From Thermogemmata fonticola (lineage in GTDB: Bacteria; Planctomycetota; Planctomycetia; Gemmatales; Gemmataceae), in contig NZ_JACEFB010000002.1 of assembly GCF_013694095.1 (NCBI RefSeq), positions 310,001 to 374,000 of the forward strand: a stretch of DNA of 64,000 bases, read 5' to 3'. Below, piece by piece: positions 1 through 64,000 of this stretch (positions are counted from its first letter, which is position 1; every line of letters begins with the position of its first letter). The notes beneath the pieces are model-generated. The model made no database searches. It had not been told where the DNA came from and was given only the letters and a program-made list of their open reading frames with translations. The translations under genes and the position numbers were made by a program.

Positions 1-551
1 GGACTGGAAATCAGTTCTGTCAGAGTGGCGTAGTGCGCCGTTGCTCCCATCTTGCAGACCACCGCCAGCATCCGCGTGGCATTGATCCGCACGATTCGTT
101 CGGGATGGCTGGTAATCAGAGGTCGCAAAGCTGCATCTAAAGCGGTGCCCAACTCCCGGATGTAGTCGGCTTGCTCCGTGGTCACCCGGTTGCCGGGAGC
201 CGGATAAACCAGGAATCGCTCGAGGTCCCGGAAAATCATATCCAGTGTCGGAATCTGCCGCCCCGACGCGTCGGTTCGGTTGAGCGGGTCCCGCATGAGC
301 CGGTAAACCAAAGGATGGGAGATCAATTGGGCTTGGTAGGCCGCGAATTCCCGGAATGTGTTCTGGACTTCCCCCAAACGCTCGGGGGGAATCCCTCGCG
401 CTCCCTTCATTTCCAATATGAATGTGGTCTTGCGAAAATCGGGAAGGCGGGTAGGGTCCGTTGGCTGAGCGGCAGAACGGCTCGGATTCCCCACCATAAT
501 GATGCAACCTAATACCATGGTCAACGCGATAGATAGGCGGATTCTGGACAT
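1..551 (-). CDS. Secreted hypothetical protein, 5' part only
   Basis: The minus strand reads open from an ATG at 549-551 to the window edge, giving about 183 residues of an incomplete protein. A Shine-Dalgarno-like GGGGGAG lies just before the ATG. The first ~30 residues (MSRIRLSIALTMVLGC...) form a hydrophobic signal sequence followed by a polar stretch beginning AAQPTDPTRLPDF, so the product is probably exported; the Cys after VLG could instead be a lipobox. The rest is helical-looking, with segments such as ALRPLITSHPERIVRINATRML that resemble the HEAT-like secreted proteins common in planctomycetes. I do not recognise a specific family. The stop codon lies outside the window, so total length is unknown. 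Confidence 0.7.
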   Translation of the reverse strand, partial: MSRIRLSIALTMVLGCIIMVGNPSRSAAQPTDPTRLPDFRKTTFILEMKGARGIPPERLGEVQNTFREFAAYQAQLISHPLVYRLMRDPLNRTDASGRQIPTLDMIFRDLERFLVYPAPGNRVTTEQADYIRELGTALDAALRPLITSHPERIVRINATRMLAVVCKMGATAHYATLTELISS

Positions 552-1319
552 GTCTCCCCCAAAAAGTCGAGTTGTAGTGCTCACACAGCCGTGTCTGAGG
601 CTCCAGTTGAATTCAGGAGAAGCAGACCTATCCTCCCCCTGTCCGTACAAAAACTCTGCATTCTTTGTCTACCGGTTCAACGCACGGGGCAACATCTCTG
701 TTGGCGGAAAGGGAACGGCTAGCACTCGGTTGCTGGGTTCGCCCCCTACGAGGCAGAAGCGGCCAAGTGAGACAATTCTGGCGGTGTTCACGCCCAGCTA
801 TCGCCGCCTCTCAGCCATTTCACCTGTTACCCGCTGCGCAGTTGAGGCTAATGATCCGGTTCGATGGATGCAAGGGTTCTCCCTTGATTCCTTCCCAAAC
901 TTTATGGACCGAAACAACGGTTGCACCCATTGTATCATCCTTGACTGTCCACAGAGTATGTCTGATCCAGCGAGGCCGCTTCGGCGAACAGCCTCCCCAA
1001 TATTTTGTCGAACGGGATGGAGTCATCCGAAACTCATCCTCACAGGTCCGGCCCTCTCATTTTCTGCAAGTGTCCAAAAGACCTGAGGAAGAGGTATCGA
1101 AATCGCTTGGATTAAACGGCATTGCCGATTGGGGCGTTTTCGGTTACAAAGCGATTATCGAAGGATGAAGGCGGATATAATGACTGAGGAGTTACCACCC
1201 CCGTTGGGCTTGGCGGTATCAAGCCTTGTAAACAAAAACTGAGGGGTCAGCAAGGAAAGCGGAAGTGACGCTGGATTTTCCAGCAGGGTAAAGCAGACTG
1301 AGGCTAATCTAAGGAACAT
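552..1319. other. Intergenic region, no supported gene
   Basis: About 770 bases between the divergently read partial gene and the tRNA. Several overlapping open frames exist, but none has a convincing composition, a good ribosome binding site or a recognisable motif. It presumably carries the promoter for the leftward gene and for the tRNA. I see no clear repeat in it. Confidence 0.5.
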
Positions 1320-1394
<75 letters not shown>

Positions 1395-1397
1395 TTT

Positions 1398-1430
1398 GGC
1401 CTCGGTGAGGGAAACACTCTCACCGAGGCC
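1398..1430 (+). terminator. Hairpin after tRNA-Pro, likely terminator
   Basis: GGCCTCGGTGAG (1398-1409) is followed, after a 9-base loop, by its exact complement CTCACCGAGGCC (1419-1430): a perfect 12-bp stem three bases past the tRNA end. The bases after it (ATTGTGTTGA) are only weakly T-rich, so it may act as a terminator or as a 3' processing signal. Confidence 0.65.
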
Positions 1431-1729
1431 ATTGTGTTGATGGGCCGAATCACATCCAAACCATCTGGGGAATGGCGAAATCTTTAGCACATGGAGGGAT
1501 GGAAAAGCTTGTTGGACTCGGTCCACATCCCGCAGGGATAGTACTCCTTCGGTGCATCCCAGATTCCTGTGATTCCTGGGGATGTAGAGGTCGGATTCGT
1601 TTCGTGGTTTTTCCATGATTCGGTGGCGAATGATAGTCAAGACGGGTTCGTGCACGGGGCATACAATGGGGGAAAATAGGCGGGGGGCGCGGGCGAGGTC
1701 ATGGAGGTGGCCCTGCCGCTGGAGCTGGG

Positions 1730-2827
1730 ATGAATGTGTATTCAACCAGCGAGCCTGGCGGCGTTGAGCCGATCACAGGCCGGGTGGGGAGTAGTCCTGT
1801 GTCTGGGGCCGATCGCTTCACAGAATATCTGAACCAATTCGCAGCGGACCGGCAGGCGATGATGGAGCAATTGCGTCGCGTCATCGTCGGCCAGACTGAA
1901 GTCATTGAACAGGTCCTGGCGGCGATTTTCACGCGCGGCCACTGCCTGCTGGTCGGCGTCCCGGGTTTGGCCAAGACGCTACTGGTTAGTTCGATAGCTC
2001 AAATCCTCAATGTGACCTTCAAGCGGATCCAATTCACCCCCGATTTGATGCCCTCGGACATTACTGGGACAATGGTGCTGGAAGAAACTCCCGAAGGAAA
2101 GCGGGAATTCCGCTTTGTCCGGGGGCCGATCTTCGCCAACATCGTCCTGGCGGATGAGATCAATCGGACGCCCCCCAAGACACAAGCGGCCCTTCTAGAG
2201 GCAATGCAGGAACGGCAGGTCACCGCCGGTTCGGAAACTATGAAGCTGCCGGACCCCTTTTTCGTCATCGCTACCCAGAATCCAATCGAACAAGAGGGGA
2301 CCTATCCGCTTCCAGAGGCACAATTGGACCGGTTCATGTTCAATGTCAAGGTCGAATATCCCTCGCTAGAGGAGGAACGGTTGATCGTATCACTGAGCAC
2401 GCGCGGGGATAAGCCGGAGTTGGTTAAAGTGCTGAGTGCCGAGCGGATCATCGCCTGGCAGAAGCTGGTCAAGCGCATCGAGGTGCCGCAGTTTGTGGTG
2501 GACTACATTGTGCGTCTGGTGCGAGCGACCCGCCCGAAAGACCCGTCTGCCCCGGAGATGATCCGCCGGTTGGTGGACTGGGGTGCGGGACCGCGTGCTG
2601 GCCTGTTTCTGGCCCAAGCCGGCCAGGCCTTCGCTGCTATGGACGGCCGTCCGAGCGTGGCTATCGACGATATTCGCAAAGCGGCCATTCCTGTGTTGCG
2701 ACACCGCGTCAGTGCCAACTTCCAGGCCCAAGCCGAAGGCAAAAGCAGCGATGATATCATCGCGGAATTGCTCAAGCTGATCAGCGAACCGGAGCCTAAG
2801 AAGTACGTGGACAAAACGCGGCGATAA
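1730..2827 (+). CDS. MoxR-family AAA+ ATPase
   Basis: This 365-residue cytoplasmic ATPase belongs to the MoxR group, which act as chaperone-like remodelers, often for metal insertion or complex assembly. Visible motifs are Walker A GVPGLAKT (about 76-83), Walker B VLADEINRT (about 139-147), QAALLEAMQERQVT, sensor-1 ATQNP (about 181-185) and the arginine-finger region PEAQLDRF (about 195-202). The C-terminal lid helices follow. The first ~30 residues are low-complexity and variable, so a slightly later start is possible. MoxR genes usually sit beside DUF58 and von Willebrand A genes, but here the next gene is an unrelated transporter, so its partner cannot be read from context. The family call is secure; the client is unknown. 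Confidence 0.92.
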   Translation: MNVYSTSEPGGVEPITGRVGSSPVSGADRFTEYLNQFAADRQAMMEQLRRVIVGQTEVIEQVLAAIFTRGHCLLVGVPGLAKTLLVSSIAQILNVTFKRIQFTPDLMPSDITGTMVLEETPEGKREFRFVRGPIFANIVLADEINRTPPKTQAALLEAMQERQVTAGSETMKLPDPFFVIATQNPIEQEGTYPLPEAQLDRFMFNVKVEYPSLEEERLIVSLSTRGDKPELVKVLSAERIIAWQKLVKRIEVPQFVVDYIVRLVRATRPKDPSAPEMIRRLVDWGAGPRAGLFLAQAGQAFAAMDGRPSVAIDDIRKAAIPVLRHRVSANFQAQAEGKSSDDIIAELLKLISEPEPKKYVDKTRR

Positions 2828-3026
2828 AAGTACGCGGCAAGAAGAGAGCCTTCGGAGTTGGAGGCGGAATTGGGTGGGGCGTAGCTGGATTGTCTCAGTT
2901 CGGGCCGAATAAGCGGAGGTGGAGAGGCGTCCAGAGCGACGCCACTTCGTACATCCTCGCGATCGGGGCGTGGAGTAAGAGGGCCGAGGAACAACGCCAG
3001 GGAATAGAGCGGGCAGGAGCGGCGCA

Positions 3027-4322
3027 TTGTGGCAGATACTGCATTCGAGAACCTTTCGTTCCCTGCGGCACCGGAATTACCGTCGCTACTTTGCTGGACA
3101 GATCATATCCTTTGCTGGTTCTTGGATGCAATCGGCGGCCCTGATGTGGTTCCTTTTCGACCGCACGGGTGATCCCCGCTGGCCGTCGTGGATTCTGGTA
3201 GCACAAGTCGGTCCCACAGTCCTGTTGGGTGCCTGGGGAGGAAGCCTGGCGGATCGCTATCCCCGCCGGCGAGTTGTTTTCTGGACACAGAGCGCCTTTT
3301 TGTGCCACGCCCTTCTACTGGCTGCTCTCACAGCCTGTCACTGGACCTGGCCGGCGCTAATCCTGCTGCTCATGCTCCTCAGTGGTGTGATTCAAGCGGT
3401 GGACCTGCCCGCTCGCCTGGCATTCGTGCCGGAATTAGTGCCACGGGAAGACCTGATCAATGCTGTGGGCCTGAACGCTCTCCTTTTCAACAGCGCGCGG
3501 GCCATAGGTCCGGCACTGGCGGCGTTGATCTTTCTGGCGGCCGAGCAATGGGTGGCTCGGATCGGCTCCTGGGGTTGGGATGCGGTGCAAACGGCGGCTG
3601 TCGTTTGTTTCACCCTCAATGCGGTCAGTTTCGTCGCTGTGCTTGTGGCATTGCAGGGTATCGTGATTGATGGGGAACAGCAACGCCGTCCAGAAGCGAA
3701 GCAGAGCCAGGATTTGTGGCAAGGAATGCGGTATTTGCAGCACCATCCTCGTTTGGGCCTGCTGGTGTTTCTGACCCTCTTGCTGTGCATTTTTGGTTGG
3801 CCGCTCCTGACCCTGCTCCCGGCATATACCCGCTACCATTTGGGTCGAGGAGAGCAGACCTACAGCGGACTGCTCGCGCTACTGGGAACAGGGGCATTGA
3901 GCGGAGCGCTCACCACAGCCACTTTCGGCACGGCCGCTCGCCGGAGGTTCTTTCTCCGTGGCGGTGCCTTGGCAACAACCCTGGGCCTAGCGCTCTTGAC
4001 GCAAATCTCTTCCTTTCCTGGCGCGGTTCTCGCCTGTGCAGCCGTGGGGTTTGGGCTAATTCTTTATCTGTCTACCGGTCAGGCGACGCTGCAACTGGCA
4101 GCCCCCTCCGAGTTCCGTGGCCGCTTGATGGCTCTGTGGGCCATGACTCTTAGTGCCAGTGCGCCTCTAGGACATCTTTTGGCCGGTCAGGCAGCGGCGA
4201 TTTGGGGTGTTACAACCGTCCTCTCTGGATTGAGCTGCGGTTGTGCTCTGGTGACAATTGTCTTGTGGTTGCTCCCCCCGATAGGGGTCCGGGAGGATGG
4301 AGAGCTGGATCGGAAAGCGTAG
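3027..4322 (+). CDS. MFS transporter, EntS/MFS_3-like
   Basis: A 431-residue integral membrane protein of the major facilitator superfamily. The opening FRSLRHRNYRRYFAGQIISF with SWMQSAALMWFLFDRTGDP is typical of the MFS_3 group that includes enterobactin exporter EntS. A loop GGSLADRYPRRRV matches the MFS loop 2-3 signature GxLaDRxxRR. Roughly twelve hydrophobic segments follow, with a cytoplasmic-looking break near residue 215. The start is a TTG at 3027 with GGAG about 8 bases upstream; the frame upstream has no better ATG. The substrate cannot be read from the sequence; small-molecule or siderophore export is only a family-level guess. Confidence 0.88.
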   Translation: MWQILHSRTFRSLRHRNYRRYFAGQIISFAGSWMQSAALMWFLFDRTGDPRWPSWILVAQVGPTVLLGAWGGSLADRYPRRRVVFWTQSAFLCHALLLAALTACHWTWPALILLLMLLSGVIQAVDLPARLAFVPELVPREDLINAVGLNALLFNSARAIGPALAALIFLAAEQWVARIGSWGWDAVQTAAVVCFTLNAVSFVAVLVALQGIVIDGEQQRRPEAKQSQDLWQGMRYLQHHPRLGLLVFLTLLLCIFGWPLLTLLPAYTRYHLGRGEQTYSGLLALLGTGALSGALTTATFGTAARRRFFLRGGALATTLGLALLTQISSFPGAVLACAAVGFGLILYLSTGQATLQLAAPSEFRGRLMALWAMTLSASAPLGHLLAGQAAAIWGVTTVLSGLSCGCALVTIVLWLLPPIGVREDGELDRKA

Positions 4323-4463
4323 ATCTGCGATTGTTCAGCGACGATGTTATCTCCGCCTTCTCCTCGCAGAATCAGTCGGAGGCAACCTATCTCTGGCGAG
4401 TCCACTTGTGCGGTGGCCCGGAGATGGCGGGAGAAAGTAGTGTCCTCGAAAGGTGAAATGTTT

Positions 4464-5588
4464 TCATTCTGGCAACGGACCAGGGACTAACGGTGGAGGC
4501 GGCAGCAGAGGACTTCCGTTTGAGGTAGAAGGTGCAACAGCCGGAGAGTTGGCCGGTCTTGCCGGTTCAAGTCCTGGAGGCATCGATGGAGGCGGTTCTG
4601 GGGCTGAGCTGGAGGGTGCGGTTCCCAGTGGAGTTCCCGGTACGGAGGCAGGTGATGTTGCTGGAGGCGAAGTTGCTGGAGAAGGTGTAGGATTGCCCGC
4701 TGGCGTCGAGCGAGCGGGTGGGGTAATCTCCAGCACGCGCCAACGCGAGGGCGCAGAGCGAGAAACCGGTGAGTGATTTGCGTTAGTCGGTGGTGCTGTG
4801 GATTCTCCCCCGAAGCGAAAGACCCCCATTCCCGGCCCTGTCGGGGATTGCGGTCGGGGTTGATAGGGGCCAGCAGCGGCAACATCCGAGATGCTTCCAC
4901 TCGCCGCCCCAAGGATCAGGCGTGTTTCCGGGGCATAAATCGGAAAGCCTCCCCCCTCCGGTTCGTAACGCACTCGCAGGCGGATATGGGTCACATCCGG
5001 ACGATACGTCGGCCAAGGGAGGAAGATCACGTAGCATTCTCCGAAGCGTTCATCGAGGGTTCGGAGGTTTTTCAGTACATCCTTTTTGAACTCCCATCGT
5101 TCCGGCGTCAGAGGAGGGACTCCAGGAGGCCGTGGAGTTTCGTCGATCAAGTCCACGATAAGGTTCCCGTTGGCAACCGCCGGTTTCGCCTCGGCGGTGT
5201 AAAGGAACACTTGGCCGGCGAGACCGGGTTGCATAGCACCACCGGCCGCGGGATTTGGCAGATACTCGATCTTATTCCGCCAAGCGGTAGCCACCTCTGC
5301 CACCGGCTGGGCTTTTTCTCGGCCCAAGAGTTTACTCACGCCAGACCAGGGTTTGCTGCTCCTGTGGACAGGAGTGGTAGGGACTGTGGGGTCTAAGGCG
5401 CTGCCCGCGCTTTGGCTTGTCGAGAAATTGCCGGCGGGTTGAATGGGAGCCGATGGTGGCGTTGGAGCCGCTATCGGGGGCACCCGGTGGTCGTTGGTCT
5501 TCCAGCTCTCTAAGGTGGTACAACCTGTGGCTAACCCAACCCACGCAGGAAGAACACACCACCGGATCAGTGGCCGAACGGATTCCAT
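4464..5588 (-). CDS. Lipoprotein at the end of the secretion cluster
   Basis: A 374-residue protein with a lipoprotein signal: a short basic start, a hydrophobic core and a lipobox LATGC with the cysteine near residue 23. The middle (about residues 95-230) is a folded-looking domain containing ERFGECYVIFLPWPTYRPD and RLRVRYEPEGGG. The last ~100 residues are rich in Pro, Ser and Ala and probably disordered. Its start overlaps the end of gspD by 22 bases, so the two are probably translationally coupled. I do not recognise the family. From position and predicted lipidation it could be a secretin-associated protein, either a pilotin-like factor or a substitute for the absent GspC. That role is inference. 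Confidence 0.8.
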   Translation of the reverse strand: MESVRPLIRWCVLPAWVGLATGCTTLESWKTNDHRVPPIAAPTPPSAPIQPAGNFSTSQSAGSALDPTVPTTPVHRSSKPWSGVSKLLGREKAQPVAEVATAWRNKIEYLPNPAAGGAMQPGLAGQVFLYTAEAKPAVANGNLIVDLIDETPRPPGVPPLTPERWEFKKDVLKNLRTLDERFGECYVIFLPWPTYRPDVTHIRLRVRYEPEGGGFPIYAPETRLILGAASGSISDVAAAGPYQPRPQSPTGPGMGVFRFGGESTAPPTNANHSPVSRSAPSRWRVLEITPPARSTPAGNPTPSPATSPPATSPASVPGTPLGTAPSSSAPEPPPSMPPGLEPARPANSPAVAPSTSNGSPLLPPPPLVPGPLPE

Positions 5589-8500
5589 AGGCGACCCTCC
5601 TTGGTCCCGAAGAGGCGGCGTCGTGCTGGTTCTGCCGCAGATACAGTTGGCGGTGCAGCCCCAGCGGCGGCTCCTGGGGCTGGCTCCACCGCCGGAGGCA
5701 GCACCAATTGATACGGTTTTCCGGGCACCGGCATAACTCTGGACTGTGGGGGTGCTGCTACTTCTCCATTGCTATTTGCGGGATAACTCGGAGTGGCAGG
5801 GATTGCAGTGGGGGCAGAGGCATTCGTTGGGGGGGCGTTCCCAAGGGGCATACCCGTGGTGATCGTGGGCACAGTGACAGGCACTGCGAGAGTCGGCCCC
5901 GGCAGTTGGGGAACGGCAGGGAGGGGCGTCGGCGGCGGCAACAGAGCCTCTGGCTGAATCGTTGGTGTGGCGGGCTTAGTGGGCGTCGTTGAAGTGGAAG
6001 GTGAGGGAGCCGGAGAGGGAACCGGTGTCGGGGAAGGCAGAGGTTGAGTTCCTGGGGCGGGGTTTGCAGGGCTGGGATTTTCTGGCGCTGTCGGCACCAC
6101 CCGTGCCCCCTGCATAGCGGGACCGATAATGTCCGTGCCATGTCCATGTATGCGCTCAATATCTTGAACGCACCAGTTCATGCGTGCCGCTTCCTCCGCC
6201 AGCAGGCGGGCCTGGTCGGCTTCGTTGCGGACGATGTGGGGCGTCATGATGATGAGCACTTCGCGCCGCTGAACCTGATGTTGCCGGTAGCGGAACAAAG
6301 CCCCCACATAGGGGATGTCCTTGAGGAAGGGTAAACCATTTTCGATGCGGCTGTCCTGCTTGGTGATCAGCCCGCCGAGCACAATCGTTTCGCCATCGGC
6401 AGCCACGACTGTCGTTTGGACCGTCTGAATGTTGAAGGCTGGAGCCTGCAAGCCGCCGCCGAGACTGATCAGGTTCGGGCTGACACTGGAGACCTGCGGC
6501 TCGATCCGCATGATAATTTTGCCGTCCGGCGAAATGCGCGGGGTCACGCGCATGACCACGCCCACTTGGCGATAGGTGATGCCTTGCTGAGTCGTCAGGC
6601 CGGTGACGTTGACGTTGGTGGGCACCGGAAAATCCTGGCCCACCTGGATGAAGCCGACCTGGTTGTCCATGACTTGCACTTGGGGCCGGCTCAAGATTTC
6701 CACCCGGCCCTGGGCTTGCAAGGCTCGCAACACCACGTTTAGCGACTGGTTGGAGGCCGTGAAGATGAAGCCGCCGAACGACTGGGACCCAATCCGGCCA
6801 ACACCCAAATTCGACAGTCCCTGGAAACCCACGATGCCCGGTCCAGCAATGCCAGTTCCGAGGGGAGCAGTGGTGTTGAAGTTGAAGCCCGGCGTGCTCG
6901 GACCGCGCTGGAAGAGCACGGGGCTTTGCAAACCGGCTTCGATTCCAAATTCCATTGCGTTGTTCAGTTGCACATCCGCGATCATGACTTGGATCATGAC
7001 CTGGGGCGGCTGGGCATCCAAGCGTTCGATGATCCGCTTGATATCCTTGAACAGCCGCGGCGTGGCGCTGACCAGCAGCGTGTTGGAGACAGGTTCAGCG
7101 ACGAGAACCACGTCGCGTTGCAGGCGTTGGTAGGCGTCCAGGAAACTGCCGCCGCTGGTGGGCGTGGTGGCCGTCAGAACGTTGAGCGAGTCCACGATGA
7201 ACTGATTGACCGCATTTTGCACGTCGGCAGCAGCGGTGTTCTTGAGCTTGTAAACCTCGTAGTAGCGCTCCTCAGTCTCAGTGTCTTCGAGCCGAGCGAT
7301 GAGAGCTTCGATGAGGTCCATGTCGGTGCGCGAGCCGGCCACGATCAGCGAATTGGTGCGGTCATCGACGGTGAGGCGCAGGTCCACGAGCAAGGCGCCT
7401 TCCGCCACTTCTCCAGTGGGTGTGAGCAAGGGGCGGGGTTGGCCCGCTTGGAGCGCTCCTGCCGCACCGATGCCGCCCAAGCCGCCTAGCCCTCCAACGC
7501 CCACTTGCTGCTGCCCCGTGAACAACTGCCGGATCAGGTTAGCCATCAGCGAGGCTTGGGCCTTCTTCAACTGAAATACCTTGACGATCGATCGGGCCGC
7601 CGAGACCGTATCCAGCTCTTCGATCAACTTTTCGATCAAAGTCATCGTCTTGGCTGGAGCCGTAACGATGATGGCGTTGATTCGTGTGGAGGGAATAAGA
7701 TGCACATCGCTGAGCAGGCCGCTTTCAGCGACCAGCTTGCCATCCACGCTGGAGTACAAGCGCAGAGTGTGGCTTTTAGTCACCAGCCCGCCGCCGATCG
7801 CCGTGCCCACGGTGGGGACAAAGGTTTGCACCAAAGCTCCTTCCTGCTGGAGAGCGGCACCGCCGGGCTGCAGTGCAGCGAGTCCCGCACCGGGTTGCTG
7901 GGCTCCCAGGCCGCCCAGGCCGCCCAGGCCGCCCAGTCCGGCGGCTCCGCCGACTCCTCCGACCCCCAGCCCGCCTGCGGCACCACCCAAGCCTCCTAAC
8001 GCCCCCAAACCTCCGAGGGCGCCAAGCCCCCCGACTCCCCCAATACCTGTCGTCAAACCTGCTGTGCCCCCAGCAGCGGGTGCGACCGGCTGTTGGAACT
8101 GCGCTTGTACCAGCGGGTTGACCACATTGACGTTCAGCGCGTTACTGAGAACTTGGGCAATTTCCGAAGCGATACCGTTGCGGATGCGAATGACCCGCAC
8201 TTCCTGAATCGCCTGGGACTCGGAGGTGTCCAGGTCTTGAATGAGGCGTTCGATATCCTCCAAGTCCGCCCGCGGACCTTGCACATATACGGTATTAGTG
8301 GGAATGTCGAAGGTGACACGGAACTGGTTTTGTGTGATGGGGTCGCCGGGAAAGCGGGCGTTCCAGAACTGTTGCAATTGCAGAGCCACAATCTGAGCGG
8401 AAGCCTTCTTGAGACGGAAAGCGCGAGGGAAGACGGTGTCAGCATTCGGTCGGTCGATCCGGCGGATCTCCCGCAGAATGTCATTGAAGCGGGCCTGCGG

Positions 8501-11500
8501 AGCAGCCACCAGGATCGAGTTGAATCGGGGCAAGGCTAGGAAATAGATGCCGCGGTTCTGTTGCGGTTGCAAACCGGCTAGGCCCGGCAATCCTGCTACT
8601 CCACCGACTCCTGCGGCAGGTTGTTGGGCCAAATAAGTACCACCGGGACCAGCGACCAACACACGGGAGAATAGCGTGGTCAGCCAGTTGGCCACCGCAT
8701 TGCAGTCCTGATACTCCAACGGCACGACTTCCAACCGCGGTTGAGCGTCGCGGGAAATTTCCCGCAAGGTTTCAATCAAGTCCAGGACCAATTGCAGATC
8801 GGTGGCGTTGGTCGCCCGCAGGATGATGGCATTAAGTTCCGGCAGCGGAACAACAGTCACAGGGCCGCGGGGTGCCAGCTCTCCAGGAAGAGGCGCGGGT
8901 GGTACGGGCTGGCCGGGAGGGGATGGAGGTTGCATCGGTGGAGGTTGCATTCCTCCGGCGGCGAGGATCCCGCTAGGCCCCTGCACGCCTTGGGGTGCGG
9001 AGGCTGGTTCCGTTGCAACGGCGTGGTGAAGGGCTGAGGCAGGCCGCTCTTGTAACGTACCGCGTTGCCGGGTCTTGGGGGGGCCGTCGAGGAGGGGATC
9101 GTAAACTGGAAAGCCGGAGGCAGTGGACGCATGGCTCGCGGCTGATGAGGGTTGAGCGTTAGAGTCTGGCGAAGTGGTGCGGGATGGTTGATCGTGGGTG
9201 TTGGTGTTGAGGGCCGACGGGGCCTCCATGCCCCAGGAGTCAAAATTTCGGGGTCCCTCCTGCGGATCGGCGAGAGCCTGGCGCCCGCCACGTCCGCCTC
9301 CGCCTCGTCCTCCCCCTCCTCCGAAGCCTCCGCCGCCGAGTCCGCCTCGTCCTCCGCCGAAGCCGCCGCCCATCGCTGGAGCACCGAAGCCTCCGCCGAA
9401 GCCGCCGCCGAGGCCAGGTCCCCGTCCTCCTCCGAAGCCTCCGCCAAAGGGGGTACCGCCGAAGCCTCCGCCGAAGGGAGTACCGCCGAAGCCGCCACCG
9501 GCAAAGGGACTGCCGCCAAAACTACCGCCGGCAAACCCTCCTGGACCCCGTCCGCCGCCGAAGCCTCCCATGCCCCCGAAACCAGGCCGGCTTTGCTGGG
9601 GATTGATCCCTTGGATGGCGAGCACAGCCGCTTGGACTACATTGGGATCCAAATTCCCAAGCCGGACAAGTCGGGCTACGTCCGTGGTGCTCGTGGAAGC
9701 TCGATCGAGTTGCTCGACCAACGCCTTGATGTCCTTGAAGAGCGGCTCGGAACAATTCAGGATGAGGCTGTTGGTGCGGTCATCGACACTGACCGTCAGG
9801 GCAGGGGGCCGTTGGTTTTGCTGATTCCCTTGCGGCAGAGGAGCGAAGGGGAAGATCACGGGAGCTGTGGGTTGCCCGCCTCCCGAACTCATCGCTGAGC
9901 GGTAAACATCTCGGATGATTGTAGCCATTTCGGCGGCGTCGGCGTTTTTCACGGGAAGTATCCAGGTTTTCAAAGCCAGAGCGTCATCATCCGCTCCCCG
10001 GTCGATGTAGTTGGCTAGAAGACTTTCAATGGCCAACAGGTCCGCCGGGCTGGCTTTGACGACCACCAAGGCGTTGGAACTTTTGATGGCTACAACGCGA
10101 ATGCGATTTGGGTTGGTGCCCGCGGGGGTGGAGTCACCGCCTCCGCCGCCGAAGAGGCCGCCGAGTAGGCCCAGAGGACCGCCTCCGCCGCCTAACAGGC
10201 CGCCTAATCCGCCTCGCCCTCCACCAGGACCTCCCTGTTGCCGCCGCTGCGGGCCGTTGAAGATTTCCGTGATCTCTGCGGCAGCCTCCTCCGCCGATAC
10301 ATTCTTGAGCTTGATCACCTTGAACAAATTCTCCGTGGGCGGAGTTCCCACCGTGTAAGTTCGCATCAAGCCCGTTAGGATGTCCAAGGCCTCGGTGTCC
10401 TCGCTTTGGATGATGATGCGATTGCCGACCACCTGAATGATGACCGGTTTCCCACTCGTTCCTTTGGGCGGTGGAGTCTCGCCCTTTTTCGGCTCCACTT
10501 GGGTGTGGACATAGCGGTAATCACCGGCGGAAGTGTTGGAAGCGGCTTCGCGTTGGGGTGCTGCTTTTGTGGAGAACCCCGGTACTCCCTGGAGGGGGTT
10601 GATCCCTCCGCCGTCATTGCCGCTCTGCCGTTGACCTGGATAGGGATTACCGCCCGGACTGGGCACGGGCGCAGGGCTGGGGTTCCTCGGCGGATTGGGA
10701 GCGTTGGGATCGACCACGATAGCCGGTTTACCCAACTGCTGGAGCGTCTTCGCTAGATGTTCCGCCAAGATCGAAGCGCTGCCGTCCGGCAGGGTGAAAG
10801 AGCGGATGCGCGGATCGAGTTGTCCGCCCGGCCGTTCGCCAAGGTCCGCCAAGATTTTCTTGACATCGTTGATTTGCGCTGGAGTTCCCTTGACGAGCAG
10901 CCCCGGAGCGACTCCGGTGGTATGGGCCTCGACCGTTGGTCCCCCCGCGGTACCGGTGCTGGGATACAACTTGGCGACAGTCGCCGCCGTCGTCGTGGGG
11001 TCCAAGATGGTCAGAGGGATAAATTCCGTCGTCACCGTGGTTTCACCACCCTGAACTAGGCTCCGCATCTTCTCCATGATGATCAGATGTTCTTCAGGTG
11101 TGGCGGAGACGATCACTTCATTCGTTTGAGCCAAGGGGTAGATGCGGAGGGTGGGATGATCCGCTTGGAGGGTCTGCGCGATCGCCTGAGCAGTACCCGG
11201 AGGTACAGGATACTTCCGCAATTCCGGATCCCGAATGACCAATGGGGGTTGGAAGGGATCGCGTGGTTTGTCGAAGTCCTCGATGATCTTCTTCGCCAAT
11301 TGAATCTTTTCGGGCGGAGCGGTGATGGTCACCGAATTGGCCTTGGTGTCCACAGCGATCTGCACGGTTTTGACACGCCCAGCAGCCGGGGCGAAGGAGG
11401 AGCGGTCCGGTCCACCTCGGCGATCCCCACGTGGATCGAAGCCGCCGCCGAAGCGGGGATCGAATCCCCCCCAGCCGCCGCCGAAGCGCGGATCGAAACC

Positions 11501-12442
11501 CCCACTCCCGTAGCGCGGATCGTAGTAGGGGGGAGTCGTCGGAGTAGTTCCCGCGACGGTAACCTGAGCGTTATCGGACAGCAAGGTCTTCAGATGCTCG
11601 GCGACTTCCTGGGCCCGCTTGTACTTGCAGACGTGAGTGAGGATGTCTCCTTGGGACAGCTCTGTTTCCACTTTCTGTAGGGTTTCCAGGATGCGCTTGA
11701 TATTCCCCGCTGTGTCTAATACCACCAGGGCGTTGAGCTTAGATAGGCTCGAAACCATGCCGAAAGGAGAAAGCAGGCGCTGAACTTCGGGAGCGGTTTC
11801 CTCCACGGACAGAGTCTTGAGGGGGATGATCACTTGGACCAGTTCCGTCCGTCCACGGGTGTGCAATTCATTCAATTCGATCCGAGGGACCCAAGAAGCA
11901 TCGATCTTCTCATCCGAGGGATGGATATAGAAGCTGATTTGGCGGCGGATGAGGATAAAGCGCTGCTGGATCAGGGCTTCATTGATCAAGTCCACCACTT
12001 CGCCAATGGTGAACTTGCGATCCTTGGGAGGTTGTAAGGTGACGCTTCCCGTGGGGCGCACGGTCAGAATCGGGGTCAAACCGCTTTCTTTGGCGAACCA
12101 TTCCAGCACATCGTCCCAATGAGCATTCTTGAAGTTGACCGTAATGGTACGCTCGCTGCCTGAGAAAGAGGGTTTATCGGCGGGTTTGTCTTTGTCAGCC
12201 GGCTTATCAGGGGTCTTATCTGAGGGTGAACTGGTTCCCCCATTGGCAGCCTTGCTTCCCACTTCACCCGGTTTTCCCGGTGGAGTCATCGGCTTACCGA
12301 CGGGAGGCGAAGTTTGGGCTGCAAGATTGGCCGCGAACATCAGGCTGCCAATCGCCAACATCCACCCGCTCAGAAAGTGGCTGATGCCAAGGAACGGAGC
12401 ACGCCCATGATACGCTCCTGTAACGCTCAGGCGTGACGGCAT
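5567..12442 (-). CDS. gspD: Giant type II secretion secretin (GspD-like)
   Basis: A 2291-residue secretin, about three times the usual GspD length. It has an N-terminal signal sequence (about 1-43), a Pro/Lys linker, then an N0-like domain starting ERTITVNFKNAHWDDVLEWF (about 97-170). After that I count about thirteen NolW-like repeats with the pattern xNxLIVxA...I..LI..LD, for example TNSLILNCSEPLFKDIKAL and INAIIVTAPAKTMTLIEKL. The pore-forming secretin domain occupies about 1805-2075, with VEILSRPQVQVMDNQVGFIQ and ETIVLGGLITKQDSR. Gly-rich stretches lie near 734-767, 950-1055 and 1460-1527, and the tail (about 2110-2291) is Pro-rich. The ATG has a good GGGGGAAG site. It is expected to form the outer-membrane channel of the system encoded upstream. 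Confidence 0.93.
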   Translation of the reverse strand: MPSRLSVTGAYHGRAPFLGISHFLSGWMLAIGSLMFAANLAAQTSPPVGKPMTPPGKPGEVGSKAANGGTSSPSDKTPDKPADKDKPADKPSFSGSERTITVNFKNAHWDDVLEWFAKESGLTPILTVRPTGSVTLQPPKDRKFTIGEVVDLINEALIQQRFILIRRQISFYIHPSDEKIDASWVPRIELNELHTRGRTELVQVIIPLKTLSVEETAPEVQRLLSPFGMVSSLSKLNALVVLDTAGNIKRILETLQKVETELSQGDILTHVCKYKRAQEVAEHLKTLLSDNAQVTVAGTTPTTPPYYDPRYGSGGFDPRFGGGWGGFDPRFGGGFDPRGDRRGGPDRSSFAPAAGRVKTVQIAVDTKANSVTITAPPEKIQLAKKIIEDFDKPRDPFQPPLVIRDPELRKYPVPPGTAQAIAQTLQADHPTLRIYPLAQTNEVIVSATPEEHLIIMEKMRSLVQGGETTVTTEFIPLTILDPTTTAATVAKLYPSTGTAGGPTVEAHTTGVAPGLLVKGTPAQINDVKKILADLGERPGGQLDPRIRSFTLPDGSASILAEHLAKTLQQLGKPAIVVDPNAPNPPRNPSPAPVPSPGGNPYPGQRQSGNDGGGINPLQGVPGFSTKAAPQREAASNTSAGDYRYVHTQVEPKKGETPPPKGTSGKPVIIQVVGNRIIIQSEDTEALDILTGLMRTYTVGTPPTENLFKVIKLKNVSAEEAAAEITEIFNGPQRRQQGGPGGGRGGLGGLLGGGGGPLGLLGGLFGGGGGDSTPAGTNPNRIRVVAIKSSNALVVVKASPADLLAIESLLANYIDRGADDDALALKTWILPVKNADAAEMATIIRDVYRSAMSSGGGQPTAPVIFPFAPLPQGNQQNQRPPALTVSVDDRTNSLILNCSEPLFKDIKALVEQLDRASTSTTDVARLVRLGNLDPNVVQAAVLAIQGINPQQSRPGFGGMGGFGGGRGPGGFAGGSFGGSPFAGGGFGGTPFGGGFGGTPFGGGFGGGRGPGLGGGFGGGFGAPAMGGGFGGGRGGLGGGGFGGGGGRGGGGRGGRQALADPQEGPRNFDSWGMEAPSALNTNTHDQPSRTTSPDSNAQPSSAASHASTASGFPVYDPLLDGPPKTRQRGTLQERPASALHHAVATEPASAPQGVQGPSGILAAGGMQPPPMQPPSPPGQPVPPAPLPGELAPRGPVTVVPLPELNAIILRATNATDLQLVLDLIETLREISRDAQPRLEVVPLEYQDCNAVANWLTTLFSRVLVAGPGGTYLAQQPAAGVGGVAGLPGLAGLQPQQNRGIYFLALPRFNSILVAAPQARFNDILREIRRIDRPNADTVFPRAFRLKKASAQIVALQLQQFWNARFPGDPITQNQFRVTFDIPTNTVYVQGPRADLEDIERLIQDLDTSESQAIQEVRVIRIRNGIASEIAQVLSNALNVNVVNPLVQAQFQQPVAPAAGGTAGLTTGIGGVGGLGALGGLGALGGLGGAAGGLGVGGVGGAAGLGGLGGLGGLGAQQPGAGLAALQPGGAALQQEGALVQTFVPTVGTAIGGGLVTKSHTLRLYSSVDGKLVAESGLLSDVHLIPSTRINAIIVTAPAKTMTLIEKLIEELDTVSAARSIVKVFQLKKAQASLMANLIRQLFTGQQQVGVGGLGGLGGIGAAGALQAGQPRPLLTPTGEVAEGALLVDLRLTVDDRTNSLIVAGSRTDMDLIEALIARLEDTETEERYYEVYKLKNTAAADVQNAVNQFIVDSLNVLTATTPTSGGSFLDAYQRLQRDVVLVAEPVSNTLLVSATPRLFKDIKRIIERLDAQPPQVMIQVMIADVQLNNAMEFGIEAGLQSPVLFQRGPSTPGFNFNTTAPLGTGIAGPGIVGFQGLSNLGVGRIGSQSFGGFIFTASNQSLNVVLRALQAQGRVEILSRPQVQVMDNQVGFIQVGQDFPVPTNVNVTGLTTQQGITYRQVGVVMRVTPRISPDGKIIMRIEPQVSSVSPNLISLGGGLQAPAFNIQTVQTTVVAADGETIVLGGLITKQDSRIENGLPFLKDIPYVGALFRYRQHQVQRREVLIIMTPHIVRNEADQARLLAEEAARMNWCVQDIERIHGHGTDIIGPAMQGARVVPTAPENPSPANPAPGTQPLPSPTPVPSPAPSPSTSTTPTKPATPTIQPEALLPPPTPLPAVPQLPGPTLAVPVTVPTITTGMPLGNAPPTNASAPTAIPATPSYPANSNGEVAAPPQSRVMPVPGKPYQLVLPPAVEPAPGAAAGAAPPTVSAAEPARRRLFGTKEGRLWNPFGH

Positions 12443-12899
12443 GGTTTCTTCCCCCCAAGATCGCTGGACTGCTGGAACGGGTCAGCGCAACCCCGGCGCG
12501 AAGTTGCACGAGATCTTTGTCACTATCCCGAAGTCTCAGTTCCCCCGTTGCACGACCACTGCCTTATTCCAGGCAGCCCGTGGCGGAGGGATAACGTCTG
12601 CTTGGGATGCAGGCAACGGCATTTTGCCGCTGCCCGGCAATTTTTAATCCCCCTCGTTTTCTGATCCTCCGTGTTATTTCTTCCCTCGGATTCGCTTGAC
12701 GTTACAGCGGTGCTGAGGGTTGGCTGCCTGCCGCTGGGCGGTTGACTCTATCTTACACGGTCTTCCTATCTGACTGTGTCTTGTGCAGCTTTTGGGCTTG
12801 CCGGCCTTTGGATAGACATCCCCCTAGTCTGCATTGTACTGCCTCCCCTAGGGGTCATGGTGAGAAGCTGATGAGAAAACAGGGAGATGGGTGATTTTC
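12443..12899. other. Gap inside the secretion cluster upstream of gspD
   Basis: 457 bases separate the gspM-like stop from the gspD start, far more than elsewhere in the cluster. There is no credible gene. A short palindrome CCCCTAGGGG sits at 12845-12854. The gap is large enough for a separate promoter or leader for gspD, but I cannot point to a clear -35/-10 pair. Confidence 0.4.
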
Positions 12900-14594
12900 C
12901 TACTGCTGATCCTCCCGCAGGCGATGGAGGACTACGGTACCGGAAGCTGCAATACGGCGGAGGATGTGATCGATTTCTTCGGCTTTCAGTCGGCCTTTGT
13001 CCAGGGCCTCTTGCAGGGACTTGCCGTGCTCCCAGCGGTAGTAGGCCGGACGAGGAATCAGGGTGGCGGGGTTGCCGGTGAGGGCAGCCAGAGGGTCCGC
13101 AGGTCCTTGGCGTGCGCCCGCACGTCCGCCGCCGAAACCGGGCCGGCCACCCCATGCGCCTCCGTTGCGCTCGTTGCCAACCTTCGCCGGGGGGTTCGGC
13201 TCGCAGAGAATGATCCCGTTTTCGTCGATGGCAATGACCCGGAATGTCCGTTGAGTAGCAGATGTCCCCTCATCCGAGATGACGAGGTAGCCCGGCGGAT
13301 GGGTCCGCCGATAGTTGGCGTCCTCCTTCATTGATTTGGCAGTCCAAGGAATCTCCTTACGCACCGTGATGGTGGTATTTGTAGCGCTGATCAGATAGCG
13401 GAAGTTATTAAAGTGATCCTTAATGATGGCCTGGGCGGTACCATCTGAAGCAGTGGAAACAATCGGCAGCGTGATAAGCCAGGCAATCTCCGGCTTCGGA
13501 GGTGGAGGCGGAGTAACCGGGGCTTCCACGCTCACGCGGAAAGATTTCTTGACCTCGACCCCTTCGGAAGAGACGGCGGTGACGGTGACTGTGGAAGTTG
13601 CAGAGTCCGGTGTGTCTTCCCCCACAGGGGGCAACGTAATGGTCCAGTTCTCGGCATCCACTTGGAGAGCATCTTCTGGAATGAGCGAGCCGGTGACGCT
13701 GACGGAAATCTCCGCCTCTTCGGACCCATCCCCACTCAACCGGATTCGGACCACGTAGGGCTTGCCATCCCGCCGCATGGTGACGTCTGGTAACGGTCCG
13801 ATGGCGAAAGGCACCGGTTTTCGCGGTACATAAGGCGGCAAGATGCCATAGAAGATGTCCCGCTGCACAATATAGGTGTAATTCCTCGGCGGGGAGGCGA
13901 GGACGGGTTCGGCACGGATCCACTGTAGCAAGCGGGTTTGTTCCGGGTTCTTTTGGAGTAGTTGCGGGCCGAGATTGCTAGCTACCGCAGCGACCACATT
14001 CGTCACAGGGAAAAGTGATGTCCGTGCCTTGACACCATCTACGGCGATGGCATCACTGGTCAGAGTCACCTTCAAGCCATTGCGGCTGGGGTCTCGCTCA
14101 TTCCTTTCGATCTTGAGAGTGCTGATCTGGTGCAACAGATCAAGCTGGTAGTACGCGTAGAGGAAATCCACCAATTGCCAAATGTTGATGTTTTCCATGC
14201 TGATGACGAACCGGTGCTGTTTATAGGCGGGGCGTTTGGGAGCGATATCGGGGATGATGGGGGGGCGCGCCTGGACGATGCCGACGGATGAGAATTTGAA
14301 ATCGCGAATGCCCGACTGCAAGAGGAGGCGTTCCAGCAATTGGGAATACTGGGCTTGGGCAATGGTATCGTCAGGGGGCAGACTTTGCCGTTGGATCAGT
14401 GCGACGGCGGGCCGGTCTTTGATCATTTGCATCAGTTGCAATTCGAGATCGTCGATGTCTTTTTCGAGCATGCGGCGCATTTGAGCCGTGTTCTGCAACG
14501 GCGTATAGATGAAAAAGTAGCCACCGACGCCGGCAATCGCGGCGCTGATCAGTCCTATCAGAGCCAAAGCGGAACGGAATTCACGGGGAGTCAT
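12900..14594 (-). CDS. gspM: GspM/PilO-like inner-membrane assembly protein, oversized
   Basis: 564 residues. A single transmembrane helix near the N-terminus (ALIGLISAAIAGVGGYFFIY, about 11-30) is followed by a coiled-coil-like region (about 35-62) and a segment reminiscent of the PilO/GspM ferredoxin-like fold (LLERLLLQSGIRDFKFSSVG, and LVDFLYAYYQLDLLHQISTL). The later part contains an Ig-like stretch with TSTVTVTAVSSEG (about 330-360), then a proline spacer and a C-terminal domain with many beta strands. GspM is normally about 160 residues, so most of this protein is extra. Assignment as the M component rests on topology and position after the L-like gene and before the secretin. In that role it would link the cytoplasmic ATPase/L assembly to the periplasm. 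Confidence 0.7.
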   Translation of the reverse strand: MTPREFRSALALIGLISAAIAGVGGYFFIYTPLQNTAQMRRMLEKDIDDLELQLMQMIKDRPAVALIQRQSLPPDDTIAQAQYSQLLERLLLQSGIRDFKFSSVGIVQARPPIIPDIAPKRPAYKQHRFVISMENINIWQLVDFLYAYYQLDLLHQISTLKIERNERDPSRNGLKVTLTSDAIAVDGVKARTSLFPVTNVVAAVASNLGPQLLQKNPEQTRLLQWIRAEPVLASPPRNYTYIVQRDIFYGILPPYVPRKPVPFAIGPLPDVTMRRDGKPYVVRIRLSGDGSEEAEISVSVTGSLIPEDALQVDAENWTITLPPVGEDTPDSATSTVTVTAVSSEGVEVKKSFRVSVEAPVTPPPPPKPEIAWLITLPIVSTASDGTAQAIIKDHFNNFRYLISATNTTITVRKEIPWTAKSMKEDANYRRTHPPGYLVISDEGTSATQRTFRVIAIDENGIILCEPNPPAKVGNERNGGAWGGRPGFGGGRAGARQGPADPLAALTGNPATLIPRPAYYRWEHGKSLQEALDKGRLKAEEIDHILRRIAASGTVVLHRLREDQQ

Positions 14595-14816
14595 GGAAGC
14601 ATCGCCTGTGGGTCGTAGGGAGGTAAATCCTCGGTTTCTGTGTTACTCCCTGCAGAGAGGGATCCAGAGGACGGCCATCGGGGGTGTCTTCATCCCGATT
14701 TGCTGGAACTCCATCGCTGCTGGGGGGATTGTGTGTCTGTTCTCCATGTTTGGCGAATTACGGCATTGTGGTCAATTCGCGGTTTGTTCCTCAGTCCAAC
14801 ATTGAGTTAGGATCGC

Positions 14817-16424
14817 CTAGCGGTTTTTCCCCTTACCTTCTTTCCCGTCCTTGGTGGAAGGGGAGGGGGGATAGCCCCGGCGATCAGGGGGTGTAAACTT
14901 TTCGGGGGCGCGGGTGTACTCCTGTGGGGGCCGGGCATTGACGTTAGCCGAAATCGCGTAGTCGGAGTTGGGGGCTATCGTCGTCTGGCGGACACCGGCA
15001 TAGTATTTGGCTTCACCGTAATGCAACTCGCTGTAGAGGTGAGTGGCGGCCTGGTTGTCCGGGGCCTTGAATTTCAATTCCACTTTGGCCTGGTGCGGTT
15101 GTTTTCCCGTTTTGCTATCTGGGGGAATGGCGCTGGCTAGGAATTGGGTGGCATGAACTCCTTTACCGTGGGGGAAGCGATCGCTCCAGTCGTAAAGCTC
15201 GTCGAGCCAGTTCACGCCGCGGGCCTGCCATTTTCGGACGGCGTCCAGGCGCTTGGCATCCGGTTCCAACAGTTTGACTTCGTTTTCCAGGTCCTGTTTA
15301 CGACGTTGAAGCTGGACGATTTCTCGCTCGGCATCGTGGACCTTCCAGTAACCGAAGACACCACCGAGGAAGAGGAGCAGAGCAGCGAGGCTGGCCACAG
15401 CAACGAGGCGGACTTTGTAGGGATCGCGGCTTGATTGCGGTTGGCGCGGCTGGACGAAATTGATGGCGAGGGAACGGGAAGCCTGGGCCACGAGTAAGCC
15501 GACCAAGGCGGCGCAGCGGCCCCGCAGACTTTGATGCAATTCGAGCACGAATCCCTGTAGGGGATCATGGGCATGCACGGGTAGAGGCAGGGCGGCGCGC
15601 AGGCGAGGAGCGTATCGGCCATCCGCTTCGTAGACATGCAAGGCACCTAGGGGATATTGAGAGCCTACGCTAGTGTAGAGGGTCAGATTTCGACGAACTT
15701 CTGCAAGCAAAGTGCTTTCGGAGGCGAAGACGGGGGCGGGTAGGTCCCGGGTGAACTGGACTTCCCCATTGCGGACTACTGTAAACTCCCCCCCGACGGG
15801 GCTGAGGAGCAAGGTCGCAACGGCAGCGCCTGGAGTTTCCGGCTGAGGAGCCAAGCCGTTGGCCTGGGCACGTCCCAATTCTGCCGCTACGGCATAAGGC
15901 CGTGGCGTGACGGCAAGCAGTTTTAGACCCGCTGCCGAACACATCTTCTGAATGGCGCTGAGCAGGTCCTTACGAAGGATCACTGCCATGCTTCGCCGTT
16001 CACCTTCGGGGACGCCATTGGACAGCGGCGTGTAGTCGATTACCACATCGTCGGGAGATTCCGACAGCTCGCGGATGGCTTGATATTTGACCACGTTGGG
16101 TTCGTCAGTGGGCGGGACGGCGGGATAGCGCAGCTCTTTGAGGATGACCCGTCCCCGGCCGACTGCCACCAATACAGGAGCGGGAGCGATCCCCGCGTCC
16201 TTGAGCCTTTGACGGAGTTGCTCTCCAAGGGCCGTAGCGGTGTCAAGTGTCAAGGGGGGAGGGGGAGTACCCTCCGCTTCGGTCCACGTGAGCACTTGAT
16301 CAACGCGGACTTGCCCAAGTCGGCTAACGCTTCCCGCTGCCAACAGAATCCCATCTGGCGTCAAATCGAGTGCAAGATAACGAGCCACGGTCAAGGTCTC
16401 TCGCAAAAGGGTGATTGGTGTCAA
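14817..16424 (-). CDS. gspL: GspL-like protein (PilM-PilN fusion)
   Basis: 535 residues. The first ~330 form an actin-like PilM/GspL cytoplasmic domain beginning ARYLALDLTPDGILLAAGSV, with PAPVLVAVGRGRVILKELRY. A single transmembrane helix (LVAVASLAALLLFLGGVFGY, about 338-358) comes next, then a coiled coil (EREIVQLQRRKQDLENEVKL) and a periplasmic PilN-like domain. This arrangement matches GspL, which recruits the GspE ATPase to the inner membrane. The C-terminus is basic and low-complexity. It is separated by 398 bases from gspK upstream and by 222 bases from the gspM-like gene downstream, so the cluster is looser here than in the pseudopilin block. Confidence 0.85.
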   Translation of the reverse strand: MTPITLLRETLTVARYLALDLTPDGILLAAGSVSRLGQVRVDQVLTWTEAEGTPPPPLTLDTATALGEQLRQRLKDAGIAPAPVLVAVGRGRVILKELRYPAVPPTDEPNVVKYQAIRELSESPDDVVIDYTPLSNGVPEGERRSMAVILRKDLLSAIQKMCSAAGLKLLAVTPRPYAVAAELGRAQANGLAPQPETPGAAVATLLLSPVGGEFTVVRNGEVQFTRDLPAPVFASESTLLAEVRRNLTLYTSVGSQYPLGALHVYEADGRYAPRLRAALPLPVHAHDPLQGFVLELHQSLRGRCAALVGLLVAQASRSLAINFVQPRQPQSSRDPYKVRLVAVASLAALLLFLGGVFGYWKVHDAEREIVQLQRRKQDLENEVKLLEPDAKRLDAVRKWQARGVNWLDELYDWSDRFPHGKGVHATQFLASAIPPDSKTGKQPHQAKVELKFKAPDNQAATHLYSELHYGEAKYYAGVRQTTIAPNSDYAISANVNARPPQEYTRAPEKFTPPDRRGYPPSPSTKDGKEGKGKNR

Positions 16425-16822
16425 TCCATTATTTACACGTCAGGCGTTCCTGTTATAGGTTCGGGGGCTGGTTTCCATGTTGTGGGATCGTTCACAAGTT
16501 TTGTCACCTTCCCTTTCGCACGTATGTAAGCTCCAACGGTCGGATTCCAGACTCCCCTTTGCACGCCGGCGAGGCACGACTCCAGCCCTTAGGGTGATTC
16601 TTACCCGTGGCACAATAGGGCGGGAGATGCCCTGAGCATGTTTTTTCTTCGCCCAAGATGTTTGGAGGAAACAAAGATGCCAGGGAACACAACTATAGCG
16701 ATTGTGTGTAAGGGATAGACTGTGTCCAGAGGACAGCATTCGCTGACGCGGCAGTGCAGGGGGGGAATGGACCGGGTAATGGGTCAGGGTCATGATCGCA
16801 TTCATATCGACAGGTACCATCA
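16425..16822. other. Gap between gspK and gspL
   Basis: 398 bases with no supported gene. The open frames on either strand have no motif and poor composition. It probably serves as spacer or leader sequence for gspL; I see no strong repeat or terminator. Confidence 0.4.
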
Positions 16823-18460
16823 CTAAGGATTAATGCTCCGCTGGGGGGAATAAGCGCGGGGTTGGTCCAAATCGCCCAAGTCGCGGAAGTAGAGAATCCG
16901 GGGGGCGCCGAGATTGCTGTCAATGACGGCTTCCACCCGTGCGGTGGGACCGCCCTCGGCGAAGTAGCCAACGACCTCGACCCTGTACACCATACTGGTG
17001 CCGGTAATGAGTCGTTCCAGATTCCGGAATTTGCTCACCGACAAGCCGGCTTCGGTCAGGAGCCAAGCCCCCGTCATCGCTTCCAAAGAAAAAGGCACGA
17101 TGTTGTCGCGCACGGCCAAGATGTTATCCACGTCGGTTTCCGTCAGGCCGGGTAATCCTAGTAGGGCTTCCCGTGAAGCAGTGTTGACATTGAGACGTGG
17201 GATCATCTCCACCGCTTCGCGCGTTGAAATCTTGTCGAGAAGAACGGGGAGTAACTCAGCCCGGCGGGCCGGATCGTTCAGGGGCGAGAAATAGACGAGG
17301 GATTGAGGAGGATTCGAGCGGCTGTTGCGCTGCAAGACGATACCCGTATTGATCAAGTCCAGGACCGAATTGATCGCCCGCCCACTGGTGGCAATTGTGG
17401 CCAAACGGGCTTCGACCGCAGAGATCAAGTCCTCAGCGCCGACCGGTACGTACACTTCCTGTTGTTGTTTACCCATTCCCATTCCCCTGCCCATCCCTTT
17501 GTTTTGGGACTGAATTTGGCCGTCGTCTGTGACGCGGAGCAGGTTATTCGATCCGAAGATTTTGACAGCGACAATGTAGGCGGCCATGTCTGCGTCGAGG
17601 CCGGAATTGAGCAGGGCTTGATAGATGCCGACGATGTCGTCCCCGTTAATCCAAATGCGGAGAATCCCGGAGGAATCGACATTGACTTCGCGGCCATAGA
17701 CAGTCAGGTAGTCGCTCCAGCCCCGATCCACCCACCCGGCATTTTCGTCATCGATACCGTTGCGGTTGCGGTCGGTGCCGTAGAGCAATTGGGGTGTGAC
17801 ACCTTTGACCAGAAGCAGTTCATCGAGAGTATTGAGGGGGCCGTTTTTGGCCGAGTAAGGCTGGGCCAGGCCGCGGTAGTAAGCACTCTCGGCACCATTG
17901 GGGCGGGTGTCTTCGTTGCTGTCCACCCAGTCTACGATGGCGTCCGCAATCTCTGGCGTCATGTTGGGCAGCTTGAGCAACGCGTTGTAGAGCGTCTCAC
18001 CGGTGGGATCGAGCGCAATTAGAGCATTGATGTTGATTTTACCTCCTTCATCTGCCAGTCCGAAGCGCTGTTGATACCCCCCTCCCGTTAGCGGAGCCAC
18101 ATGGATGATGGAAAAGTAAGCTTGTTTACCGCTAGGGTTGGTGGGATCGAGCGGGACGGGAATATCCTGGAAGTAGGCGGGATTGTCATAGGGGTTGCCT
18201 ACATCGAGAGCCAGCAACTCGGGGTCGGCCAATAACGCTGCTGCGTAGTGAACGCCAGAGGCGGCAGCGGCACGTACTTGAGCATAATCCGCACTGCGCA
18301 CCCCGGCTCGCAATTCGGACACCATCGCATCGCTGAAGCGGTAGGCGACGAGAGATAACACCAGGATCACTATGAGCACCGCGATCAGAACGTATCCCGG
18401 TCGCGGATCGCGGCCGATCCCGCGCAGCCGACCTTGGTTTCCTAAGGGATGAGGTGTCAT
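16823..18460 (-). CDS. gspK: Type II secretion minor pseudopilin GspK
   Basis: 545 residues. The prepilin leader ends in PRPG before YVLIAVLIVILVLSLVAYRF. The +5 position is Ala rather than Glu, and a missing Glu5 is a known feature of GspK. The large globular part contains GLADEGGKININAL, a GspK hallmark, and two helix-hairpin-helix-like segments (LLKLPNMTPEIADAIVDWVD and LLGLPGLTETDVDNILAVRD). GspK sits at the tip of the pseudopilus with GspI and GspJ. At 545 residues it is longer than the usual ~330, mainly through insertions including a Gly/Met/Lys stretch near residue 325. Its start codon overlaps the gspJ stop in an ATGA arrangement. Confidence 0.92.
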   Translation of the reverse strand: MTPHPLGNQGRLRGIGRDPRPGYVLIAVLIVILVLSLVAYRFSDAMVSELRAGVRSADYAQVRAAAASGVHYAAALLADPELLALDVGNPYDNPAYFQDIPVPLDPTNPSGKQAYFSIIHVAPLTGGGYQQRFGLADEGGKININALIALDPTGETLYNALLKLPNMTPEIADAIVDWVDSNEDTRPNGAESAYYRGLAQPYSAKNGPLNTLDELLLVKGVTPQLLYGTDRNRNGIDDENAGWVDRGWSDYLTVYGREVNVDSSGILRIWINGDDIVGIYQALLNSGLDADMAAYIVAVKIFGSNNLLRVTDDGQIQSQNKGMGRGMGMGKQQQEVYVPVGAEDLISAVEARLATIATSGRAINSVLDLINTGIVLQRNSRSNPPQSLVYFSPLNDPARRAELLPVLLDKISTREAVEMIPRLNVNTASREALLGLPGLTETDVDNILAVRDNIVPFSLEAMTGAWLLTEAGLSVSKFRNLERLITGTSMVYRVEVVGYFAEGGPTARVEAVIDSNLGAPRILYFRDLGDLDQPRAYSPQRSINP

Positions 18461-19842
18461 CGTCCACCTCCGCCGAAGCCGCCGCGTCCGCCGCTGATTC
18501 CACCTCCTGAACCCCCGCCCATCCCGCCTGCTCCCCCTCCTCCAATGCCCCCTCCGCCGCCTCCGATGCTCCCTCTTCCTCCCGCTCCTCCGCCGCTTCC
18601 ACCGCCGGAGCCACCGACGCCGCCTTTCCCTCCACCTATGCCGCTTCGTCCTCCGCCGCTTCCACCGCCAGAGCCGCCGACACCGCCTTTCCCTCCGCCG
18701 ATATTGCTGCCTCCGCTTTTGCCAGTACCTCCAGTACCGCCAGTGCCACCGCTGGTTTCTGTTCCTGTGGTATCGCCACCGCTGCCATCATCCGGTTTTG
18801 ACTCGACTCCTGAAGGTACGACAGGATCGATCAATGACACAGTGGCGTGGCCAGGGGCTGTCCGGATCGGAATGATTTGGCTGACAGTGCGGTAGATTGG
18901 CTCCTGGGGACGCTGGGGGTCCGTCAATTCAAAGGTCAGGGTGACTCGTACCGCCCGTGGTGGACCAGCGATGCCGCTTCCCGTGGCGCTCATGCCGGAA
19001 CCATCCCACGTGGTGCTCCAGGCGGTGCCGTCGTAGTATTCGAACTGAACGTCCACGATATGGTCGGCCACAAGAGCGGCCTCTTCGTTTTCCCGGTTCG
19101 GGTAGGTCGAATTCCCGATCTGATCTGCGGTGACCCACGGCCGCTCCTCCCGACACAATCCTCCCGTGGCGCTGCGCCAGTACACGATGCGCCGTAGATC
19201 GGAGGATTGCTGACTTTCCGCCACGGCGGTGCCAAGAAGCACGCCCGGTGTGCTCAGCGATGGGGGAACTTGGCTGGCAAAAATCACGAGGCGGGGGGGA
19301 TCATCATCGTAACCGTAGATGCCGGCGTGGAACGGCAGGGTCGGCGCAGGCGCGGAAGACGTGGTCGTACCCGTCATGGTGGGGTCCACCATCCCGGTGT
19401 TCGAGTCCCCGCCGCCTGTATCGGTGCTGCCGCTGGTATCTCCGGTGGTGCCGCTGCCGTCGGTTGTCCCGCTGGTTCCGCCACTACTGAGGCTAGTTCC
19501 GCTGGCGCTACTGAGAGCTTTGGGCGGCAAGGGTCCAAGCGTCTGCGCCAAATCCAAGGCAATGCGGTTGAACACCCCGCGTGCCAGGTCTTCCGTCTGA
19601 GCCATTTCCCGGCTGATCTGGGTTTGAGCCAGCGTCATGTGGAAAGCCAAGTACAAGCCGCCGAGAAGGAACGAGCCGATAAGAGTCGCTACGAGCAATT
19701 CCAGCAAGGTGTAAGCACACCGTTGCTTCCTGGGGACGGGAACCGCGCCAATTCTCCGAGCGAGCAAACGCCAGTTTTCGCCTGAGAAGGGGAGGGGCAC
19801 AAGCGGGTAAGAATGGGCCGGCACGATGGCAAACTGTCTCAT
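18457..19842 (-). CDS. gspJ: Minor pseudopilin GspJ with Gly-rich tail
   Basis: 461 residues. The prepilin segment is RKQRCA then YTLLELLVATLIGSFLLGGL (about 42-66), preceded by an unusually long leader of about 42 residues; the start has a good GGGAGG site. A GspJ-like domain follows (DLARGVFNRIALDLAQTLGP; RRIVYWRSATGGLCREERPW; VQFEYYDGTAW). The final ~110 residues are almost entirely Gly, Ser and Lys, including a near-perfect 21-residue tandem repeat. The residue before cleavage is Ala, not the usual Gly. It overlaps gspI and gspK by 4 bases on each side, so the three are translationally coupled. Confidence 0.88.
   Translation of the reverse strand: MRQFAIVPAHSYPLVPLPFSGENWRLLARRIGAVPVPRKQRCAYTLLELLVATLIGSFLLGGLYLAFHMTLAQTQISREMAQTEDLARGVFNRIALDLAQTLGPLPPKALSSASGTSLSSGGTSGTTDGSGTTGDTSGSTDTGGGDSNTGMVDPTMTGTTTSSAPAPTLPFHAGIYGYDDDPPRLVIFASQVPPSLSTPGVLLGTAVAESQQSSDLRRIVYWRSATGGLCREERPWVTADQIGNSTYPNRENEEAALVADHIVDVQFEYYDGTAWSTTWDGSGMSATGSGIAGPPRAVRVTLTFELTDPQRPQEPIYRTVSQIIPIRTAPGHATVSLIDPVVPSGVESKPDDGSGGDTTGTETSGGTGGTGGTGKSGGSNIGGGKGGVGGSGGGSGGGRSGIGGGKGGVGGSGGGSGGGAGGRGSIGGGGGGIGGGGAGGMGGGSGGGISGGRGGFGGGGR
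18590..18715. repeat. 63-bp tandem repeat inside gspJ
   Basis: Two adjacent 63-bp units (18590-18652 and 18653-18715) are nearly identical, each starting CCGCCGCTTCCACCGCC. They encode the repeated 21-residue Gly-rich block KGGVGGSGGGSGGG plus spacer in the GspJ tail. The length is a multiple of three, so copy-number change would keep the reading frame. Confidence 0.75.
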
Positions 19843-20321
19843 GAACCACCTCCCATCGAGGAACCGCTGGCGGGATCGGGTCGCGTGGCTTCACCCGCCG
19901 TTCCCCACACGCTGGGGTCCAGCATCAATTGACTCAGGGTGATCGTGACGGTTTGTCCCTTGACCTCTCGGCTGACACTCACACTGACCAGATACAGATT
20001 CGGGATGTCATAGTTCTGGACGGTTAGGGTCCAGCTCCAGTTGGCATCGTCTCCGTCAAAGGTGCCGCTGCTGCTTTCCAGGGGGATCGCTCCGCATTCG
20101 ACTTCGGCCAGTTTGGCCTGGGCTAATCGTGTTCCGCGGCTCTGGTGGCGTGCTTCCAGCTCCAGATCGGCTCCCATGTCCACCAAGCGGGCGATCGCCA
20201 CTAGGGCGGTGAGGAAGATGGCCAGGGCCAGAAGCACTTCAATCAAGGACAGGCCAGCTCGTTTCCTCCCCCTGAGACGAGGTTGCAAGATTTCACAGGT
20301 TCTCGTGGCTGCGGACTTCAT
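19839..20321 (-). CDS. gspI: Minor pseudopilin GspI
   Basis: 160 residues. The leader ends KRAG before LSLIEVLLALAIFLTALVAI, with Gly at -1 and Glu at +5 as expected. The downstream segment (QAKLAEVECGAIPLESSSG, WSWTLTVQN, YLVSVSVSREVKGQTVTITL) matches the GspI pattern of LAxxKLxE followed by a short beta domain. GspI nucleates the pseudopilus tip complex with GspJ and GspK. It overlaps gspH and gspJ by 4 bases on each side, which places it in the tight H-I-J-K block. The C-terminal Gly/Ser extension is short. Confidence 0.9.
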   Translation of the reverse strand: MKSAATRTCEILQPRLRGRKRAGLSLIEVLLALAIFLTALVAIARLVDMGADLELEARHQSRGTRLAQAKLAEVECGAIPLESSSGTFDGDDANWSWTLTVQNYDIPNLYLVSVSVSREVKGQTVTITLSQLMLDPSVWGTAGEATRPDPASGSSMGGGS

Positions 20322-20866
20322 GGCCGCCCCCCGCCAGCAGCAGCACCCGGCGGAGTCCGCACCACCGCTGCTGTGCCGGTAATCCCGCGTATCCGTACAT
20401 AAATGGGGGACTGATTCCCTTCACGTACCTCAACGAGCACCTGATCTTCCTTGCAGGTGCCGTCCGGCTTGAGCGTGGCGATGGTGATCCAATCTCCCTC
20501 CTGCACGACTTCGGAGTCCCCGTCCGTTAGGACATGGACGGTGGCTTTGTCCAGTCGGTCCTCGGTGACGCTGGCGTTGAAGGCGGGGGGATCATCTGCT
20601 GGCAAAGCGGCAAACTCCGTCCCGTCCGGCGCGACACGTAGACGGCTGCCGTCACTGGAAACAGCCACACGATACCACTGCCCCCGTTCCATGGCCTTGG
20701 CACGTGCATCCGCAATGCGTGCTCGAACCAAATCGGCGGCTGCCTTCTGACGGGTGTTGGCGTAATTCCCCTCCAGCGTCAGTGTAACTGCCATTCCCAG
20801 GATGAGAATGACAGCCAGTACGACCAGCAACTCCAGGAGAGTGTAACCCTTGCGAGGGATTACCAT
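20318..20866 (-). CDS. gspH: Minor pseudopilin GspH
   Basis: About 182 residues from the ATG at 20864-20866, which puts a short basic leader MVIPRKG directly before YTLLELLVVLAVILILGMAV. An in-frame start 63 bases further upstream (20929) would give an implausibly long leader. Gly is at -1 and Glu at +5. The following KAAADLVRARIADARAKAME and WYRVAVSSDGSRLRVAPDG match the GspH/FimT family, the minor pseudopilin that joins the tip to the GspG shaft. The stop overlaps the gspI start by 4 bases. Confidence 0.88.
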   Translation of the reverse strand: MVIPRKGYTLLELLVVLAVILILGMAVTLTLEGNYANTRQKAAADLVRARIADARAKAMERGQWYRVAVSSDGSRLRVAPDGTEFAALPADDPPAFNASVTEDRLDKATVHVLTDGDSEVVQEGDWITIATLKPDGTCKEDQVLVEVREGNQSPIYVRIRGITGTAAVVRTPPGAAAGGGRP

Positions 20867-20983
20867 AGTTTTTCTTCCGGCACGAGCAGATACGGTCAGG
20901 CGAAGGAACCGCGCAGCCTTGGCTGGCACATTTTCCGAGGTCGTTTTCCCGGACGTTTTCCCTCGGTGTGAATAACACTCGTT

Positions 20984-21421
20984 TTAGCGCAGCGGCCATT
21001 GGAGCGGCGGTTTGTTTATGTTGTGCTGGGGACAGAAGACCACGGGCCGCTCCTTGTAATTCCCCTCCACTTCATCTGTCGTTCGAACCAGTTGCCAGTA
21101 ATACCGTGTGCCCCAAGGGGAAATCAGGCCTTGCGTTCCCTGTTCCAGATAGGGGGCGATGAGGGCAAGTCCCTGCTCCCCTTCCGGCGGCCACTCGCCA
21201 TGCTTGAGATAGTACGTCTTGAGCGCTTGTTCGATCGCCCGCATGTCGTTTTGAGCACGCCCCTCTTTCGCCTCCTCAAGATAGCGGAAGAGGGCAATGC
21301 TGGCGGCCGAGGCCAGAATCACCAGAATGGCCACCACGATAAGTACTTCCAAAAGTGTGAAAGCTCCGCGAAGGTGGTGTCTTCGATTCGTGATGTCTCG
21401 CGTCACCGTGCGTAGCACCAT
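20984..21421 (-). CDS. gspG: Major pseudopilin GspG
   Basis: 145 residues, the normal GspG size. The leader RHHLRGA precedes FTLLEVLIVVAILVILASAA, with Ala at -1 and Glu at +5. The family pattern continues with RAQNDMRAIEQALKTYYLKH and GEWPPEGEQGL, and a C-terminal SPWGTRYYWQL resembling the GspG DPWGxxY loop. GspG polymerises into the pseudopilus shaft that pushes substrates through the secretin. AGGAG lies a suitable distance before the ATG. The gene stands 242 bases after gspF and 117 bases before gspH. Confidence 0.93.
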   Translation of the reverse strand: MVLRTVTRDITNRRHHLRGAFTLLEVLIVVAILVILASAASIALFRYLEEAKEGRAQNDMRAIEQALKTYYLKHGEWPPEGEQGLALIAPYLEQGTQGLISPWGTRYYWQLVRTTDEVEGNYKERPVVFCPQHNINKPPLQWPLR

Positions 21422-21663
21422 GATTGGGGTCTCCTGTCAGACGGAACGTTGCCAATTCCGTGGTACCACCGCTTGGAAGCGGAAGTAGACCACAGCCGGC
21501 TTGAACCTCATCCTTACATACCCGTTATAGCGGTCAGGGGTTTAATCAATTATGAGAATTGCAGGCGAAGGGAGCGAACAGCGGTCTTGGATTCCGGCCA
21601 ACCCAAGTGTCTGGTCAGCTTGGTAAGGGGAGGGAGCCGACGATAGTTCCCTACTGCGATTTT

Positions 21664-22887
21664 TCAGCCCACCGTGCTGCCCATCTTGAAGACCGGCAGA
21701 AGCAGACCCATGACGATGAGCAACGTTACCCCGGCCATGACCAAGAGCATGATTGGTTCAAGCAATTTGACCATCAATTCCAGATTGCGGCTGGTGCGCT
21801 TTTCCAAACCATCGGCAATATCCACGAGCACCGTTTCTAGGCTGTTGGATTCCTCAGCGATGGTAATCATTTCGACGACATCGGGGGGAAAATAACCGCA
21901 GCGCCGCAGAGGATCGGCTAGTTTTTGGCCTGCAGTGACGTTTTCCGCGCTTTTTTCGATCGCTTGAGCCAACACGCGGTTGCCCGTCGAGTCCTTAGCA
22001 ATGTTCAAGGCTTTGAGAATCGGAATACCGTTGTGCAGCAGCGTTCCCAGAATCCGGCAGAAGCGGGACAGCGCGAGAGAAAGAAAGATCGGTCCGAAAA
22101 GTGGCAGGCGGACTTTGAGACGGTCCACGATCAGGCGCCCATTTTCTGTCTTGGCCCAACGGCGGAATAGCACTAAAGCGGTCAGCGCCACGCCGAGCAC
22201 GAGCCACCAGTAATTTTGCAGGAAATGACTGAAGGCCATCAAATACACCGTCAAAGTGGGGAGTTCCCCTTTTTCTTCGAGCTTTTCAAAAATTTTCGCG
22301 AACTTGGGAACGAAGAAGATGACCAGGATGTTGAGGACAGCAAAGCCGGCGACCGCCAGGAACACCGGATAGGCCAGCGCGCCGACGACTTTGGCTTTGA
22401 GATCCTCCTGATGTTCCACGAAATTGGCGATGCGCTTGAGGACGTCCTCTAGGAAACCACCCTCTTGGCCAGCCCGGACCATACCCACGACCAACTCGCT
22501 GAAGACACGGGGGTGAAAGGCCATAGCTTGCGCCAGTCCTGTGCCATCGGCTACCCGGCTGCGCACATCCCGGATCACAGCCTGGAGCGTGGGATTGGTG
22601 CTCTGCTTTTCCAATAGCTCTAGGGAGCGGAGCAGCGGCACGCCGGAACGGAGGAGGTCCGCCATTTGAGAATAGAAGGCCGCCAGTTGCCGCCCTTTGA
22701 CCCGCCGTGCCCAAAGCCCGCCCGTACTCCCCGGACCAGTCGCTTGAGTTTTGGCCAGAGCGATGCGCAGGGGAAATAGACCCCGGCTATCCAGAATTGC
22801 AGCCACTTCCCGCTCGCTGTTGGCTGTCACAATTCCTGTAGCCTTACTGCCGGTCCGGGCTAATGCTTCATAAGTGAAATCAGGCAT
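21664..22887 (-). CDS. gspF: Type II secretion platform protein GspF
   Basis: 407 residues, typical for GspF. It starts MPDFTYEALARTGSKATGIV, the usual GspF opening, and has two repeats of the T2SSF domain: FYSQMADLLRSGVPLLRSLE in the first and FCRILGTLLHNGIPILKALN in the second. Three transmembrane segments are visible near residues 168-190, 215-240 and 375-400. GspF is the inner-membrane platform that couples the GspE motor to pseudopilus assembly. The gene follows gspE by about 90 bases. Its Shine-Dalgarno is weak. Confidence 0.95.
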   Translation of the reverse strand: MPDFTYEALARTGSKATGIVTANSEREVAAILDSRGLFPLRIALAKTQATGPGSTGGLWARRVKGRQLAAFYSQMADLLRSGVPLLRSLELLEKQSTNPTLQAVIRDVRSRVADGTGLAQAMAFHPRVFSELVVGMVRAGQEGGFLEDVLKRIANFVEHQEDLKAKVVGALAYPVFLAVAGFAVLNILVIFFVPKFAKIFEKLEEKGELPTLTVYLMAFSHFLQNYWWLVLGVALTALVLFRRWAKTENGRLIVDRLKVRLPLFGPIFLSLALSRFCRILGTLLHNGIPILKALNIAKDSTGNRVLAQAIEKSAENVTAGQKLADPLRRCGYFPPDVVEMITIAEESNSLETVLVDIADGLEKRTSRNLELMVKLLEPIMLLVMAGVTLLIVMGLLLPVFKMGSTVG

Positions 22888-22977
22888 GGCAGTCTTCGCG
22901 GAATCGGTTCATCAATGCACTAGACGGGCGGAAGCGCTAGATACCTCCACCAGGGGTTCCTAGCTTATCGGCTCAGC

Positions 22978-24810
22978 TCAGGATATATCTCCTGCGGTGG
23001 TTCGGGCTACCTCATCGATGGTAGTCAAACCTTTGAGCACTTTCCGCCAGCCATCCTGGCGCAGAGTGATCATACCGGCTTTGAGGGCTTCCAACCGGAT
23101 GACGCCGGCGTTGACCCGCTGCGTGATCAAGTCGCGGATCACGTCATTGGTGACGAGCAGCTCGAAGATGCCGCTACGCCCCCGATAGCCTGTTTGGCGG
23201 CAGGAGCGGCACCCCGTGCCCTTCCACAATGGCACAGGACCGTCACCGGCATATTGGGTGGCAGCTTCGTATTCTTGGAGTATCTTCGCCAAAGCCGGGG
23301 GGAGATTCACCAAGGCAGATAGACCCGTGTTGCTCTTTTTGCGCAGTGGGAAATCGAGCGGCAATTCCTCCACCGGAAGAGTCGCTACGGTCTTGCAATC
23401 CGGACAGATGGTCCGCACCAGCCGCTGAGCCATCACGCCTTCCACGGTGGAAGAGACCAGGAATGGCTCCACTCCCATATCAATCAGGCGGGTGAAGGCG
23501 CTGGGGGCGTCGTTGGTGTGCAACGTGCTGAAGACCATGTGCCCGGTCAGCGAGGCGTGGATCGCCATTTCCGCAGTTTCCAGGTCGCGAATTTCGCCAA
23601 CAAGGATCACATCCGGGTCATGGCGCAGGATCGCGCGCAAGGCGTTAGCAAACGTTAGCCCGATCTTGGGATGGGTCTGAATCTGACTGATCCCGACCTG
23701 ATTGTATTCCACCGGGTCTTCAACGGTGATGATCTTGAGGGTTTCATCTTTGATTTCATTGAGGGCAGAGTACAGGGTCGTGGATTTACCGGAGCCGGTG
23801 GGACCCGTGACCAGAACGATCCCGTGGGGGCGATCGATTAGTTGCTTGAAGGTGTGATAGGTGTCTGGCAGCATGCCCACGGCGGCCAGGTTGAACTCCA
23901 TGCGTCCTTTGTCCAACAGACGCAAGCAGACTCCTTCGCCGTGGATCATAGGGATGATCGAGACGCGCACGTCGATTTCCCGGCCTTGAACTTTCATCTT
24001 GATGCGGCCATCTTGCGGCAGCCGCTTTTCCGCGATGTTGAGCCGGGCCATGATCTTGATACGGCTGATGATGGCAGCGGCAAAACGATTGATTTCCGGG
24101 GGCAGATTTTGCTCTTGCAACAGACCGTCGATGCGGTACCGGATGCGTAGGCCGTGCTCTTCCGTTTCGATGTGAATGTCGCTGGCCCGTTCGTTGGCGG
24201 CTTCGATGAGAATCTGATTGACCAGGCGCACCACCGACGCTTCCTGAGCCTGTTTGGCCATCTCGCTGTCGTCGGCTTCCAACGCCTCCAGAAACTCAAT
24301 TTCCTCCTGTCTGTCCTTAGCTTCTTCAGCTAAAGCGGCGACCGTGTCCCCACCCACGCCGAAGTATTGCTTGATCAACCGAGCAATTTCCCGCGGCGGA
24401 GCCAGTACCGGCAGAACGTGCAACCCCGTCAGTGTCTGAAATTCGTCGATGGCGTAGGCATCGAACGGATCGCCGGTGGCGACAATCAGCGTGCCATTAT
24501 GCCGGCTGAGGGGCATGAGATTTTTGCGGTGAACCAGGCGTTGCGGCATCTGCTCCAGCAAGCTGCGGTCCACCTGTACCTTGCCTAGGTCCACCAGTTC
24601 CAAGCCCAATTCCTCTGCCAAGACCGGCAAAAGAGTTTCTTCCTTCAGGAAGCCTTTGTCGATGAGCACTTGGTGCGGAGGGTAGTCTGGCGCAGCGGCC
24701 AAGGCTTCCGCCGCACGCCGGAGGTTCTCTTCACTGAGCATGCCCCGCCGGCTGAGCATGGCCAATAATTGATGTTGGCTGGCGCTGGAGGACATCACAC
24801 TGCTAGACAT
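22978..24810 (-). CDS. gspE: Type II secretion ATPase GspE
   Basis: A cytoplasmic secretion ATPase that powers pseudopilus assembly. I choose the ATG at 24808-24810 (610 aa) because GAGGG lies 5 bases upstream; a GTG 48 bases further out (24858) is possible. An N-terminal MshEN/N1E domain (about 10-150) precedes the core. The core has ASDIHIETEEHGLRIRYRID, Walker A GPTGSGKST (about residue 337), the Asp box ITVEDPVEYN, Walker B ILVGEIRDLETA, the His box TGHMVFSTLHTNDA, and a CPDC...CRSC tetracysteine zinc motif (about 470 and 535). All catalytic motifs look intact. It is the first gene of the secretion cluster. Confidence 0.95.
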   Translation of the reverse strand: MSSSVMSSSASQHQLLAMLSRRGMLSEENLRRAAEALAAAPDYPPHQVLIDKGFLKEETLLPVLAEELGLELVDLGKVQVDRSLLEQMPQRLVHRKNLMPLSRHNGTLIVATGDPFDAYAIDEFQTLTGLHVLPVLAPPREIARLIKQYFGVGGDTVAALAEEAKDRQEEIEFLEALEADDSEMAKQAQEASVVRLVNQILIEAANERASDIHIETEEHGLRIRYRIDGLLQEQNLPPEINRFAAAIISRIKIMARLNIAEKRLPQDGRIKMKVQGREIDVRVSIIPMIHGEGVCLRLLDKGRMEFNLAAVGMLPDTYHTFKQLIDRPHGIVLVTGPTGSGKSTTLYSALNEIKDETLKIITVEDPVEYNQVGISQIQTHPKIGLTFANALRAILRHDPDVILVGEIRDLETAEMAIHASLTGHMVFSTLHTNDAPSAFTRLIDMGVEPFLVSSTVEGVMAQRLVRTICPDCKTVATLPVEELPLDFPLRKKSNTGLSALVNLPPALAKILQEYEAATQYAGDGPVPLWKGTGCRSCRQTGYRGRSGIFELLVTNDVIRDLITQRVNAGVIRLEALKAGMITLRQDGWRKVLKGLTTIDEVARTTAGDIS

Positions 24811-25011
24811 GTTACCCTCAAACTCACGCTCTTCCGCGTCCGAGAAGCCGATTGTCACTGCCGACTTGGGCCGATCCCGGCCCGTTTGCGAATCCCATCT
24901 CCGAAGACAACTGCCATCCCGGCTGGGGTGACCCTCTGCCGTCGCGGTTATTCCGCATCTTCCCCCTCGAAACGCTGGGGCTGTCTTTCAGGAATATACC
25001 GCTAGCGTCTC

Positions 25012-25084
25012 GCAAGCGTTTCACAACTTCTCATCTTTTCACGATTTTATTCCCTGAAAGATGAGAACTTGCTGAAACACTTGC
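25012..25084. repeat. Nested inverted repeat between iscX and gspE
   Basis: Outer arms GCAAGCGTTTCA (25012-25023) and TGAAACACTTGC (25073-25084) pair at 11 of 12 positions. Inner arms TTCTCATCTTT (25028-25038) and AAAGATGAGAA (25057-25067) pair perfectly, around an 18-base AT-rich loop. The internal loop is only 4/5 bases. There is no obvious T-tract, so this could be a terminator-like end for hscA-iscX, a leader structure for gspE, or a small mobile-element remnant. Confidence 0.7.
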
Positions 25085-25125
25085 CGATTGAGGATAAGCG
25101 GTAGACGTTCGCCCCATTCCGGAGA

Positions 25126-25347
25126 TCATTTCTTATCTTGGTCACCGTACTCTTCCAGCCATTCCTCGTACCAGGCCATCTGAATAGCTTCGAGGAGCTT
25201 TTCGTTGGACTCGTGGGGCTTCCCTTCAAACCCTTCGAGGTTGAGAACGAACTTGTGCAAGTCGGTGAAGCGGACGGTCAGAGGATTGAGCGTATCATAT
25301 TGCTCGAACAGAAGGCGTCCGATCTCTCGTGCATCGGTCCAAGTCAT
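25126..25347 (-). CDS. iscX: Iron-sulfur assembly protein IscX
   Basis: 73 residues. The sequence begins MTWTDAREIGRLLFEQYD and contains TVRFTDLHKFVLNLEGFEG and SNEKLLEAIQMAWYEEW, the conserved acidic helical IscX (YfhJ) pattern. IscX binds the cysteine desulfurase IscS and iron and modulates Fe-S cluster assembly. The ATG has a GGAGG site. It lies 164 bases after hscA on the same strand, an arrangement like the hscA-fdx-iscX end of the classical isc operon but without fdx. No iscS, iscU, iscA or hscB is seen in the window. Confidence 0.93.
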   Translation of the reverse strand: MTWTDAREIGRLLFEQYDTLNPLTVRFTDLHKFVLNLEGFEGKPHESNEKLLEAIQMAWYEEWLEEYGDQDKK

Positions 25348-25511
25348 GGCTACGTCCTCCGGTTTGGGGTGTGCTGCCTTTGTGTGGGATGAGGTTTGTC
25401 ACGGCATAGGGATGTACCAGATGAGGCCTTGGGTGCTCTCCACAATCCATGCTCAACCACGTTTTACCGGCGCTCGGTCGGTTCTTCTTCCCAGGGTGAG
25501 TGGGCTATCTC

Positions 25512-27359
25512 TCACAGTTTGCTGGGATCAAGTGATTGTTCGGTTTTGCCGGCGACAGCGCGGCGCAGGACCTCGTTCATGAGGATTTCCGCCAGGGGTT
25601 GCGTGGCTTGGTTGAACGTGTCGAGGGCATTCTGGAGTTGGGCGAGATCGTTTTGGGTCAAGGCGTTTTGCAGAGTTTGAATGGCGGCGTCGATGGCCTG
25701 GCGTTGTTGCGGCGCGAGTTGATCTCCTGCCTGAGCGAGGGCTTTGGCGGTGTGGCGCAGGTCCGCTTCGGCCTTGTTCCGGAGTTCGATCAGGCGTCGG
25801 GCGGTAAAGTCCTCCTCCGCATGCTCGATGCTTTCCAAGACCAGTAGTTCGACTTCCTCGCGAGTCAGGCCGTGAGCAGGTTGCACGGTCACTTGGGCTT
25901 GCACGCCACTACGCTGTTCCTTAGCGGTGACGGTCAGCAGGCCATTGTGATCCACCAGGAAGGTTACATCGACCTGCGGGAATTGAGCCGGCATCGGCGG
26001 AATGCCGGAGAGCTTGAAGGTGCCCAGAAAACGGCAGTCCTTGGTCAATTCCCGTTCCCCCTGGTAGATATTCAGCACGATTGCTGTTTGGTTATCAACA
26101 AAAGTGGTGTAGCGCGTAGTAGCCCGGCAGGGGACGGTTGTGTTCCGATGGATGACCTTGTCCACGACTCCACCGAGCGTTTCGATCCCTAAGGATAACG
26201 GTACCACATCCAGCAAGAGCATGTCGCGCCGGCCGCTGGTCAAGATATCCGCCTGAATGGCGGCACCCAATGCGACCACCTCGTCGGGGTTGAGTTCCGT
26301 ATGGGGGGTCTTGCCGAAGAATTCCGCCACACGGCGGCGAACATAGGGGATGCGAGTGGACCCGCCCACCAGGACCACTTCATCGATTTGCTGCGGGGTG
26401 AGTTGGGCGTCCCGGAGTGCGGCTTGGCAGCATTCCAGGGACCGATCAATAAAGGGGCGGAGCAAATCTTCTAGCTCCTGGCGCGAGAACTGTCGTTCCA
26501 CGTGCACCGCCGGCCGCTTCTCGTTGGAGGGGAGATGCAAGCGCAACGTTGCTGTAAGCTGAGTGGATAGGGCGATTTTGGTAGCCTCAGCCGCATCTCG
26601 GAGATATTGCAGCCGTTCTGGGTCTCGGTGGGTCAAGTCCCAATTCTGTTCCCGTGCGACGACTTCCATAATGGCCCGATCAAAGTCATCGCCTCCTAGA
26701 AAAGTATCGCCATGAGTGGCAAGCACCTGGAACACCCCATCTGCCAGTTGCAGGATGGAGCAGTCGAAGGTGCCGCCACCGAGGTCATACACGGCAATGG
26801 TCCCTTGGCGGCGCTGGTGCAAGCCATAGGCCAAGGCGGCCGCTGTCGGCTCATTGACAATTCGCAGAACATCCAGTCCGGCGATCCGTCCTGCATCGCG
26901 GGTTGCTTGCCGTTGGGTGTCGTCAAAGTAGGCCGGTACGGTGATCACGGCTTGGGTCGGATTGCCAGCTCGCTGGCGTACTTCCCGCAGGATCATCGCC
27001 GACAGTTCCTCCGGCGTGTACTCCCGCCCGGCAATACGCACGTGAAGGACTTTGCGGCCTTCTGCGGTTTCCCGTTCGATAATCTGATGGGGGATAAGTT
27101 GCAATTCTTTTTTCAAGTCCGCTAAAGTCCGCCCCATGAGGCGTTTGACACTGAAGATGGTATGTTCCGGGTCCGAAAGAGCACGGGCTTTAGCAGCGGA
27201 GCCGACCAGGACGCTTCCATCCTCGAAAAAGCTGATACAACTCGGGATGAGTGCCACACCTTGGGCATCCCGAACCACCACGGGCCGGCCGCCCTCCATG
27301 TACGCAGCCAAGCTGTAGGTGGTTCCCAAATCGATCCCGACGACCTTGGGTGAAGTCAT
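25512..27359 (-). CDS. hscA: Fe-S assembly Hsp70 chaperone HscA
   Basis: 615 residues of Hsp70 type. The nucleotide-binding domain has GIDLGTTYSLAAY (phosphate 1), AVYDLGGGTFDCSILQL (phosphate 2), RIVNEPTAAALAYGL and VLVGGSTRIPYVRRRVAEFF. The interdomain linker region reads LLLDVVPLSLGIETLGGVVD, and a substrate-binding domain and helical lid follow. Length and the neighbouring iscX favour HscA over general DnaK; HscA releases Fe-S clusters from the IscU scaffold with co-chaperone HscB. The C-terminus lacks the acidic EEVD-like DnaK tail. The ATG has a GGAAGG site. An inverted repeat lies 47 bases upstream of the start. Confidence 0.88.
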   Translation of the reverse strand: MTSPKVVGIDLGTTYSLAAYMEGGRPVVVRDAQGVALIPSCISFFEDGSVLVGSAAKARALSDPEHTIFSVKRLMGRTLADLKKELQLIPHQIIERETAEGRKVLHVRIAGREYTPEELSAMILREVRQRAGNPTQAVITVPAYFDDTQRQATRDAGRIAGLDVLRIVNEPTAAALAYGLHQRRQGTIAVYDLGGGTFDCSILQLADGVFQVLATHGDTFLGGDDFDRAIMEVVAREQNWDLTHRDPERLQYLRDAAEATKIALSTQLTATLRLHLPSNEKRPAVHVERQFSRQELEDLLRPFIDRSLECCQAALRDAQLTPQQIDEVVLVGGSTRIPYVRRRVAEFFGKTPHTELNPDEVVALGAAIQADILTSGRRDMLLLDVVPLSLGIETLGGVVDKVIHRNTTVPCRATTRYTTFVDNQTAIVLNIYQGERELTKDCRFLGTFKLSGIPPMPAQFPQVDVTFLVDHNGLLTVTAKEQRSGVQAQVTVQPAHGLTREEVELLVLESIEHAEEDFTARRLIELRNKAEADLRHTAKALAQAGDQLAPQQRQAIDAAIQTLQNALTQNDLAQLQNALDTFNQATQPLAEILMNEVLRRAVAGKTEQSLDPSKL

Positions 27360-27405
27360 AAGGTTCCTTCCAGTGCGGTTTTACTTTCACGAAACTTATT
27401 TACGA

Positions 27406-27428
27406 ACCAATATGTTACGGATATTGGT
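27406..27428. promoter_or_regulatory. Inverted repeat upstream of hscA, possible operator
   Basis: ACCAATAT (27406-27413) and ATATTGGT (27421-27428) are perfect 8-bp arms around a 7-base spacer GTTACGG. It lies 47 bases upstream of the hscA start in the gap shared with the divergent HNH gene. The symmetry suits a dimeric regulator. It does not match the IscR or CIRCE consensus that I know. Confidence 0.5.
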
Positions 27429-27583
27429 CCAACACGGGCCGTGGCCCTTCCTCTACGGGTATAGGGACAGGTGCCCCGACCGTGCCGTTTCCCGTTGATG
27501 AATTTTAGGCAAGTTTTGGCCGGAGAATGGTAGCGGGACTTGAAATCGGCGGTAAGATGATGACAAATGCAGATACTTTTTGC

Positions 27584-27620
27584 CGGGGAGGTTAGGAGGT
27601 GTGCTCCTGTCCCCTCCCCG
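27584..27620 (+). promoter_or_regulatory. Leader hairpin before the HNH gene
   Basis: CGGGGAGG (27584-27591) pairs with CCTCCCCG (27613-27620), and inside it AGGAG (27594-27598) pairs with CTCCT (27604-27608). The structure ends 18 bases before the preferred ATG at 27639. It may affect translation. If the earlier ATG at 27567 is used it would lie inside the coding region. Confidence 0.4.
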
Positions 27621-27638
27621 TGCAGGGGTGCTCCCACC

Positions 27639-28277
27639 ATGAATGTTCCGCCCCACTCGGCGCTGGACGCGAGTGTGCTCGTGCTCAACCGGATGTTCGT
27701 CGCTGTCCACATTATCTCCGTCCGCCGAGCCTTCTGCCTGCTCTGTAAGAACCTCGCCGAGGTGGTTCATGTTGAGGAAGGCGGGTATTTTAGCACCTAC
27801 GACTTCGAGTCTTGGGCGGAATTGAGCGCCTTTCGAGCGGCCCACTTCCGTAGTGAGGATGAAGACTGGATCCGCACGCCTTCGCGGGAGTTGCAAGTGC
27901 CGCGAGTCATCCGCCTGCTACGCTATGACAAAATGCCCAAGCAGACGGTCAAATTCAATCGGCGAAACATCTTTGCGCGAGACAACAACCAGTGCCAGTA
28001 CTGCGGGCGAAAGTTTCCCACTCAGGAGTTGAGCCTGGACCACGTCATCCCACGCAGCCAAGGCGGACAGACGACCTGGGAGAACATCGTCTGTGCCTGC
28101 TTGGAGTGCAATGTCCGTAAGGGAGGGCGTACTCCCAAACAGGCCGGCATGACCCTGATCCGCAAGCCGGAGAAACCCAAACGCAATCCGATCCTCAGCC
28201 TCAAACTGACCCAGAAAAAGTACAGTGCCTGGCAAAACTTCCTCAATGAGGCTTACTGGAACGTGGAGCTGAAGTAA
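27639..28277 (+). CDS. HNH endonuclease domain protein
   Basis: About 212 residues from the ATG at 27639. An earlier in-frame ATG at 27567 adds 24 residues that look non-conserved. The N-terminal part has [22 protein letters not shown], a pattern shared by a widespread HNH family beginning VLVLNxxxxPI. The nuclease core carries the zinc pair CQYCGRKF, the HNH stretch [13 protein letters not shown] with [15 protein letters not shown] (second CxxC), and a basic C-terminus. The catalytic His of LDHV is present. The family is usually single-copy and chromosomal; its cellular role is not established, so nothing here links it to restriction or a mobile intron. Confidence 0.88.
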
Positions 28278-28728
28278 ACCCGAACTTTACCCTCCGCCAA
28301 GCCACATTGGATCAGTCAAGGAAGCATCCGGAAAGTCCAACTCCGATGAGGTTGCCATAGCGACAACCTCCTGGCGCTCTTCCTGAAATTTGTTACTCGC
28401 ATAATGCCCCAAATAGAGTTGGGCGCCATTTCATCTCCCTCTCCAACTCGGCCTGCAAGACTTGAGGCTTACCTGCAAGCGAGTTTGTAACCCGCCGATG
28501 GGGGAGGGAAGGGGCTTGTCGCCGATTGCACAAGCGTCTAGAATTAGTTGACGGACTAGTCCGGAAAATAATTGGACGAGGTTGGAGTACTCGGACTATT
28601 TATGGGGTAACGCTAAGTGATCGCAAGGCTTTTCCAAAGCTATTTTTATGTAAGCTTATGTGTGAAAATAACTTGCGATTGAAAAAGGAGAAGAATCTTG
28701 GTCACCTGATGGAAGGGGAGGGGAGAGG
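28278..28728. other. Intergenic region upstream of the TetR regulator
   Basis: About 450 bases, AT-richer in the last 200, with no supported gene. It contains the palindrome listed at 28552-28563 and a short GAGTACTC palindrome near 28586. It likely carries the promoter and operator for the TetR/RND genes. Confidence 0.5.
28552..28563. promoter_or_regulatory. Palindrome, possible TetR operator
   Basis: CGGACTAGTCCG is a perfect 12-bp palindrome about 165 bases upstream of the TetR-family start. TetR regulators commonly bind palindromes near their own gene and control adjacent efflux genes. No experimental consensus is available here, so this is a candidate only. Confidence 0.35.
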
Positions 28729-29463
28729 ATGAGTCACGGCGAGGGTCAGGAAACGAAGCCAAGTAAGTCCCCAAGTTCAGGGGAAGAGCGAGTTGGGCCG
28801 GGACGCCCCAAAGACCCCAACTTAGAGGCACGCCGGAAAGCCCAGATTCTGGACGTGGCAGCTCGGGTCTTCGCCTCCCATGGCTTTGCCAACACGACCG
28901 TGCAAACCATTGCGAATTACATCGGAGTGGGAAACGGAACGGTGTACCGTTACTTTCCAACTAAGGATCAGCTCTTTCTGGCAGCAGTAGAGCGGGGACT
29001 GCAAGAGCTGACCACGGAGATGGATCGGGTGGTCCAGCAACCCGGCGACCCTTTGCAAGTGCTGCGGGAAGCCATCCGCACTTACTTGTACTTCTTTCAC
29101 CGCCGTCCGGAAATGGCGGAATTATTCATTCAGGAACGGGCGGCTTTTCCGCAGCATCACCGCCCCTTGTACTTCGCGGCTCAATGTGACGATGAGAAGT
29201 TCCGCAAACATCAGGAGTTTTACCACCGGCTGCTGGCCACAGGTCGCATTCGTCCGGTTCCGTTCGAGCAACTTTTCGCTACGGTCGGGGACCTTCTCTA
29301 CGGCACGATCCTAACCAATTTGTTATCCGGTCGGCCAGTGGATCCGGACGCCCAGGCAGATGCGATCACTGACCTCATCCTCTATGGCTTGTTACGCCGT
29401 CCCGACCTGGCGGATGTGCCGTCCGTTGTGGCGTCTGCAGGAAGTCCGCCTCAAGGTGGGTGA
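28729..29463 (+). CDS. TetR-family transcriptional regulator
   Basis: 244 residues. After a low-complexity head, the DNA-binding domain (about residues 38-85) reads AQILDVAARVFASHGFANTT, VQTIANYIGVGNGTVYRYFP and TKDQLFLAAVERG, the classic TetR helix-turn-helix. The C-terminal domain (about 90-230) is helical with FFHRRPEMAELFIQERAAF, as in AcrR/RutR-like regulators. A strong purine-rich site (GGGGAGGGGAGAGG) precedes the ATG. It is followed on the same strand by an RND adaptor and pump, so it is probably the local repressor of those efflux genes, with a ligand-binding C-terminus. Confidence 0.92.
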   Translation: MSHGEGQETKPSKSPSSGEERVGPGRPKDPNLEARRKAQILDVAARVFASHGFANTTVQTIANYIGVGNGTVYRYFPTKDQLFLAAVERGLQELTTEMDRVVQQPGDPLQVLREAIRTYLYFFHRRPEMAELFIQERAAFPQHHRPLYFAAQCDDEKFRKHQEFYHRLLATGRIRPVPFEQLFATVGDLLYGTILTNLLSGRPVDPDAQADAITDLILYGLLRRPDLADVPSVVASAGSPPQGG

Positions 29464-29646
29464 TGTGCGAAAGACCCGTCCGATCCGCTTTTGGAACCTG
29501 TGGGAACTCTCCAATACCAGAACGCTGAGATCACAAGACATGCCTTTCATGAGAAGTGATAGGGAAGAATGCAGAAGGCATCGGGCTAAACAAAAACAGG
29601 CAGCACGGAATGGTATCGGAAATGGTCATCATCCTGGGGAGCAACG

Positions 29647-30945
29647 ATGGCGAGAACCGAGACGGCGGGTATCAGGGTCATCTACGACGGCAGAAGATGG
29701 GGAATTTTGTTGGCTGCTGTAGGATTGCTGGGTTGCCAGAAGGCAGCGACTTCTCACGTTCCTACAGGTCAAGACCTGCCCATTCCGGTTCAGACCGTCC
29801 TGGTGAAGCAACGGACTCTGACCCGCGGCATCACGGTGATGGGGACGTTGAACGCTTACGAAGAGATGCCGCTCGCAGCCAAGGTCGATGGCCGCGTGGT
29901 CTCCATTCACCATGACGTGGGGGACCGCGTTGTTCCGGGAGCAGTACTGATGGAGTTAGATGCGACGGATTACCGCTTGGCCGTGGCGCAGGCTCGTGCG
30001 GCGTATGAGGGTGAGTTGCAGCGGTTAAAACTCCGGCGACTCCCTGAATCGGTGGCTGAGTTTGAGCGTCACTTGAGCACTATTGACACAGTGGCCCAAG
30101 CGCGGGCGAATTGGGAACTAGCCGAGAAGGAATTGGTCCGTGCTGAGTTGGAGGCCGAACGAGGGGTAGGTTCGCAACAGGCTTTGGATGCAGCACGGGC
30201 CAAGGTCAAAGCAGCGCGGGCCGCTGTGGAACTGGCCGAAACTGAAGCCCGCGTGCTGTGGGCCAATGCTCGCCGCCTCAAAGCGGTCCTAGAAGAAGCG
30301 GAGCAGCGTTGGGAAGATACTCGTTTGCGAGTACCGACGCCACCCTTGTGGTTGGCCTGGTCTGCCCTGCTCGGTCCCGCAGGCAACCCCATACGGCTAG
30401 CGGTCGCTCAACGTTCGGTTGGTTTAGGAGAAATGGTGCGGGCCATGCCTGTGACCGTGGCCTATCGCTTGGTGCTCGATCAAATCCTGAAATTACGGGT
30501 GGCAGTGCCGGAAAAGTATCGCCCTCAGGTGGCTGTGGGAGATCGTGTTGAGTTGCAGGTGGAGGCTTGGCCGCAGCGGCGTTTTGCCGGGCATGTCCGC
30601 CGCATTGCTCCCGTAGTAGACGCCAGTACGCGCACCTTTCAGGTCGAAATCGAAGTTCCCAATTTCGACGGCGCTCTCAGTGCAGGTGGGTTTGCTCAGG
30701 CCCGCATCCTCTCTCCGATCCCAGATACGATCCTGACGGTTCCGCCAGAGGCTATCGTCAGTTTTGCGGGCGTCCACAAGGTGTTTGTAGTGCGGGACCA
30801 TACGGCCCGAAGCGTCACCGTGGAATTAGGGATCCGCGAGAAAGGCTGGGTGGAAGTGCGCGGAGCACTGCAAGCCGGCGAAGAAGTGGTGGTCAGCGGC
30901 CAGTTACGCCTAGTCGATGGCAGTTCCATCCGCCGCAAAGAGTGA
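29647..30945 (+). CDS. RND efflux periplasmic adaptor (lipoprotein)
   Basis: 432 residues. The signal ends in a lipobox LLGC with Cys near residue 29, so it is probably anchored to a membrane by lipid. The biotinyl-lipoyl-like half-motifs are TLNAYEEMPLAAKVDGRVVS and HHDVGDRVVPGAVLMELDAT. They flank a long coiled-coil hairpin (about residues 115-215) rich in Ala, Glu and Arg. The beta-barrel and membrane-proximal domains follow (RVELQVEAWPQRRFAGHVRR, VDASTRTFQVEIEVPN, VVVSGQLRLVDGSSIRRKE). It is a HlyD/AcrA-type membrane fusion protein that bridges the pump to an outer-membrane channel. No TolC-like gene is adjacent. Confidence 0.92.
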   Translation: MARTETAGIRVIYDGRRWGILLAAVGLLGCQKAATSHVPTGQDLPIPVQTVLVKQRTLTRGITVMGTLNAYEEMPLAAKVDGRVVSIHHDVGDRVVPGAVLMELDATDYRLAVAQARAAYEGELQRLKLRRLPESVAEFERHLSTIDTVAQARANWELAEKELVRAELEAERGVGSQQALDAARAKVKAARAAVELAETEARVLWANARRLKAVLEEAEQRWEDTRLRVPTPPLWLAWSALLGPAGNPIRLAVAQRSVGLGEMVRAMPVTVAYRLVLDQILKLRVAVPEKYRPQVAVGDRVELQVEAWPQRRFAGHVRRIAPVVDASTRTFQVEIEVPNFDGALSAGGFAQARILSPIPDTILTVPPEAIVSFAGVHKVFVVRDHTARSVTVELGIREKGWVEVRGALQAGEEVVVSGQLRLVDGSSIRRKE

Positions 30946-31026
30946 CGCCCCCCTGACACACCTGCTTCCATCCCGGACTGTTCGAGGATAACAGATGACA
31001 CTCTGGGAGTGACGCCACCCTGACAC
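30940..31026. repeat. 20-bp direct repeat flanking the adaptor-pump gap
   Basis: GAGTGACGCCCCCCTGACAC (30940-30959) and GAGTGACGCCACCCTGACAC (31007-31026) differ at one base and start 67 bases apart. The first copy includes the adaptor stop codon; the second lies 35 bases before the pump start. It may be a small duplication. Confidence 0.6.
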
Positions 31027-31060
31027 CAAATCCGCTCTAGGAACCGATCGAGGGGAATTT

Positions 31061-34000
31061 ATGGCAGTTTGGGATATTTGCATACGCCGCCCGGTGTTCA
31101 CCACCATGCTGATGCTCGCCCCGGTGATTATGGGGTTGGCATCCTATGGCCGCTTGGGTGTCGAATTGTTTCCCAACGTCGATATTCCTGTAGTCATCAT
31201 CACCACCACCCTGCGGGGCGCCAGTGTCGAGGAGATGGAAACGTCCGTCACCAGGCCGATCGAAGAAGCGGTCAACACCGTGGCGGGCATCGATGAATTG
31301 CGTTCGACTACCCGCGAGGGGATATCGATTGTCGTCATTGGCTTCAAAATCGAGCGAGACGGTGAGCAGGCAGCCCAAGATGTGCGGGACCGGATTTCTA
31401 CCTTGCTCCCACGGCTTCCGACAGGAACTGATCCGCCGGTCGTCGAGAAGTTTGATCTGAACACCGCTCCAATTCTCACCCTCGTGGTTTCGGGAGGATC
31501 GGGACGAGACCTGCGCGAGGTGACAGAAATTGCCAAGAAGCGGATCAAGGAAGACCTGGAATCGATCTTGGGGGTCGGTGCAATCATTTTGGTCGGTGGG
31601 GAAACACGCGCGATTAATGTGCAATTACGGCCTGCGGACCTGCGGGCGCGAGGTCTAACCGTGGAGGATGTTCGCCGGGCGTTGCAAGCCCAGAATCTGG
31701 AATTGCCCGGAGGACGGATCGACAGCGGCACCCTCGAGTTCGGCGTTCGCACCTTAGGACGCATCCTTTCACCCTCCGAATTTGCCGATCTAGTCATCGC
31801 GACCCGCCAAACCCCTGATGGGGGCAAGTATGCCATCCGCCTGAAAGATGTGGCAGATGTGGAAGACGGAATCGAGGAACCGCGAGGATTGTCACGCCTG
31901 GATAGCCAGAAAGCGGTGAGCCTGATCATTCAAAAACAGTCCGGAGCCAACACCGTTCAAGTGTCCCAGTCGGTGAAGCAACGCTTGGAGAAGATCCGGG
32001 CCACCTTGCCACCCGACATTCGCGTGGAAGTCATCCGCGATCAGGCTCGCTTCATTCAGTCCTCAATTGATGAGGTGAAGTTCCATCTTCTATTGGCAGC
32101 ACTGCTCGTCATCGGTGTCATTTATCTGTTCATCCGCGATTGGCGGACCACGTTGATCGCGGCTACGGCGGTGCCCTCCAGCATCGTCGCCGCCTTCGCC
32201 TTCATGGACTTCATGGGTTTTACCCTCAACACGATGACACTGCTCGGGCTGATTCTGGCTGTGGGGATTGTGATCGATGATGCGGTGGTCGTCCTGGAAA
32301 ACATCTTCCGACACATGGAGGAATACGGCCTGTCCGCGCGAGAGGCTACCAGCCAAGCCACGCGCGAGATCGCCCTCGCTGTGATGGCGACTACCTTTTC
32401 CCTTGTCGTCATCTTCGCCCCCATTGCCTTCATGAGCGGCCTGGTGGGGCGCTTCTTCAACAGCTATGGGTTTGTGGTTGCCTTTACCATTCTCATGAGC
32501 ATGGTCGTCAGTTTTACGCTGACGCCGATGCTCTGTTCCCGCTTCCTCAAGCCGGTAGCTCGGAAAGAGACTCGCTCGCACTCCCATGACCGCGGCTGGC
32601 TGACAAGCATCTATCTGGCCATACTCCGCTGGTCGCTGCGCCATCGATGGGTAATTGTCATAGCCACTTTAGGCACCTTTGCTAGTACGCCCATGTGGTT
32701 TCTCCTGACAGGGGCCGATTTTCTTCCGAAGGATGACCAAAGCGAATTCGAGGTGGCCTTGCGGTTACCGCCCGGAACATCACTGGACCAAGCCGACCGC
32801 ATCTGTCAGGAGATCGAACAAAAGTTGCGTCAGGTCCGCGGAGTGGAGAGCATCTTCACGACCATCGGACCGACAGATGGCAAAGCTCCCAAGGGGCAAG
32901 GGGATGTCACTCAAGCTCTCATCTACTGCCAGATGATCGACCTGCGTCAGCGGGATTTCACCCAACGAGATGCGATGGACGAAGCGCGCCACATTCTGGC
33001 CGAGTATCCCGACATCCGCTCGGCGGTCCAGGATGTACGCGTTGTCAGTTCCAGTGCCTTCAAGAATGCCCAATTGGACTTTAGCCTCACGGGGCCTGAC
33101 TCACGCCAACTGGAAGAGTATGCCGAGCAGATCGTGCGCTGGATGCGTTCTCGCCCCGATCTGTTCTGCGATATTGACACCAATGCCGCTACACGCAACC
33201 CGGAGTTGCAGGTCCGGATCAACCGGGATCGCGCTGCGGACTTGGGGATTGATATTCGGAGCATAGCTACGACCCTCAATTTGCTGGTCGGCGGCGAGCC
33301 TGTCAGCAAGTACAAGGAAGGAAGCGAGCAGTACGACATCTGGCTGCGAGCGGCGCCAGCCTATCGGGACCGCCCCGCTTTGCTCGAAGAATTGACCGTT
33401 CCCACTGCCGATGGGCGTCTGGTCGAGCTACGGAACATCGCCACGATCGAAGCAGAACCAGGACCGGCGGCTATCGAACGTTTCAGACGGCAGCGGCAGA
33501 TTGCCATCCAAGCCAACTTCCCCCGCGGCGTGAACCTCGGACAAGCCTTGACGGAAATGCGAGCCTTTTTGGACAGTCTCAATCTGCCGCCGGAATATCG
33601 CTACGAATTCCTAGGCGATGCCCAATTGATGGCCGACTCGAATACCAATTTCGCCATTGCGTTCATCTTGGCCTTCGTGTTCATGTACATGATTCTGGCT
33701 GCGCAGTTTGAAAGCTTCGTCCATCCGATCACGATTCTGCTGGCGGTGCCTCTGACCATACCGTTTGCTCTGATTTCTTTGTGGATGTTGGGCACGCCGT
33801 TGGATGTCTATGCCATGATCGGCATGTTCATGCTCTTTGGGATCGTCAAGAAAAATGGCATCTTGCAGATCGATTACACCAACCATCTGCGGGAGCAGGG
33901 GCTGGAACGCGATGCGGCGATTCTCCAAGCTAACGCCGTTCGGTTGCGTCCGATCCTGATGACGACGATCATGCTCGTAGCGGCGATGATACCGATTGCC

Positions 34001-34420
34001 ACGGGTCGGGGGCCGGGAGCAGCTTCCCGTGCCAGCATGGCCAAGGTAATCCTTGGCGGCCAGATGCTGTCTCTCCTCTTGACCTTGCTGGTGACTCCGG
34101 TGGCCTATTCTCTGTGGGATGACTTGATCCAATGGTGGCAGCGCGGTCCTTTCCGTTGGTTCCGCCGCCTGCGTTGCAGAAAATCGCACCAAACCCTGGC
34201 GGCCGTTACGGCGGATAGCTCCGAGTTGGCCGCGGTCGGGGAGGCTGACCTTCCACTTTCGGCCAGTCCTCCTTCTCCTCCAAAGGCGGGAACAGATGAG
34301 ACGCCAAGCGTGTCCGCGATCCGAGCAGTTGGAGCGGGGGATGTTCCAAAGTCGCGCCATGGTACAGCGGGCAAAAGCCAAGCTGATACTCAGGAAATCA
34401 CCCTCGGTGCCCAGGAGTGA
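31061..34420 (+). CDS. RND efflux pump permease (HAE1/AcrB type)
   Basis: 1119 residues of AcrB-like architecture with twelve transmembrane helices and two large periplasmic loops. It starts MAVWDICIRRPVFTTMLMLA, the usual RND opening. TM4 carries the proton-relay Asp pair in AVGIVIDDAVVVLENIFRHM. TM10-12 include FGIVKKNGILQIDYTNHLRE and RPILMTTIMLVAAMIPIATG. The periplasmic part has the expected VEEMETSVTRPIEEAVNTVA. A non-conserved, probably cytoplasmic C-terminal tail of about 90 residues follows TM12. It works with the adaptor immediately upstream; the substrate cannot be deduced. Confidence 0.95.
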   Translation: MAVWDICIRRPVFTTMLMLAPVIMGLASYGRLGVELFPNVDIPVVIITTTLRGASVEEMETSVTRPIEEAVNTVAGIDELRSTTREGISIVVIGFKIERDGEQAAQDVRDRISTLLPRLPTGTDPPVVEKFDLNTAPILTLVVSGGSGRDLREVTEIAKKRIKEDLESILGVGAIILVGGETRAINVQLRPADLRARGLTVEDVRRALQAQNLELPGGRIDSGTLEFGVRTLGRILSPSEFADLVIATRQTPDGGKYAIRLKDVADVEDGIEEPRGLSRLDSQKAVSLIIQKQSGANTVQVSQSVKQRLEKIRATLPPDIRVEVIRDQARFIQSSIDEVKFHLLLAALLVIGVIYLFIRDWRTTLIAATAVPSSIVAAFAFMDFMGFTLNTMTLLGLILAVGIVIDDAVVVLENIFRHMEEYGLSAREATSQATREIALAVMATTFSLVVIFAPIAFMSGLVGRFFNSYGFVVAFTILMSMVVSFTLTPMLCSRFLKPVARKETRSHSHDRGWLTSIYLAILRWSLRHRWVIVIATLGTFASTPMWFLLTGADFLPKDDQSEFEVALRLPPGTSLDQADRICQEIEQKLRQVRGVESIFTTIGPTDGKAPKGQGDVTQALIYCQMIDLRQRDFTQRDAMDEARHILAEYPDIRSAVQDVRVVSSSAFKNAQLDFSLTGPDSRQLEEYAEQIVRWMRSRPDLFCDIDTNAATRNPELQVRINRDRAADLGIDIRSIATTLNLLVGGEPVSKYKEGSEQYDIWLRAAPAYRDRPALLEELTVPTADGRLVELRNIATIEAEPGPAAIERFRRQRQIAIQANFPRGVNLGQALTEMRAFLDSLNLPPEYRYEFLGDAQLMADSNTNFAIAFILAFVFMYMILAAQFESFVHPITILLAVPLTIPFALISLWMLGTPLDVYAMIGMFMLFGIVKKNGILQIDYTNHLREQGLERDAAILQANAVRLRPILMTTIMLVAAMIPIATGRGPGAASRASMAKVILGGQMLSLLLTLLVTPVAYSLWDDLIQWWQRGPFRWFRRLRCRKSHQTLAAVTADSSELAAVGEADLPLSASPPSPPKAGTDETPSVSAIRAVGAGDVPKSRHGTAGKSQADTQEITLGAQE

Positions 34421-34529
34421 CCCCAACGCCCAGGATTATCCCAAGGCGCGAGTTTGCGTCTCTGCGGAATTGTCAGTGTTAACAAAAAATGGAGCTGATG
34501 CCCATCCGTTGCGATAATCACGTGGTAAA

Positions 34530-36029
34530 ATGGGCATATCCGTAATGACCCTGCCCAAGATGAGGATCGCTATGCCCTCGGATTCAATCATCGGGTTTTT
34601 GCAGCAGGTTCGATCCCAGCGTCTGTTGTTTCCCGAACAAATTGAGCAGTTGGTGCAGGAGCCAGATTGGCCGCAGGAAGGACTGGAACGATTGTGCCAA
34701 TACTTGCTGGAGCGCGGCATATTGACCCGTTACCAGGCGGAAGCGTTACTCCAGGGACGGGGCCAAGAGTTGAATCTGGGCGGTTATCCCGTGCTGGAGG
34801 AGATCGGTCCATGTACAGGCGGTATGGTGTACAAGGTTCTACATCCTACCCTGCGGCTTCCATTGCTACTGCGGCGGCTGAAGGCAGACGAGGCTTCGCT
34901 GGGAGAACCTGTGGAGGCTTTCTTCGAGCGCGTGCGGCAATGGGGCATGTGGCAGCATCCTCACGTGGCGGCCGCCCTTGATGTGGGGCGCACGGACGAC
35001 GACATTTACATCGTATTGGACCCACTGGGTGACCATGCCGATGTCGAAACTCTGACAGGGGAGCTAGGCGGGCCGATGCCCGGTCCAGTATTCCGGGAAA
35101 TGGCGCGTGCTCTGGCCTCTGTCTTGCGGAGCTTACATGAACAAGGGGGGACGCATGGACGGATATGCCCTGCCCATCTCGTTCTGGGTCCGCTCCGCGA
35201 AAAGGTTCGACCGGATGGCACGCGCAGCCGCCGACCTGCTTCCGATGCGACTATCAAACTGACGGAATTGGGGCTGCTACCCCGCTTGCCTCCCGTCCGT
35301 CAGCAGCCACCTCCCCGGCGATACTTGGCCTACTTGCCGCCGGAGTTTTTCGACGATCCGACGCCCACCCCAGCCGCCGATGTTTACGCTCTCGGTGCTA
35401 CCCTTTACTTCCTTCTGACCGCCCGGCCGCCATTCAAAGGGGATGACCCTGTTGCCCTGATGGAAGCGATTGCCCAGACTCCCCTCAAGCCGCTCTCCCG
35501 CCTTCGCCCCGACATCCCCACAGAAATCTCGGCGTTAGTGGAACGGATGTTAGCTCGTGAACCGGGCCAACGGCCTACCGCAGCCGAAGTCGAACAGGGT
35601 CTGGCCACGGAGACCAGCGTTCCTTCCCGATCAGGGAGTTTGCCCCTGGCGGAGGATCTGCCAGAATCAGCGCCGCTGGCGGAATCTGTCTCGTCCCGGC
35701 ATTTACCGGTGGCTGTGCCTGTCCAATCCTCCTCGGTAAGTCCCGAACCTGCCGCGGATTGGAGCGAGGCCTGGTCCAGTCATATGGCTGCCAGTGCGGC
35801 TACAGAACCTCCCCAACGCCGGGCCCGCCCCATCACCGACGAAGAACGCGCTCGGTCCCGGCGCATGCTCCTACTGGGCGGAGTGCTCCACCTTACTGCC
35901 GTGACTCTCCTGTTGCTCTGGATCTTTGGAGCCTTTACCAGCAGTCCGGAACCGGAACCTACTCCGCCTCAGAAAAAGGAGAACAAGATTCCTCCCAAAA
36001 CCCGGCCTCGCAGTCCCCAAGTGGGTTGA
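34530..36029 (+). CDS. Membrane-anchored Ser/Thr pseudokinase
   Basis: 499 residues. The N-terminal ~80 residues (RLLFPEQIEQLV, YLLERGILTRYQAEALLQG) match the short helical head found before many planctomycete kinases. A kinase fold follows (about 84-365), with the C-lobe best preserved: DVYALGATLYFLLTARPPF and LVERMLAREPGQRPTAAEVE. The catalytic motifs are degenerate: the P-loop reads EIGPCTGGMVYK, the VAIK Lys is Arg (LLLRRLK, about 115), the HRD loop reads HGRICPAHLVLG without Asp, and DFG reads ELG. A Pro/Ser linker leads to one transmembrane helix (about 449-470). It is unlikely to be an active kinase; a binding or scaffolding role is inference. Confidence 0.88.
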   Translation: MGISVMTLPKMRIAMPSDSIIGFLQQVRSQRLLFPEQIEQLVQEPDWPQEGLERLCQYLLERGILTRYQAEALLQGRGQELNLGGYPVLEEIGPCTGGMVYKVLHPTLRLPLLLRRLKADEASLGEPVEAFFERVRQWGMWQHPHVAAALDVGRTDDDIYIVLDPLGDHADVETLTGELGGPMPGPVFREMARALASVLRSLHEQGGTHGRICPAHLVLGPLREKVRPDGTRSRRPASDATIKLTELGLLPRLPPVRQQPPPRRYLAYLPPEFFDDPTPTPAADVYALGATLYFLLTARPPFKGDDPVALMEAIAQTPLKPLSRLRPDIPTEISALVERMLAREPGQRPTAAEVEQGLATETSVPSRSGSLPLAEDLPESAPLAESVSSRHLPVAVPVQSSSVSPEPAADWSEAWSSHMAASAATEPPQRRARPITDEERARSRRMLLLGGVLHLTAVTLLLLWIFGAFTSSPEPEPTPPQKKENKIPPKTRPRSPQVG

Positions 36030-36034
36030 ACGGC

Positions 36035-36919
36035 ATGCCTATGTTCCCCTGTCTGTCGCAACTGACGACCTTGCCGCAATCGTTCGGGGAGGATGTCGAT
36101 CTCGCCAGTGATATCGGGTGTCCATCTCTGGAGGTTTGGCTGACCAAACTGGAACAGCATCTGGAAGGGCACACACTGGCGGAAACCCGTCATCTGATCC
36201 AAGATCGAGGAATTCGCCTGGTAGCCGCCGCCGGGCAGGGAGGATTATTCCACCGGGATGAGACGGCTCGCCGGAGCCATTGGGAGCTTTTTCGCCGCCG
36301 ATTGGAACTCTGCCAGGCTTTGAATATCCCACTGATGATTGTATCCCTCGATCTTCCGACTCCCTGGCAGCGGTCGGACTGGCCCGGTTTTTGCGAGCAG
36401 TTGCAGCGTGCTGCAGACTGGGCGGACGCATTCCAGGTCAGGCTGGCTCTGGAGTTCCAGGCGGACTCCCCTTTCTGCAACTGTTTGGACACAGCCTTGT
36501 CAGTTCTAGCTTCTTTCCCTGCGCGAAATCTGGGCTTGTGTCTGGACTGGTTCCACTTTTTCAAAGGACCGAGCAAGACCGAAGACCTGCTCCGACTACC
36601 CCCCCACCAACTGCACCATGTTCAGATTTGCGATGTGGCGGGATTGCCGCGCGAGTTGTGGTCCGACTCCGACCGCATTCTTCCCGGAGAAGGTGACCTA
36701 CCTTTGACATCGCTATTCCAGCATCTCCAACGGCTGAACTATGCCGGGGCCATCAGTGTCGAAGTGACCAATCCGGAACTCTGGCGCGGTCCGCCTGCTC
36801 AGCTCATGCGTTTGGCTTGGTTAGCACTGGCACGCTGCTGGCAAATGTCCGGCCTTCCCCCGTGGGAGACACCAGCTCAGTCTTCGTATTCCCCTGAGTT
36901 TCCGCCTTTCCCCCACTAA
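36035..36919 (+). CDS. Sugar phosphate isomerase/epimerase (TIM barrel)
   Basis: About 294 residues from the ATG at 36035, five bases after the pseudokinase stop; a second ATG at 36041 is equally possible. The fold is that of the xylose-isomerase-like TIM barrel (AP endonuclease 2 family). Pieces are IGCPSLEVWL, ALNIPLMIVSLDLPT, FQVRLALEFQA with the metal-ligand Glu, NLGLCLDWFHFF with Asp and His, HHVQICDVAG, GEGDLPLTSLFQHLQRLNYA and AISVEVTNPE with the final Glu. These are the usual metal and substrate positions. The exact substrate is unknown. The near-overlap with the pseudokinase suggests co-translation. Confidence 0.85.
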   Translation: MPMFPCLSQLTTLPQSFGEDVDLASDIGCPSLEVWLTKLEQHLEGHTLAETRHLIQDRGIRLVAAAGQGGLFHRDETARRSHWELFRRRLELCQALNIPLMIVSLDLPTPWQRSDWPGFCEQLQRAADWADAFQVRLALEFQADSPFCNCLDTALSVLASFPARNLGLCLDWFHFFKGPSKTEDLLRLPPHQLHHVQICDVAGLPRELWSDSDRILPGEGDLPLTSLFQHLQRLNYAGAISVEVTNPELWRGPPAQLMRLAWLALARCWQMSGLPPWETPAQSSYSPEFPPFPH

Positions 36920-37002
36920 GTGCGGAATTTGATCTTCAACGATGGGATTTGCTCTTCGACTTGACGGCTGATCTTGAGCAGAAGCGGCTGAAGTGAGTCA
37001 TC

Positions 37003-40000
37003 CTACCGGGGCGTCGAGACCCGGCGGCTATCCCTTGGAGTTGGGGAACGGGCGGTTATACATGAGGAGGCGAGCCGTTCGTAGAGGAGGCGGAGAAGTT
37101 CCAAAACGGCCGTGGTTTCCAGGTCTTCCACGCAAGAGAGAGCCAGGCGCAAGGTTGTTATCTTTTTTGCGCTGTCTCCACGGGGGGATGACGATGGGCT
37201 GGCAAAGGACTGCCAGCGGCGGAACTCGGCGCTTTTCGCCTGGGAGGCCGACAGGTCGCATTCCACGATGAGGGCATCGGGATGTTTGGTAGTGATCCGG
37301 CACAATTCCCCGGTAGCATCCGGCAAGGAGAGGTGCAAGAGGATTGCTGTTGGCTGCGAGTGCAGGAGCAGGTGATTACCGCAGAGTTGGCGAGCGTGCT
37401 CGAGGAGAGTCTTCAGCAGTGCGATGGGCCAACGGCGGGTTTGAGCTGGTGGGAAACCTTTGGGGCCGGTATGCCACGCTTCCCAATTCCGCACCCACGG
37501 CATGTGCCGTTCGATCGAAGAAAGAGCAGGTGGGCCACTGTTGGAGCAAGAAGGTGCTGCGCTAGCGATGCCCTGTCCATCCGCAGAGAGAGCCGAGGCT
37601 GCGGGGGGTGTTTCCCTAGCACAGGAGTGGCTCAGGTGGGGCGAGGAGAAAGACACCGGTGCCGGAAGGCGAGGGGACTTGGGAGCAGTTTGGGCTGGTT
37701 TGGAGGGGGAAGCCAGTAAAGGTGCCGAGGTGGCCAGTCGCTCAGCCAAGAAGCGGCCTGTATGGGTTGGCCTTCCGGCTTGGAAGAGGCGGACGATTTC
37801 TTCTGGCGGTCCGCTAGCGACAACTTTTCCGCCACCTTCCCCTGCTTCCGGCCCCAAATCGATGATCCAGTCGGCAGTCTGAATCACGTCCAAGTTATGT
37901 TCGACTACCAGGACCGTATGACCCGCATCCACTAAGCGATGCAGAACATCCAGCAACCGGCGGATGTCCTCAAAGTGCAAGCCGGTCGTAGGTTCATCGA
38001 GGATGTAAAGTGTTTTGCCGCTGGTGGGGCGGGCCAATTCCGCCGCGAGTTTGACACGCTGAGCCTCACCTCCAGAGAGGGTATGAGCCGGTTGACCCAG
38101 AGAAAGGTAACCCAGACCTACATCATCGAGGATGCGCAAAATGCGCTCAATCTTCGGGTGATCCGAGAACAGGTGCAAGGCCTCACGGATCGGCAGGTCC
38201 AGCACATCGGCTATGCTCTTGCCTCGATAGGTGACCGCGAGGGTTTCGGGATTGTAACGCTTGCCGTGGCACACCTCGCACGGGATCCAGACATCCGGGA
38301 GGAAGTGCATCTCGATCCGTTTCTGTCCCAACCCTTCGCAAGCATCACACCGCCCGCCGGGAATGTGGAGGCTGAAACGCCCCGCCGTATAGCCCCGAAC
38401 CTTGGCTTCGGGGAGGCGAGCGAATAGAGCGCGGATGTGATCGAAAACGCCGGTGTAGGTGGCCGGCATCGAGGTGGGCGACTTGCCCAGGGGGTCCTGA
38501 TCCACGCGAATGATCTTGTCAAGATGCTGGACGCCTTCGATGGCTTGGCAGGGAGCATCGACCGGGAGCGTCTGGTAACCGGCCAAGCGGAGCGCGGCAG
38601 CCTGATACAGGACATCGTGGACCAGCGTGGACTTACCAGATCCGCTGACGCCGGTAATGGCCACGAACAGTCCCAGGGGAATGGCTACGTCCAGATTCTT
38701 GAGGTTGTGACGGTTGATGCCCTGCAAGCGGAGCCACTGCGAGCCGGGCGAGCGGCGGTGTTCCCGTTGGGGGATAGCCTGGCGGCCTGAGAGATACTTC
38801 CCTGTCAGCGAGTGTTCCAATTCGAGCAACTGCTGGGGTGAAGCAGAGGCAACGATCTGTCCCCCTTCACGTCCCGCCCCTGGTCCGAAATCCAGAACGT
38901 AGTCTGCAGAGCGGATCATCTCCCGGTCGTGCTCCACGACAATGAGGGTGTTGCCGAGATCGCGGAGCCGTTGCAAAGCTTGCAGGAGCCGATGATTGTC
39001 CCGCGGATGCAGACCAATGGTCGGTTCGTCGAGTACATAGAGCACGCCGGTCAAACCGCTTCCAACTTGGGCAGCCAATCGGATGCGTTGAGCTTCCCCG
39101 CCAGAGAGGGTGGGACCAGGCCGGGCCAACGTGAGATACTCTAGCCCGACTTCAACGAGGAAGTGCAGGCGTTGGCGAATCTCGCGGAGCACCTCACCAG
39201 CGATGTGCTGCTCTTCTTGGCTGAGTGAGAGATTGGCGAAGAACTGTTCCACCTCGGCGATGGTCTTGTGGCACAATTCACCTAGGGTCAAGCCGGCAAA
39301 GCGCGTCGCGGCGGCATCGGCGCGCAGCCGGCTGCCCCGGCAGGCCAAACAAGGCACTTCCCGCAATAGAGGTTGCAAATGCTGGCGGTAGTGCCAGACT
39401 AAGCGGGCGGCTTCATCCAGGGCCGGAATGATCCCTTTGTACTGGAAATGTTGCGGCAAGGTCGCGGCGTTTTGCGGCGTGGTCTTTTTGCGCCGGGGAC
39501 TGAACCGGGCTGAATCCTCGCTGGTGCCCAGATTAGCGGCCAGGGGAATCCACTCGTTGCCGCTGCCGTAGAGAATGAGCTGCTGCTGTTCGGGTGTCAG
39601 TTCCTGCCAGGGCGTGTCCAGGTCGAACCCGCCATAGCGAGCGAGCGCTTCCGCAAATGGAGTCCAAGGGTCCTGGGGGTGTCGACAGGAAGGCCAGGCG
39701 GGAATCGCACCTTGACGCAGGGTCCGGTGAGAAAGGATGCCCAATTGCTCTGCCGCCACGCCCCGTTGGATGCCTAAACCTTCGCAATTGGGACACCACC
39801 CTAGCGGACTGTTGAAGGAGTAATGATGAGGCTGGAGTGGTTCAAAACTCAACTGGCACCGCTCGCATGCCAAGTGCTTGGAGAACGGCATCACACGCCA
39901 CTGTGGTTCAGGACGATCCGGGTCGACCAGAGCCATGCGCACGACACCGCGGCCCAGGGCCAAGGCCTGTTCCACCGCCTCTGACAAGCGGTTTTGCAAG

Positions 40001-43000
40001 GCTGGCCGGATTACCAGGCGGTCCACTACCACTTCCACCTCATGCTTACGACGGTGATCTAAGTTAGGGACTTCGTCCAAACTGTAGGTCACGCCATCGA
40101 CACGCACGCGGGTGTAGCCGCTCCGGCGGGCCTCCTCCCACAGGACCGAGTACTTCTCCTGCCCCTTGCGTTCCAGCGGTGCCAGCACATAGATTTTTGT
40201 ACCTGGCGGCAGAGATAGGATTTTGTCCACGATTTCGTCCGTCGTTTGAGTCCCAATGGCTTGGCCGCAATTCGGGCAATGCCGCACACCGAGCCGGGCA
40301 TAGAGAATCCGCAAGTAATCGTAAATTTCCGTGATTGTGCCGACCGTAGAACGCGGACTTCGGCTGCTCGTCTTCTGCTCGATACAGATGGCGGGGGATA
40401 GACCGCTGATCTGTTCCACTTTCGGCTTTTGCACAGGGCCGAGGAACTGGCGGGCATAGGTGGAGAGGGACTCGACATAGCGACGCTGTCCTTCAGCGTA
40501 GATGGTGTCGAGGGCCAGCGAGGATTTGCCGGAGCCGGAAGGACCGCAGAAGACCGTCATCTGCTCGCGGGGGATGCGCGTGGAGATGTTTTTCAGATTG
40601 TGCTGGCAGGCGCCGCGAATGTCGATATGAGTCAGGCGTTTGTCCCGCGGAGAGAGTTCCTCTGACAAAGGCGTGCTAGCAAGACTATCCGCACGTGACG
40701 GCTTGCCGTTGGTGGCCTTCTTCCTGCGGGAGCGGCTCTCGGTGAAAGCGACCGGCTGCGGCCGTATTCCGAACAACCGGGCCAGGGCCTGACCCGTGTA
40801 GGAATGAGGGCAGCGGGCGATCTCTTCCGGAGTCCCCACTGCGACAATTTGCCCGCCCTCTTCTCCCCCTTCGGGACCCAAATCGATGATCCAATCCGCC
40901 GTCTTGATGACATCGAGATGGTGTTCGATCACGAGAACGGTGTTTCCCGCAGCGACGAAATTATGCAACACTTCGAGCAATTTGCGGACATCCTCGAAGT
41001 GTAAGCCCGTGGTCGGTTCGTCCAAAATGTAAAGTGTCCGTCCGGTACTACGGCGAATCAGTTCGCGAGCTAGCTTGATACGCTGGGCTTCACCGCCGGA
41101 AAGAGTGGGGGAGGGCTGGCCGAGTTTGAGGTAATCCAAGCCGACATCGTGGAGGGTTTGTAGCATCGCTCGGATCTTCGGAACATTCTCGAAGTGTTCC
41201 AAGGCCTCAGCTACTTCCATTTCCAGTACGTCGTGAATGGACTTGCCCCGATAGCGAACCTGAAGGGTCTCCCGATTGAAGCGCCGGCCTTCACAGACCG
41301 GACACGTGACCCAAACATCGGCGAGGAAGTCCATATCCAAACGGCGGGCGCCGTTGCCTTCACACGCGTCGCAGCGCCCTCCGGGTTTGTTGAAACTGAA
41401 ACGTCCTGGTTTGTAGCCGCGGACTTTTGCCTCCGGCATCTGAGCGTACAAAAGCCGGATTTCGTCCCAGAGTTTGATGTAGGTAGCCGGATTGGACCGG
41501 GGCGTTCGGCCGATGGGGGATTGATCGATGGCAATCACCTTGTCAATGTGTTCGATGCCTTCCAGTCTCTCATGGGCGCCAGCAGTCGCAGGCACAGGAC
41601 CATCCGTTGACACTTCGTCGTCGTTCGTTTCGTCATCGGCGAGGGAGCGCCCATTCGCTCGTGAACGGAGCCGTTCTTGGAGGGCACACAGCAGAACATC
41701 GTTGACGAGTGAGCTTTTACCTGAACCGCTGACACCGGTGACGCAGACGAAGCATCCCAGCGGAATGTCCACCGTAATGTTCTTGAGATTGTTGTGGGAA
41801 GCACCGACGATGCGCAGCACCCGCCCATTGCCGCGTCGGCGCTGGGGAGGAGTGGGTATTTGCTTGCGGCCGGAGAGATACTGCGCGGTCAGGGAATGTT
41901 CCTGTTGGAGGAAGTGCTGGGGTGGTCCTAGAGCTACAATTTGACCGCCGCGATGGCCAGGTCCGGGACCGAAATCCACGAGCACATCTGCGGCTCGCAT
42001 CGTCTCTTCATCATGTTCCACCACAATGATGGTATTGCCCATGTCCCGCAAGCGTTGCAGACTGGCAAGGAGCCGGGCATTGTCGCGGGGATGCAAGCCG
42101 ATACTCGGTTCGTCCAGGACGTAAAGAACACCCACCAATCCGCTGCCGATCTGGGCTGCGAGTCGAATCCGCTGGGCCTCACCGCCGGAGAGTGTCGGGG
42201 CAGGGCGGTCCAGCGTCAAATAGTGCAGGCCCACTTGGAGGAGGAAATCGAGGCGATTGCGAATTTCTCGCAGAACATCCTCTGCGATCAGACGCTGTAC
42301 TGGCGTCAATTGCGCCTGATACTGCTCGAACCAAAGGGCCAACTGACCAATGGGCATTTCACCCAATTCCACAATCGTCTTGCCGCCCAGTCGGACGGCG
42401 CGGGCTTGGGCATTGAGTCGATAGCCGTGGCATTCGGGGCAGCGGACAATCCGCATGTACTTTTCCATTTGGCGGCGGCGCGGACCGCTGCTCGACTTTT
42501 TGAACTGAGACATCAGTTGCGGAATAATTCCTTCCCAATAGCCGAAGTGTTCCCAGGTCTGGCCGTTGCTTTGCCGCCACCGCCAGGTCACAAGTTGCTG
42601 GTCGCTGCCGTAAAGTAAGAGTCTCCGCTCCCGTTCTTTGAGCTTTGACCATGGCTTTTTCAGATCGATTCCGAAACTCCGAGCGACTCCTTCGTAGATA
42701 TGCCGCCGCCAACGCCCCATGCTCCGCACAGCTCCAATGAGCGGAATCGCTCCTTCGTAGAGACTCTTTGAGGGGTCCGGCACTAGAAGTTGAGGATCGA
42801 AGGTGTAGGAAGTGCCCAAGCCGTCGCACTGGGGGCACATTCCTTGGGGACTGTTGAAACTAAACATCTGCGGGGTCGGCGGGTCATAACTCATCTGGCA
42901 AAAGCTGCACGCGTAGTGGGCGGATAGGAGAAGATCGGTCCCATCCGAGCGTGCATCCACAGCGGCCTCGGAACGGAGGGAAGCAGCCGAACCAATGGGC

Positions 43001-43764
43001 CGGCTTCGGGATGGCGGCTCGGTAAGGGCTTCCTGGTGGACGATCAAAGTGCCTTGGCCCAGCGACAGAGCTTGCTCCACCGCTTCTGCGATCCGCACGC
43101 GTAGGGAACTGTCCGAGGCAGAAGGGTCCCGCAGTTGGAGGCGGTCCACCACAATCTCGATGGTGTGTTTCAACCGCCGGTCGAGATGGATGTCTTCATC
43201 CAAGCGGACCCACTGGCCGTTGATCCGGGCGCGCGTATAGCCCCGCTTGACCATCTCCGCGCACAAGTCCTTGTACTCCCCCTTCTGACCGCGGATGATG
43301 GGAGCGAGAATCTGCACCCGCTGCCCCGGCGGCAAACTCAGAATCTGCCCGATGATCTGTTCCCGCGACTGAGCCGTGATCGGGCGGTCGCATCGGGGAC
43401 AGTGCCCCTGACCCAATCGAGCAAACAGGACGCGCAGATAGTCGACAATCTCGGTGATGGTGCCCACAGTCGAGCGGGGATTCCGCCCAGCCGTCTTCTG
43501 CTGGATGCTGATCGCCGGAGATAGCCCCCCGATGTAATCGACATTCGGCTTTGGAAGCTGATCCAAAAACTGGCGGGCGTAACTGGAAAGGCTTTCCAAA
43601 TAGCGTCGCTGCCCCTCCGCATACAGAGTGTCGAACGCCAAGGAGGATTTGCCGGATCCGCTGACGCCGGTGAACACAATCAGTCGCTCACGCGGCAAAT
43701 CCAGGTCCACATTTTGCAGGTTGTGCTCGCGCGCTCCCCGTACCACCAATCTGGTCGTGTCCAT
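37003..43764 (-). CDS. uvrA: Double-length excinuclease subunit UvrA
   Basis: 2253 residues comprising two complete UvrA copies in one chain. Each copy has two ABC modules, so four Walker A motifs are seen (about residues 33-41, 676, 1074-1082 and 1708), four LSGGEAQR signatures and four LDEP Walker B motifs, all intact. Each copy also keeps both zinc modules (CSFC...CPQC and CDAC...CPVC; CERC...CPNC and CDAC...CEVC). A tail of about 240 residues (from ~2005) is low-complexity, then has ERHMPWVRNWEAWHTGPKGF. UvrA recognises DNA damage for nucleotide excision repair. The ATG has a GGAAGGAA site. Fused double UvrA proteins are known in chlamydiae; here the fusion could form an intramolecular dimer. 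Confidence 0.95.
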   Translation of the reverse strand: MDTTRLVVRGAREHNLQNVDLDLPRERLIVFTGVSGSGKSSLAFDTLYAEGQRRYLESLSSYARQFLDQLPKPNVDYIGGLSPAISIQQKTAGRNPRSTVGTITEIVDYLRVLFARLGQGHCPRCDRPITAQSREQIIGQILSLPPGQRVQILAPIIRGQKGEYKDLCAEMVKRGYTRARINGQWVRLDEDIHLDRRLKHTIEIVVDRLQLRDPSASDSSLRVRIAEAVEQALSLGQGTLIVHQEALTEPPSRSRPIGSAASLRSEAAVDARSDGTDLLLSAHYACSFCQMSYDPPTPQMFSFNSPQGMCPQCDGLGTSYTFDPQLLVPDPSKSLYEGAIPLIGAVRSMGRWRRHIYEGVARSFGIDLKKPWSKLKERERRLLLYGSDQQLVTWRWRQSNGQTWEHFGYWEGIIPQLMSQFKKSSSGPRRRQMEKYMRIVRCPECHGYRLNAQARAVRLGGKTIVELGEMPIGQLALWFEQYQAQLTPVQRLIAEDVLREIRNRLDFLLQVGLHYLTLDRPAPTLSGGEAQRIRLAAQIGSGLVGVLYVLDEPSIGLHPRDNARLLASLQRLRDMGNTIIVVEHDEETMRAADVLVDFGPGPGHRGGQIVALGPPQHFLQQEHSLTAQYLSGRKQIPTPPQRRRGNGRVLRIVGASHNNLKNITVDIPLGCFVCVTGVSGSGKSSLVNDVLLCALQERLRSRANGRSLADDETNDDEVSTDGPVPATAGAHERLEGIEHIDKVIAIDQSPIGRTPRSNPATYIKLWDEIRLLYAQMPEAKVRGYKPGRFSFNKPGGRCDACEGNGARRLDMDFLADVWVTCPVCEGRRFNRETLQVRYRGKSIHDVLEMEVAEALEHFENVPKIRAMLQTLHDVGLDYLKLGQPSPTLSGGEAQRIKLARELIRRSTGRTLYILDEPTTGLHFEDVRKLLEVLHNFVAAGNTVLVIEHHLDVIKTADWIIDLGPEGGEEGGQIVAVGTPEEIARCPHSYTGQALARLFGIRPQPVAFTESRSRRKKATNGKPSRADSLASTPLSEELSPRDKRLTHIDIRGACQHNLKNISTRIPREQMTVFCGPSGSGKSSLALDTIYAEGQRRYVESLSTYARQFLGPVQKPKVEQISGLSPAICIEQKTSSRSPRSTVGTITEIYDYLRILYARLGVRHCPNCGQAIGTQTTDEIVDKILSLPPGTKIYVLAPLERKGQEKYSVLWEEARRSGYTRVRVDGVTYSLDEVPNLDHRRKHEVEVVVDRLVIRPALQNRLSEAVEQALALGRGVVRMALVDPDRPEPQWRVMPFSKHLACERCQLSFEPLQPHHYSFNSPLGWCPNCEGLGIQRGVAAEQLGILSHRTLRQGAIPAWPSCRHPQDPWTPFAEALARYGGFDLDTPWQELTPEQQQLILYGSGNEWIPLAANLGTSEDSARFSPRRKKTTPQNAATLPQHFQYKGIIPALDEAARLVWHYRQHLQPLLREVPCLACRGSRLRADAAATRFAGLTLGELCHKTIAEVEQFFANLSLSQEEQHIAGEVLREIRQRLHFLVEVGLEYLTLARPGPTLSGGEAQRIRLAAQVGSGLTGVLYVLDEPTIGLHPRDNHRLLQALQRLRDLGNTLIVVEHDREMIRSADYVLDFGPGAGREGGQIVASASPQQLLELEHSLTGKYLSGRQAIPQREHRRSPGSQWLRLQGINRHNLKNLDVAIPLGLFVAITGVSGSGKSTLVHDVLYQAAALRLAGYQTLPVDAPCQAIEGVQHLDKIIRVDQDPLGKSPTSMPATYTGVFDHIRALFARLPEAKVRGYTAGRFSLHIPGGRCDACEGLGQKRIEMHFLPDVWIPCEVCHGKRYNPETLAVTYRGKSIADVLDLPIREALHLFSDHPKIERILRILDDVGLGYLSLGQPAHTLSGGEAQRVKLAAELARPTSGKTLYILDEPTTGLHFEDIRRLLDVLHRLVDAGHTVLVVEHNLDVIQTADWIIDLGPEAGEGGGKVVASGPPEEIVRLFQAGRPTHTGRFLAERLATSAPLLASPSKPAQTAPKSPRLPAPVSFSSPHLSHSCARETPPAASALSADGQGIASAAPSCSNSGPPALSSIERHMPWVRNWEAWHTGPKGFPPAQTRRWPIALLKTLLEHARQLCGNHLLLHSQPTAILLHLSLPDATGELCRITTKHPDALIVECDLSASQAKSAEFRRWQSFASPSSSPRGDSAKKITTLRLALSCVEDLETTAVLELLRLLYERLASSCITARSPTPRDSRRVSTPR

Positions 43765-44369
43765 GAATCTATTCCTTCCCGCATCCTGGCGGATATCCTC
43801 TCATCCATTGTTATCACAATCTCATGCACTCTTTTCCACATCTCCACACCTCCTCATTACCAGACCGTTGTCCTACCCCATTACCAGACCACTCTCCTAA
43901 CCTCACCTAGCGCTCGGGAGTATGGAAAGGGTTTCCACGTCGGTATGCCGTCCGTGGTCAGCTCTCTGTGTGGTATGCTGAATTATGGATCAAGCGGTCA
44001 GTAGGGGTAAGCAACGAGCGTTTGAGGCCAGCCGTGAAGGTTGGAAGGAAAGCGTGGCATTCTCCAGGCGGAAGTCAAGTTTGGCAGAGCAGGTGGTGTG
44101 GCCAACTTCCTGGACTTTGTTTACCGGGACCTGGAACCGCGATAAAGTGGTGTAGTAGAAGGTGGTGCGGCACCCCAATGCATTATCTCGTTTTCTCTAG
44201 GAACACGGCTTGGGCGTACTGTTGCGACAGAGGCAATATCGGCGCCGCCGAAGGGAAGGTCTGGAGTTGGGGACAGATGAGGGGAGGGGGGAGGGACAGT
44301 TTGAGCGGTGGATTTGAAGGCTTGGTGGGAACTTTCCCGTCTATCCATACGTCCAACGGGTAGTGACAC
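43765..44369. other. Divergent promoter region of uvrA and the sigma factor
   Basis: About 600 bases with no supported gene. It holds a 24-bp tandem repeat (43855-43902) on the uvrA side and otherwise nothing that I recognise. Confidence 0.45.
43855..43902. repeat. 24-bp imperfect tandem repeat upstream of uvrA
   Basis: Two adjacent units start at 43855 and 43879, both beginning CATTACCAGACC; 20 of 24 positions match. They lie about 90 bases upstream of the uvrA start and could be paired regulator sites or a simple duplication. Confidence 0.55.
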
Positions 44370-45050
44370 GTGAAGGGATTGGACCAGTGGGATGACCGGC
44401 GACTAATCCAGCAATCCCAGCGCGGGAATGCCGAGGCATTTGCTGAGCTGTACCGGCGCTACTCCCGGCGGATTTACCATACGATTTATCGTTTATTGCG
44501 AAACCGAGACGATGCGGACGACGTTTTACAAAATACGTTCCTAAACGCTTGGCGGTCGATCGCCAGTTTCAAAGGAGATTCGGAGTTTTTCACTTGGCTG
44601 TACCGAATAGCGGCCAACTTAGCGATCAGCCACCAGAGGCGCCAGGGAAGTAAAAAGGAAAAGCCGATTCCGGATGACGACGGCAGCGGAAGTCCCTACG
44701 ATCCCCCCGCTCCGGCCTCGCATCCTGGGGAAAGCATGGAGCACCAGGAGGACATCACAGAGCTATACCGGGCGATGCAAAAGCTGTCCGAGGATCATCG
44801 GATCATCATTTGCATGAAGGACATCCAAGAGATGAGTTATGAGGAAATTGCCCAAGCCTTGCGAATTCCCATAGGTACGGTCCGCAGCCGCCTGCACCGT
44901 GCCCGTTTGGAACTGGCCCAATTGCTGGGCGTGCTCACGCTCGAAGCTGATACCCCGGATACGAACAACGGACATGCCTCGAGCGCACCACGAACCCATA
45001 AACGGCTCAATCCGGGCGGGGCGAGCTTGCCCGAATCGGATAAAATCTGA
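44370..45050 (+). CDS. ECF-type RNA polymerase sigma factor
   Basis: 226 residues starting at GTG (44370). Region 2 is visible at about 12-85 (AFAELYRRYSRRIYHTIYRL, DADDVLQNTFLNAW, FFTWLYRIAANLAISHQRR). Region 4 at about 125-185 has KLSEDHRIIICMKDIQEMSY followed by the helix-turn-helix EEIAQALRIPIGTVRSRLHR. There is an acidic linker between them and a short C-terminal extension. It directs RNA polymerase to a specific promoter set, probably under control of the protein encoded 7 bases downstream. No autoregulated promoter motif could be confirmed upstream. Confidence 0.93.
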   Translation: MKGLDQWDDRRLIQQSQRGNAEAFAELYRRYSRRIYHTIYRLLRNRDDADDVLQNTFLNAWRSIASFKGDSEFFTWLYRIAANLAISHQRRQGSKKEKPIPDDDGSGSPYDPPAPASHPGESMEHQEDITELYRAMQKLSEDHRIIICMKDIQEMSYEEIAQALRIPIGTVRSRLHRARLELAQLLGVLTLEADTPDTNNGHASSAPRTHKRLNPGGASLPESDKI

Positions 45051-45057
45051 AACTGCC

Positions 45058-46584
45058 ATGACTCTGTCCGAAGAAGAACTGGAATTGATCCACGCTGCCC
45101 TCGACGGGGAGTTGACCGTCGAACAGCACCAACGCTTGGCCGATCTGTTGTCGCAGTCACCGGCGGCCCGCAAGTATTACAGCGTATGGCGGAAGTTCCA
45201 GAAGCGGCTCCGGGCAGTGGACCCGCCACCACCGCCGCAGGAACTTTTCACCTGCTTCCCGGAGTTCGCTTGGTCTCCAGCGACGCAGAGCGCCCTTTCC
45301 CAGGATACCTCGCGGCGGGAATCGGCTTCGGGGGACGTAGCCATTGGTCAATCAGCGGATGGATTATCCTCCCCTATCACTCTCGGTGGCCAGCTCAATA
45401 CGCTGTCCCACTGCAACAGTTTCATCCCAAAAGCTCAAGTGCCTGCTGCTGCTTCCGCGATGCCGCTGGTTTCTTCGGTTCCCCAGGCTGCCGCAGCCGA
45501 GGGAACTGCAGCACGACGCCATCCGTATCGCCGCCGGCGTCTCGTATCGGGCCTAGTGCTCGCCGCGGTAGCTTTCAGTGTACTTGTCGCTACTGCTTGG
45601 CTATTCAATAGCTTTCAGGGACAGACGGATCCTGAGGCTTCCTTTTCCGTGATCGCCACAGCCGTCGATAAAACTACCGACCCACGGAATAGCGAAGGTG
45701 ATCGTCCCCATCAGCCGTCTCGTTCAGGGATCACAGATCGGAATTCCGCTCTTGTTAAGTCTCACACTCCTGGGGAATCTCCCGATCGCCTCCCAGCCGT
45801 TCCTTCGCCTGAGAAAGGGGTTGCTCAGGCTCCGCCGCCGCGTGAAGCGCCACTCGATATCTTCACCGCTCCGTTGCCTCCCCCTGTCAGTATCGATATG
45901 GCGGAAATACGCCTGCCGTTTTTGCGAATGCTCGGAGAATTTGATCGGGAAGATGTTCAATTGGCCTTTCTCCAGCAGGTCCAACGTGAATCGGCGGTCC
46001 GGATCGATCTATTTACCCGTGATCTGGCACGGGGTGTGCAATGGCTCCAGAAAGCCGCTAACCAGGCCGGCTTACACTTGGCGGTGGATGCGACTACGGC
46101 GGACCGCCTGAAGAAAGGCGCGCCAATCACAGCGGTCGTGCTCTATTGTGACAATCTGACGCCTGCGGAGTTGACCCGTTTCTTCCTCCTCTTGCATGGA
46201 GAGGATGCCAAAATTTCGCCTCGCTTGTTCGATATGGTGCACTTGATGCCTTTGTCTCCCCACGATGAACGGGACTTGCGCGAGGTGTTGGGGGTGGATC
46301 CCGGCTTGAATGTCAAAGTCCGCTCGGATAAAAGCGACAACAAGGGGGTCAGGGAGGCTCCGCAGCGTCCTCTAAGTGCCGGTACGGCGGATGAAATCAT
46401 CCGTAGTCTGTTGGCTAAGAAGAGCATGGACAAGTCGGGGCTTGTGACCACTTGGGCGCCTCCGGCTGCCCGCACTGCCCACTTCCTCTCTGCCGAGATC
46501 AAGTCCTACTTGGCTCGGAAAGCGTCCCGCTCCCCTCAAGCTGTACCCGCTCTGATCATCCTGCGCCTTCCTAATAATCCATAA
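45058..46584 (+). CDS. Membrane protein, probable anti-sigma partner
   Basis: 508 residues from the ATG at 45058. The N-terminal helical head (SEEELELIHAALDGELTVEQ, LADLLSQSPAARKYYSVWRK) resembles anti-sigma zinc-finger-like heads common in planctomycetes, but it lacks the HxxxCxxC zinc residues. One transmembrane helix (LVSGLVLAAVAFSVLVATAW, about 161-180) separates it from a large extracytoplasmic part. That part starts with a disordered Pro/Ser stretch and then a domain containing IRLPFLRMLGEFDREDVQLA. Only 7 bases separate it from the sigma gene, so an anti-sigma role is likely from context. The outer domain's ligand is unknown. Confidence 0.75.
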   Translation: MTLSEEELELIHAALDGELTVEQHQRLADLLSQSPAARKYYSVWRKFQKRLRAVDPPPPPQELFTCFPEFAWSPATQSALSQDTSRRESASGDVAIGQSADGLSSPITLGGQLNTLSHCNSFIPKAQVPAAASAMPLVSSVPQAAAAEGTAARRHPYRRRRLVSGLVLAAVAFSVLVATAWLFNSFQGQTDPEASFSVIATAVDKTTDPRNSEGDRPHQPSRSGITDRNSALVKSHTPGESPDRLPAVPSPEKGVAQAPPPREAPLDIFTAPLPPPVSIDMAEIRLPFLRMLGEFDREDVQLAFLQQVQRESAVRIDLFTRDLARGVQWLQKAANQAGLHLAVDATTADRLKKGAPITAVVLYCDNLTPAELTRFFLLLHGEDAKISPRLFDMVHLMPLSPHDERDLREVLGVDPGLNVKVRSDKSDNKGVREAPQRPLSAGTADEIIRSLLAKKSMDKSGLVTTWAPPAARTAHFLSAEIKSYLARKASRSPQAVPALIILRLPNNP

Positions 46585-46816
46585 AACATGGGGGAAGGGA
46601 AACAAAGCCTCATCACTGGCAGGGAAGGGCTGGGGCAATCTTAGGCACGCCGAAGGTTCCCCAAAGGCGACAGAGTGAGAGCCATCCGGTTGATGAGGAG
46701 TGGCTTTCGCGGTGTTTGCTGCCTTTCAAAAAGTGTACGGAGCGTAAAGCTAGGCAGATAGTAGCCGCGCACCCCAAAGCAGGCGGCAAGTTGCCCCGAT
46801 TTCGCTCTGCGCTGCT

Positions 46817-49477
46817 TCACTTATCCCGTTTGATGTCACCTAGGGCCGCTTGGGCGGCAGCGAGGCGGGCGATCGGCACGCGGAAGGGGGAACAACTCAC
46901 GTAGTCCATCCCCACCTGATGGCAAAAGCGGATGCTGTCGGGATCGCCGCCATGTTCGCCGCAGATGCCGACCTTCAGATGCTGGCCGTATTTGCTCTGC
47001 CGGCTCTCGCGGCCTTTGCGCACGCCGATTTCGATCAACTGACCCACACCTTTGACATCGATGGACTGGAAGGGATCGACCGGCAAGATTTTTTCGCGGA
47101 GATAAGTCGGCATGAACGATTTGATGTCATCGCGGCTGAACCCGAAGGTCATTTGCGTCAGGTCGTTAGTACCGAAGGAGAAGAATTCGGCATCTTCCGC
47201 GATCTGGTCAGCGGTGAGGGCGGCACGCGGCACTTCGATCATGGTACCGATCTGGTACTCGATGCGGACGCCAGCTTTGGCCATGCATTCCTCGGCGACC
47301 GCTACAATACGCTGCTTGATGAAGCGCAGCTCCTCGATCGTACCTACGAGAGGCACCATGATTTCCGGCAGCACCTTCTTGCCCCGGCGGTGGACTTCGA
47401 TGGCGGCCTCGATGATAGCCCGGACTTGCATCTCAGCAATTTCTGGATAGACGATGGGCAAGCGGCAGCCGCGGAATCCCATCATGGGGTTGAACTCATG
47501 CAATTCGTCCACGCGCTCCTTGATCTTGGCGACGGGAACACCGAGACTTTGGGCCAATTCCTCTTGAGCGGCATGATCGTGAGGGAGGAACTCGTGCAGG
47601 GGTGGGTCGAGGAGGCGGATGGTGACGGGATAGCCATCCATCGCCTCGAAGATGCCGATGAAGTCCTCGCGCTGGAGTGGCTCGATTTTGGCCAAGGCAG
47701 CGCGGCGTCCGGCTTCGTCGCTGGCCAGGATCATTTCTCGCATGGCCAGGATACGCCCTTCGCCGAAGAACATATGTTCGGTGCGGCAGAGTCCGATACC
47801 CTCGGCTCCGAATTCGCGGGCCTTGGCAGCGTCAGCGGGGGAGTCGGCATTCGTTCGGACACGGAGTTTGCGGTACTTGTCCGCCCACTCCATTAAGGTC
47901 GCGAAGTCCCCGGTGATCTTCGGCAGCACGGTGGGAACCTTGCCGATCATGACATCTCCCGTGGTGCCGTTAATAGTGATGTATTCGCCGGCTTTGACGG
48001 TGTGTCCTGCGATGGTGATGGTGCCGGCTTCCTCACTGATTTTGACCGCTTCGCAACCGACGACGCAGGGTTTGCCCCACCCGCGAGCGACGACCGCAGC
48101 GTGGCTTGACTTGCCCCCTGTACTAGTGAGAATGCCCACGGCCAAGTGCATGCCGGCCACATCTTCCGGGCTGGTTTCCTTGCGGACCAAAATGATGGGG
48201 TCCTGGGGATGCTTCTCGTGATGTTCCACCACTGCATCGGCGGACAGCAGGACGATACCGGAGGCCGCCCCGGGACTGGCCGCGATCCCCTGCGCGACTG
48301 GCTTGATGTTCGCCTTAGGGTCCAATTGCGGCAGCAGCAGATGGTTGAGAGATTCCGGATTGACCCGCAGCACGGCTGTGCGTTCATCGATGAGGCCCTC
48401 ACGGACCATATCGACCGCAATGCGCACGGCGGCTGTCCCCGTCCGCTTGCCCGCACGGGTCTGGAGCATGTAAAGCACGCCTTCCTGGACCGTAAACTCA
48501 ATGTCCTGCATGTCCTTGTAGTGCTGCTCCAGCTTCTGGCGGATGTCGCAGAGTTGCTCGTAAACTTGAGGCATGACCTCCTTGAGTCGGGAGATCGGTT
48601 CGGGCGTGCGGATGCCGGCAACCACATCTTCCCCTTGGGCATTGATTAGGTAATCCCCATAGAACACATTTTCGCCAGTGTTGGGATCGCGGGTGAAAGC
48701 CACCCCTGTGCCGGAGGTGTTCCCCATATTGCCAAAGACCATCGCCTGGACGTTGACCGCTGTACCTTTGAGGCCGGTGATCCGTTCGATGCGGCGATAC
48801 TCCACCGCCTTTTTGCCCATCCAGGAATTGAAGACGGCCTGAATGGCGAGCATCAATTGCTTGCGGGGATCTTGGGGGAAGTCATCTCCCACATGCTTGC
48901 GATACACCGCCTTGTAGCGGCGCACCAATTCTTTGAGGTCCTCGGCGTTCAGATCGGTGTCGAGTTTGACCCCCTTGGCCTCTTTCATTTGCTGGAGTTC
49001 GTGTTCAAAGTGGTCATGATCGACTCCCATAGCTGTGGAGCCAAACATATCGATCAGACGGCGGTAGCTGTCATAGGCAAAGCGAGGGTTGTTCGTCTTT
49101 CGCGCCAGACCTTCGACGCTGGCATCGGTCAAACCCAAGTTGAGGATGGTGTTCATCATCCCCGGCATCGAAAGGGCCGCGCCCGAACGGACGGAAACAA
49201 GCAAAGGATCTGCTGAATCGCCGAACTTTTTGCCGACCAAGGCTTCAACACGTTTGAGGGCCTCATCGATCTGGGGCAGAACCTCCTCCGGGATCTTCTT
49301 GCCGTGTTCGTAGTAAGCGGCGCAAACCTCCGTGGTGATGGTGAAACCAGGGGGAACGGGGATGCCGATCAAACACATCTCGGCCAAATTGGCTCCCTTA
49401 CCGCCGAGCAAGTCCCGCATCTGCCCGTTGCCTTCCGCTGTCTTCCCGCCGAAAAAATAGACGTATTTGGTGCTCAT
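46817..49477 (-). CDS. ppdK: Pyruvate phosphate dikinase
   Basis: 886 residues from the ATG at 49475-49477 (MSTKYVYFFGG); an upstream in-frame extension of 49 residues has no family similarity. The enzyme interconverts pyruvate, ATP and phosphate with PEP, AMP and pyrophosphate in the cytoplasm. The N-terminal nucleotide domain has LLGGKGANLAEMCLIGIPVP. The phosphohistidine domain has LTSTGGKSSHAAVVARGWGK with the catalytic His. The C-terminal PEP/pyruvate barrel has RTEHMFF, GTNDLTQMTFGFSRDD and the catalytic Cys in GICGEHGGDP. Length fits the bacterial family. It stands alone, convergent with the sigma/anti-sigma pair. Confidence 0.97.
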   Translation of the reverse strand: MSTKYVYFFGGKTAEGNGQMRDLLGGKGANLAEMCLIGIPVPPGFTITTEVCAAYYEHGKKIPEEVLPQIDEALKRVEALVGKKFGDSADPLLVSVRSGAALSMPGMMNTILNLGLTDASVEGLARKTNNPRFAYDSYRRLIDMFGSTAMGVDHDHFEHELQQMKEAKGVKLDTDLNAEDLKELVRRYKAVYRKHVGDDFPQDPRKQLMLAIQAVFNSWMGKKAVEYRRIERITGLKGTAVNVQAMVFGNMGNTSGTGVAFTRDPNTGENVFYGDYLINAQGEDVVAGIRTPEPISRLKEVMPQVYEQLCDIRQKLEQHYKDMQDIEFTVQEGVLYMLQTRAGKRTGTAAVRIAVDMVREGLIDERTAVLRVNPESLNHLLLPQLDPKANIKPVAQGIAASPGAASGIVLLSADAVVEHHEKHPQDPIILVRKETSPEDVAGMHLAVGILTSTGGKSSHAAVVARGWGKPCVVGCEAVKISEEAGTITIAGHTVKAGEYITINGTTGDVMIGKVPTVLPKITGDFATLMEWADKYRKLRVRTNADSPADAAKAREFGAEGIGLCRTEHMFFGEGRILAMREMILASDEAGRRAALAKIEPLQREDFIGIFEAMDGYPVTIRLLDPPLHEFLPHDHAAQEELAQSLGVPVAKIKERVDELHEFNPMMGFRGCRLPIVYPEIAEMQVRAIIEAAIEVHRRGKKVLPEIMVPLVGTIEELRFIKQRIVAVAEECMAKAGVRIEYQIGTMIEVPRAALTADQIAEDAEFFSFGTNDLTQMTFGFSRDDIKSFMPTYLREKILPVDPFQSIDVKGVGQLIEIGVRKGRESRQSKYGQHLKVGICGEHGGDPDSIRFCHQVGMDYVSCSPFRVPIARLAAAQAALGDIKRDK

Positions 49478-49741
49478 GGCTGTGTTGTGTTTGAGAATCG
49501 GCCCACCGCTGCACCAGTGCAGCGTAACAATCCGTGTCGTTTTAGAAACCCTCTTTGCGAAGGCCAAGAGTATCCTGGGCAGAATGCCCTGACGGTGGTT
49601 TGCGCGGTACCGGTGCCAGAGCACGGACCATTTGCCACAATGACGGCAACAACAAAGCGTTTCAGAGCGTCTATGAATGGAAAGGACTGCACGTGGGAAG
49701 CAGTCTCTGGAACGGCCAACACCAATCGGGGAGGACGGGCG

Positions 49742-50335
49742 ATGTGCCGAGGTATCTTTCTGGGCCTAACATTGGTTTTGGGATGGGGGAGTGCGGTTTC
49801 GTTTTCTTGGGCGGAGGACAAATCGATGCCTGGACCGCTGGACTTTAAGCTCACCGATATCGATGGCAAAGAGTTTGACCTGTCACAATTGAAGGGTAAG
49901 GTGGTGTTGATCGTGAATGTGGCCAGCGAGTGCGGCTACACGCCGCAATACGAAGGTTTGCAGGAGTTGTACAAGAAGTACGAGAAGGCCGGACTCGTGG
50001 TTATCGGCATTCCCTCGAACGACTTTGGGCGGCAAGAGCCGGGAAGTAATGAAGAGATCAAGAAATTCTGCACCACGCGATACAAGGTGACGTTCCCGAT
50101 GATGGCGAAGGCTGTCGTACGGGGGGAAGGCCAATTGCCCCTCTACAAAGTGCTCATCGAGGCCACTCCGAATGAGAAGGGGCAGGTGCAACAGGTTGCC
50201 TGGAACTTTGAGAAGTTCCTGATCGGGCGGGATGGCCGGGTCGCTGGACGTTTCAAGTCCGCGGTGGATCCGGAATCGGAAGAATTGCTTAAAGCGATCC
50301 GCCGGGAGTTGGACAAACCTGTTCCCAAGAATTGA
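49742..50335 (+). CDS. Exported glutathione peroxidase-family protein
   Basis: 197 residues from the ATG at 49742; earlier in-frame starts exist but would precede the signal peptide. The signal peptide (MCRGIFLGLTLVLGWGSAVS) suggests export. The peroxidase fold has the peroxidatic Cys in VVLIVNVASECGYTPQYEGL, the segment VIGIPSNDFGRQEPGSNEEI and the WNFEKFLIGRDG motif with Trp and Asn. The position normally Gln in NQFG is Asp here. There is no selenocysteine codon. It would reduce peroxides, in such bacterial enzymes more likely with thioredoxin-like donors than glutathione. folP follows 26 bases later. Confidence 0.9.
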   Translation: MCRGIFLGLTLVLGWGSAVSFSWAEDKSMPGPLDFKLTDIDGKEFDLSQLKGKVVLIVNVASECGYTPQYEGLQELYKKYEKAGLVVIGIPSNDFGRQEPGSNEEIKKFCTTRYKVTFPMMAKAVVRGEGQLPLYKVLIEATPNEKGQVQQVAWNFEKFLIGRDGRVAGRFKSAVDPESEELLKAIRRELDKPVPKN

Positions 50336-50361
50336 AGCCCTAAGTAAGAGACGGGACCCCG

Positions 50362-51219
50362 ATGGAGCGTTGTCTGAGTTGGCGGTTGCGGGATCGAACC
50401 CTGCAAATCGGCCGGCGGCCGCTCGTCATGGGCATTATCAACGTCACGCCCGATAGCTTTTCCGACGGCGGTTTATATGTAGAACCTGCTGCAGCCATTG
50501 AGCACGGCTTGCGGTTGGCCGCCGAAGGAGCGGACATTCTGGACATTGGCGGAGAATCGACCCGTCCCGGTGCCGAGCCTGTGCCGGAAGACGAGGAACT
50601 CCGCCGCGTTCTGCCGGTGGTCACAGCCTTGGCTCGCCAGGTATCTGTGCCGTTATCTGTCGACACTATGAAAGCGTCGGTGGCTCGGCATTGCTTGGAG
50701 GCGGGGGTATCCATTCTCAATGATGTGTCTGGCCTGCGGGATGCCGCAATGGTAGCGGTGGCTGTGGATTATCAACCTGGCGTTGTTGTTATGCATATGC
50801 AAGGCACGCCGCAAACCATGCACCTGAACCCGCACTACGACAACGTGGTCTCCGAGCTACGAGATTATTTTCAGGAACGGTTCCACACGTTGACCGCACT
50901 GGGCATAGCTCCGGAAGCCCTGGCGTTTGATCCTGGGATCGGCTTTGGCAAAAACCTGGAGCACAACCTGCAACTGCTGGCACACCTGGATCAAGTGATG
51001 CCCCCTGGGCGGCCCGTGGTCTTGGGGGTGTCCCGCAAGGGTTTCTTGGGCCAAGTCACCGGGCGCGGCCGGAGCGAACGCTTAGCAGCCTCCTTAGCCG
51101 TGGGATGCATTGCCGCAGCACGAGGCCAAGCTCACATCCTCCGCGTCCATGACGTGGCCGCCACCCGCGACGCCATGCTCATGCTTGAAGCCATCGACCG
51201 CTACCGATCGCTTTCCTGA
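50362..51219 (+). CDS. folP: Dihydropteroate synthase
   Basis: 285 residues. The TIM-barrel pterin-binding enzyme joins p-aminobenzoate to dihydropterin pyrophosphate in folate synthesis. Signatures are LVMGIINVTPDSFSDGG (about 21-37), DILDIGGESTRPGAEPVPED, PLSVDTMKASVARHCLEAGV, ILNDVSGLRD, VVMHMQGTPQTM, FDPGIGFGKNLEHNLQLL and VLGVSRKGFLG. All are conserved, so the enzyme looks active. It closely follows the peroxidase gene, an adjacency with no obvious functional link. Confidence 0.96.
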   Translation: MERCLSWRLRDRTLQIGRRPLVMGIINVTPDSFSDGGLYVEPAAAIEHGLRLAAEGADILDIGGESTRPGAEPVPEDEELRRVLPVVTALARQVSVPLSVDTMKASVARHCLEAGVSILNDVSGLRDAAMVAVAVDYQPGVVVMHMQGTPQTMHLNPHYDNVVSELRDYFQERFHTLTALGIAPEALAFDPGIGFGKNLEHNLQLLAHLDQVMPPGRPVVLGVSRKGFLGQVTGRGRSERLAASLAVGCIAAARGQAHILRVHDVAATRDAMLMLEAIDRYRSLS

Positions 51220-51472
51220 TCCCTGCCACCTCACTCTCCACATGGCCAACGATCATCACCGTTATAGCATCAGGAGCCGAACAAAAGGCACCGCGAGCCT
51301 GCGTATCCTTCGGCAGAAGGGGAGCCTAAAGAGAAGGGATTGCAAAGGCTCGATCCTTGATCCGACGCAGGAGAGCAACGGGTAGAGACCGACCGCTGGA
51401 GGATTGAAGACACGGAGCGATACGGCTAGGGAAAATGGTAGAACACAATGGCGGAGTGATGGAGAAAGACCG

Positions 51473-52765
51473 ATGAAGGCGACGACCTTGCCTGCGGAGA
51501 GCGGAGCGGATGCGTTGCAGGCTTCCTGCCGTGCTTTAGCGGAACGTGCCCGTCAGGCGGCACGCGAGTTGGCGTGGGTTCCCTCCGAACGCAAGAACCG
51601 CTGGCTTCTGGCGGTCGCCGAAGCCTTGGAACGGGAACAAGACAGCCTCCTGCGCGCCAATGCTGAGGATATGGCAGCCGCTCCGCAACGCGGACTGAAT
51701 GCGGCGGCTCTGGATCGCTTGAAGCTGACGCCGGCCCGATTGCAAGCGGTGGCGCAGGGCGTTCGGCAGGTGGCTCTCCTGCCGGACCCGGTGGGGGAAA
51801 TCCGGGGGGGCGAGCGCCGTCCCAACGGACTGGAAGTGTGCAAAATCGGGGTGCCCCTCGGCGTGATCTTTTTCATCTACGAATCCCGCCCAAATGTCAC
51901 CGTGGATGCCGCCGCCCTATGCGTCAAAAGCGGGAATGCCGTCATCTTGCGCGGCGGTTCTGAGGCGCTACAGACCAATCTTGCTCTCACCCAGTTGCTC
52001 CGCACTTTGCTAGCCCGCTGTGGGCTTCCGGAGGATGCCATTCAGAGCGTTCCCACGTCCGACCGGGCAGCAGTCGGCTACTTCCTGCGCTGGCCGGACT
52101 GTATCGACTTGGTCATTCCGCGAGGGGGCAAATCGCTCATTGAGCGAGTCGTGGCGGAAGCTCGCATGCCCGTTCTGAAGCATTACGATGGCAACTGCCA
52201 CGTTTATGTCGATGCGGCAGCGGACTTAGACATGGCAGAACGGATCATCGTCAATGCCAAATGCCAGCGGCCCGGCGTGTGCAATGCGGCGGAGAGTTTA
52301 CTCGTCCATGCGAACATTGCCGACATTTTCCTACCTCGGATCGCCGCGGCCTTGCAACAACACGGGGTGGAGCTGCGCGGCTGTCCGGAAACTTGCCGCC
52401 GTTTGCCTGGCATCACCCCCGCTACCGAGGAAGATTACGCCCAAGAGTATCTGGACCTGATTCTCTCGATCAAAGTCGTCCATTCGCTGGAGGAAGCCAT
52501 CGAGCATATCAACACCTATGGCTCCCATCACACGGATGCCATTGTGACGCGCGACCTCCAGGCCGCCCGGCTGTTTGCCCAACGGGTGGATTCTGCGGCC
52601 GTCATGATCAACGCCAGCACGCGCTTCCACGATGGTTTTGAAATGGGTTTGGGAGCGGAGATCGGCATCAGTACGGATCGCTTCCATGCTCGTGGTCCGT
52701 GCGGCCTGCGAGAATTGACTACCTACAAGTATCTCGTGACTGGAGAGGGTCACATCCGGGAATAA
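51473..52765 (+). CDS. proA: Glutamate-5-semialdehyde dehydrogenase (ProA)
   Basis: 430 residues from the ATG at 51473, which has a GGAG site; the open frame extends upstream without family similarity. ProA reduces gamma-glutamyl phosphate to glutamate semialdehyde with NADPH in proline synthesis. Visible motifs are IGVPLGVIFFIYESRPNVTV, KSGNAVILRGGSEA, RGGKSLIERV, KHYDGNCHVYVD, the catalytic Cys in KCQRPGVCNAAESLLVH, and the C-terminal FEMGLGAEIGIS, RGPCGLRELTTYKYLVTGEG. No proB is adjacent. Confidence 0.97.
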   Translation: MKATTLPAESGADALQASCRALAERARQAARELAWVPSERKNRWLLAVAEALEREQDSLLRANAEDMAAAPQRGLNAAALDRLKLTPARLQAVAQGVRQVALLPDPVGEIRGGERRPNGLEVCKIGVPLGVIFFIYESRPNVTVDAAALCVKSGNAVILRGGSEALQTNLALTQLLRTLLARCGLPEDAIQSVPTSDRAAVGYFLRWPDCIDLVIPRGGKSLIERVVAEARMPVLKHYDGNCHVYVDAAADLDMAERIIVNAKCQRPGVCNAAESLLVHANIADIFLPRIAAALQQHGVELRGCPETCRRLPGITPATEEDYAQEYLDLILSIKVVHSLEEAIEHINTYGSHHTDAIVTRDLQAARLFAQRVDSAAVMINASTRFHDGFEMGLGAEIGISTDRFHARGPCGLRELTTYKYLVTGEGHIRE

Positions 52766-52970
52766 TCTGAGGCCACGCCTATCCGCAAGCGAGCATCCCC
52801 GCTCTTTTTCATCTCGACGGCATCTGTTTTCATCTGGACGACACCGAGGCGCTGTCAGATACATATCCCAAACAGAACTGACCCGCCTTCCCTCCTTGCT
52901 CACAGAGGTGTTCCTCCGGCAACGCAAGGTGTTCCTTCAACCACCGATCTCACTTGAAGGAGTCCGCGCT

Positions 52971-54041
52971 ATGCGCAGTTTGCAAACCTGGTTGTATTTG
53001 CTGACGGTGATGACATTGCTTCAAGTCGCCGTGGCCCAACCGGAACAAACCCACAAGGCCCATGCCGCCTTGGTCCATGCTCTGGCAGTGTCTCCGGATG
53101 GAAAATACTTGGCCAGCGGCGGATTCGACAACTTGATCAAACTCTGGGAAATCCTCCCGGATGGGACCCTCAAGGAAGTGAAGACTTTCTCCGGCCACAC
53201 CGGTCCAGTTTATGCCTTGGCATTTCATCCCAAGGCTCCGCTATTGATCTCGGCCAGTCAGGACAAAACCGGCCGCATCTGGAATTTGGCCGACGGCAAG
53301 ACGGTGGCCGAATTGAAAGGGCATGCGGACATCGTCGATACCGTGGCGATCTCGCCAGATGGACAATGGATTGCTACAGGGTCGGCCGATAAGGGCGTTC
53401 GCCTATGGAAAGCCACCGATGGCAAGGAGGTTAAGAACCTGGGTGCCCACGCTGGCACGGTTTATGCTGTGGCTTTTTCTCCCGATAGTAAATGGCTGGC
53501 CTCGGCTTCGGCGGACAAAACCGTCAAAATCTGGGATGTCACTGGGCAGAAAGAATACAAGGTCCTCAAAGGCCATGAGGATGCCGTTACCTCCCTCACG
53601 TTCACCGATGATCCTGATGCTGTCTTGACAGCCGCCCTCGATCGCACCCTGCGCCTTTGGAGTGTCAAGGCCGTTCAGGAGATCAAGGAGCAACCCAAGG
53701 AGAAAAAGGAGCCGCCCAAGGATGCGAAGAAAGATGACAAGGCCAAGAAAGATACGCCGATGGAGATCAAGATTGATCCCAAACTCTTAGGTGAGATGAA
53801 GCGGTGGGGGCCAACAGCCGATGACCCCTACACCTTGACTTGGCACAACGGGGCTAAGGTCTTTGCAGTCTGCGGTTATTCGGGTCAAATTACCATTTGG
53901 ACTCTCAGCGAGGCGCAGCCCAAGTTCGGTAAACGCATCCTTAATCCCGCATACTGCATTGTGTTTTTACCCAATGGCAAAGCCGTGGTTACGGGGCATG
54001 ACAATGGCTCGCTTGTGGTCACTCCCTGGGGTGGCAAGTGA
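52971..54041 (+). CDS. Secreted WD40-repeat protein
   Basis: 356 residues from the ATG at 52971 with a GAAGGAG site. A signal peptide (MRSLQTWLYLLTVMTLLQVA) is followed by five clear WD40 repeats, for example PDGKYLASGGFDNLIKLWEI and PDSKWLASASADKTVKIWDV. A Lys/Glu/Pro-rich linker (about 245-280) interrupts the propeller before two degenerate repeats at the C-terminus. Together they could close a seven-bladed propeller. Such proteins usually mediate protein-protein contacts; no partner is evident. It converges on ilvD. Confidence 0.9.
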   Translation: MRSLQTWLYLLTVMTLLQVAVAQPEQTHKAHAALVHALAVSPDGKYLASGGFDNLIKLWEILPDGTLKEVKTFSGHTGPVYALAFHPKAPLLISASQDKTGRIWNLADGKTVAELKGHADIVDTVAISPDGQWIATGSADKGVRLWKATDGKEVKNLGAHAGTVYAVAFSPDSKWLASASADKTVKIWDVTGQKEYKVLKGHEDAVTSLTFTDDPDAVLTAALDRTLRLWSVKAVQEIKEQPKEKKEPPKDAKKDDKAKKDTPMEIKIDPKLLGEMKRWGPTADDPYTLTWHNGAKVFAVCGYSGQITIWTLSEAQPKFGKRILNPAYCIVFLPNGKAVVTGHDNGSLVVTPWGGK

Positions 54042-54081
54042 GTTGCTGCTGTTAGCTGGAGGCGGATAAGCCCTCGGCGAA

Positions 54082-54105
54082 GCCGCCATCCGAAGGGGAG
54101 GCGGC
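54082..54105. terminator. Possible shared terminator of the WD40 gene and ilvD
   Basis: GCCGCC (54082-54087) and GGCGGC (54100-54105) form a short stem between two convergent genes, followed by CTCTT on the plus strand. The stem is only 6 bp, so this is tentative. Confidence 0.3.
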
Positions 54106-54108
54106 CTC

Positions 54109-55791
54109 TTAGCCGGTCGTAGCGCCTTGGGACGCGCTGGTGGCGAGCCGGGCATATTTGGCCAACACACCCCGTTCCACCCGCAGCGGTGGACGCTGCC
54201 ATTGCGTGCGCCGTTGGGCCAGCTCTGCCTCGCTCAAATGAACCTGGAGCAACTTGCGGTCCGCATCGATGGTGATGGTGTCGCCGTCGCGGATCAGAGC
54301 AATCGGCCCACCCACCCAGGCTTCCGGGGCGACGTGCCCCACCACCAGTCCATGAGTTCCACCGCTGAAGCGTCCATCGGTAATCAATCCGACGCAGTCG
54401 CCCAACCCTTGGCCCATTAGGGCGCCCGTGATGGAGAGCATCTCCCGCATGCCAGGCCCCCCCACAGGTCCTTCTCCCCGAATGACGACGATGTCGCCTG
54501 GCACGATCCGCCGGCTTTCAATAGCTGCAAAGCAAGCCTCTTCGCCGTCGAAGACACGTGCCGGTCCCGTAATGGCACGTTGTTTGAGACCGGCCACCTT
54601 CGCCACGGCACCCTCCGGTGCTAAATTGCCGCGCAAAATCACGTGGATGCCATGGGAAAAGAGCGGAGCCTCAAAGGGGCGGACGACTTCCTGGGACTGA
54701 GCGTAGACGCTGGGAATGTCGGCGAGGTTTTCGGCCAGGGTCTTGCCAGTTACGGTCAGGCAGTCGCCGTGGATCAAGCCGCGGTCTAACAGCGCTCGTA
54801 GGACAGCGGGAGTTCCTCCAACGCGATGCAAATCATACATGACGAATCGGCCGCCGGGTTTGAGGTCGGCCAGGTGCGGTACCCGGTCTGCCAAGCGATC
54901 GAAATCCTCTAGGGTCCATTCGACTTGAGCTTCGCGCGCGATGGCCAAAAGATGCAGAATGGCATTGGTGCTGCCGCCGAGTGCCAAGACTAAGGTGTAG
55001 GCATTCTCCAGGCTCTTGCGGGTGATCAGATCGCGGGGGCGGATGTTCCGTTCAATGCAACGCACCACCGCTTGACCCGCCAAGTAAGCTTCCCGTTCCT
55101 TAGCCGCACTCACGGCAGGATTGGATGCTCCGTAGGGAAGGGACAAGCCCATCGCCTCAATGGCACTCGCCATCGTATTGGCCGTATACATGCCGCCACA
55201 GGAACCATGGCCGGGACAGGCGGCACACTCGATCTGATGGAAAGTCTCCGCATCGATGCGTTGAGCCTGATATTGTCCGACAGCTTCAAAGATCGAGACA
55301 ATATCGACATCACGACCCCCCGGACCGGTACCCGGCAGTATGCTCCCGCCGTAAACGAAGACACTGGGAATATTCAGCCGGGCCATGGCCATGATGCAGC
55401 CGGGCATATTCTTATCACAACCTCCGAAGGCAAGTAACCCGTCGTGGTTCATCGCCCCGCAGACCGTCTCCAGACTATCCGCAATCACTTCGCGGGACAC
55501 TAAGGAATAGCGCATGCCAAGATGGCCCATACTGATGCCGTCCGAAACCGTTGGCGCGCCGAACGTTTGCGGAACTCCGCCGGCAGCACGGATGCCTTCC
55601 CGCCCTTTCAGAGCGAGCCGGTCCAAATGAGCATTGCACGGGGTAATGTCGGAAAACAACGAAGCGACACCGATGATGGGCTTGTGGAAATCCTCATCTA
55701 CAAATCCTACCGCCCGCAGCATGGCCCGGTTGGGCGCTCGCCCATCACCCTGCGTGGTCGTCAAACTGCGACGTACGGACATCTCTGGCAT
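54109..55791 (-). CDS. ilvD: Dihydroxy-acid dehydratase
   Basis: About 560 residues from the ATG at 55789-55791 ([16 protein letters not shown]), which has GGGGAGGA upstream. The frame stays open to a TTG at 55851 and an ATG at 55839, so up to 20 more residues are possible. The enzyme makes 2-keto acids for valine, isoleucine and leucine synthesis. Fe-S ligands are seen in [18 protein letters not shown] and [16 protein letters not shown]. Other conserved motifs are [12 protein letters not shown] and [14 protein letters not shown]. Length matches the family and all key residues are present. Confidence 0.96.
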
Positions 55792-56395
55792 GTGACCGAT
55801 TCCTCCCCTGAGAAAAAGCCGGGTGGCTCCCGCCGTCATGTCGTTAGCCAACTTGCCTGGGGGAACAAACGAGCGGCGGGGCTGTGGGTCGTTGTCGGAA
55901 TCCTTGCACGGCCTGTCCAGCCGTTTGCTGCTGCGGACGGACCTGAAAACGCCGGTTCGCTAGCAGTTTTGTGTGTTCGCAACCGTGGTTGCTGAACACT
56001 GCTGGTAAGACAAACCGTGGCATCTCTGACGGAATCTGTCAATGACGACCGTAATGGAGGGAATATGGAACCTTAAGTTGATGCACCGGGACCGGGAGCG
56101 AATTGGTGCCGAGAGGAGATCATGAGGAATTGGATAATCATGGAAATGTTGCATATTTTCTTCTAGCATCCTCACTCCGGTCATGATGTCAGCGGGAAAC
56201 TTCGCCATGGCAATAAAGAAGTCCAATGTTTCTGCCACTCTCGGCGAAATCGGAACTGCGCTGATTTGACTAGCTGCGAACATGAATTAGGAACTAGGTA
56301 ACAGCTCCGAATCGATCGGGAGCATTCGGAGCACACGGCGAGTCCAGCACAACTCGTCCAGGCAATCGATTCCAGTGCACGCCAGGAGAACCACC
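55792..56395. other. Divergent region between ilvD and flp
   Basis: About 600 bases with no supported gene. Its right-hand end holds the inverted repeat at 56304-56332. It likely carries promoters for both flanking genes. Confidence 0.45.
56304..56332. promoter_or_regulatory. Inverted repeat in the flp leader
   Basis: GCTCCGAAT (56304-56312) and ATTCGGAGC (56324-56332) are perfect 9-bp arms around 11 bases. The repeat ends 63 bases before the flp ATG and could be an operator or a 5' leader hairpin. Confidence 0.5.
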
Positions 56396-56581
56396 ATGCG
56401 TAGTCTCGTCAAGAGCGTCGTGTCGTTCCTCAAGAAGGAAGATGGCCCCACCGCCGTCGAGTATGCCGTGATGCTGGCCCTGATTATCGTCGTCTGCATT
56501 GCGGCCATTACCACTCTCGGCCAGAACGCCAACGACACCTTCAGCTTCGTCGGTTCCAACATCGCACCCAAGACGAACTGA
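56396..56581 (+). CDS. flp: Flp/Fap-type pilin
   Basis: 61 residues from the ATG at 56396, with AGGAG at good spacing. The short basic leader MRSLVKSVVSFLKKEDG is followed by PTAVEYAVMLALIIVVCIAA, the Flp hydrophobic segment with the characteristic Glu-Tyr pair. The C-terminal ITTLGQNANDTFSFVGSNIA is also Flp-like. Flp subunits are cleaved by a TadV-type peptidase and assembled by the Tad machinery into adhesive pili. The +1 residue is Pro rather than the usual small residue. No tad or cpa genes are in the window, so the machinery must be elsewhere if the pilin is functional. Confidence 0.92.
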   Translation: MRSLVKSVVSFLKKEDGPTAVEYAVMLALIIVVCIAAITTLGQNANDTFSFVGSNIAPKTN

Positions 56582-56684
56582 CAGAGGGCGGCTCATTCCT
56601 GAGCGATGGGGACAGGAGTGGGCTAAAAACGAGTCCATTCGTAGGACGGATGCCGCTGAGCTTCACCGGAATCATTCCGGCAAA

Positions 56685-56726
56685 AACTCCACTCCTTCAG
56701 GCAACCTTGCCGAGAGGAGTGGAGTT
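56685..56726 (+). terminator. Stem-loop downstream of flp
   Basis: AACTCCACTCC (56685-56695) pairs perfectly with GGAGTGGAGTT (56716-56726). The loop holds a smaller GGCA/TGCC stem. It lies about 100 bases after the flp stop and may end or stabilise the flp transcript. There is no strong T-run. Confidence 0.5.
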
Positions 56727-56737
56727 GCTCGTTGTGG

Positions 56738-56767
56738 GCGACGTGGATATTGGCGACGTGGATATTG
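56738..56767. repeat. 15-bp perfect tandem repeat
   Basis: GCGACGTGGATATTG occurs twice in a row (56738-56752 and 56753-56767) with no mismatch. Confidence 0.8.
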
Positions 56768-56895
56768 GGGAAGCACCAGCGTGTTCAACCCTCGAGTTGG
56801 GGATGCGCCATGTTGGACAATGGTCTGAGGTCAACGTGGTGGGTGCCAGCTATCTGAGCGTTTGCTGACAATCATTCAGAAGAGCATAACTAGGA

Positions 56896-57447
56896 TCACG
56901 GTTTCTCAGCCAGGAGTTGCTCGATTTTCTTGTCGAGTTGCTCGTCGGTGAGTTCCGGGCCGTCAGCACTGGTCCAAATACGGCGCCCTTGGCGATCGAA
57001 CAGCGCCAAATGCGGAATCAGGAAGCAATCGCCAATCAGCTTGACCAACGCCTCTTCTTCTTTGTCCGGCTGGATCAGGATGAAGTTGGGGAAGGTGGCT
57101 CGCTTCTCCTGAAGGAACTTGAGGACCTTTTCCTTGCTGTACTGCTCCGCAGCTCCCAATTTGTCCATGCTGACGCTCATGCAGACCAGGCCTTGGGCGG
57201 CGTATTTCTGGTGCCGTTCCACGAGCTTGGGGAACTTCTTGACGCACGGCACACACCAAGTCGCCCAGCAATCGATGAGAATGACCTTCCCCTTATTGTC
57301 CTTGATGGCTTTCTCCAGTTGAGCCACTCGGACTTCGTCCACTTGGACTTTACCCGCCTCTTCGGGAGATAAGCTCCGGCTGCAACCGAGCCAAGCTGCC
57401 AGTCCAATGATTCCGATCCCTAGCATCGATGTCATCATCGTGTGCAT
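56896..57447 (-). CDS. Thioredoxin-like lipoprotein (TlpA/ResA type)
   Basis: 183 residues. The signal MHTMMTSMLGIGIIGLAAWL ends in Gly-Cys, a lipobox-like site, so the protein is probably lipid-anchored outside the cytoplasmic membrane. A thioredoxin fold follows with GKVILIDCWATWCVPCVKKF (active-site pair WCVPC, about residues 65-69) and a late cis-Pro region IPHLALFDRQGRR. An extra helix with KEKVLKFLQEKRATF is inserted, as in TlpA-like proteins. AGGAGAGG precedes the ATG. It probably reduces extracytoplasmic disulfides, possibly for cytochrome maturation; the target is unknown. Confidence 0.9.
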   Translation of the reverse strand: MHTMMTSMLGIGIIGLAAWLGCSRSLSPEEAGKVQVDEVRVAQLEKAIKDNKGKVILIDCWATWCVPCVKKFPKLVERHQKYAAQGLVCMSVSMDKLGAAEQYSKEKVLKFLQEKRATFPNFILIQPDKEEEALVKLIGDCFLIPHLALFDRQGRRIWTSADGPELTDEQLDKKIEQLLAEKP

Positions 57448-58157
57448 GGTCGAACCTCTCCTTTTTTTAGAAGACAGAGCGCATTGTCCCGCCGTACGTA
57501 ATTTAGCGTGGGATTTCTCCCTTACTTCTGTTGCTCCTCCCAGTGTGTATCGCAGAAACCCCCTGGGTCCGTCGCTCTACTGTCTTTACCCTTTGGCATC
57601 GTTTGTTTTGCACGGGTTGACTCAGTTAGCCGCTTTTTTCCCTTACTCAATTCCCATGCATAACCTGTATGGTGGACTTTCCACGCCCTTGGATAGACGG
57701 AGAACACCTCCGAGATATTCATAGCTTCTTCTGGCCATTCAGCGTGGGTAGTAACGTGTAGGTGAAGATACAGAGGACAGGAAGGAGGGAACAGAGTTGT
57801 CGGGATTGTCAGCAGCTTGGAGATGCTGAGGATAGGGCGGGAGCGGACCCCCAGGGTGATCGAGAGTGGTGGGATGTGAGGCATTGGCCTGTTGGCAGAG
57901 TTCCTTTCGGATACTTTAGGGTGTCTGCCGGTCAGTCCACCTATTCAGCCAGGGATGACGGCGATAAGATGGGATACGCGAGTTGTGTTGGTACCAGGGT
58001 CTGCCCTGCGGTAGTACCTAGGGCGGTATCAGACTGCCTGCCGACTAAGACTCAAACTCGAAGCCTAGACGGGGAAGGGCAGGAGTCCAGGAATCCGCCA
58101 GCGGGGCGAACTTAGGGGCCGACACGGAAAAGCCATGAAGATCGTCTAGATGTTTGA
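57448..58157. other. Divergent gap between the thioredoxin-like gene and lepA
   Basis: About 710 bases, the second longest gene-free stretch here. The open frames have no recognisable content. I looked for a structured RNA and found only an isolated GGAAAGTCC on the minus strand, without the other conserved parts of RNase P RNA. I cannot name a function. Confidence 0.4.
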
Positions 58158-59963
58158 GTGAATATGCCGACACCGACCTTTCAGATTCGCAACTTTTGCA
58201 TCATTGCCCATATCGATCATGGGAAATCAACGTTGGCGGACCAGTTTCTTCTGAAAACGGGGACGCTTCAGGAACGTGAGATGCGGGAACAGGCCCTGGA
58301 TAGCATGGATCTGGAGCGCGAGCGGGGCATTACCATCCGCATGCATCCGGTTACCCTCTACTACACGTATGGGGGGCGGGAGTACGAACTGAATCTGATC
58401 GATACGCCGGGACATGTGGATTTCCACTACGAGGTATCCCGCAGTCTGGCAGCTTGCGAAGGGGCTATCCTGCTCGTGGATGCCTTTCAGGGGGTTCAAG
58501 CCCAAACGGTAGCCAACGCCTTTCTGGCAATGGAAGCCAATCTCAAAATTATTCCGGTGCTCAACAAGATCGATCTTCCCCAGGCCCGGCCCGAACATGT
58601 CATCGCAGAAATGGAGCAGGCGTTGCTGATTGATCCGGCCGAGGTGTTACGCGTTAGCGCCAAGACCGGCTTGGGGATGGACGAGCTGATGGCCGCTGTC
58701 ATCGAACGGATTCCTCCTCCCCAAGGAAGTGTGGAGCAGCCCCTGCGAGCGTTGGTGTATAATTCGCATTTTGATACCTACAAGGGAGTTGTGGTGTATG
58801 TGCGGATCATGGATGGGCAGTTGCGTGTGGGACAGAAAGTGCGCTTCATGCGGACCGGTCGGGAATTTGTGGTCACGGAAGTGGGGCGTTTTCGGCCAGG
58901 AATGACTCGCTGCGAGGAACTCAGCGCGGGGGAGGTTGGTTACTTTACCGCGAACATCAAAACCCTGGAATACGTCAACATCGGCGACACAGTGACGGAC
59001 GCCTTGTGTCCGGCTGCGGAACCGCTCCCAGGGTACAAAGAGCCGAAACCGATGGTCTTTTCGGGACTGTATCCGGTCAACAACGACGATTTCGAAGACC
59101 TGCGCGAAGCCTTGGCCCGCCTGAAACTCAATGACAGCAGTTTCACCTATCAACCAGAAGTGTCCGATGGTTTAGGGTTCGGTTTCCGTTGTGGCTTTCT
59201 GGGGATGTTGCACCGCGAGATCATCCAGCAACGTTTGGAACGGGAATGCGACATCGAGCTGGTTCAGACAGCGCCGAATGTGACTTACGAGATTCTCAAG
59301 CGCGATGGTACTGTGGTCACAGTCCACGGCCCCCAAGATGTTCCCGATGCAGGCCAGATTCAAGAATTCCGTGAACCGATCGTCCGGGTCAGCTTCCTCC
59401 TCCCTGCCGAGAACATCGGGGCGATCATGCAGCTTTGCACTGATCGCCGGGGAACCTTTGTGCGGACGGAGTACCTCAGTCCCAAGCGGGTTATGCTGGT
59501 TTACGAGATGCCATTAGCCGAGGTGATCTACGATCTTTACGACAAGCTCAAGTCAATCACCCACGGTTATGGAACGATGGATTACGAGTTCATCGGCTTC
59601 CGAGCGGCGGACTTGGTGAAACTGGACATTTTGGTGCACGGGAACCGGGTGGATGCCCTTTCGGTCATCGTCCACCGTTCCCAGGCGGAACGGCGCGGGC
59701 GTGCGATCCTGAAGAAACTCCGGGACCAGATCGACCGCCATCTCTTTGAAGTGGCCTTGCAGGCGGCGATTGGATCGCGCATTGTGGCCCGCGAGAATAT
59801 CGCTCCTTTACGCAAGAATGTGACGGCGAAATGTTACGGTGGTGACATCACCCGCAAGCGCAAGCTCTGGGCTAAACAGGCGGAAGGGAAAAAACGCCTC
59901 AAACAGATCGGCAAGGTGGAAGTGCCCCAAGAGGCATTCCTGGCTGTTCTGGAGCAAGAATAG
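58158..59963 (+). CDS. lepA: Elongation factor 4 (LepA)
   Basis: 601 residues from a GTG at 58158; an ATG at 58164 is also possible. EF-4 is a ribosome-bound GTPase that affects translation under stress and initiation. GTPase motifs are AHIDHGKST (G1), RGITI (G2), DTPGHVDF (G3), NKIDLP (G4) and RVSAKTG (G5). Domains II and III follow, then the LepA-specific C-terminal domain with GSRIVARENIAPLRKNVTAK and CYGGDITRKRKLWAKQAEGK. Length is typical. It is followed by two signal peptidase genes, which recalls the lepA-lepB operon of E. coli. Confidence 0.97.
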   Translation: MNMPTPTFQIRNFCIIAHIDHGKSTLADQFLLKTGTLQEREMREQALDSMDLERERGITIRMHPVTLYYTYGGREYELNLIDTPGHVDFHYEVSRSLAACEGAILLVDAFQGVQAQTVANAFLAMEANLKIIPVLNKIDLPQARPEHVIAEMEQALLIDPAEVLRVSAKTGLGMDELMAAVIERIPPPQGSVEQPLRALVYNSHFDTYKGVVVYVRIMDGQLRVGQKVRFMRTGREFVVTEVGRFRPGMTRCEELSAGEVGYFTANIKTLEYVNIGDTVTDALCPAAEPLPGYKEPKPMVFSGLYPVNNDDFEDLREALARLKLNDSSFTYQPEVSDGLGFGFRCGFLGMLHREIIQQRLERECDIELVQTAPNVTYEILKRDGTVVTVHGPQDVPDAGQIQEFREPIVRVSFLLPAENIGAIMQLCTDRRGTFVRTEYLSPKRVMLVYEMPLAEVIYDLYDKLKSITHGYGTMDYEFIGFRAADLVKLDILVHGNRVDALSVIVHRSQAERRGRAILKKLRDQIDRHLFEVALQAAIGSRIVARENIAPLRKNVTAKCYGGDITRKRKLWAKQAEGKKRLKQIGKVEVPQEAFLAVLEQE

Positions 59964-60045
59964 TGACGGGGAACTCAAGGTGCAGCAGAGATGCGGGCAC
60001 AATGCTGGCACGGACGAGGGATATGCAATGGGAGCGGCTCGCTAA

Positions 60046-61578
60046 GTGAAGGGGGCAACTGGAGTGAGCCGGACAAATTCCGCCCAGAGAGAGGAATCGC
60101 GGAGCCGCGTTGGGGGAAAACAACAGTTCTCTGACAACAAACAGCGTATGGAGTGGCGGCGTTTTTTTCACACAGGGGTGCTCGTCTTTTGCCTGCTGCT
60201 CCTTGTGCGGGCGTGCTTGGTGTCCGCCTTCGTGATCCCCAGCGGGAGCATGGCGCCGGTGCTGCGCGGGGGGCATCGGATCAAGAGTTGTCCCTGCTGC
60301 GGGTATGAGGTGGCGGTGGGGTACGTTCCACGGTCTGGAGGGGAAGAGATCGCTCACCGGGCGCGGTGTCCGAACTGCGGTCAGGAGTTTCCGGTCACAG
60401 ACGCACCCATCGTGGGGGGCGATCGGATTCTTGTGGACAAGAATGTTTTTCACTGGCGTGATCCCCGTCGTTGGGAAGTCGTGGTGTTTTCTCCCCTGGA
60501 AGCTTCCGTGGAGGACCCTCTGTTCTACGTCAAGCGGGTTGTGGGGCTGCCGGGGGAAAGTATTCGCCTCTGGGAAGGGGATGTTTATGCCAACGGGCAG
60601 TTGTGCCGGAAAAGTTGGCGCCAGATGCGAGAAATGCGCCAGATCGTGATGGACATGGATTATCCTCCTTGCCCGCAAGGCTGGTCCTATCGGTGGCTCG
60701 TGGAGCCGTCTGAAGGCGACCCTCGCTTGCCCCGGCAAGAAGCCAGCTTCCAGGTTCAACGAGCAGGTACCGAGGTCTTGCAAGGCGGTACTTTGACATT
60801 CCATGCAGCCCAGACTCCCCAGAGCCAGCAATGCCTGACTTACCGGCATTGGGATTATCAGCAGCAGCGGGAGGAACCGCTACGGGCCGAGAATACTTAC
60901 AATGGCGCCGTCCGAGGCCGGGCTTTTTTACCGCCGATCCATGACTTCGGTCTGGAATGTGTCGTCGAGGTCCTGACATGTCATCCCACTGGGGAATTAG
61001 CCCTCCGCCTCTTTGACGGGGCGGACCCCGCGGAAGCTATTATCCCGATAGGAGGGGACCAGCGCCGCAGCTACCACCTGTGGGCCGCTCGAAGGGACAG
61101 GAATGTCACCACCTGTGCCCAGCCTTGGCAGGGAGGAACCAGCCACTCTCTGGCCTTTGCATGCATTGACCGCCGGGCGGTGTTGGTAGTAGATAACAAG
61201 GTGTTGTTGTGGCTGGATTTGCCCCCCGTCCAGCGACGCAGTGCGGTGAGCCGTCCGTTGCAGTTGGGAGTTCGTGGGGCCTGCTTGCGCCTGCGGCATT
61301 TCCGCCTCTTCACCGATGTTTACTACTACCACGATGGCATCCATGCTTCGGAGCAGGCCGCTCATCTGGGACCGGATGAATACTTCCTCCTGGGCGACAA
61401 CAGTGCCAATTCGACGGATAGCCGCCACTGGAAGTACCCTGGAATCCCACGTTCCGCCATGGTCGGCAGACCTTTCCTGATTCATCAACCGCTTCGGGCC
61501 GTCAGCGTCCCTTGGACCAAGGGATCGAGCCGTGTGACCCAAATGCTGGACTGGTCACGCCTGCGGTGGCTACGCTAA
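60046..61578 (+). CDS. lepB: Signal peptidase I with zinc ribbon and large insert
   Basis: 510 residues from a GTG at 60046; the ATG at codon 35 (MEWRRFF) is an alternative. A transmembrane helix (about 42-60) precedes the catalytic Ser in FVIPSGSMAPVL (about Ser68). A four-Cys ribbon follows directly (CPCC at 82-85 and CPNC at 108-111). The catalytic Lys is in FYVKRVVGLPGE (about Lys163). About 250 residues are then inserted, including a beta-sandwich-like part (LTCHPTGELALRLFDGADPA, HSLAFACIDRRAVLVVDNKV). The chain ends with the conserved FLLGDNSANSTDSRHW. It should remove signal peptides at the outer face of the inner membrane. E. coli LepB is 324 residues. Confidence 0.9.
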   Translation: MKGATGVSRTNSAQREESRSRVGGKQQFSDNKQRMEWRRFFHTGVLVFCLLLLVRACLVSAFVIPSGSMAPVLRGGHRIKSCPCCGYEVAVGYVPRSGGEEIAHRARCPNCGQEFPVTDAPIVGGDRILVDKNVFHWRDPRRWEVVVFSPLEASVEDPLFYVKRVVGLPGESIRLWEGDVYANGQLCRKSWRQMREMRQIVMDMDYPPCPQGWSYRWLVEPSEGDPRLPRQEASFQVQRAGTEVLQGGTLTFHAAQTPQSQQCLTYRHWDYQQQREEPLRAENTYNGAVRGRAFLPPIHDFGLECVVEVLTCHPTGELALRLFDGADPAEAIIPIGGDQRRSYHLWAARRDRNVTTCAQPWQGGTSHSLAFACIDRRAVLVVDNKVLLWLDLPPVQRRSAVSRPLQLGVRGACLRLRHFRLFTDVYYYHDGIHASEQAAHLGPDEYFLLGDNSANSTDSRHWKYPGIPRSAMVGRPFLIHQPLRAVSVPWTKGSSRVTQMLDWSRLRWLR

Positions 61579-61770
61579 GCTGCAAGAGAGGGCGGTCTCA
61601 CCCAGCCTCGGTAGGGCCAGGAGGCTTTTCCCGCCGTATTCGGACATACGAGGAAAATTTGCCAGGTTTTATTTTTCCGTGTAGAGGTTGCCCTCCCGGA
61701 CGAATAATAGAACAATTCTCCTTGTGATTGGTTGGGTCGAGTCGTTAGGCAGTGACTCATGGGAGGAATC

Positions 61771-63750
61771 ATGGCCGATAGTGTCTCTTCCGGAGTTCCC
61801 CCCCTTCCTGGACCTCCAACAGCGGCGGAAACAGCTCCGACGGCGCCGGTTCCTCCATCTTCTTCTAGGCTCCCTGCTGCGGTGCCATCCTCGGCCTCTG
61901 TTTCTCCGGAGTCTGCGCCGCCAGCCTCTGCCTCCGCGGTCCCAGTACCGCCGGCCTCTGTCCCTTCGTCCTCAGTCTCCCCTACGACGGCTCCTCCAGC
62001 CCCCCAATCTCCCCCTCGTGACCATATTCGGGAAGGTGTGGAAACGGTGGTCTTTGTCGTGGTGCTGGTGCTGCTGTTGAAACTGTTTGTGACTGAGGCC
62101 TTCGTGATCCCGACCGGCTCGATGGCGGAAACTCTCTACGGATACCAAAAGATCATCACCTGTCCGATGTGCGGGTATCACTTCCCGGTGAATGCCCATG
62201 ATGAAGCCGAGGGGAATCCGATCACGCGCCGCCCCTCCCCGCTGGTGGGTTTTTGCTGCCCCAATTGCCGGTATCAAGGACACATCGAGGAAGTCCGCCC
62301 CGCTCCCACGCTCAACTCCGGCGATCGGGTGCTGGTTCTCAAACCTCTCTATCATTTCCGTTCGCCGCGACGAGGGGAAGTGGTAGTGTTCCGCTTTCCC
62401 GAAAAACCCCAGGACAACTATACTGCTCAGAATTACATCAAACGGGCGATTGGCTTCGGAGGTGAAACGATTGCGATCTTCCGCGGGGATTTATACGTGA
62501 CCACGGCCCTGGACTATCCCGAAGAGGAGTGCGATGAGTTCGGCCAGCCCATATACCCACGTCCTGCCGATCCCACGGACTTGTGGAAGCCCCGTTACAT
62601 GTACTCTAACGTTTATGACACGAATCCCCGCGCGCTGAGCCTCTTCGAGGCTTCGCGGAAGGCCCATTTTCGTCCGGGAAGCGGGGGATTCACGATCATT
62701 CGTAAAGAGGAAGCGCAGGTGCTCGCCGATCGGCGCATTGTCTTCCACAACGACTATCAGCCAGAGGAATTGGTCCGGCAAGCACGGGCTTTGGGGCTAC
62801 GGGATGCTCAGGGACAGGAGTTGATTTGGTGGACCCGCTGGTACATCGACCGCGATACCGATGGGGCGTGGACCGTCAATGATCCGGCCCGTCCGACCGT
62901 TTTCACCCATGATCATCCGGAGCAGCACTGGATTCGCTATCGCCATTTGGCCCATCCGTGGAAGCGGCGGGGTCCTGATGCCCACGATCCGACACCGCCG
63001 ACTGACATCGCACAGTTGGCTCAACAGAAACCTCTGCCTATCGATAACTTTCTCGGTTACAATGCGGGACGCGATGCTGACAACATCCGAGCCTGGCGCG
63101 ATACCTCCCAAGACCGCTTGTGGGTGGGAGACCTGTTCTTGGAAGCGGAGGTACAATTTGCCAGCAGCGAGACCGAGGTGGTTTTCGAGCTATCGCGCGG
63201 CGTCAATCGCTTTCAGGCTCAGTTCACTCCTGGACGAGTCACCCTCCGGCGGATCGGTAAAGGTGCAGAAGAGTTTGGCACCCCAAGCCGCCCCTGTCGC
63301 ATTCAGGCTGGACAACGCCATCACCTCCGCTTTGCCAATGTCGATGCCCGCTTATGGGTGTGGATCGATGGCCGGCGTGTTGATTTTGGCCCCGAAGCAG
63401 ATTATCTCCCGATGGAACCGGGACCTGAAGACCAAGCTGATCCGGAGGGTTGGGTCTACGCCAATGATGTCGAGCGGCCAGCGAGCATCGGAGTCAAAGG
63501 AAAGGCCACGGTGAGGCATCTGGTGCTCTCCCGAGACATCTACTACACCAGTGCTCGTTTGCCCCCGGATTTCAGTCAGCCGGATGTCTACTACGTCCAG
63601 CCGGGACACTATCTCTGCCTGGGCGATAACAGCGCGCAGAGTTCCGATAGCCGCAAGTGGGGACTGGTGCCGGATCGCCTCCTCTTGGGTAAGGCTGTCT
63701 TTGTTTTCTGGCCAGCATACCCGGAAATGCGCATCGGCTTGATCAAGTGA
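61771..63750 (+). CDS. lepB: Second signal peptidase I with zinc ribbon and large insert
   Basis: 659 residues from the ATG at 61771, chosen because GGGAGGAATC precedes it; the ATG at 61759 lies at this binding site. A disordered Pro/Ala/Ser head (about 1-80) precedes one transmembrane helix (FVVVLVLLLKLFVTEAF). The catalytic Ser lies in VIPTGSMAETL (about 117) and the Lys in NYIKRAIGFGGE (about 224). The ribbon Cys pairs are CPMC and CPNC (about 131-134 and 163-166). About 350 residues are inserted before the final LGDNSAQSSDSRKWG, including a LamG-like stretch (FQAQFTPGRVTLRRIG; HHLRFANVDARLWVWIDGRR). It is a diverged paralogue of the gene before it. Confidence 0.9.
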   Translation: MADSVSSGVPPLPGPPTAAETAPTAPVPPSSSRLPAAVPSSASVSPESAPPASASAVPVPPASVPSSSVSPTTAPPAPQSPPRDHIREGVETVVFVVVLVLLLKLFVTEAFVIPTGSMAETLYGYQKIITCPMCGYHFPVNAHDEAEGNPITRRPSPLVGFCCPNCRYQGHIEEVRPAPTLNSGDRVLVLKPLYHFRSPRRGEVVVFRFPEKPQDNYTAQNYIKRAIGFGGETIAIFRGDLYVTTALDYPEEECDEFGQPIYPRPADPTDLWKPRYMYSNVYDTNPRALSLFEASRKAHFRPGSGGFTIIRKEEAQVLADRRIVFHNDYQPEELVRQARALGLRDAQGQELIWWTRWYIDRDTDGAWTVNDPARPTVFTHDHPEQHWIRYRHLAHPWKRRGPDAHDPTPPTDIAQLAQQKPLPIDNFLGYNAGRDADNIRAWRDTSQDRLWVGDLFLEAEVQFASSETEVVFELSRGVNRFQAQFTPGRVTLRRIGKGAEEFGTPSRPCRIQAGQRHHLRFANVDARLWVWIDGRRVDFGPEADYLPMEPGPEDQADPEGWVYANDVERPASIGVKGKATVRHLVLSRDIYYTSARLPPDFSQPDVYYVQPGHYLCLGDNSAQSSDSRKWGLVPDRLLLGKAVFVFWPAYPEMRIGLIK

Positions 63751-64000
63751 ACTGTGGCCTGGAGATGTCGGAGGTTAGATCAGAAAAAGCCACTGACATT
63801 CCGGTGTACTCTGGAGTGTTAATTGGTGATGCCCTGATGTGTCGGGTGAACCGGGCACGGGACAGCTTCAGATTGATCACCTTGTTGTGGTCGGACTGAT
63901 TAGCGCAGTGTGATTGCGGACGGCAAATCAGGGAACGCGGGAGCAGACGAACTTGACTCAGGCAGGATGCGAGAGAACCTATGCTTAGCGGTGAGATCCA
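63751..64000. other. End of window, no confirmed gene
   Basis: 250 bases after the second signal peptidase. Two possible starts lie at the very end, ATG at 63967 and ATG at 63981 (with GAGAG upstream). Either could begin the next plus-strand gene, but too little sequence remains to decide. Confidence 0.3.

Follow-up and report, generated by a model that had tools for sequence, protein, structure and literature searches.

A divergent type II secretion cluster with an apparent GspM-GspC fusion and a strongly expanded secretin in Thermogemmata fonticola

We analysed a 64,000-nucleotide stretch of the Thermogemmata fonticola genome (hereafter, the window) and interpret the gene cluster that it contains, with a probability of about 0.72, as a derived subtype of type II secretion system (T2SS). 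This subtype, found in planctomycetes and in genomes titled as Verrucomicrobia, would be characterized by a GspM-GspC (M-C) fusion, an expanded secretin, a lipoprotein encoded next to gspD, and a long periplasmic tube. As judged from sequence, the T2SS core, the single M-C polypeptide, the array of 13 secretin N domains and the lipoprotein following the secretin are either directly evident or strongly supported.

The open reading frames (ORFs) of the window comprise ten T2SS-type genes in the order E-F-G-H-I-J-K-L-M-D and a final lipoprotein gene, all on the minus strand, an arrangement that the sequence-only reading had proposed and that ORF coordinates and profiles bear out. The secretion ATPase gene gspE (626 aa; from 24858 with a GTG start, or 24810 with an ATG start, to 22978) was recognized by both Pfam (T2SSE, 4.5e-135; MshEN, 2e-20) and NCBIfam. 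It is followed by gspF (21664..22887, 407 aa), coding for the inner-membrane platform (Pfam T2SSF, 7.9e-59), and by the pseudopilin genes. These are gspG for the major pseudopilin (20984..21421, 145 aa; Pfam T2SSG, 2.5e-6, and N_methyl; best NCBIfam model gspG), a gspH-like gene assigned also by gene order (20318..20929, 203 aa; N_methyl; best NCBIfam model gspH, 9e-9), a gspI-like gene (19839..20321, 160 aa; T2SSI 6.7e-5, below cut-off; NCBIfam gspI, 8e-9), gspJ, with a long Gly-rich C-terminal part (18457..19842, 461 aa; Pfam T2SSJ, 3.9e-7), and gspK (16823..18460, 545 aa; Pfam T2SSK_1st, 2.7e-19; NCBIfam T2SS_GspK, 1.4e-23). The gspL-like gene (14817..16424, 535 aa, TTG start) was assigned from a weak PilM_2 match (5.3e-4) and its position, at which relatives carry orthologues. 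The M-C fusion gene (12900..14594, 564 aa), gspD (5567..12442, 2,291 aa) and the lipoprotein gene (4464..5588, 374 aa) complete the cluster. The H/I, I/J and J/K pairs overlap by 4 nt, as previously noticed; the other junctions had been called loose, which fits the gaps of 54-457 nt found at most of them but not the D/lipoprotein junction, where the genes overlap by 22 nt. Likewise, gspD does lie at the end of the gsp series, but this is no oddity, as canonical planctomycete loci run ...L-M-C-D.

Pfam matches were above cut-off for E, F, G, J and K and below it for I and L; H retrieved the pilin N-methylation motif only, and the window GspM had no Pfam match. For the seven decisive proteins (E, F, G, H, I, K and D), T2SS models gave the best NCBIfam scores, all equivalog scores in the cluster being under the curated cut-offs: 608.8 bits with gspE versus 577.1 with pilB for GspE, 373.7 bits with the top-scoring GspF model for GspF, and 232 bits with gspD versus 184 with PilQ for GspD. 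The core T2SS proteins GspE, GspF and GspD are accompanied by the pseudopilins G, H, I, J and K and by the assembly proteins GspL and GspM, and the synteny from E through M to D and the lipoprotein recurs class-wide among relatives, as a planctomycete search suggested by the sequence-only reading revealed. Its description of a divergent T2SS-like, envelope-adapted machine is supported by these scores, the class-wide synteny, the expanded secretin and a T4aP-like pilB/pilT locus found apart from the cluster.

The alternative that these genes build a type IV pilus (T4P) or a dual T4P/T2SS machine, with the expanded secretin serving as pilus gate, appears improbable to us. The models nearest to L are those of PilM and the structures nearest to M those of PilO, which is expected of either system. 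Furthermore, a T4aP-like locus on contig C3 (pilB, pilT and pilC, with pilT at C3:313 kb) has none of the four secretins found in the genome, so that secretin sharing is possible. However, T2SS models outscored those of T4P, the cluster contains gspK but no pilT, neither PilQ nor PilB was a best-matching model, and the full pilB/pilT/pilC set is located elsewhere, which led us to reject T4P as the main reading. The window also lacks a prepilin peptidase, as had been stated, the Peptidase_A24 matches of the contig being at C2:176.5-177.0 kb, outside the 310-374 kb of the window. The genome as a whole does not lack one: a search beyond the window located a GspO/PilD-type peptidase of 486 aa on the same contig (C2:175.9-177.3 kb), ~134 kb from the cluster, with PF01478 pieces totalling 56.3 bits and an N-terminal CxxC..CxxC motif.

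Compared with the canonical proteobacterial T2SS (Gsp/Eps/Out), the T2SS of the window has every component from E to M as well as D, and its secretin C-domain is closest to solved GspD structures. In contrast, C is apparently joined to M, D is last and adjoined by an Ig-like lipoprotein, no PulS/AspS-type pilotin was recognized, and GspD, at 2,291 aa, is about threefold longer than usual and carries 13 N1-type domains where ordinary secretins have 3.

GspC had been reported as missing. As a separate gene it is: no PF11356 match was found across the genome at E<=10, and we therefore rejected the presence elsewhere of a GspC with normal architecture, a finding that would have contradicted the sequence-only reading. 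As a domain, however, GspC appears to be present, joined to the C-terminus of the 564-aa M protein as a GspC/PilP-like HR domain that we reached through the profiles of relatives. The fusion starts with a GspM/PilO domain (residues 1-241; 13872..14594, minus strand), modelled by AF2 with pLDDT mostly of 62-84 up to residue 190 and lower thereafter, for which PilO was the top Foldseek match (2rjz PilO, E 3.1e-4; 3jc8_Oa, 9.1e-5); T2SSM matched 6 of 20 orthologues. An RDIF motif (residues 245-248) precedes an Ig/cadherin-like insert (about residues 266-357; 13524..13799, minus strand), with strands at 271-356 (pLDDT 34-60), cadherin/Ig structure matches, and He_PIG in 3 of the 20 orthologues. 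The HR-like domain occupies about residues 358-531 (13002..13523, minus strand). It was connected by an hhalign chain between groups of relatives, from A5 to A2 (98.2%) and from A2 to A3 (96.2%), with 0.1% for a lipoprotein control; the direct A5-A3 match, which involves the window's group, was weak (44.4% over 18 columns). Moreover, when an HMM built only from free-standing GspC was run on 11,685 ORFs, the M proteins of relatives ranked above any decoy, and all non-C matches down to E 0.0063 were M proteins. The window's own M was not among the matches listed for this HMM and was reached by one further profile step.

Locus architecture points in the same direction. Planctomycetes with ordinary secretins carry a free-standing gspC exactly between gspM and gspD, and M, C and D were separate ORFs in 5 of 8 canonical-secretin loci and M-C was fused in none. 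Among the 56 expanded-secretin loci with at least 1 kb upstream, M and C were fused in 34 (9 of which lay outside the HMM training set), separate in none, and neither was recognizable next to D in 22. PF11356 itself matched at E<=0.1 in 47 of 292 genomes and above cut-off in 3; the class of the window yielded two weak matches (E about 0.025), none above cut-off. Several loci brought in by PF11356 were left out, as their frames in locus orientation did not resemble real proteins.

GspC might instead be truly absent, with the C-terminus of M being an unrelated beta domain and membrane coupling achieved by other means. AF2 (pLDDT about 22-52 for this part) and Foldseek did not confirm an HR fold, neither the HR part nor the whole M, run as profiles against the PDB, gave a T2SS/T4P match, and the direct match of the window's group is the weak one mentioned above. 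Nevertheless, the complementary positions of the fused HR and the free-standing gspC, the motif and Pro-rich linker, and the profile evidence make this absence very doubtful. PilO-PilP fusions, in which PilO is the counterpart of GspM and PilP that of HR, also argue against it, being known in T4P of Pseudomonas putida according to the available part of that report (PMC3169554). The same fusion idea would here apply to a T2SS, with a cadherin-like insert and a link to secretin size for which the available text of that source holds no mention. The T4P fusions, as far as that text goes, suggest a 1:1 GspM:GspC stoichiometry (PMC3169554), which an M-C fusion would satisfy. A fused M-C would also revise the view that GspC is lacking in these bacteria.

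The large size of GspD had been noted without its cause: the protein is large because it carries 13 tandem secretin N domains. An N0-like domain was read by eye from the translation (about residues 97-175; 11918..12154, minus strand), Pfam giving no N0 match in the window protein. The array of N1-type domains follows (about residues 200-1810; 7013..11845, minus strand), several of them with long Gly-rich insert loops, and then the secretin beta-barrel/gate domain (PF00263; residues 1907-2072; 6227..6724, minus strand). Pfam detected 10 Secretin_N stretches and Secretin (3.7e-48); the other 3 N domains come from our parsing by hand and from a profile trained on the window sequence. This half-motif HMM found 13 repeats in the window and none in shuffled sequences, although it drifts, finding 10 after iteration. 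The best PDB matches of the secretin domain were the GspD structures 5wq7 and 6hcg, and the longest of the 22 distinct PDB sequences that it matched has 901 aa.

Such enlarged secretins are widespread among relatives. Frames of 1,893-2,442 aa occur in 55 of the 70 matched genomes of the order, including one of 2,442 aa in a genus mate whose D region is 95% identical. Secretins of Phycisphaerae and Verrucomicrobia-titled genomes reach 2.4-5.1 kaa, a single one of them containing 49 Pfam N domains, with the caveat that titles of metagenome-assembled genomes may be wrong (e.g., the 'Akkermansia muciniphila' and 'Leptolyngbya' rows). The 95%-identical region of the genus mate and the giant frames in one-contig and complete-chromosome genomes led us to reject a sequencing artefact. 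Pfam counted 3, 7, 10, 28 and 49 N domains in the secretins of L177, L057, the window, L170 and L049, respectively. The length of the array would vary with lineage and probably with the width of the envelope; some forks of our quick tree are unresolved. Thirteen pattern matches in viral contigs included no relative.

The extra N domains could bind partners or fold back rather than stack as rings. If they formed lateral domains or a collar folded back on itself, or had multiplied as neutral repeats, the system would otherwise be an ordinary T2SS, a possibility that we regard as unlikely. Array length does vary widely among relatives, as repeat tracts do (from about 11-13 to over 40 N domains in Phycisphaerae), and the long Gly-rich inserts must fit within or around a ring. 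However, dozens of independent genomes carry the array in an open frame without interruptions, each of 19 named genomes has a single strongly expanded secretin, the second longest frame having 1,704 aa, and, to our knowledge, N domains form stacked rings in all known secretins.

The lipoprotein encoded directly after gspD has a lipobox Cys (Cys23) that was invariant in 34 of 34 aligned rows, an Ig-like beta-sandwich at about residues 95-229 and a Pro-rich tail. AF2 predicted its core with pLDDT >90 across most of its length, and the structure matches listed were Ig-like only (best Z 8.2), with no pilotin or specific family among them. Its HMM matched after 61 of 105 expanded D, and a lipobox ORF followed D in 31 of the other 44; lipobox ORFs also followed 35 of 491 other genes taken as background, this test being a loose pattern. 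No such lipoprotein followed the canonical D (0 of 8). Both the lipobox Cys and the adjacency to D agree with a lipoprotein encoded with its secretin, as for pilotins such as PulS/OutS and AspS, and it is probably a pilotin-like or anchoring partner that helps bring GspD to the outer membrane or keep it there.

The M-C fusion, the expanded secretin and the lipoprotein after gspD occur together and are all absent from canonical loci. Canonical planctomycete and Sumerlaeota-titled loci (L110, L177, L178, L181 and L192) share the one-strand gsp order ...L-M-C-D but differ by a separate gspC, a secretin of 706-941 aa and no lipoprotein after D. The canonical set consisted of 8 real loci; L183 was left out for a wrong ORF pick, and L111 and L185 had no D row.

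In the derived T2SS that we propose, the M-C fusion would be held in the inner membrane through the single helix of GspM, its HR domain would hold the secretin N0 ring, and the single polypeptide would thereby fix the M:C ratio at 1:1. Secretins are gates with a few stacked rings, and an N ring is 2.5-3 nm high. Thirteen stacked N rings would make a tube some 35-40 nm long that crosses the periplasm to the outer-membrane gate. The G-K pseudopilus would act as a piston inside this tube or at its base, folded exoproteins would exit through it, and the lipoprotein, in whose fold no known pilotin could be recognized, may assist or anchor the secretin.

Planctomycetes have crateriform structures, envelope complexes that, in the available part of a description that also covers Gemmata obscuriglobus, fasten the inner to the outer membrane, some with 12-nm fibres (PMC5394234). 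This inner-to-outer membrane layout resembles that proposed here, and the expanded GspD is a concrete protein candidate for them; that portion of the source names neither a secretin nor a protein composition, and the secretin link is our hypothesis. We tentatively suggest, as a rather unlikely extension of our main reading, that each expanded secretin is a single-polypeptide pipe across the envelope, as long as its count of N rings allows, and that such pipes form the core of crateriform structures. These structures would join the two membranes across an enlarged periplasm, and the array would thus be a molecular ruler of the envelope. The pipes would then measure about 35-40 nm in planctomycetes of the Gemmata type, against about 120-150 nm for relatives among the Phycisphaerae and the Verrucomicrobia-titled genomes. 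The series of 3, 7, 10-13, 28 and 49 N domains constitutes a natural experiment on the possible adaptation of a trans-envelope machine to envelope width.

The cluster sits in a 4.81-Mb genome that is 97% complete (window at G000:C2:310001-374000), and the genes for GspE, F, G, H, I, J, K, L, M and D and for the lipoprotein all lie in this order on one strand, as the sequence-only reading had claimed, namely the minus strand. In Pfam, T2SSE (GspE, 4.5e-135), T2SSF (GspF, 7.9e-59), T2SSG, T2SSJ and T2SSK scored above the cut-off; T2SSI, and PilM_2 for GspL, remained under it, and GspM and the lipoprotein had no Pfam match. The 2,291-aa GspD contained a Secretin domain (3.7e-48) plus ten Secretin_N stretches. 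The top NCBIfam model was a type II secretion (T2SS) model for E, F, G, H, I, K and D, never reaching the equivalog cut-off, with 608.8 bits against 577.1 for PilB in the case of GspE, and 232 against 184 for PilQ in that of GspD. GspL had a weak PilM-like NCBIfam match and no other, and GspJ and GspM had none. An Hsp70/DnaK-like gene (25512-27359, minus strand) lies directly upstream of gspE, followed by an HNH-endonuclease-like ORF (27567-28277, plus strand), both named by eye.

The most distinctive component of this T2SS-like cluster is its secretin. By hand parse of GspD, 13 N1-type domains, of the pattern beta-alpha-beta, insert, beta-beta-alpha, stand between an N0-like domain and the secretin domain, and the tail is Pro-rich. 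A half-motif profile seeded from this same parse found 13 N1-type domains in the window versus none in shuffled sequences. The longest PDB sequence matching the secretin, among 22 distinct ones, has 901 aa. Several of the N domains (7013-11845, minus strand) carry long inserted Gly-rich loops, which Gly-rich tracts in GspJ resemble.

Enlarged secretins are widespread among relatives. A C-terminal query (cut-off 1e-30) matched 70 of the 102 genomes of the window's order, 55 of them with frames of 1,893-2,442 aa; the other 15 frames were shorter, several lying near a contig end by coordinate. Across the phylum, 110 of 292 genomes had a match. In the window's class, its own genome left out, 35 genomes matched: 34 had frames of 1,211-1,495 aa and one had a 655-aa frame near a contig edge. 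Frames measured 2,431-5,073 aa in 12 genomes outside this class; among the other matches ordinary secretins predominated, and a few frames extended to ~1.3 kaa. In a scan of named genomes (best 80 of 586 relatives), 16 of the 19 in which frames were checked reached 3,809-5,088 aa, including a complete Phycisphaerales chromosome (CP070772.1, 4,808 aa) and Verrucomicrobia-titled genomes (3,964-4,311 aa), and the remaining three had 1,770, 1,968 and 2,927 aa. In none of these 19 genomes did the next-longest secretin frame exceed 1,704 aa. Pfam alone counted 49 N domains in the 4,830-aa secretin of locus L049, 28 in L170, 7 in L057, and 3 plus N0 in the canonical secretin of L177. In a quick tree, the window's secretin grouped with Gemmataceae/Fimbriiglobus-titled rows, sister to other Planctomycetia; Phycisphaerae and Verrucomicrobia-titled giants fell in other clades, and canonical secretins of 700-950 aa stood apart.

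GspC (PF11356) had no match at E<=10 anywhere in the genome, in line with the reported absence of a separate gene from the cluster, but its HR domain appears to be fused to the C-terminus of GspM. The window protein has 564 aa (347-605 aa in 19 orthologues). In all 20, the N-terminus is a GspM/PilO part, and behind it come an RNLF/RDIF/KNIF-like motif (degenerate in some rows), a Pro-rich linker and a small beta domain. In hhalign, the C-termini of class-level M proteins matched the HR domain of free-standing GspC at 96.2% (E 2.2e-9) over 103 columns, the motif among them, and those of the window group matched the class-level ones at 98.2% (E 4.9e-14); window-group C-termini aligned directly with GspC only weakly (44.4% over 18 columns), and controls against the lipoprotein gave <=0.14%. 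When an HMM trained on separate C proteins only was run on 11,685 ORFs, the C proteins were followed in rank by ten M proteins (E 3e-6 to 6.3e-3), uninterrupted by decoys; the window's M was not among the 40 matches listed. An AF2 model of GspM from seven sequences had a PilO-like N-terminus (Foldseek 2rjz, 3jc8_Oa, Amuc_1100), an Ig-like middle and an HR part modelled with low confidence (pLDDT ~22-52). In some planctomycete M-C fusions, an Ig/cadherin-like insert separates the RNxF motif from the HR-like domain: it occurs in the window protein (13524-13799, minus strand; residues ~266-357) and in L056, L057, L062 and L187, and is absent from others. He_PIG matched in 3 of the 20 proteins.

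The fusion and the lipoprotein both accompanied the expanded secretin. Among 123 loci scanned, D was scorable in 121: it was expanded in 108, canonical in 9 (L183, one of these, being a wrong ORF pick) and unsure in 4. Of the expanded loci, 56 had 1 kb or more of upstream sequence, and these comprised 34 with fused M-C (nine outside the training set), none with separate genes and 22 with neither found; under the same condition, canonical loci had separate M and C in five cases, M alone in two, C alone in one and a fusion in none. L110 encodes, in this order, a 175-aa M, a separate ORF with a T2SSC match (2.5e-4) and a 728-aa D, and L177, L178, L181 and L192 have a separate C and a short M (188-196 aa). 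An HMM detected the D-adjacent lipoprotein in 61 of 105 expanded loci; of the 44 that it missed, 31 had a lipobox ORF in this position. Both searches found none in 8 canonical loci. A lipobox pattern followed 77 of 105 expanded D genes versus 35 of 491 other genes. In L055, L058 and L059, and in several Planctomycetia-titled loci (L186, L188, L195), gspD and the lipoprotein gene seem to lie apart from the remaining gsp genes and, therefore, appear to form a tighter unit. Modelled by AF2 together with 33 relatives, the lipoprotein of the window had a confident Ig-like sandwich core at residues ~95-229; since no Foldseek match passed 1e-3 and the best VIA Z was 8.2, we assigned it to no family.

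Secretin rings have a rise of 2.5-3 nm each, so that 13 N rings would build a tube of ~35-40 nm, into which the pseudopilus might push folded cargo. In canonical systems, N0-N3 protrude into the periplasm (PMC10128026) and GspC-HR contacts N0 of GspD (PMC3169554). The M-C fusion would then anchor the secretin base at the inner membrane and set M:C at 1:1, realising the GspM:GspC ratio suggested in PMC3169554, which also describes PilO-PilP fusions in type IV pili. The crateriform structures of Planctopirus, which join inner to outer membrane (about 104 per cell) and of which some carry 12-nm fibres, also seen in Gemmata (PMC5394234), might fit a long secretin held at both membranes. Judged by their titles and abstract starts, none of the open-access papers listed in our searches deals with expanded or giant secretins or with a fusion of GspM and GspC. 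Many giant genes are reported in Planctomycetes by PMC5177795, whose main text does not contain 'secretion', and 'planctomycet' is absent from that of PMC6668835.

Of the four secretins encoded in the genome, one is the giant GspD and two belong to Tad loci; the fourth is a 1,411-aa protein (L009 11729-15964, contig C1, ~942 kb) with TPR-like N-terminal repeats, seen by eye, and a secretin domain. This protein's gene adjoins permease and prenyltransferase-like genes and has no partner of T2SS, Tad or pilus type in its vicinity. In each of the two distinct Tad loci (L011 and L012, on contigs C10 and C6), a prepilin peptidase accompanies the RcpA-type secretin. Peptidase_A24 matches mark these two peptidases and an orphan; prepilin peptidase is missing from the window, as had been noted, but not from the genome, the orphan being a 486-aa GspO/PilD-type enzyme (C2:175.9-177.3 kb) with a CxxC..CxxC N-terminus. 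Separate from the gsp cluster, a T4aP-like locus (C3:310-328 kb) encodes pilB, pilT, a second pilB, pilC and pilins without a secretin, and may borrow one. In L205/L206 (301-332 kb), this locus includes the two pilB-type ATPases, minor pilins and a 1,439-aa protein.

What the first reader, a model, noticed from the sequence alone, without database searches (positions are those of the whole stretch)
5567..12442. Secretin with about thirteen N-domain repeats instead of three
Repeats of the form TNSLIV...I..LI..LD recur through residues ~240-1810 before the pore domain. A normal GspD has N0 plus three such domains. The extended channel could span an unusually wide or crowded periplasm, fitting planctomycete cell plans.
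Basis: partly seen in the sequence, partly recalled or inferred. Interest (0 to 1): 0.75.

Follow-up and report, generated by a model that had tools for sequence, protein, structure and literature searches.

The report
Secretin with thirteen stacked N-domains
A Gemmataceae bacterium makes a type II secretion outer-membrane channel whose periplasmic part carries 13 copies of a ring-building domain instead of the usual three; the whole order keeps about that number, and relatives elsewhere in the phylum reach 30 to more than 60, so these bacteria may build very long secretion tubes.

Summary
The 2291-aa minus-strand ORF at 5567-12442 is a GspD-type secretin (NCBIfam GspD equivalog, 485 bits against a cut-off of 351). 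It has an N0 domain, 13 N1-type domains (residues 201-1810) and a C-terminal secretin barrel. Pfam, an independent HMM, orthologue alignment and AlphaFold2/Foldseek agree; domain N5 rests on orthologues and the model. It sits in a type II secretion operon (GspE-F-G-H-I-J-K, a PilM/GspL-like gene, an unknown gene, GspD, a lipoprotein-like gene).

Of 36 Gemmatales proteins, 34 have the same 13 domains in order and two have 11, so the number is conserved. Other Planctomycetia mostly carry about 6-9. One family carries 29-30, conserved one-to-one between two genera. A second class of the phylum carries 32 to about 62, including in single-contig genomes. Growth was by tandem duplication, at least twice.

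I found no description of this in the open literature searched; there the longest tail, six rings in Thermus PilQ, is called 'exceptionally long'. Best explanation: an elongated T2SS conduit of stacked rings bridging the planctomycete periplasm. Family, domain count and conservation are shown; ring stacking, length and function are inferred.

The parts
5567..12442 (-). GspD-type secretin gene, 2291 aa, about 238 kDa
12317..12442 (-). probable signal peptide region (residues 1-42, hydrophobic stretch then AAQ); the start codon could also be the ATG at residue 28
   Evidence: read from the sequence, inference
11867..12154 (-). N0 domain (residues 97-192)
   Evidence: AlphaFold2 model; Foldseek to ETEC GspD N0 4jtm, TM 0.79 on the target; no Pfam hit
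11663..11842 (-). N1-type domain 1 (res 201-260)
11267..11644 (-). N1-type domain 2 (res 267-392), 68-aa G/P-rich disordered loop
11051..11227 (-). N1-type domain 3 (res 406-464)
10835..11035 (-). N1-type domain 4 (res 470-536)
   Evidence: Pfam weak
10352..10813 (-). N1-type domain 5 (res 544-697), 96-aa disordered loop; the weakest domain by sequence
   Evidence: orthologues, fold model, profile match to N8 88%; no Pfam hit
10001..10333 (-). N1-type domain 6 (res 704-814), Gly-rich loop
9701..9979 (-). N1-type domain 7 (res 822-914)
8759..9685 (-). N1-type domain 8 (res 920-1228), split by a 249-aa Gly/Pro-rich loop
8450..8740 (-). N1-type domain 9 (res 1235-1331)
8225..8431 (-). N1-type domain 10 (res 1338-1406)
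7607..8209 (-). N1-type domain 11 (res 1412-1612), 142-aa Gly-rich loop
7283..7591 (-). N1-type domain 12 (res 1618-1720)
7013..7267 (-). N1-type domain 13 (res 1726-1810), next to the pore; partly aligned with the last N-domain of PulD/GspD
6113..7012 (-). secretin pore domain (res 1811-2110)
   Evidence: Pfam Secretin; PDB hits PulD 6hcg and GspD 5wq7; Foldseek
5570..6112 (-). Pro/Ala-rich C-terminal tail (res 2111-2291)
   Evidence: read from the sequence
4464..5588 (-). 374-aa conserved gene overlapping the end of gspD; N-terminus like a lipoprotein signal (..GLATGC), pilotin candidate
   Evidence: homologues in 60 of the loci searched; role inferred; no family hit
12900..14594 (-). 564-aa gene with an N-terminal hydrophobic segment, GspM/PilO-like by position only
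   Evidence: role inferred
14817..16424 (-). PilM/GspL-like inner-membrane platform gene
   Evidence: weak Pfam PilM_2; conserved upstream of gspD
16823..18460 (-). GspK
   Evidence: Pfam T2SSK; NCBIfam GspK, below its cut-off
18457..19842 (-). GspJ
   Evidence: Pfam
19839..20321 (-). GspI-like pseudopilin
   Evidence: Pfam
20318..20929 (-). GspH-like pseudopilin (N_methyl)
   Evidence: Pfam N_methyl; name by position
20984..21421 (-). GspG, major pseudopilin
   Evidence: Pfam, NCBIfam below its cut-off
21664..22887 (-). GspF
   Evidence: Pfam
22978..24858 (-). GspE ATPase
   Evidence: Pfam

Best explanation
The gene encodes the outer-membrane secretin (GspD) of a planctomycete type II secretion system. 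Its periplasmic vestibule has been lengthened by tandem duplication of the N1-type ring-building domain, to 13 copies plus N0. The subunits most likely assemble, as in other secretins, into a ring of about 12-15 copies, with each domain adding one ring to a stacked tube. The pore-side domains join the barrel, and N0 faces the inner-membrane platform. At an assumed 2.5-4 nm per ring, 14 rings give a tail of roughly 35-56 nm below the barrel, enough to bridge a wide periplasm. Gly/Pro-rich loops between alpha-1 and beta-2 of several domains are predicted disordered and may line the lumen or contact cell wall or substrates. Shown: family, domain count, conserved order, operon, evolutionary series. 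Inferred: oligomer, stacking, length, substrate path and reason for the length.
For: Meets the NCBIfam GspD equivalog cut-off; nearest solved relatives are PulD/GspD. 13 N-domains by Pfam, HMM, profile-profile and orthologues. Each modelled domain has the N-domain topology and the barrel follows; Foldseek returns XcpQ/GspD N0-N1-N2 and whole GspD chains. T2SS operon with GspE, F, G, H-like, I, J, K. 34 of 36 Gemmatales proteins have all 13 domains in order, although the domains are on average only about 34-53% identical to the window protein's: the number looks selected, not a slippery repeat. Extra domains lie between conserved ends: in the 30-domain relative N0-N1 and N5-N13 match in order and the additions lie between them. 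Precedent: six stacked N-rings in Thermus PilQ (PMC5745081; PMC4463427).
Against: No structure of the oligomer; the AlphaFold2 models are monomer halves with low pTM (0.37 and 0.34), so inter-domain stacking is not predicted. GspC, which binds N0 in model T2SS, was not found in the genome, so the inner-membrane contact differs or is unrecognised. The 62-domain relatives would give tubes of 150 nm or more if every domain made a ring, which is hard to picture and weakens the one-domain-one-ring rule. N5 and N8 carry very long loops, so they may not make ordinary rings.
Confidence: 0.62

Rival explanations
1. The extra N-domains do not build a tube. Only the pore-proximal domains (about N10-N13) form rings, and the rest are a flexible tether or scaffold that holds substrates, cell wall or the inner membrane.
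For: Large disordered Gly/Pro-rich loops in N2, N5, N6, N8, N11 and N12. N10-N13 are the domains best conserved between Gemmatales and other Planctomycetia, and the N-terminal ones diverge. Arrays of up to about 62 domains in relatives would make implausibly long tubes.
Against: All 13 N1-type positions are kept in 34 of 36 Gemmatales, and 29-30 domains are kept one-to-one between two genera. A mere tether would be expected to vary in number. N-domains of known secretins form rings.
Confidence: 0.22
2. The secretin serves a surface fibre rather than, or besides, protein secretion. It would be the channel of the crateriform, fibre-bearing complexes that pin the cytoplasmic membrane to the wall in Planctomycetes.
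For: Crateriform complexes connect the two membranes in P. limnophila and carry 12 nm fibres there; fibres associated with large craters are also described in G. obscuriglobus (PMC5394234). The passages I read name no component. The platform gene is PilM-like and PilT-family proteins occur elsewhere in the genome.
Against: The operon has pseudopilins GspG/H-like/I/J/K and no PilT; the PilT-type genes lie on other contigs or far away. No data tie this gene to the craters.
Confidence: 0.12
3. An assembly artefact or decaying repeat expansion without function.
For: Long repetitive gene in a 61-contig assembly.
Against: Repeats are diverged in sequence, one frame is open, orthologues in dozens of independent genomes have the same order, and expanded relatives occur in single-contig genomes.
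Confidence: 0.02

Closest known systems
GspD/PulD/XcpQ secretin of type II secretion (PDB 6hcg, 5wq7, 5mp2)
   Same: N0, N1-type domains, secretin barrel; operon with GspE-K; over the NCBIfam GspD cut-off
   Different: 13 N1-type domains instead of three, long Gly/Pro-rich loops, Pro-rich C-tail, no GspC found
Thermus thermophilus PilQ (six N-rings, called 'exceptionally long'; PMC5745081)
   Same: Extra N-domains extending deep into a wide periplasm
   Different: A type IV pilus and DNA-uptake secretin with N0-N5; here N0 plus 13, in a T2SS operon
Expanded secretins of other Planctomycetota found here (L049/L177, L154-L157, L166-L181)
   Same: Same domain types and the same GspD-type clade; PilM-like gene two genes upstream in L156
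   Different: 29-62 N-domains, mostly compact without Gly-rich loops; at least two independent expansions to 29 or more

Membership tests
Type II secretion secretin GspD | C-terminal secretin (Pfam PF00263) barrel | tested here: met
   3.7e-48, residues 1907-2072; barrel strands in the model
Type II secretion secretin GspD | NCBIfam TIGR02517 equivalog score over cut-off | tested here: met
   484.9 bits against 351.35; PilQ, MshL and SctC models fall below theirs
Type II secretion secretin GspD | N0 domain at the N-terminus | tested here: met
   by fold: TM 0.79 to 4jtm; not detected by Pfam sequence models
Type II secretion secretin GspD | three N1-type domains | tested here: not met
   13 found; hence a variant rather than a typical member
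Type II secretion secretin GspD | operon with GspE, F and pseudopilins G-K | tested here: met
   GspI and GspL hits are under Pfam cut-offs and GspH is named by position
Type II secretion secretin GspD | GspC partner | tested here: not met
   no PF11356 match in the genome at E<=0.1; a diverged GspC is possible
Type II secretion secretin GspD | forms a ring channel that secretes folded proteins | not testable with these tools
   needs structure and secretion assays
Type IV pilus secretin PilQ | NCBIfam TIGR02515 score over cut-off | tested here: not met
   245.2 bits against 284.35

The most novel reading that the evidence does not exclude
Planctomycetota have evolved, more than once, giant secretins with 13 to about 62 N-domains. 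These assemble into continuous tubes of tens to more than 150 nm that carry T2SS cargo, or a fibre, through a very wide periplasm, with the domain number acting as a clade-specific ruler of envelope width and the complexes perhaps being the crateriform structures.
Probability: 0.35. Interest if true: 0.9.

Novelty: new variant of a known kind. Interest (0 to 1): 0.72.

Why it matters
Secretin periplasmic length is usually treated as nearly fixed: three N1-type rings in GspD, with six rings in Thermus PilQ called exceptionally long. A phylum with a stepwise, clade-conserved series from the canonical few through about 6-9, 13, 30 and 62 makes the link between ring number and envelope width directly testable by cryo-ET. 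It also offers a molecular candidate for how planctomycetes, with a variable and enlarged periplasm, keep a machine attached to both membranes.

Tried and rejected
Chance or low complexity: shuffled and reversed proteins gave 6 chance domains in 201 sequences. Assembly artefact: rejected by orthologues and single-contig genomes. A generic HMM retrained on all loci undercounted domains with long loops, so counts for Gemmatales come from position-specific models, which were built from the same set and are descriptive. Zavarzinella formosa first looked like a 2-domain exception; its N0-N13 are present but spread over several frames. Literature searches for this feature in Planctomycetes gave nothing; only open-licence PMC papers were searchable, so subscription papers, preprints and InterPro are unchecked. 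The Planctopirus operon Plim_0410-0401 (PMC10632474) may be the same locus, but I could not confirm that it includes this secretin.

Full report
What is there. The minus-strand ORF 5567-12442 is one open frame of 2291 aa. It is a secretin: Pfam Secretin 3.7e-48 and Secretin_N 2.8e-95 with ten separate stretches. It exceeds the NCBIfam cut-off for GspD (484.9 against 351.35 bits) while the PilQ, MshL and type III models fall below theirs. The nearest solved relatives are PulD 6hcg and GspD 5wq7.

Counting. By hand I placed 13 N1-type domains at residues 201-1810. Segment-wise Pfam supports N1, N2, N6, N7, N9 and N10 above the curated cut-off, and N3, N4 and N8 more weakly. A repeat HMM gives 12 in this protein and 12-13 in many relatives, with N5 found at the same place in orthologues. 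Profile-profile comparison links most domains at 90% or more; N1, N3 and N8 have fewer strong partners, and N5 is weak, 88% at best. A model made only from proteins of another class still finds all but N5, N1 only marginally; shuffles and the reversed protein gave 6 chance domains in 201 sequences.

Fold. AlphaFold2 on residues 90-718 shows N0 and five beta-alpha-beta-beta-alpha units with disordered loops in N2 and N5; on residues 1120-2125 it shows the second half of N8, N9-N13 and the barrel. Foldseek returns XcpQ/GspD N0-N1-N2 and the ETEC N0 domain and whole GspD chains. pTM is low in both models, so the arrangement of domains relative to one another is not predicted.

Surroundings. Upstream on the same strand lie GspE, F, G, H-like, I, J and K, a PilM/GspL-like gene and a 564-aa gene; a 374-aa gene overlaps the end of gspD. 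Its N-terminus reads like a lipoprotein signal, so it is a pilotin candidate by inference; homologues lie in 60 loci. GspC was not found in the genome. PilT-family genes exist elsewhere in it, and three other secretins without expanded N-arrays.

Relatives. The genome is Gemmataceae-like: its nearest named match is Gemmataceae SKYG125, 94% identical. In 36 Gemmatales proteins, 34 have N1-N13 in order and two have 11, lacking N2 and N3. Domain identity to the window protein averages about 34-53%, so the count is held while sequences diverge. Other Planctomycetia with the orthologue mostly have ORFs of about 1100-1500 aa and about 6-9 detected N-domains. In two genera of one family the protein has 29-30 domains matching one-to-one, at about 57% identity against 25% within the protein. 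In another class of the phylum, ORFs of about 3200-6170 aa hold 32 to 62 detected domains, including single-contig genomes. Mean pairwise identity between repeats is 25-31% in five proteins compared; some show recent duplication of blocks, up to 87% identical.

Evolution. A tree of the pore domain puts the 13-domain proteins in one clade (100/99) and separates the 30-domain family from the 32-62-domain class, so expansion to 29 or more happened at least twice. Position-specific models show N0-N1 and N5-N13 kept at the two ends of the 30-domain protein, with the additions between them. Growth in the middle with both ends kept is what lengthening a conduit would predict; this is inference.

Mechanism. 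In known secretins N-domains stack as rings. Thermus PilQ has six, in a ~35 nm channel crossing a ~70 nm periplasm (PMC4463427, PMC5745081). By analogy N0 plus 13 would give a tail of about 35-56 nm at an assumed 2.5-4 nm per ring. Planctomycete periplasm can be greatly enlarged, and crateriform complexes pin the two membranes together (PMC5394234); whether this secretin belongs to them is unknown.

Verdict. Observation confirmed; interpretation plausible but untested; a new variant of a known kind, surprising mainly because the number is conserved and because the phylum goes far beyond 13.

Noticed in passing
window 37003-43764 (-): 2253-aa ORF with two UvrA interaction and two UvrA DNA-binding domains: looks like a tandem fusion of two UvrA copies.
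   Followed up: no
L058 (own genome contig C1, ORF 6729-10964): A 1411-aa secretin with only a weak Secretin_N hit, in a separate clade of 1400-1970-aa secretins seen in many of these genomes; the neighbouring gene resembles a MacB/LolCE permease.
   Followed up: partly
L055/L094 (Zavarzinella formosa): The orthologue is split over several reading frames, with about 3.8 kb between the two halves of N6; sequencing error or real insertion not decided.
   Followed up: partly
L090, L080: Records titled Candidatus Kuenenia and Bacteroidales carry proteins that match the Gemmatales secretins; the titles look wrong.
   Followed up: no
L154-L157, L166-L181: Secretins with 29-62 N-domains in other Planctomycetota, the largest 6165 aa and about 640 kDa per subunit.
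   Followed up: yes
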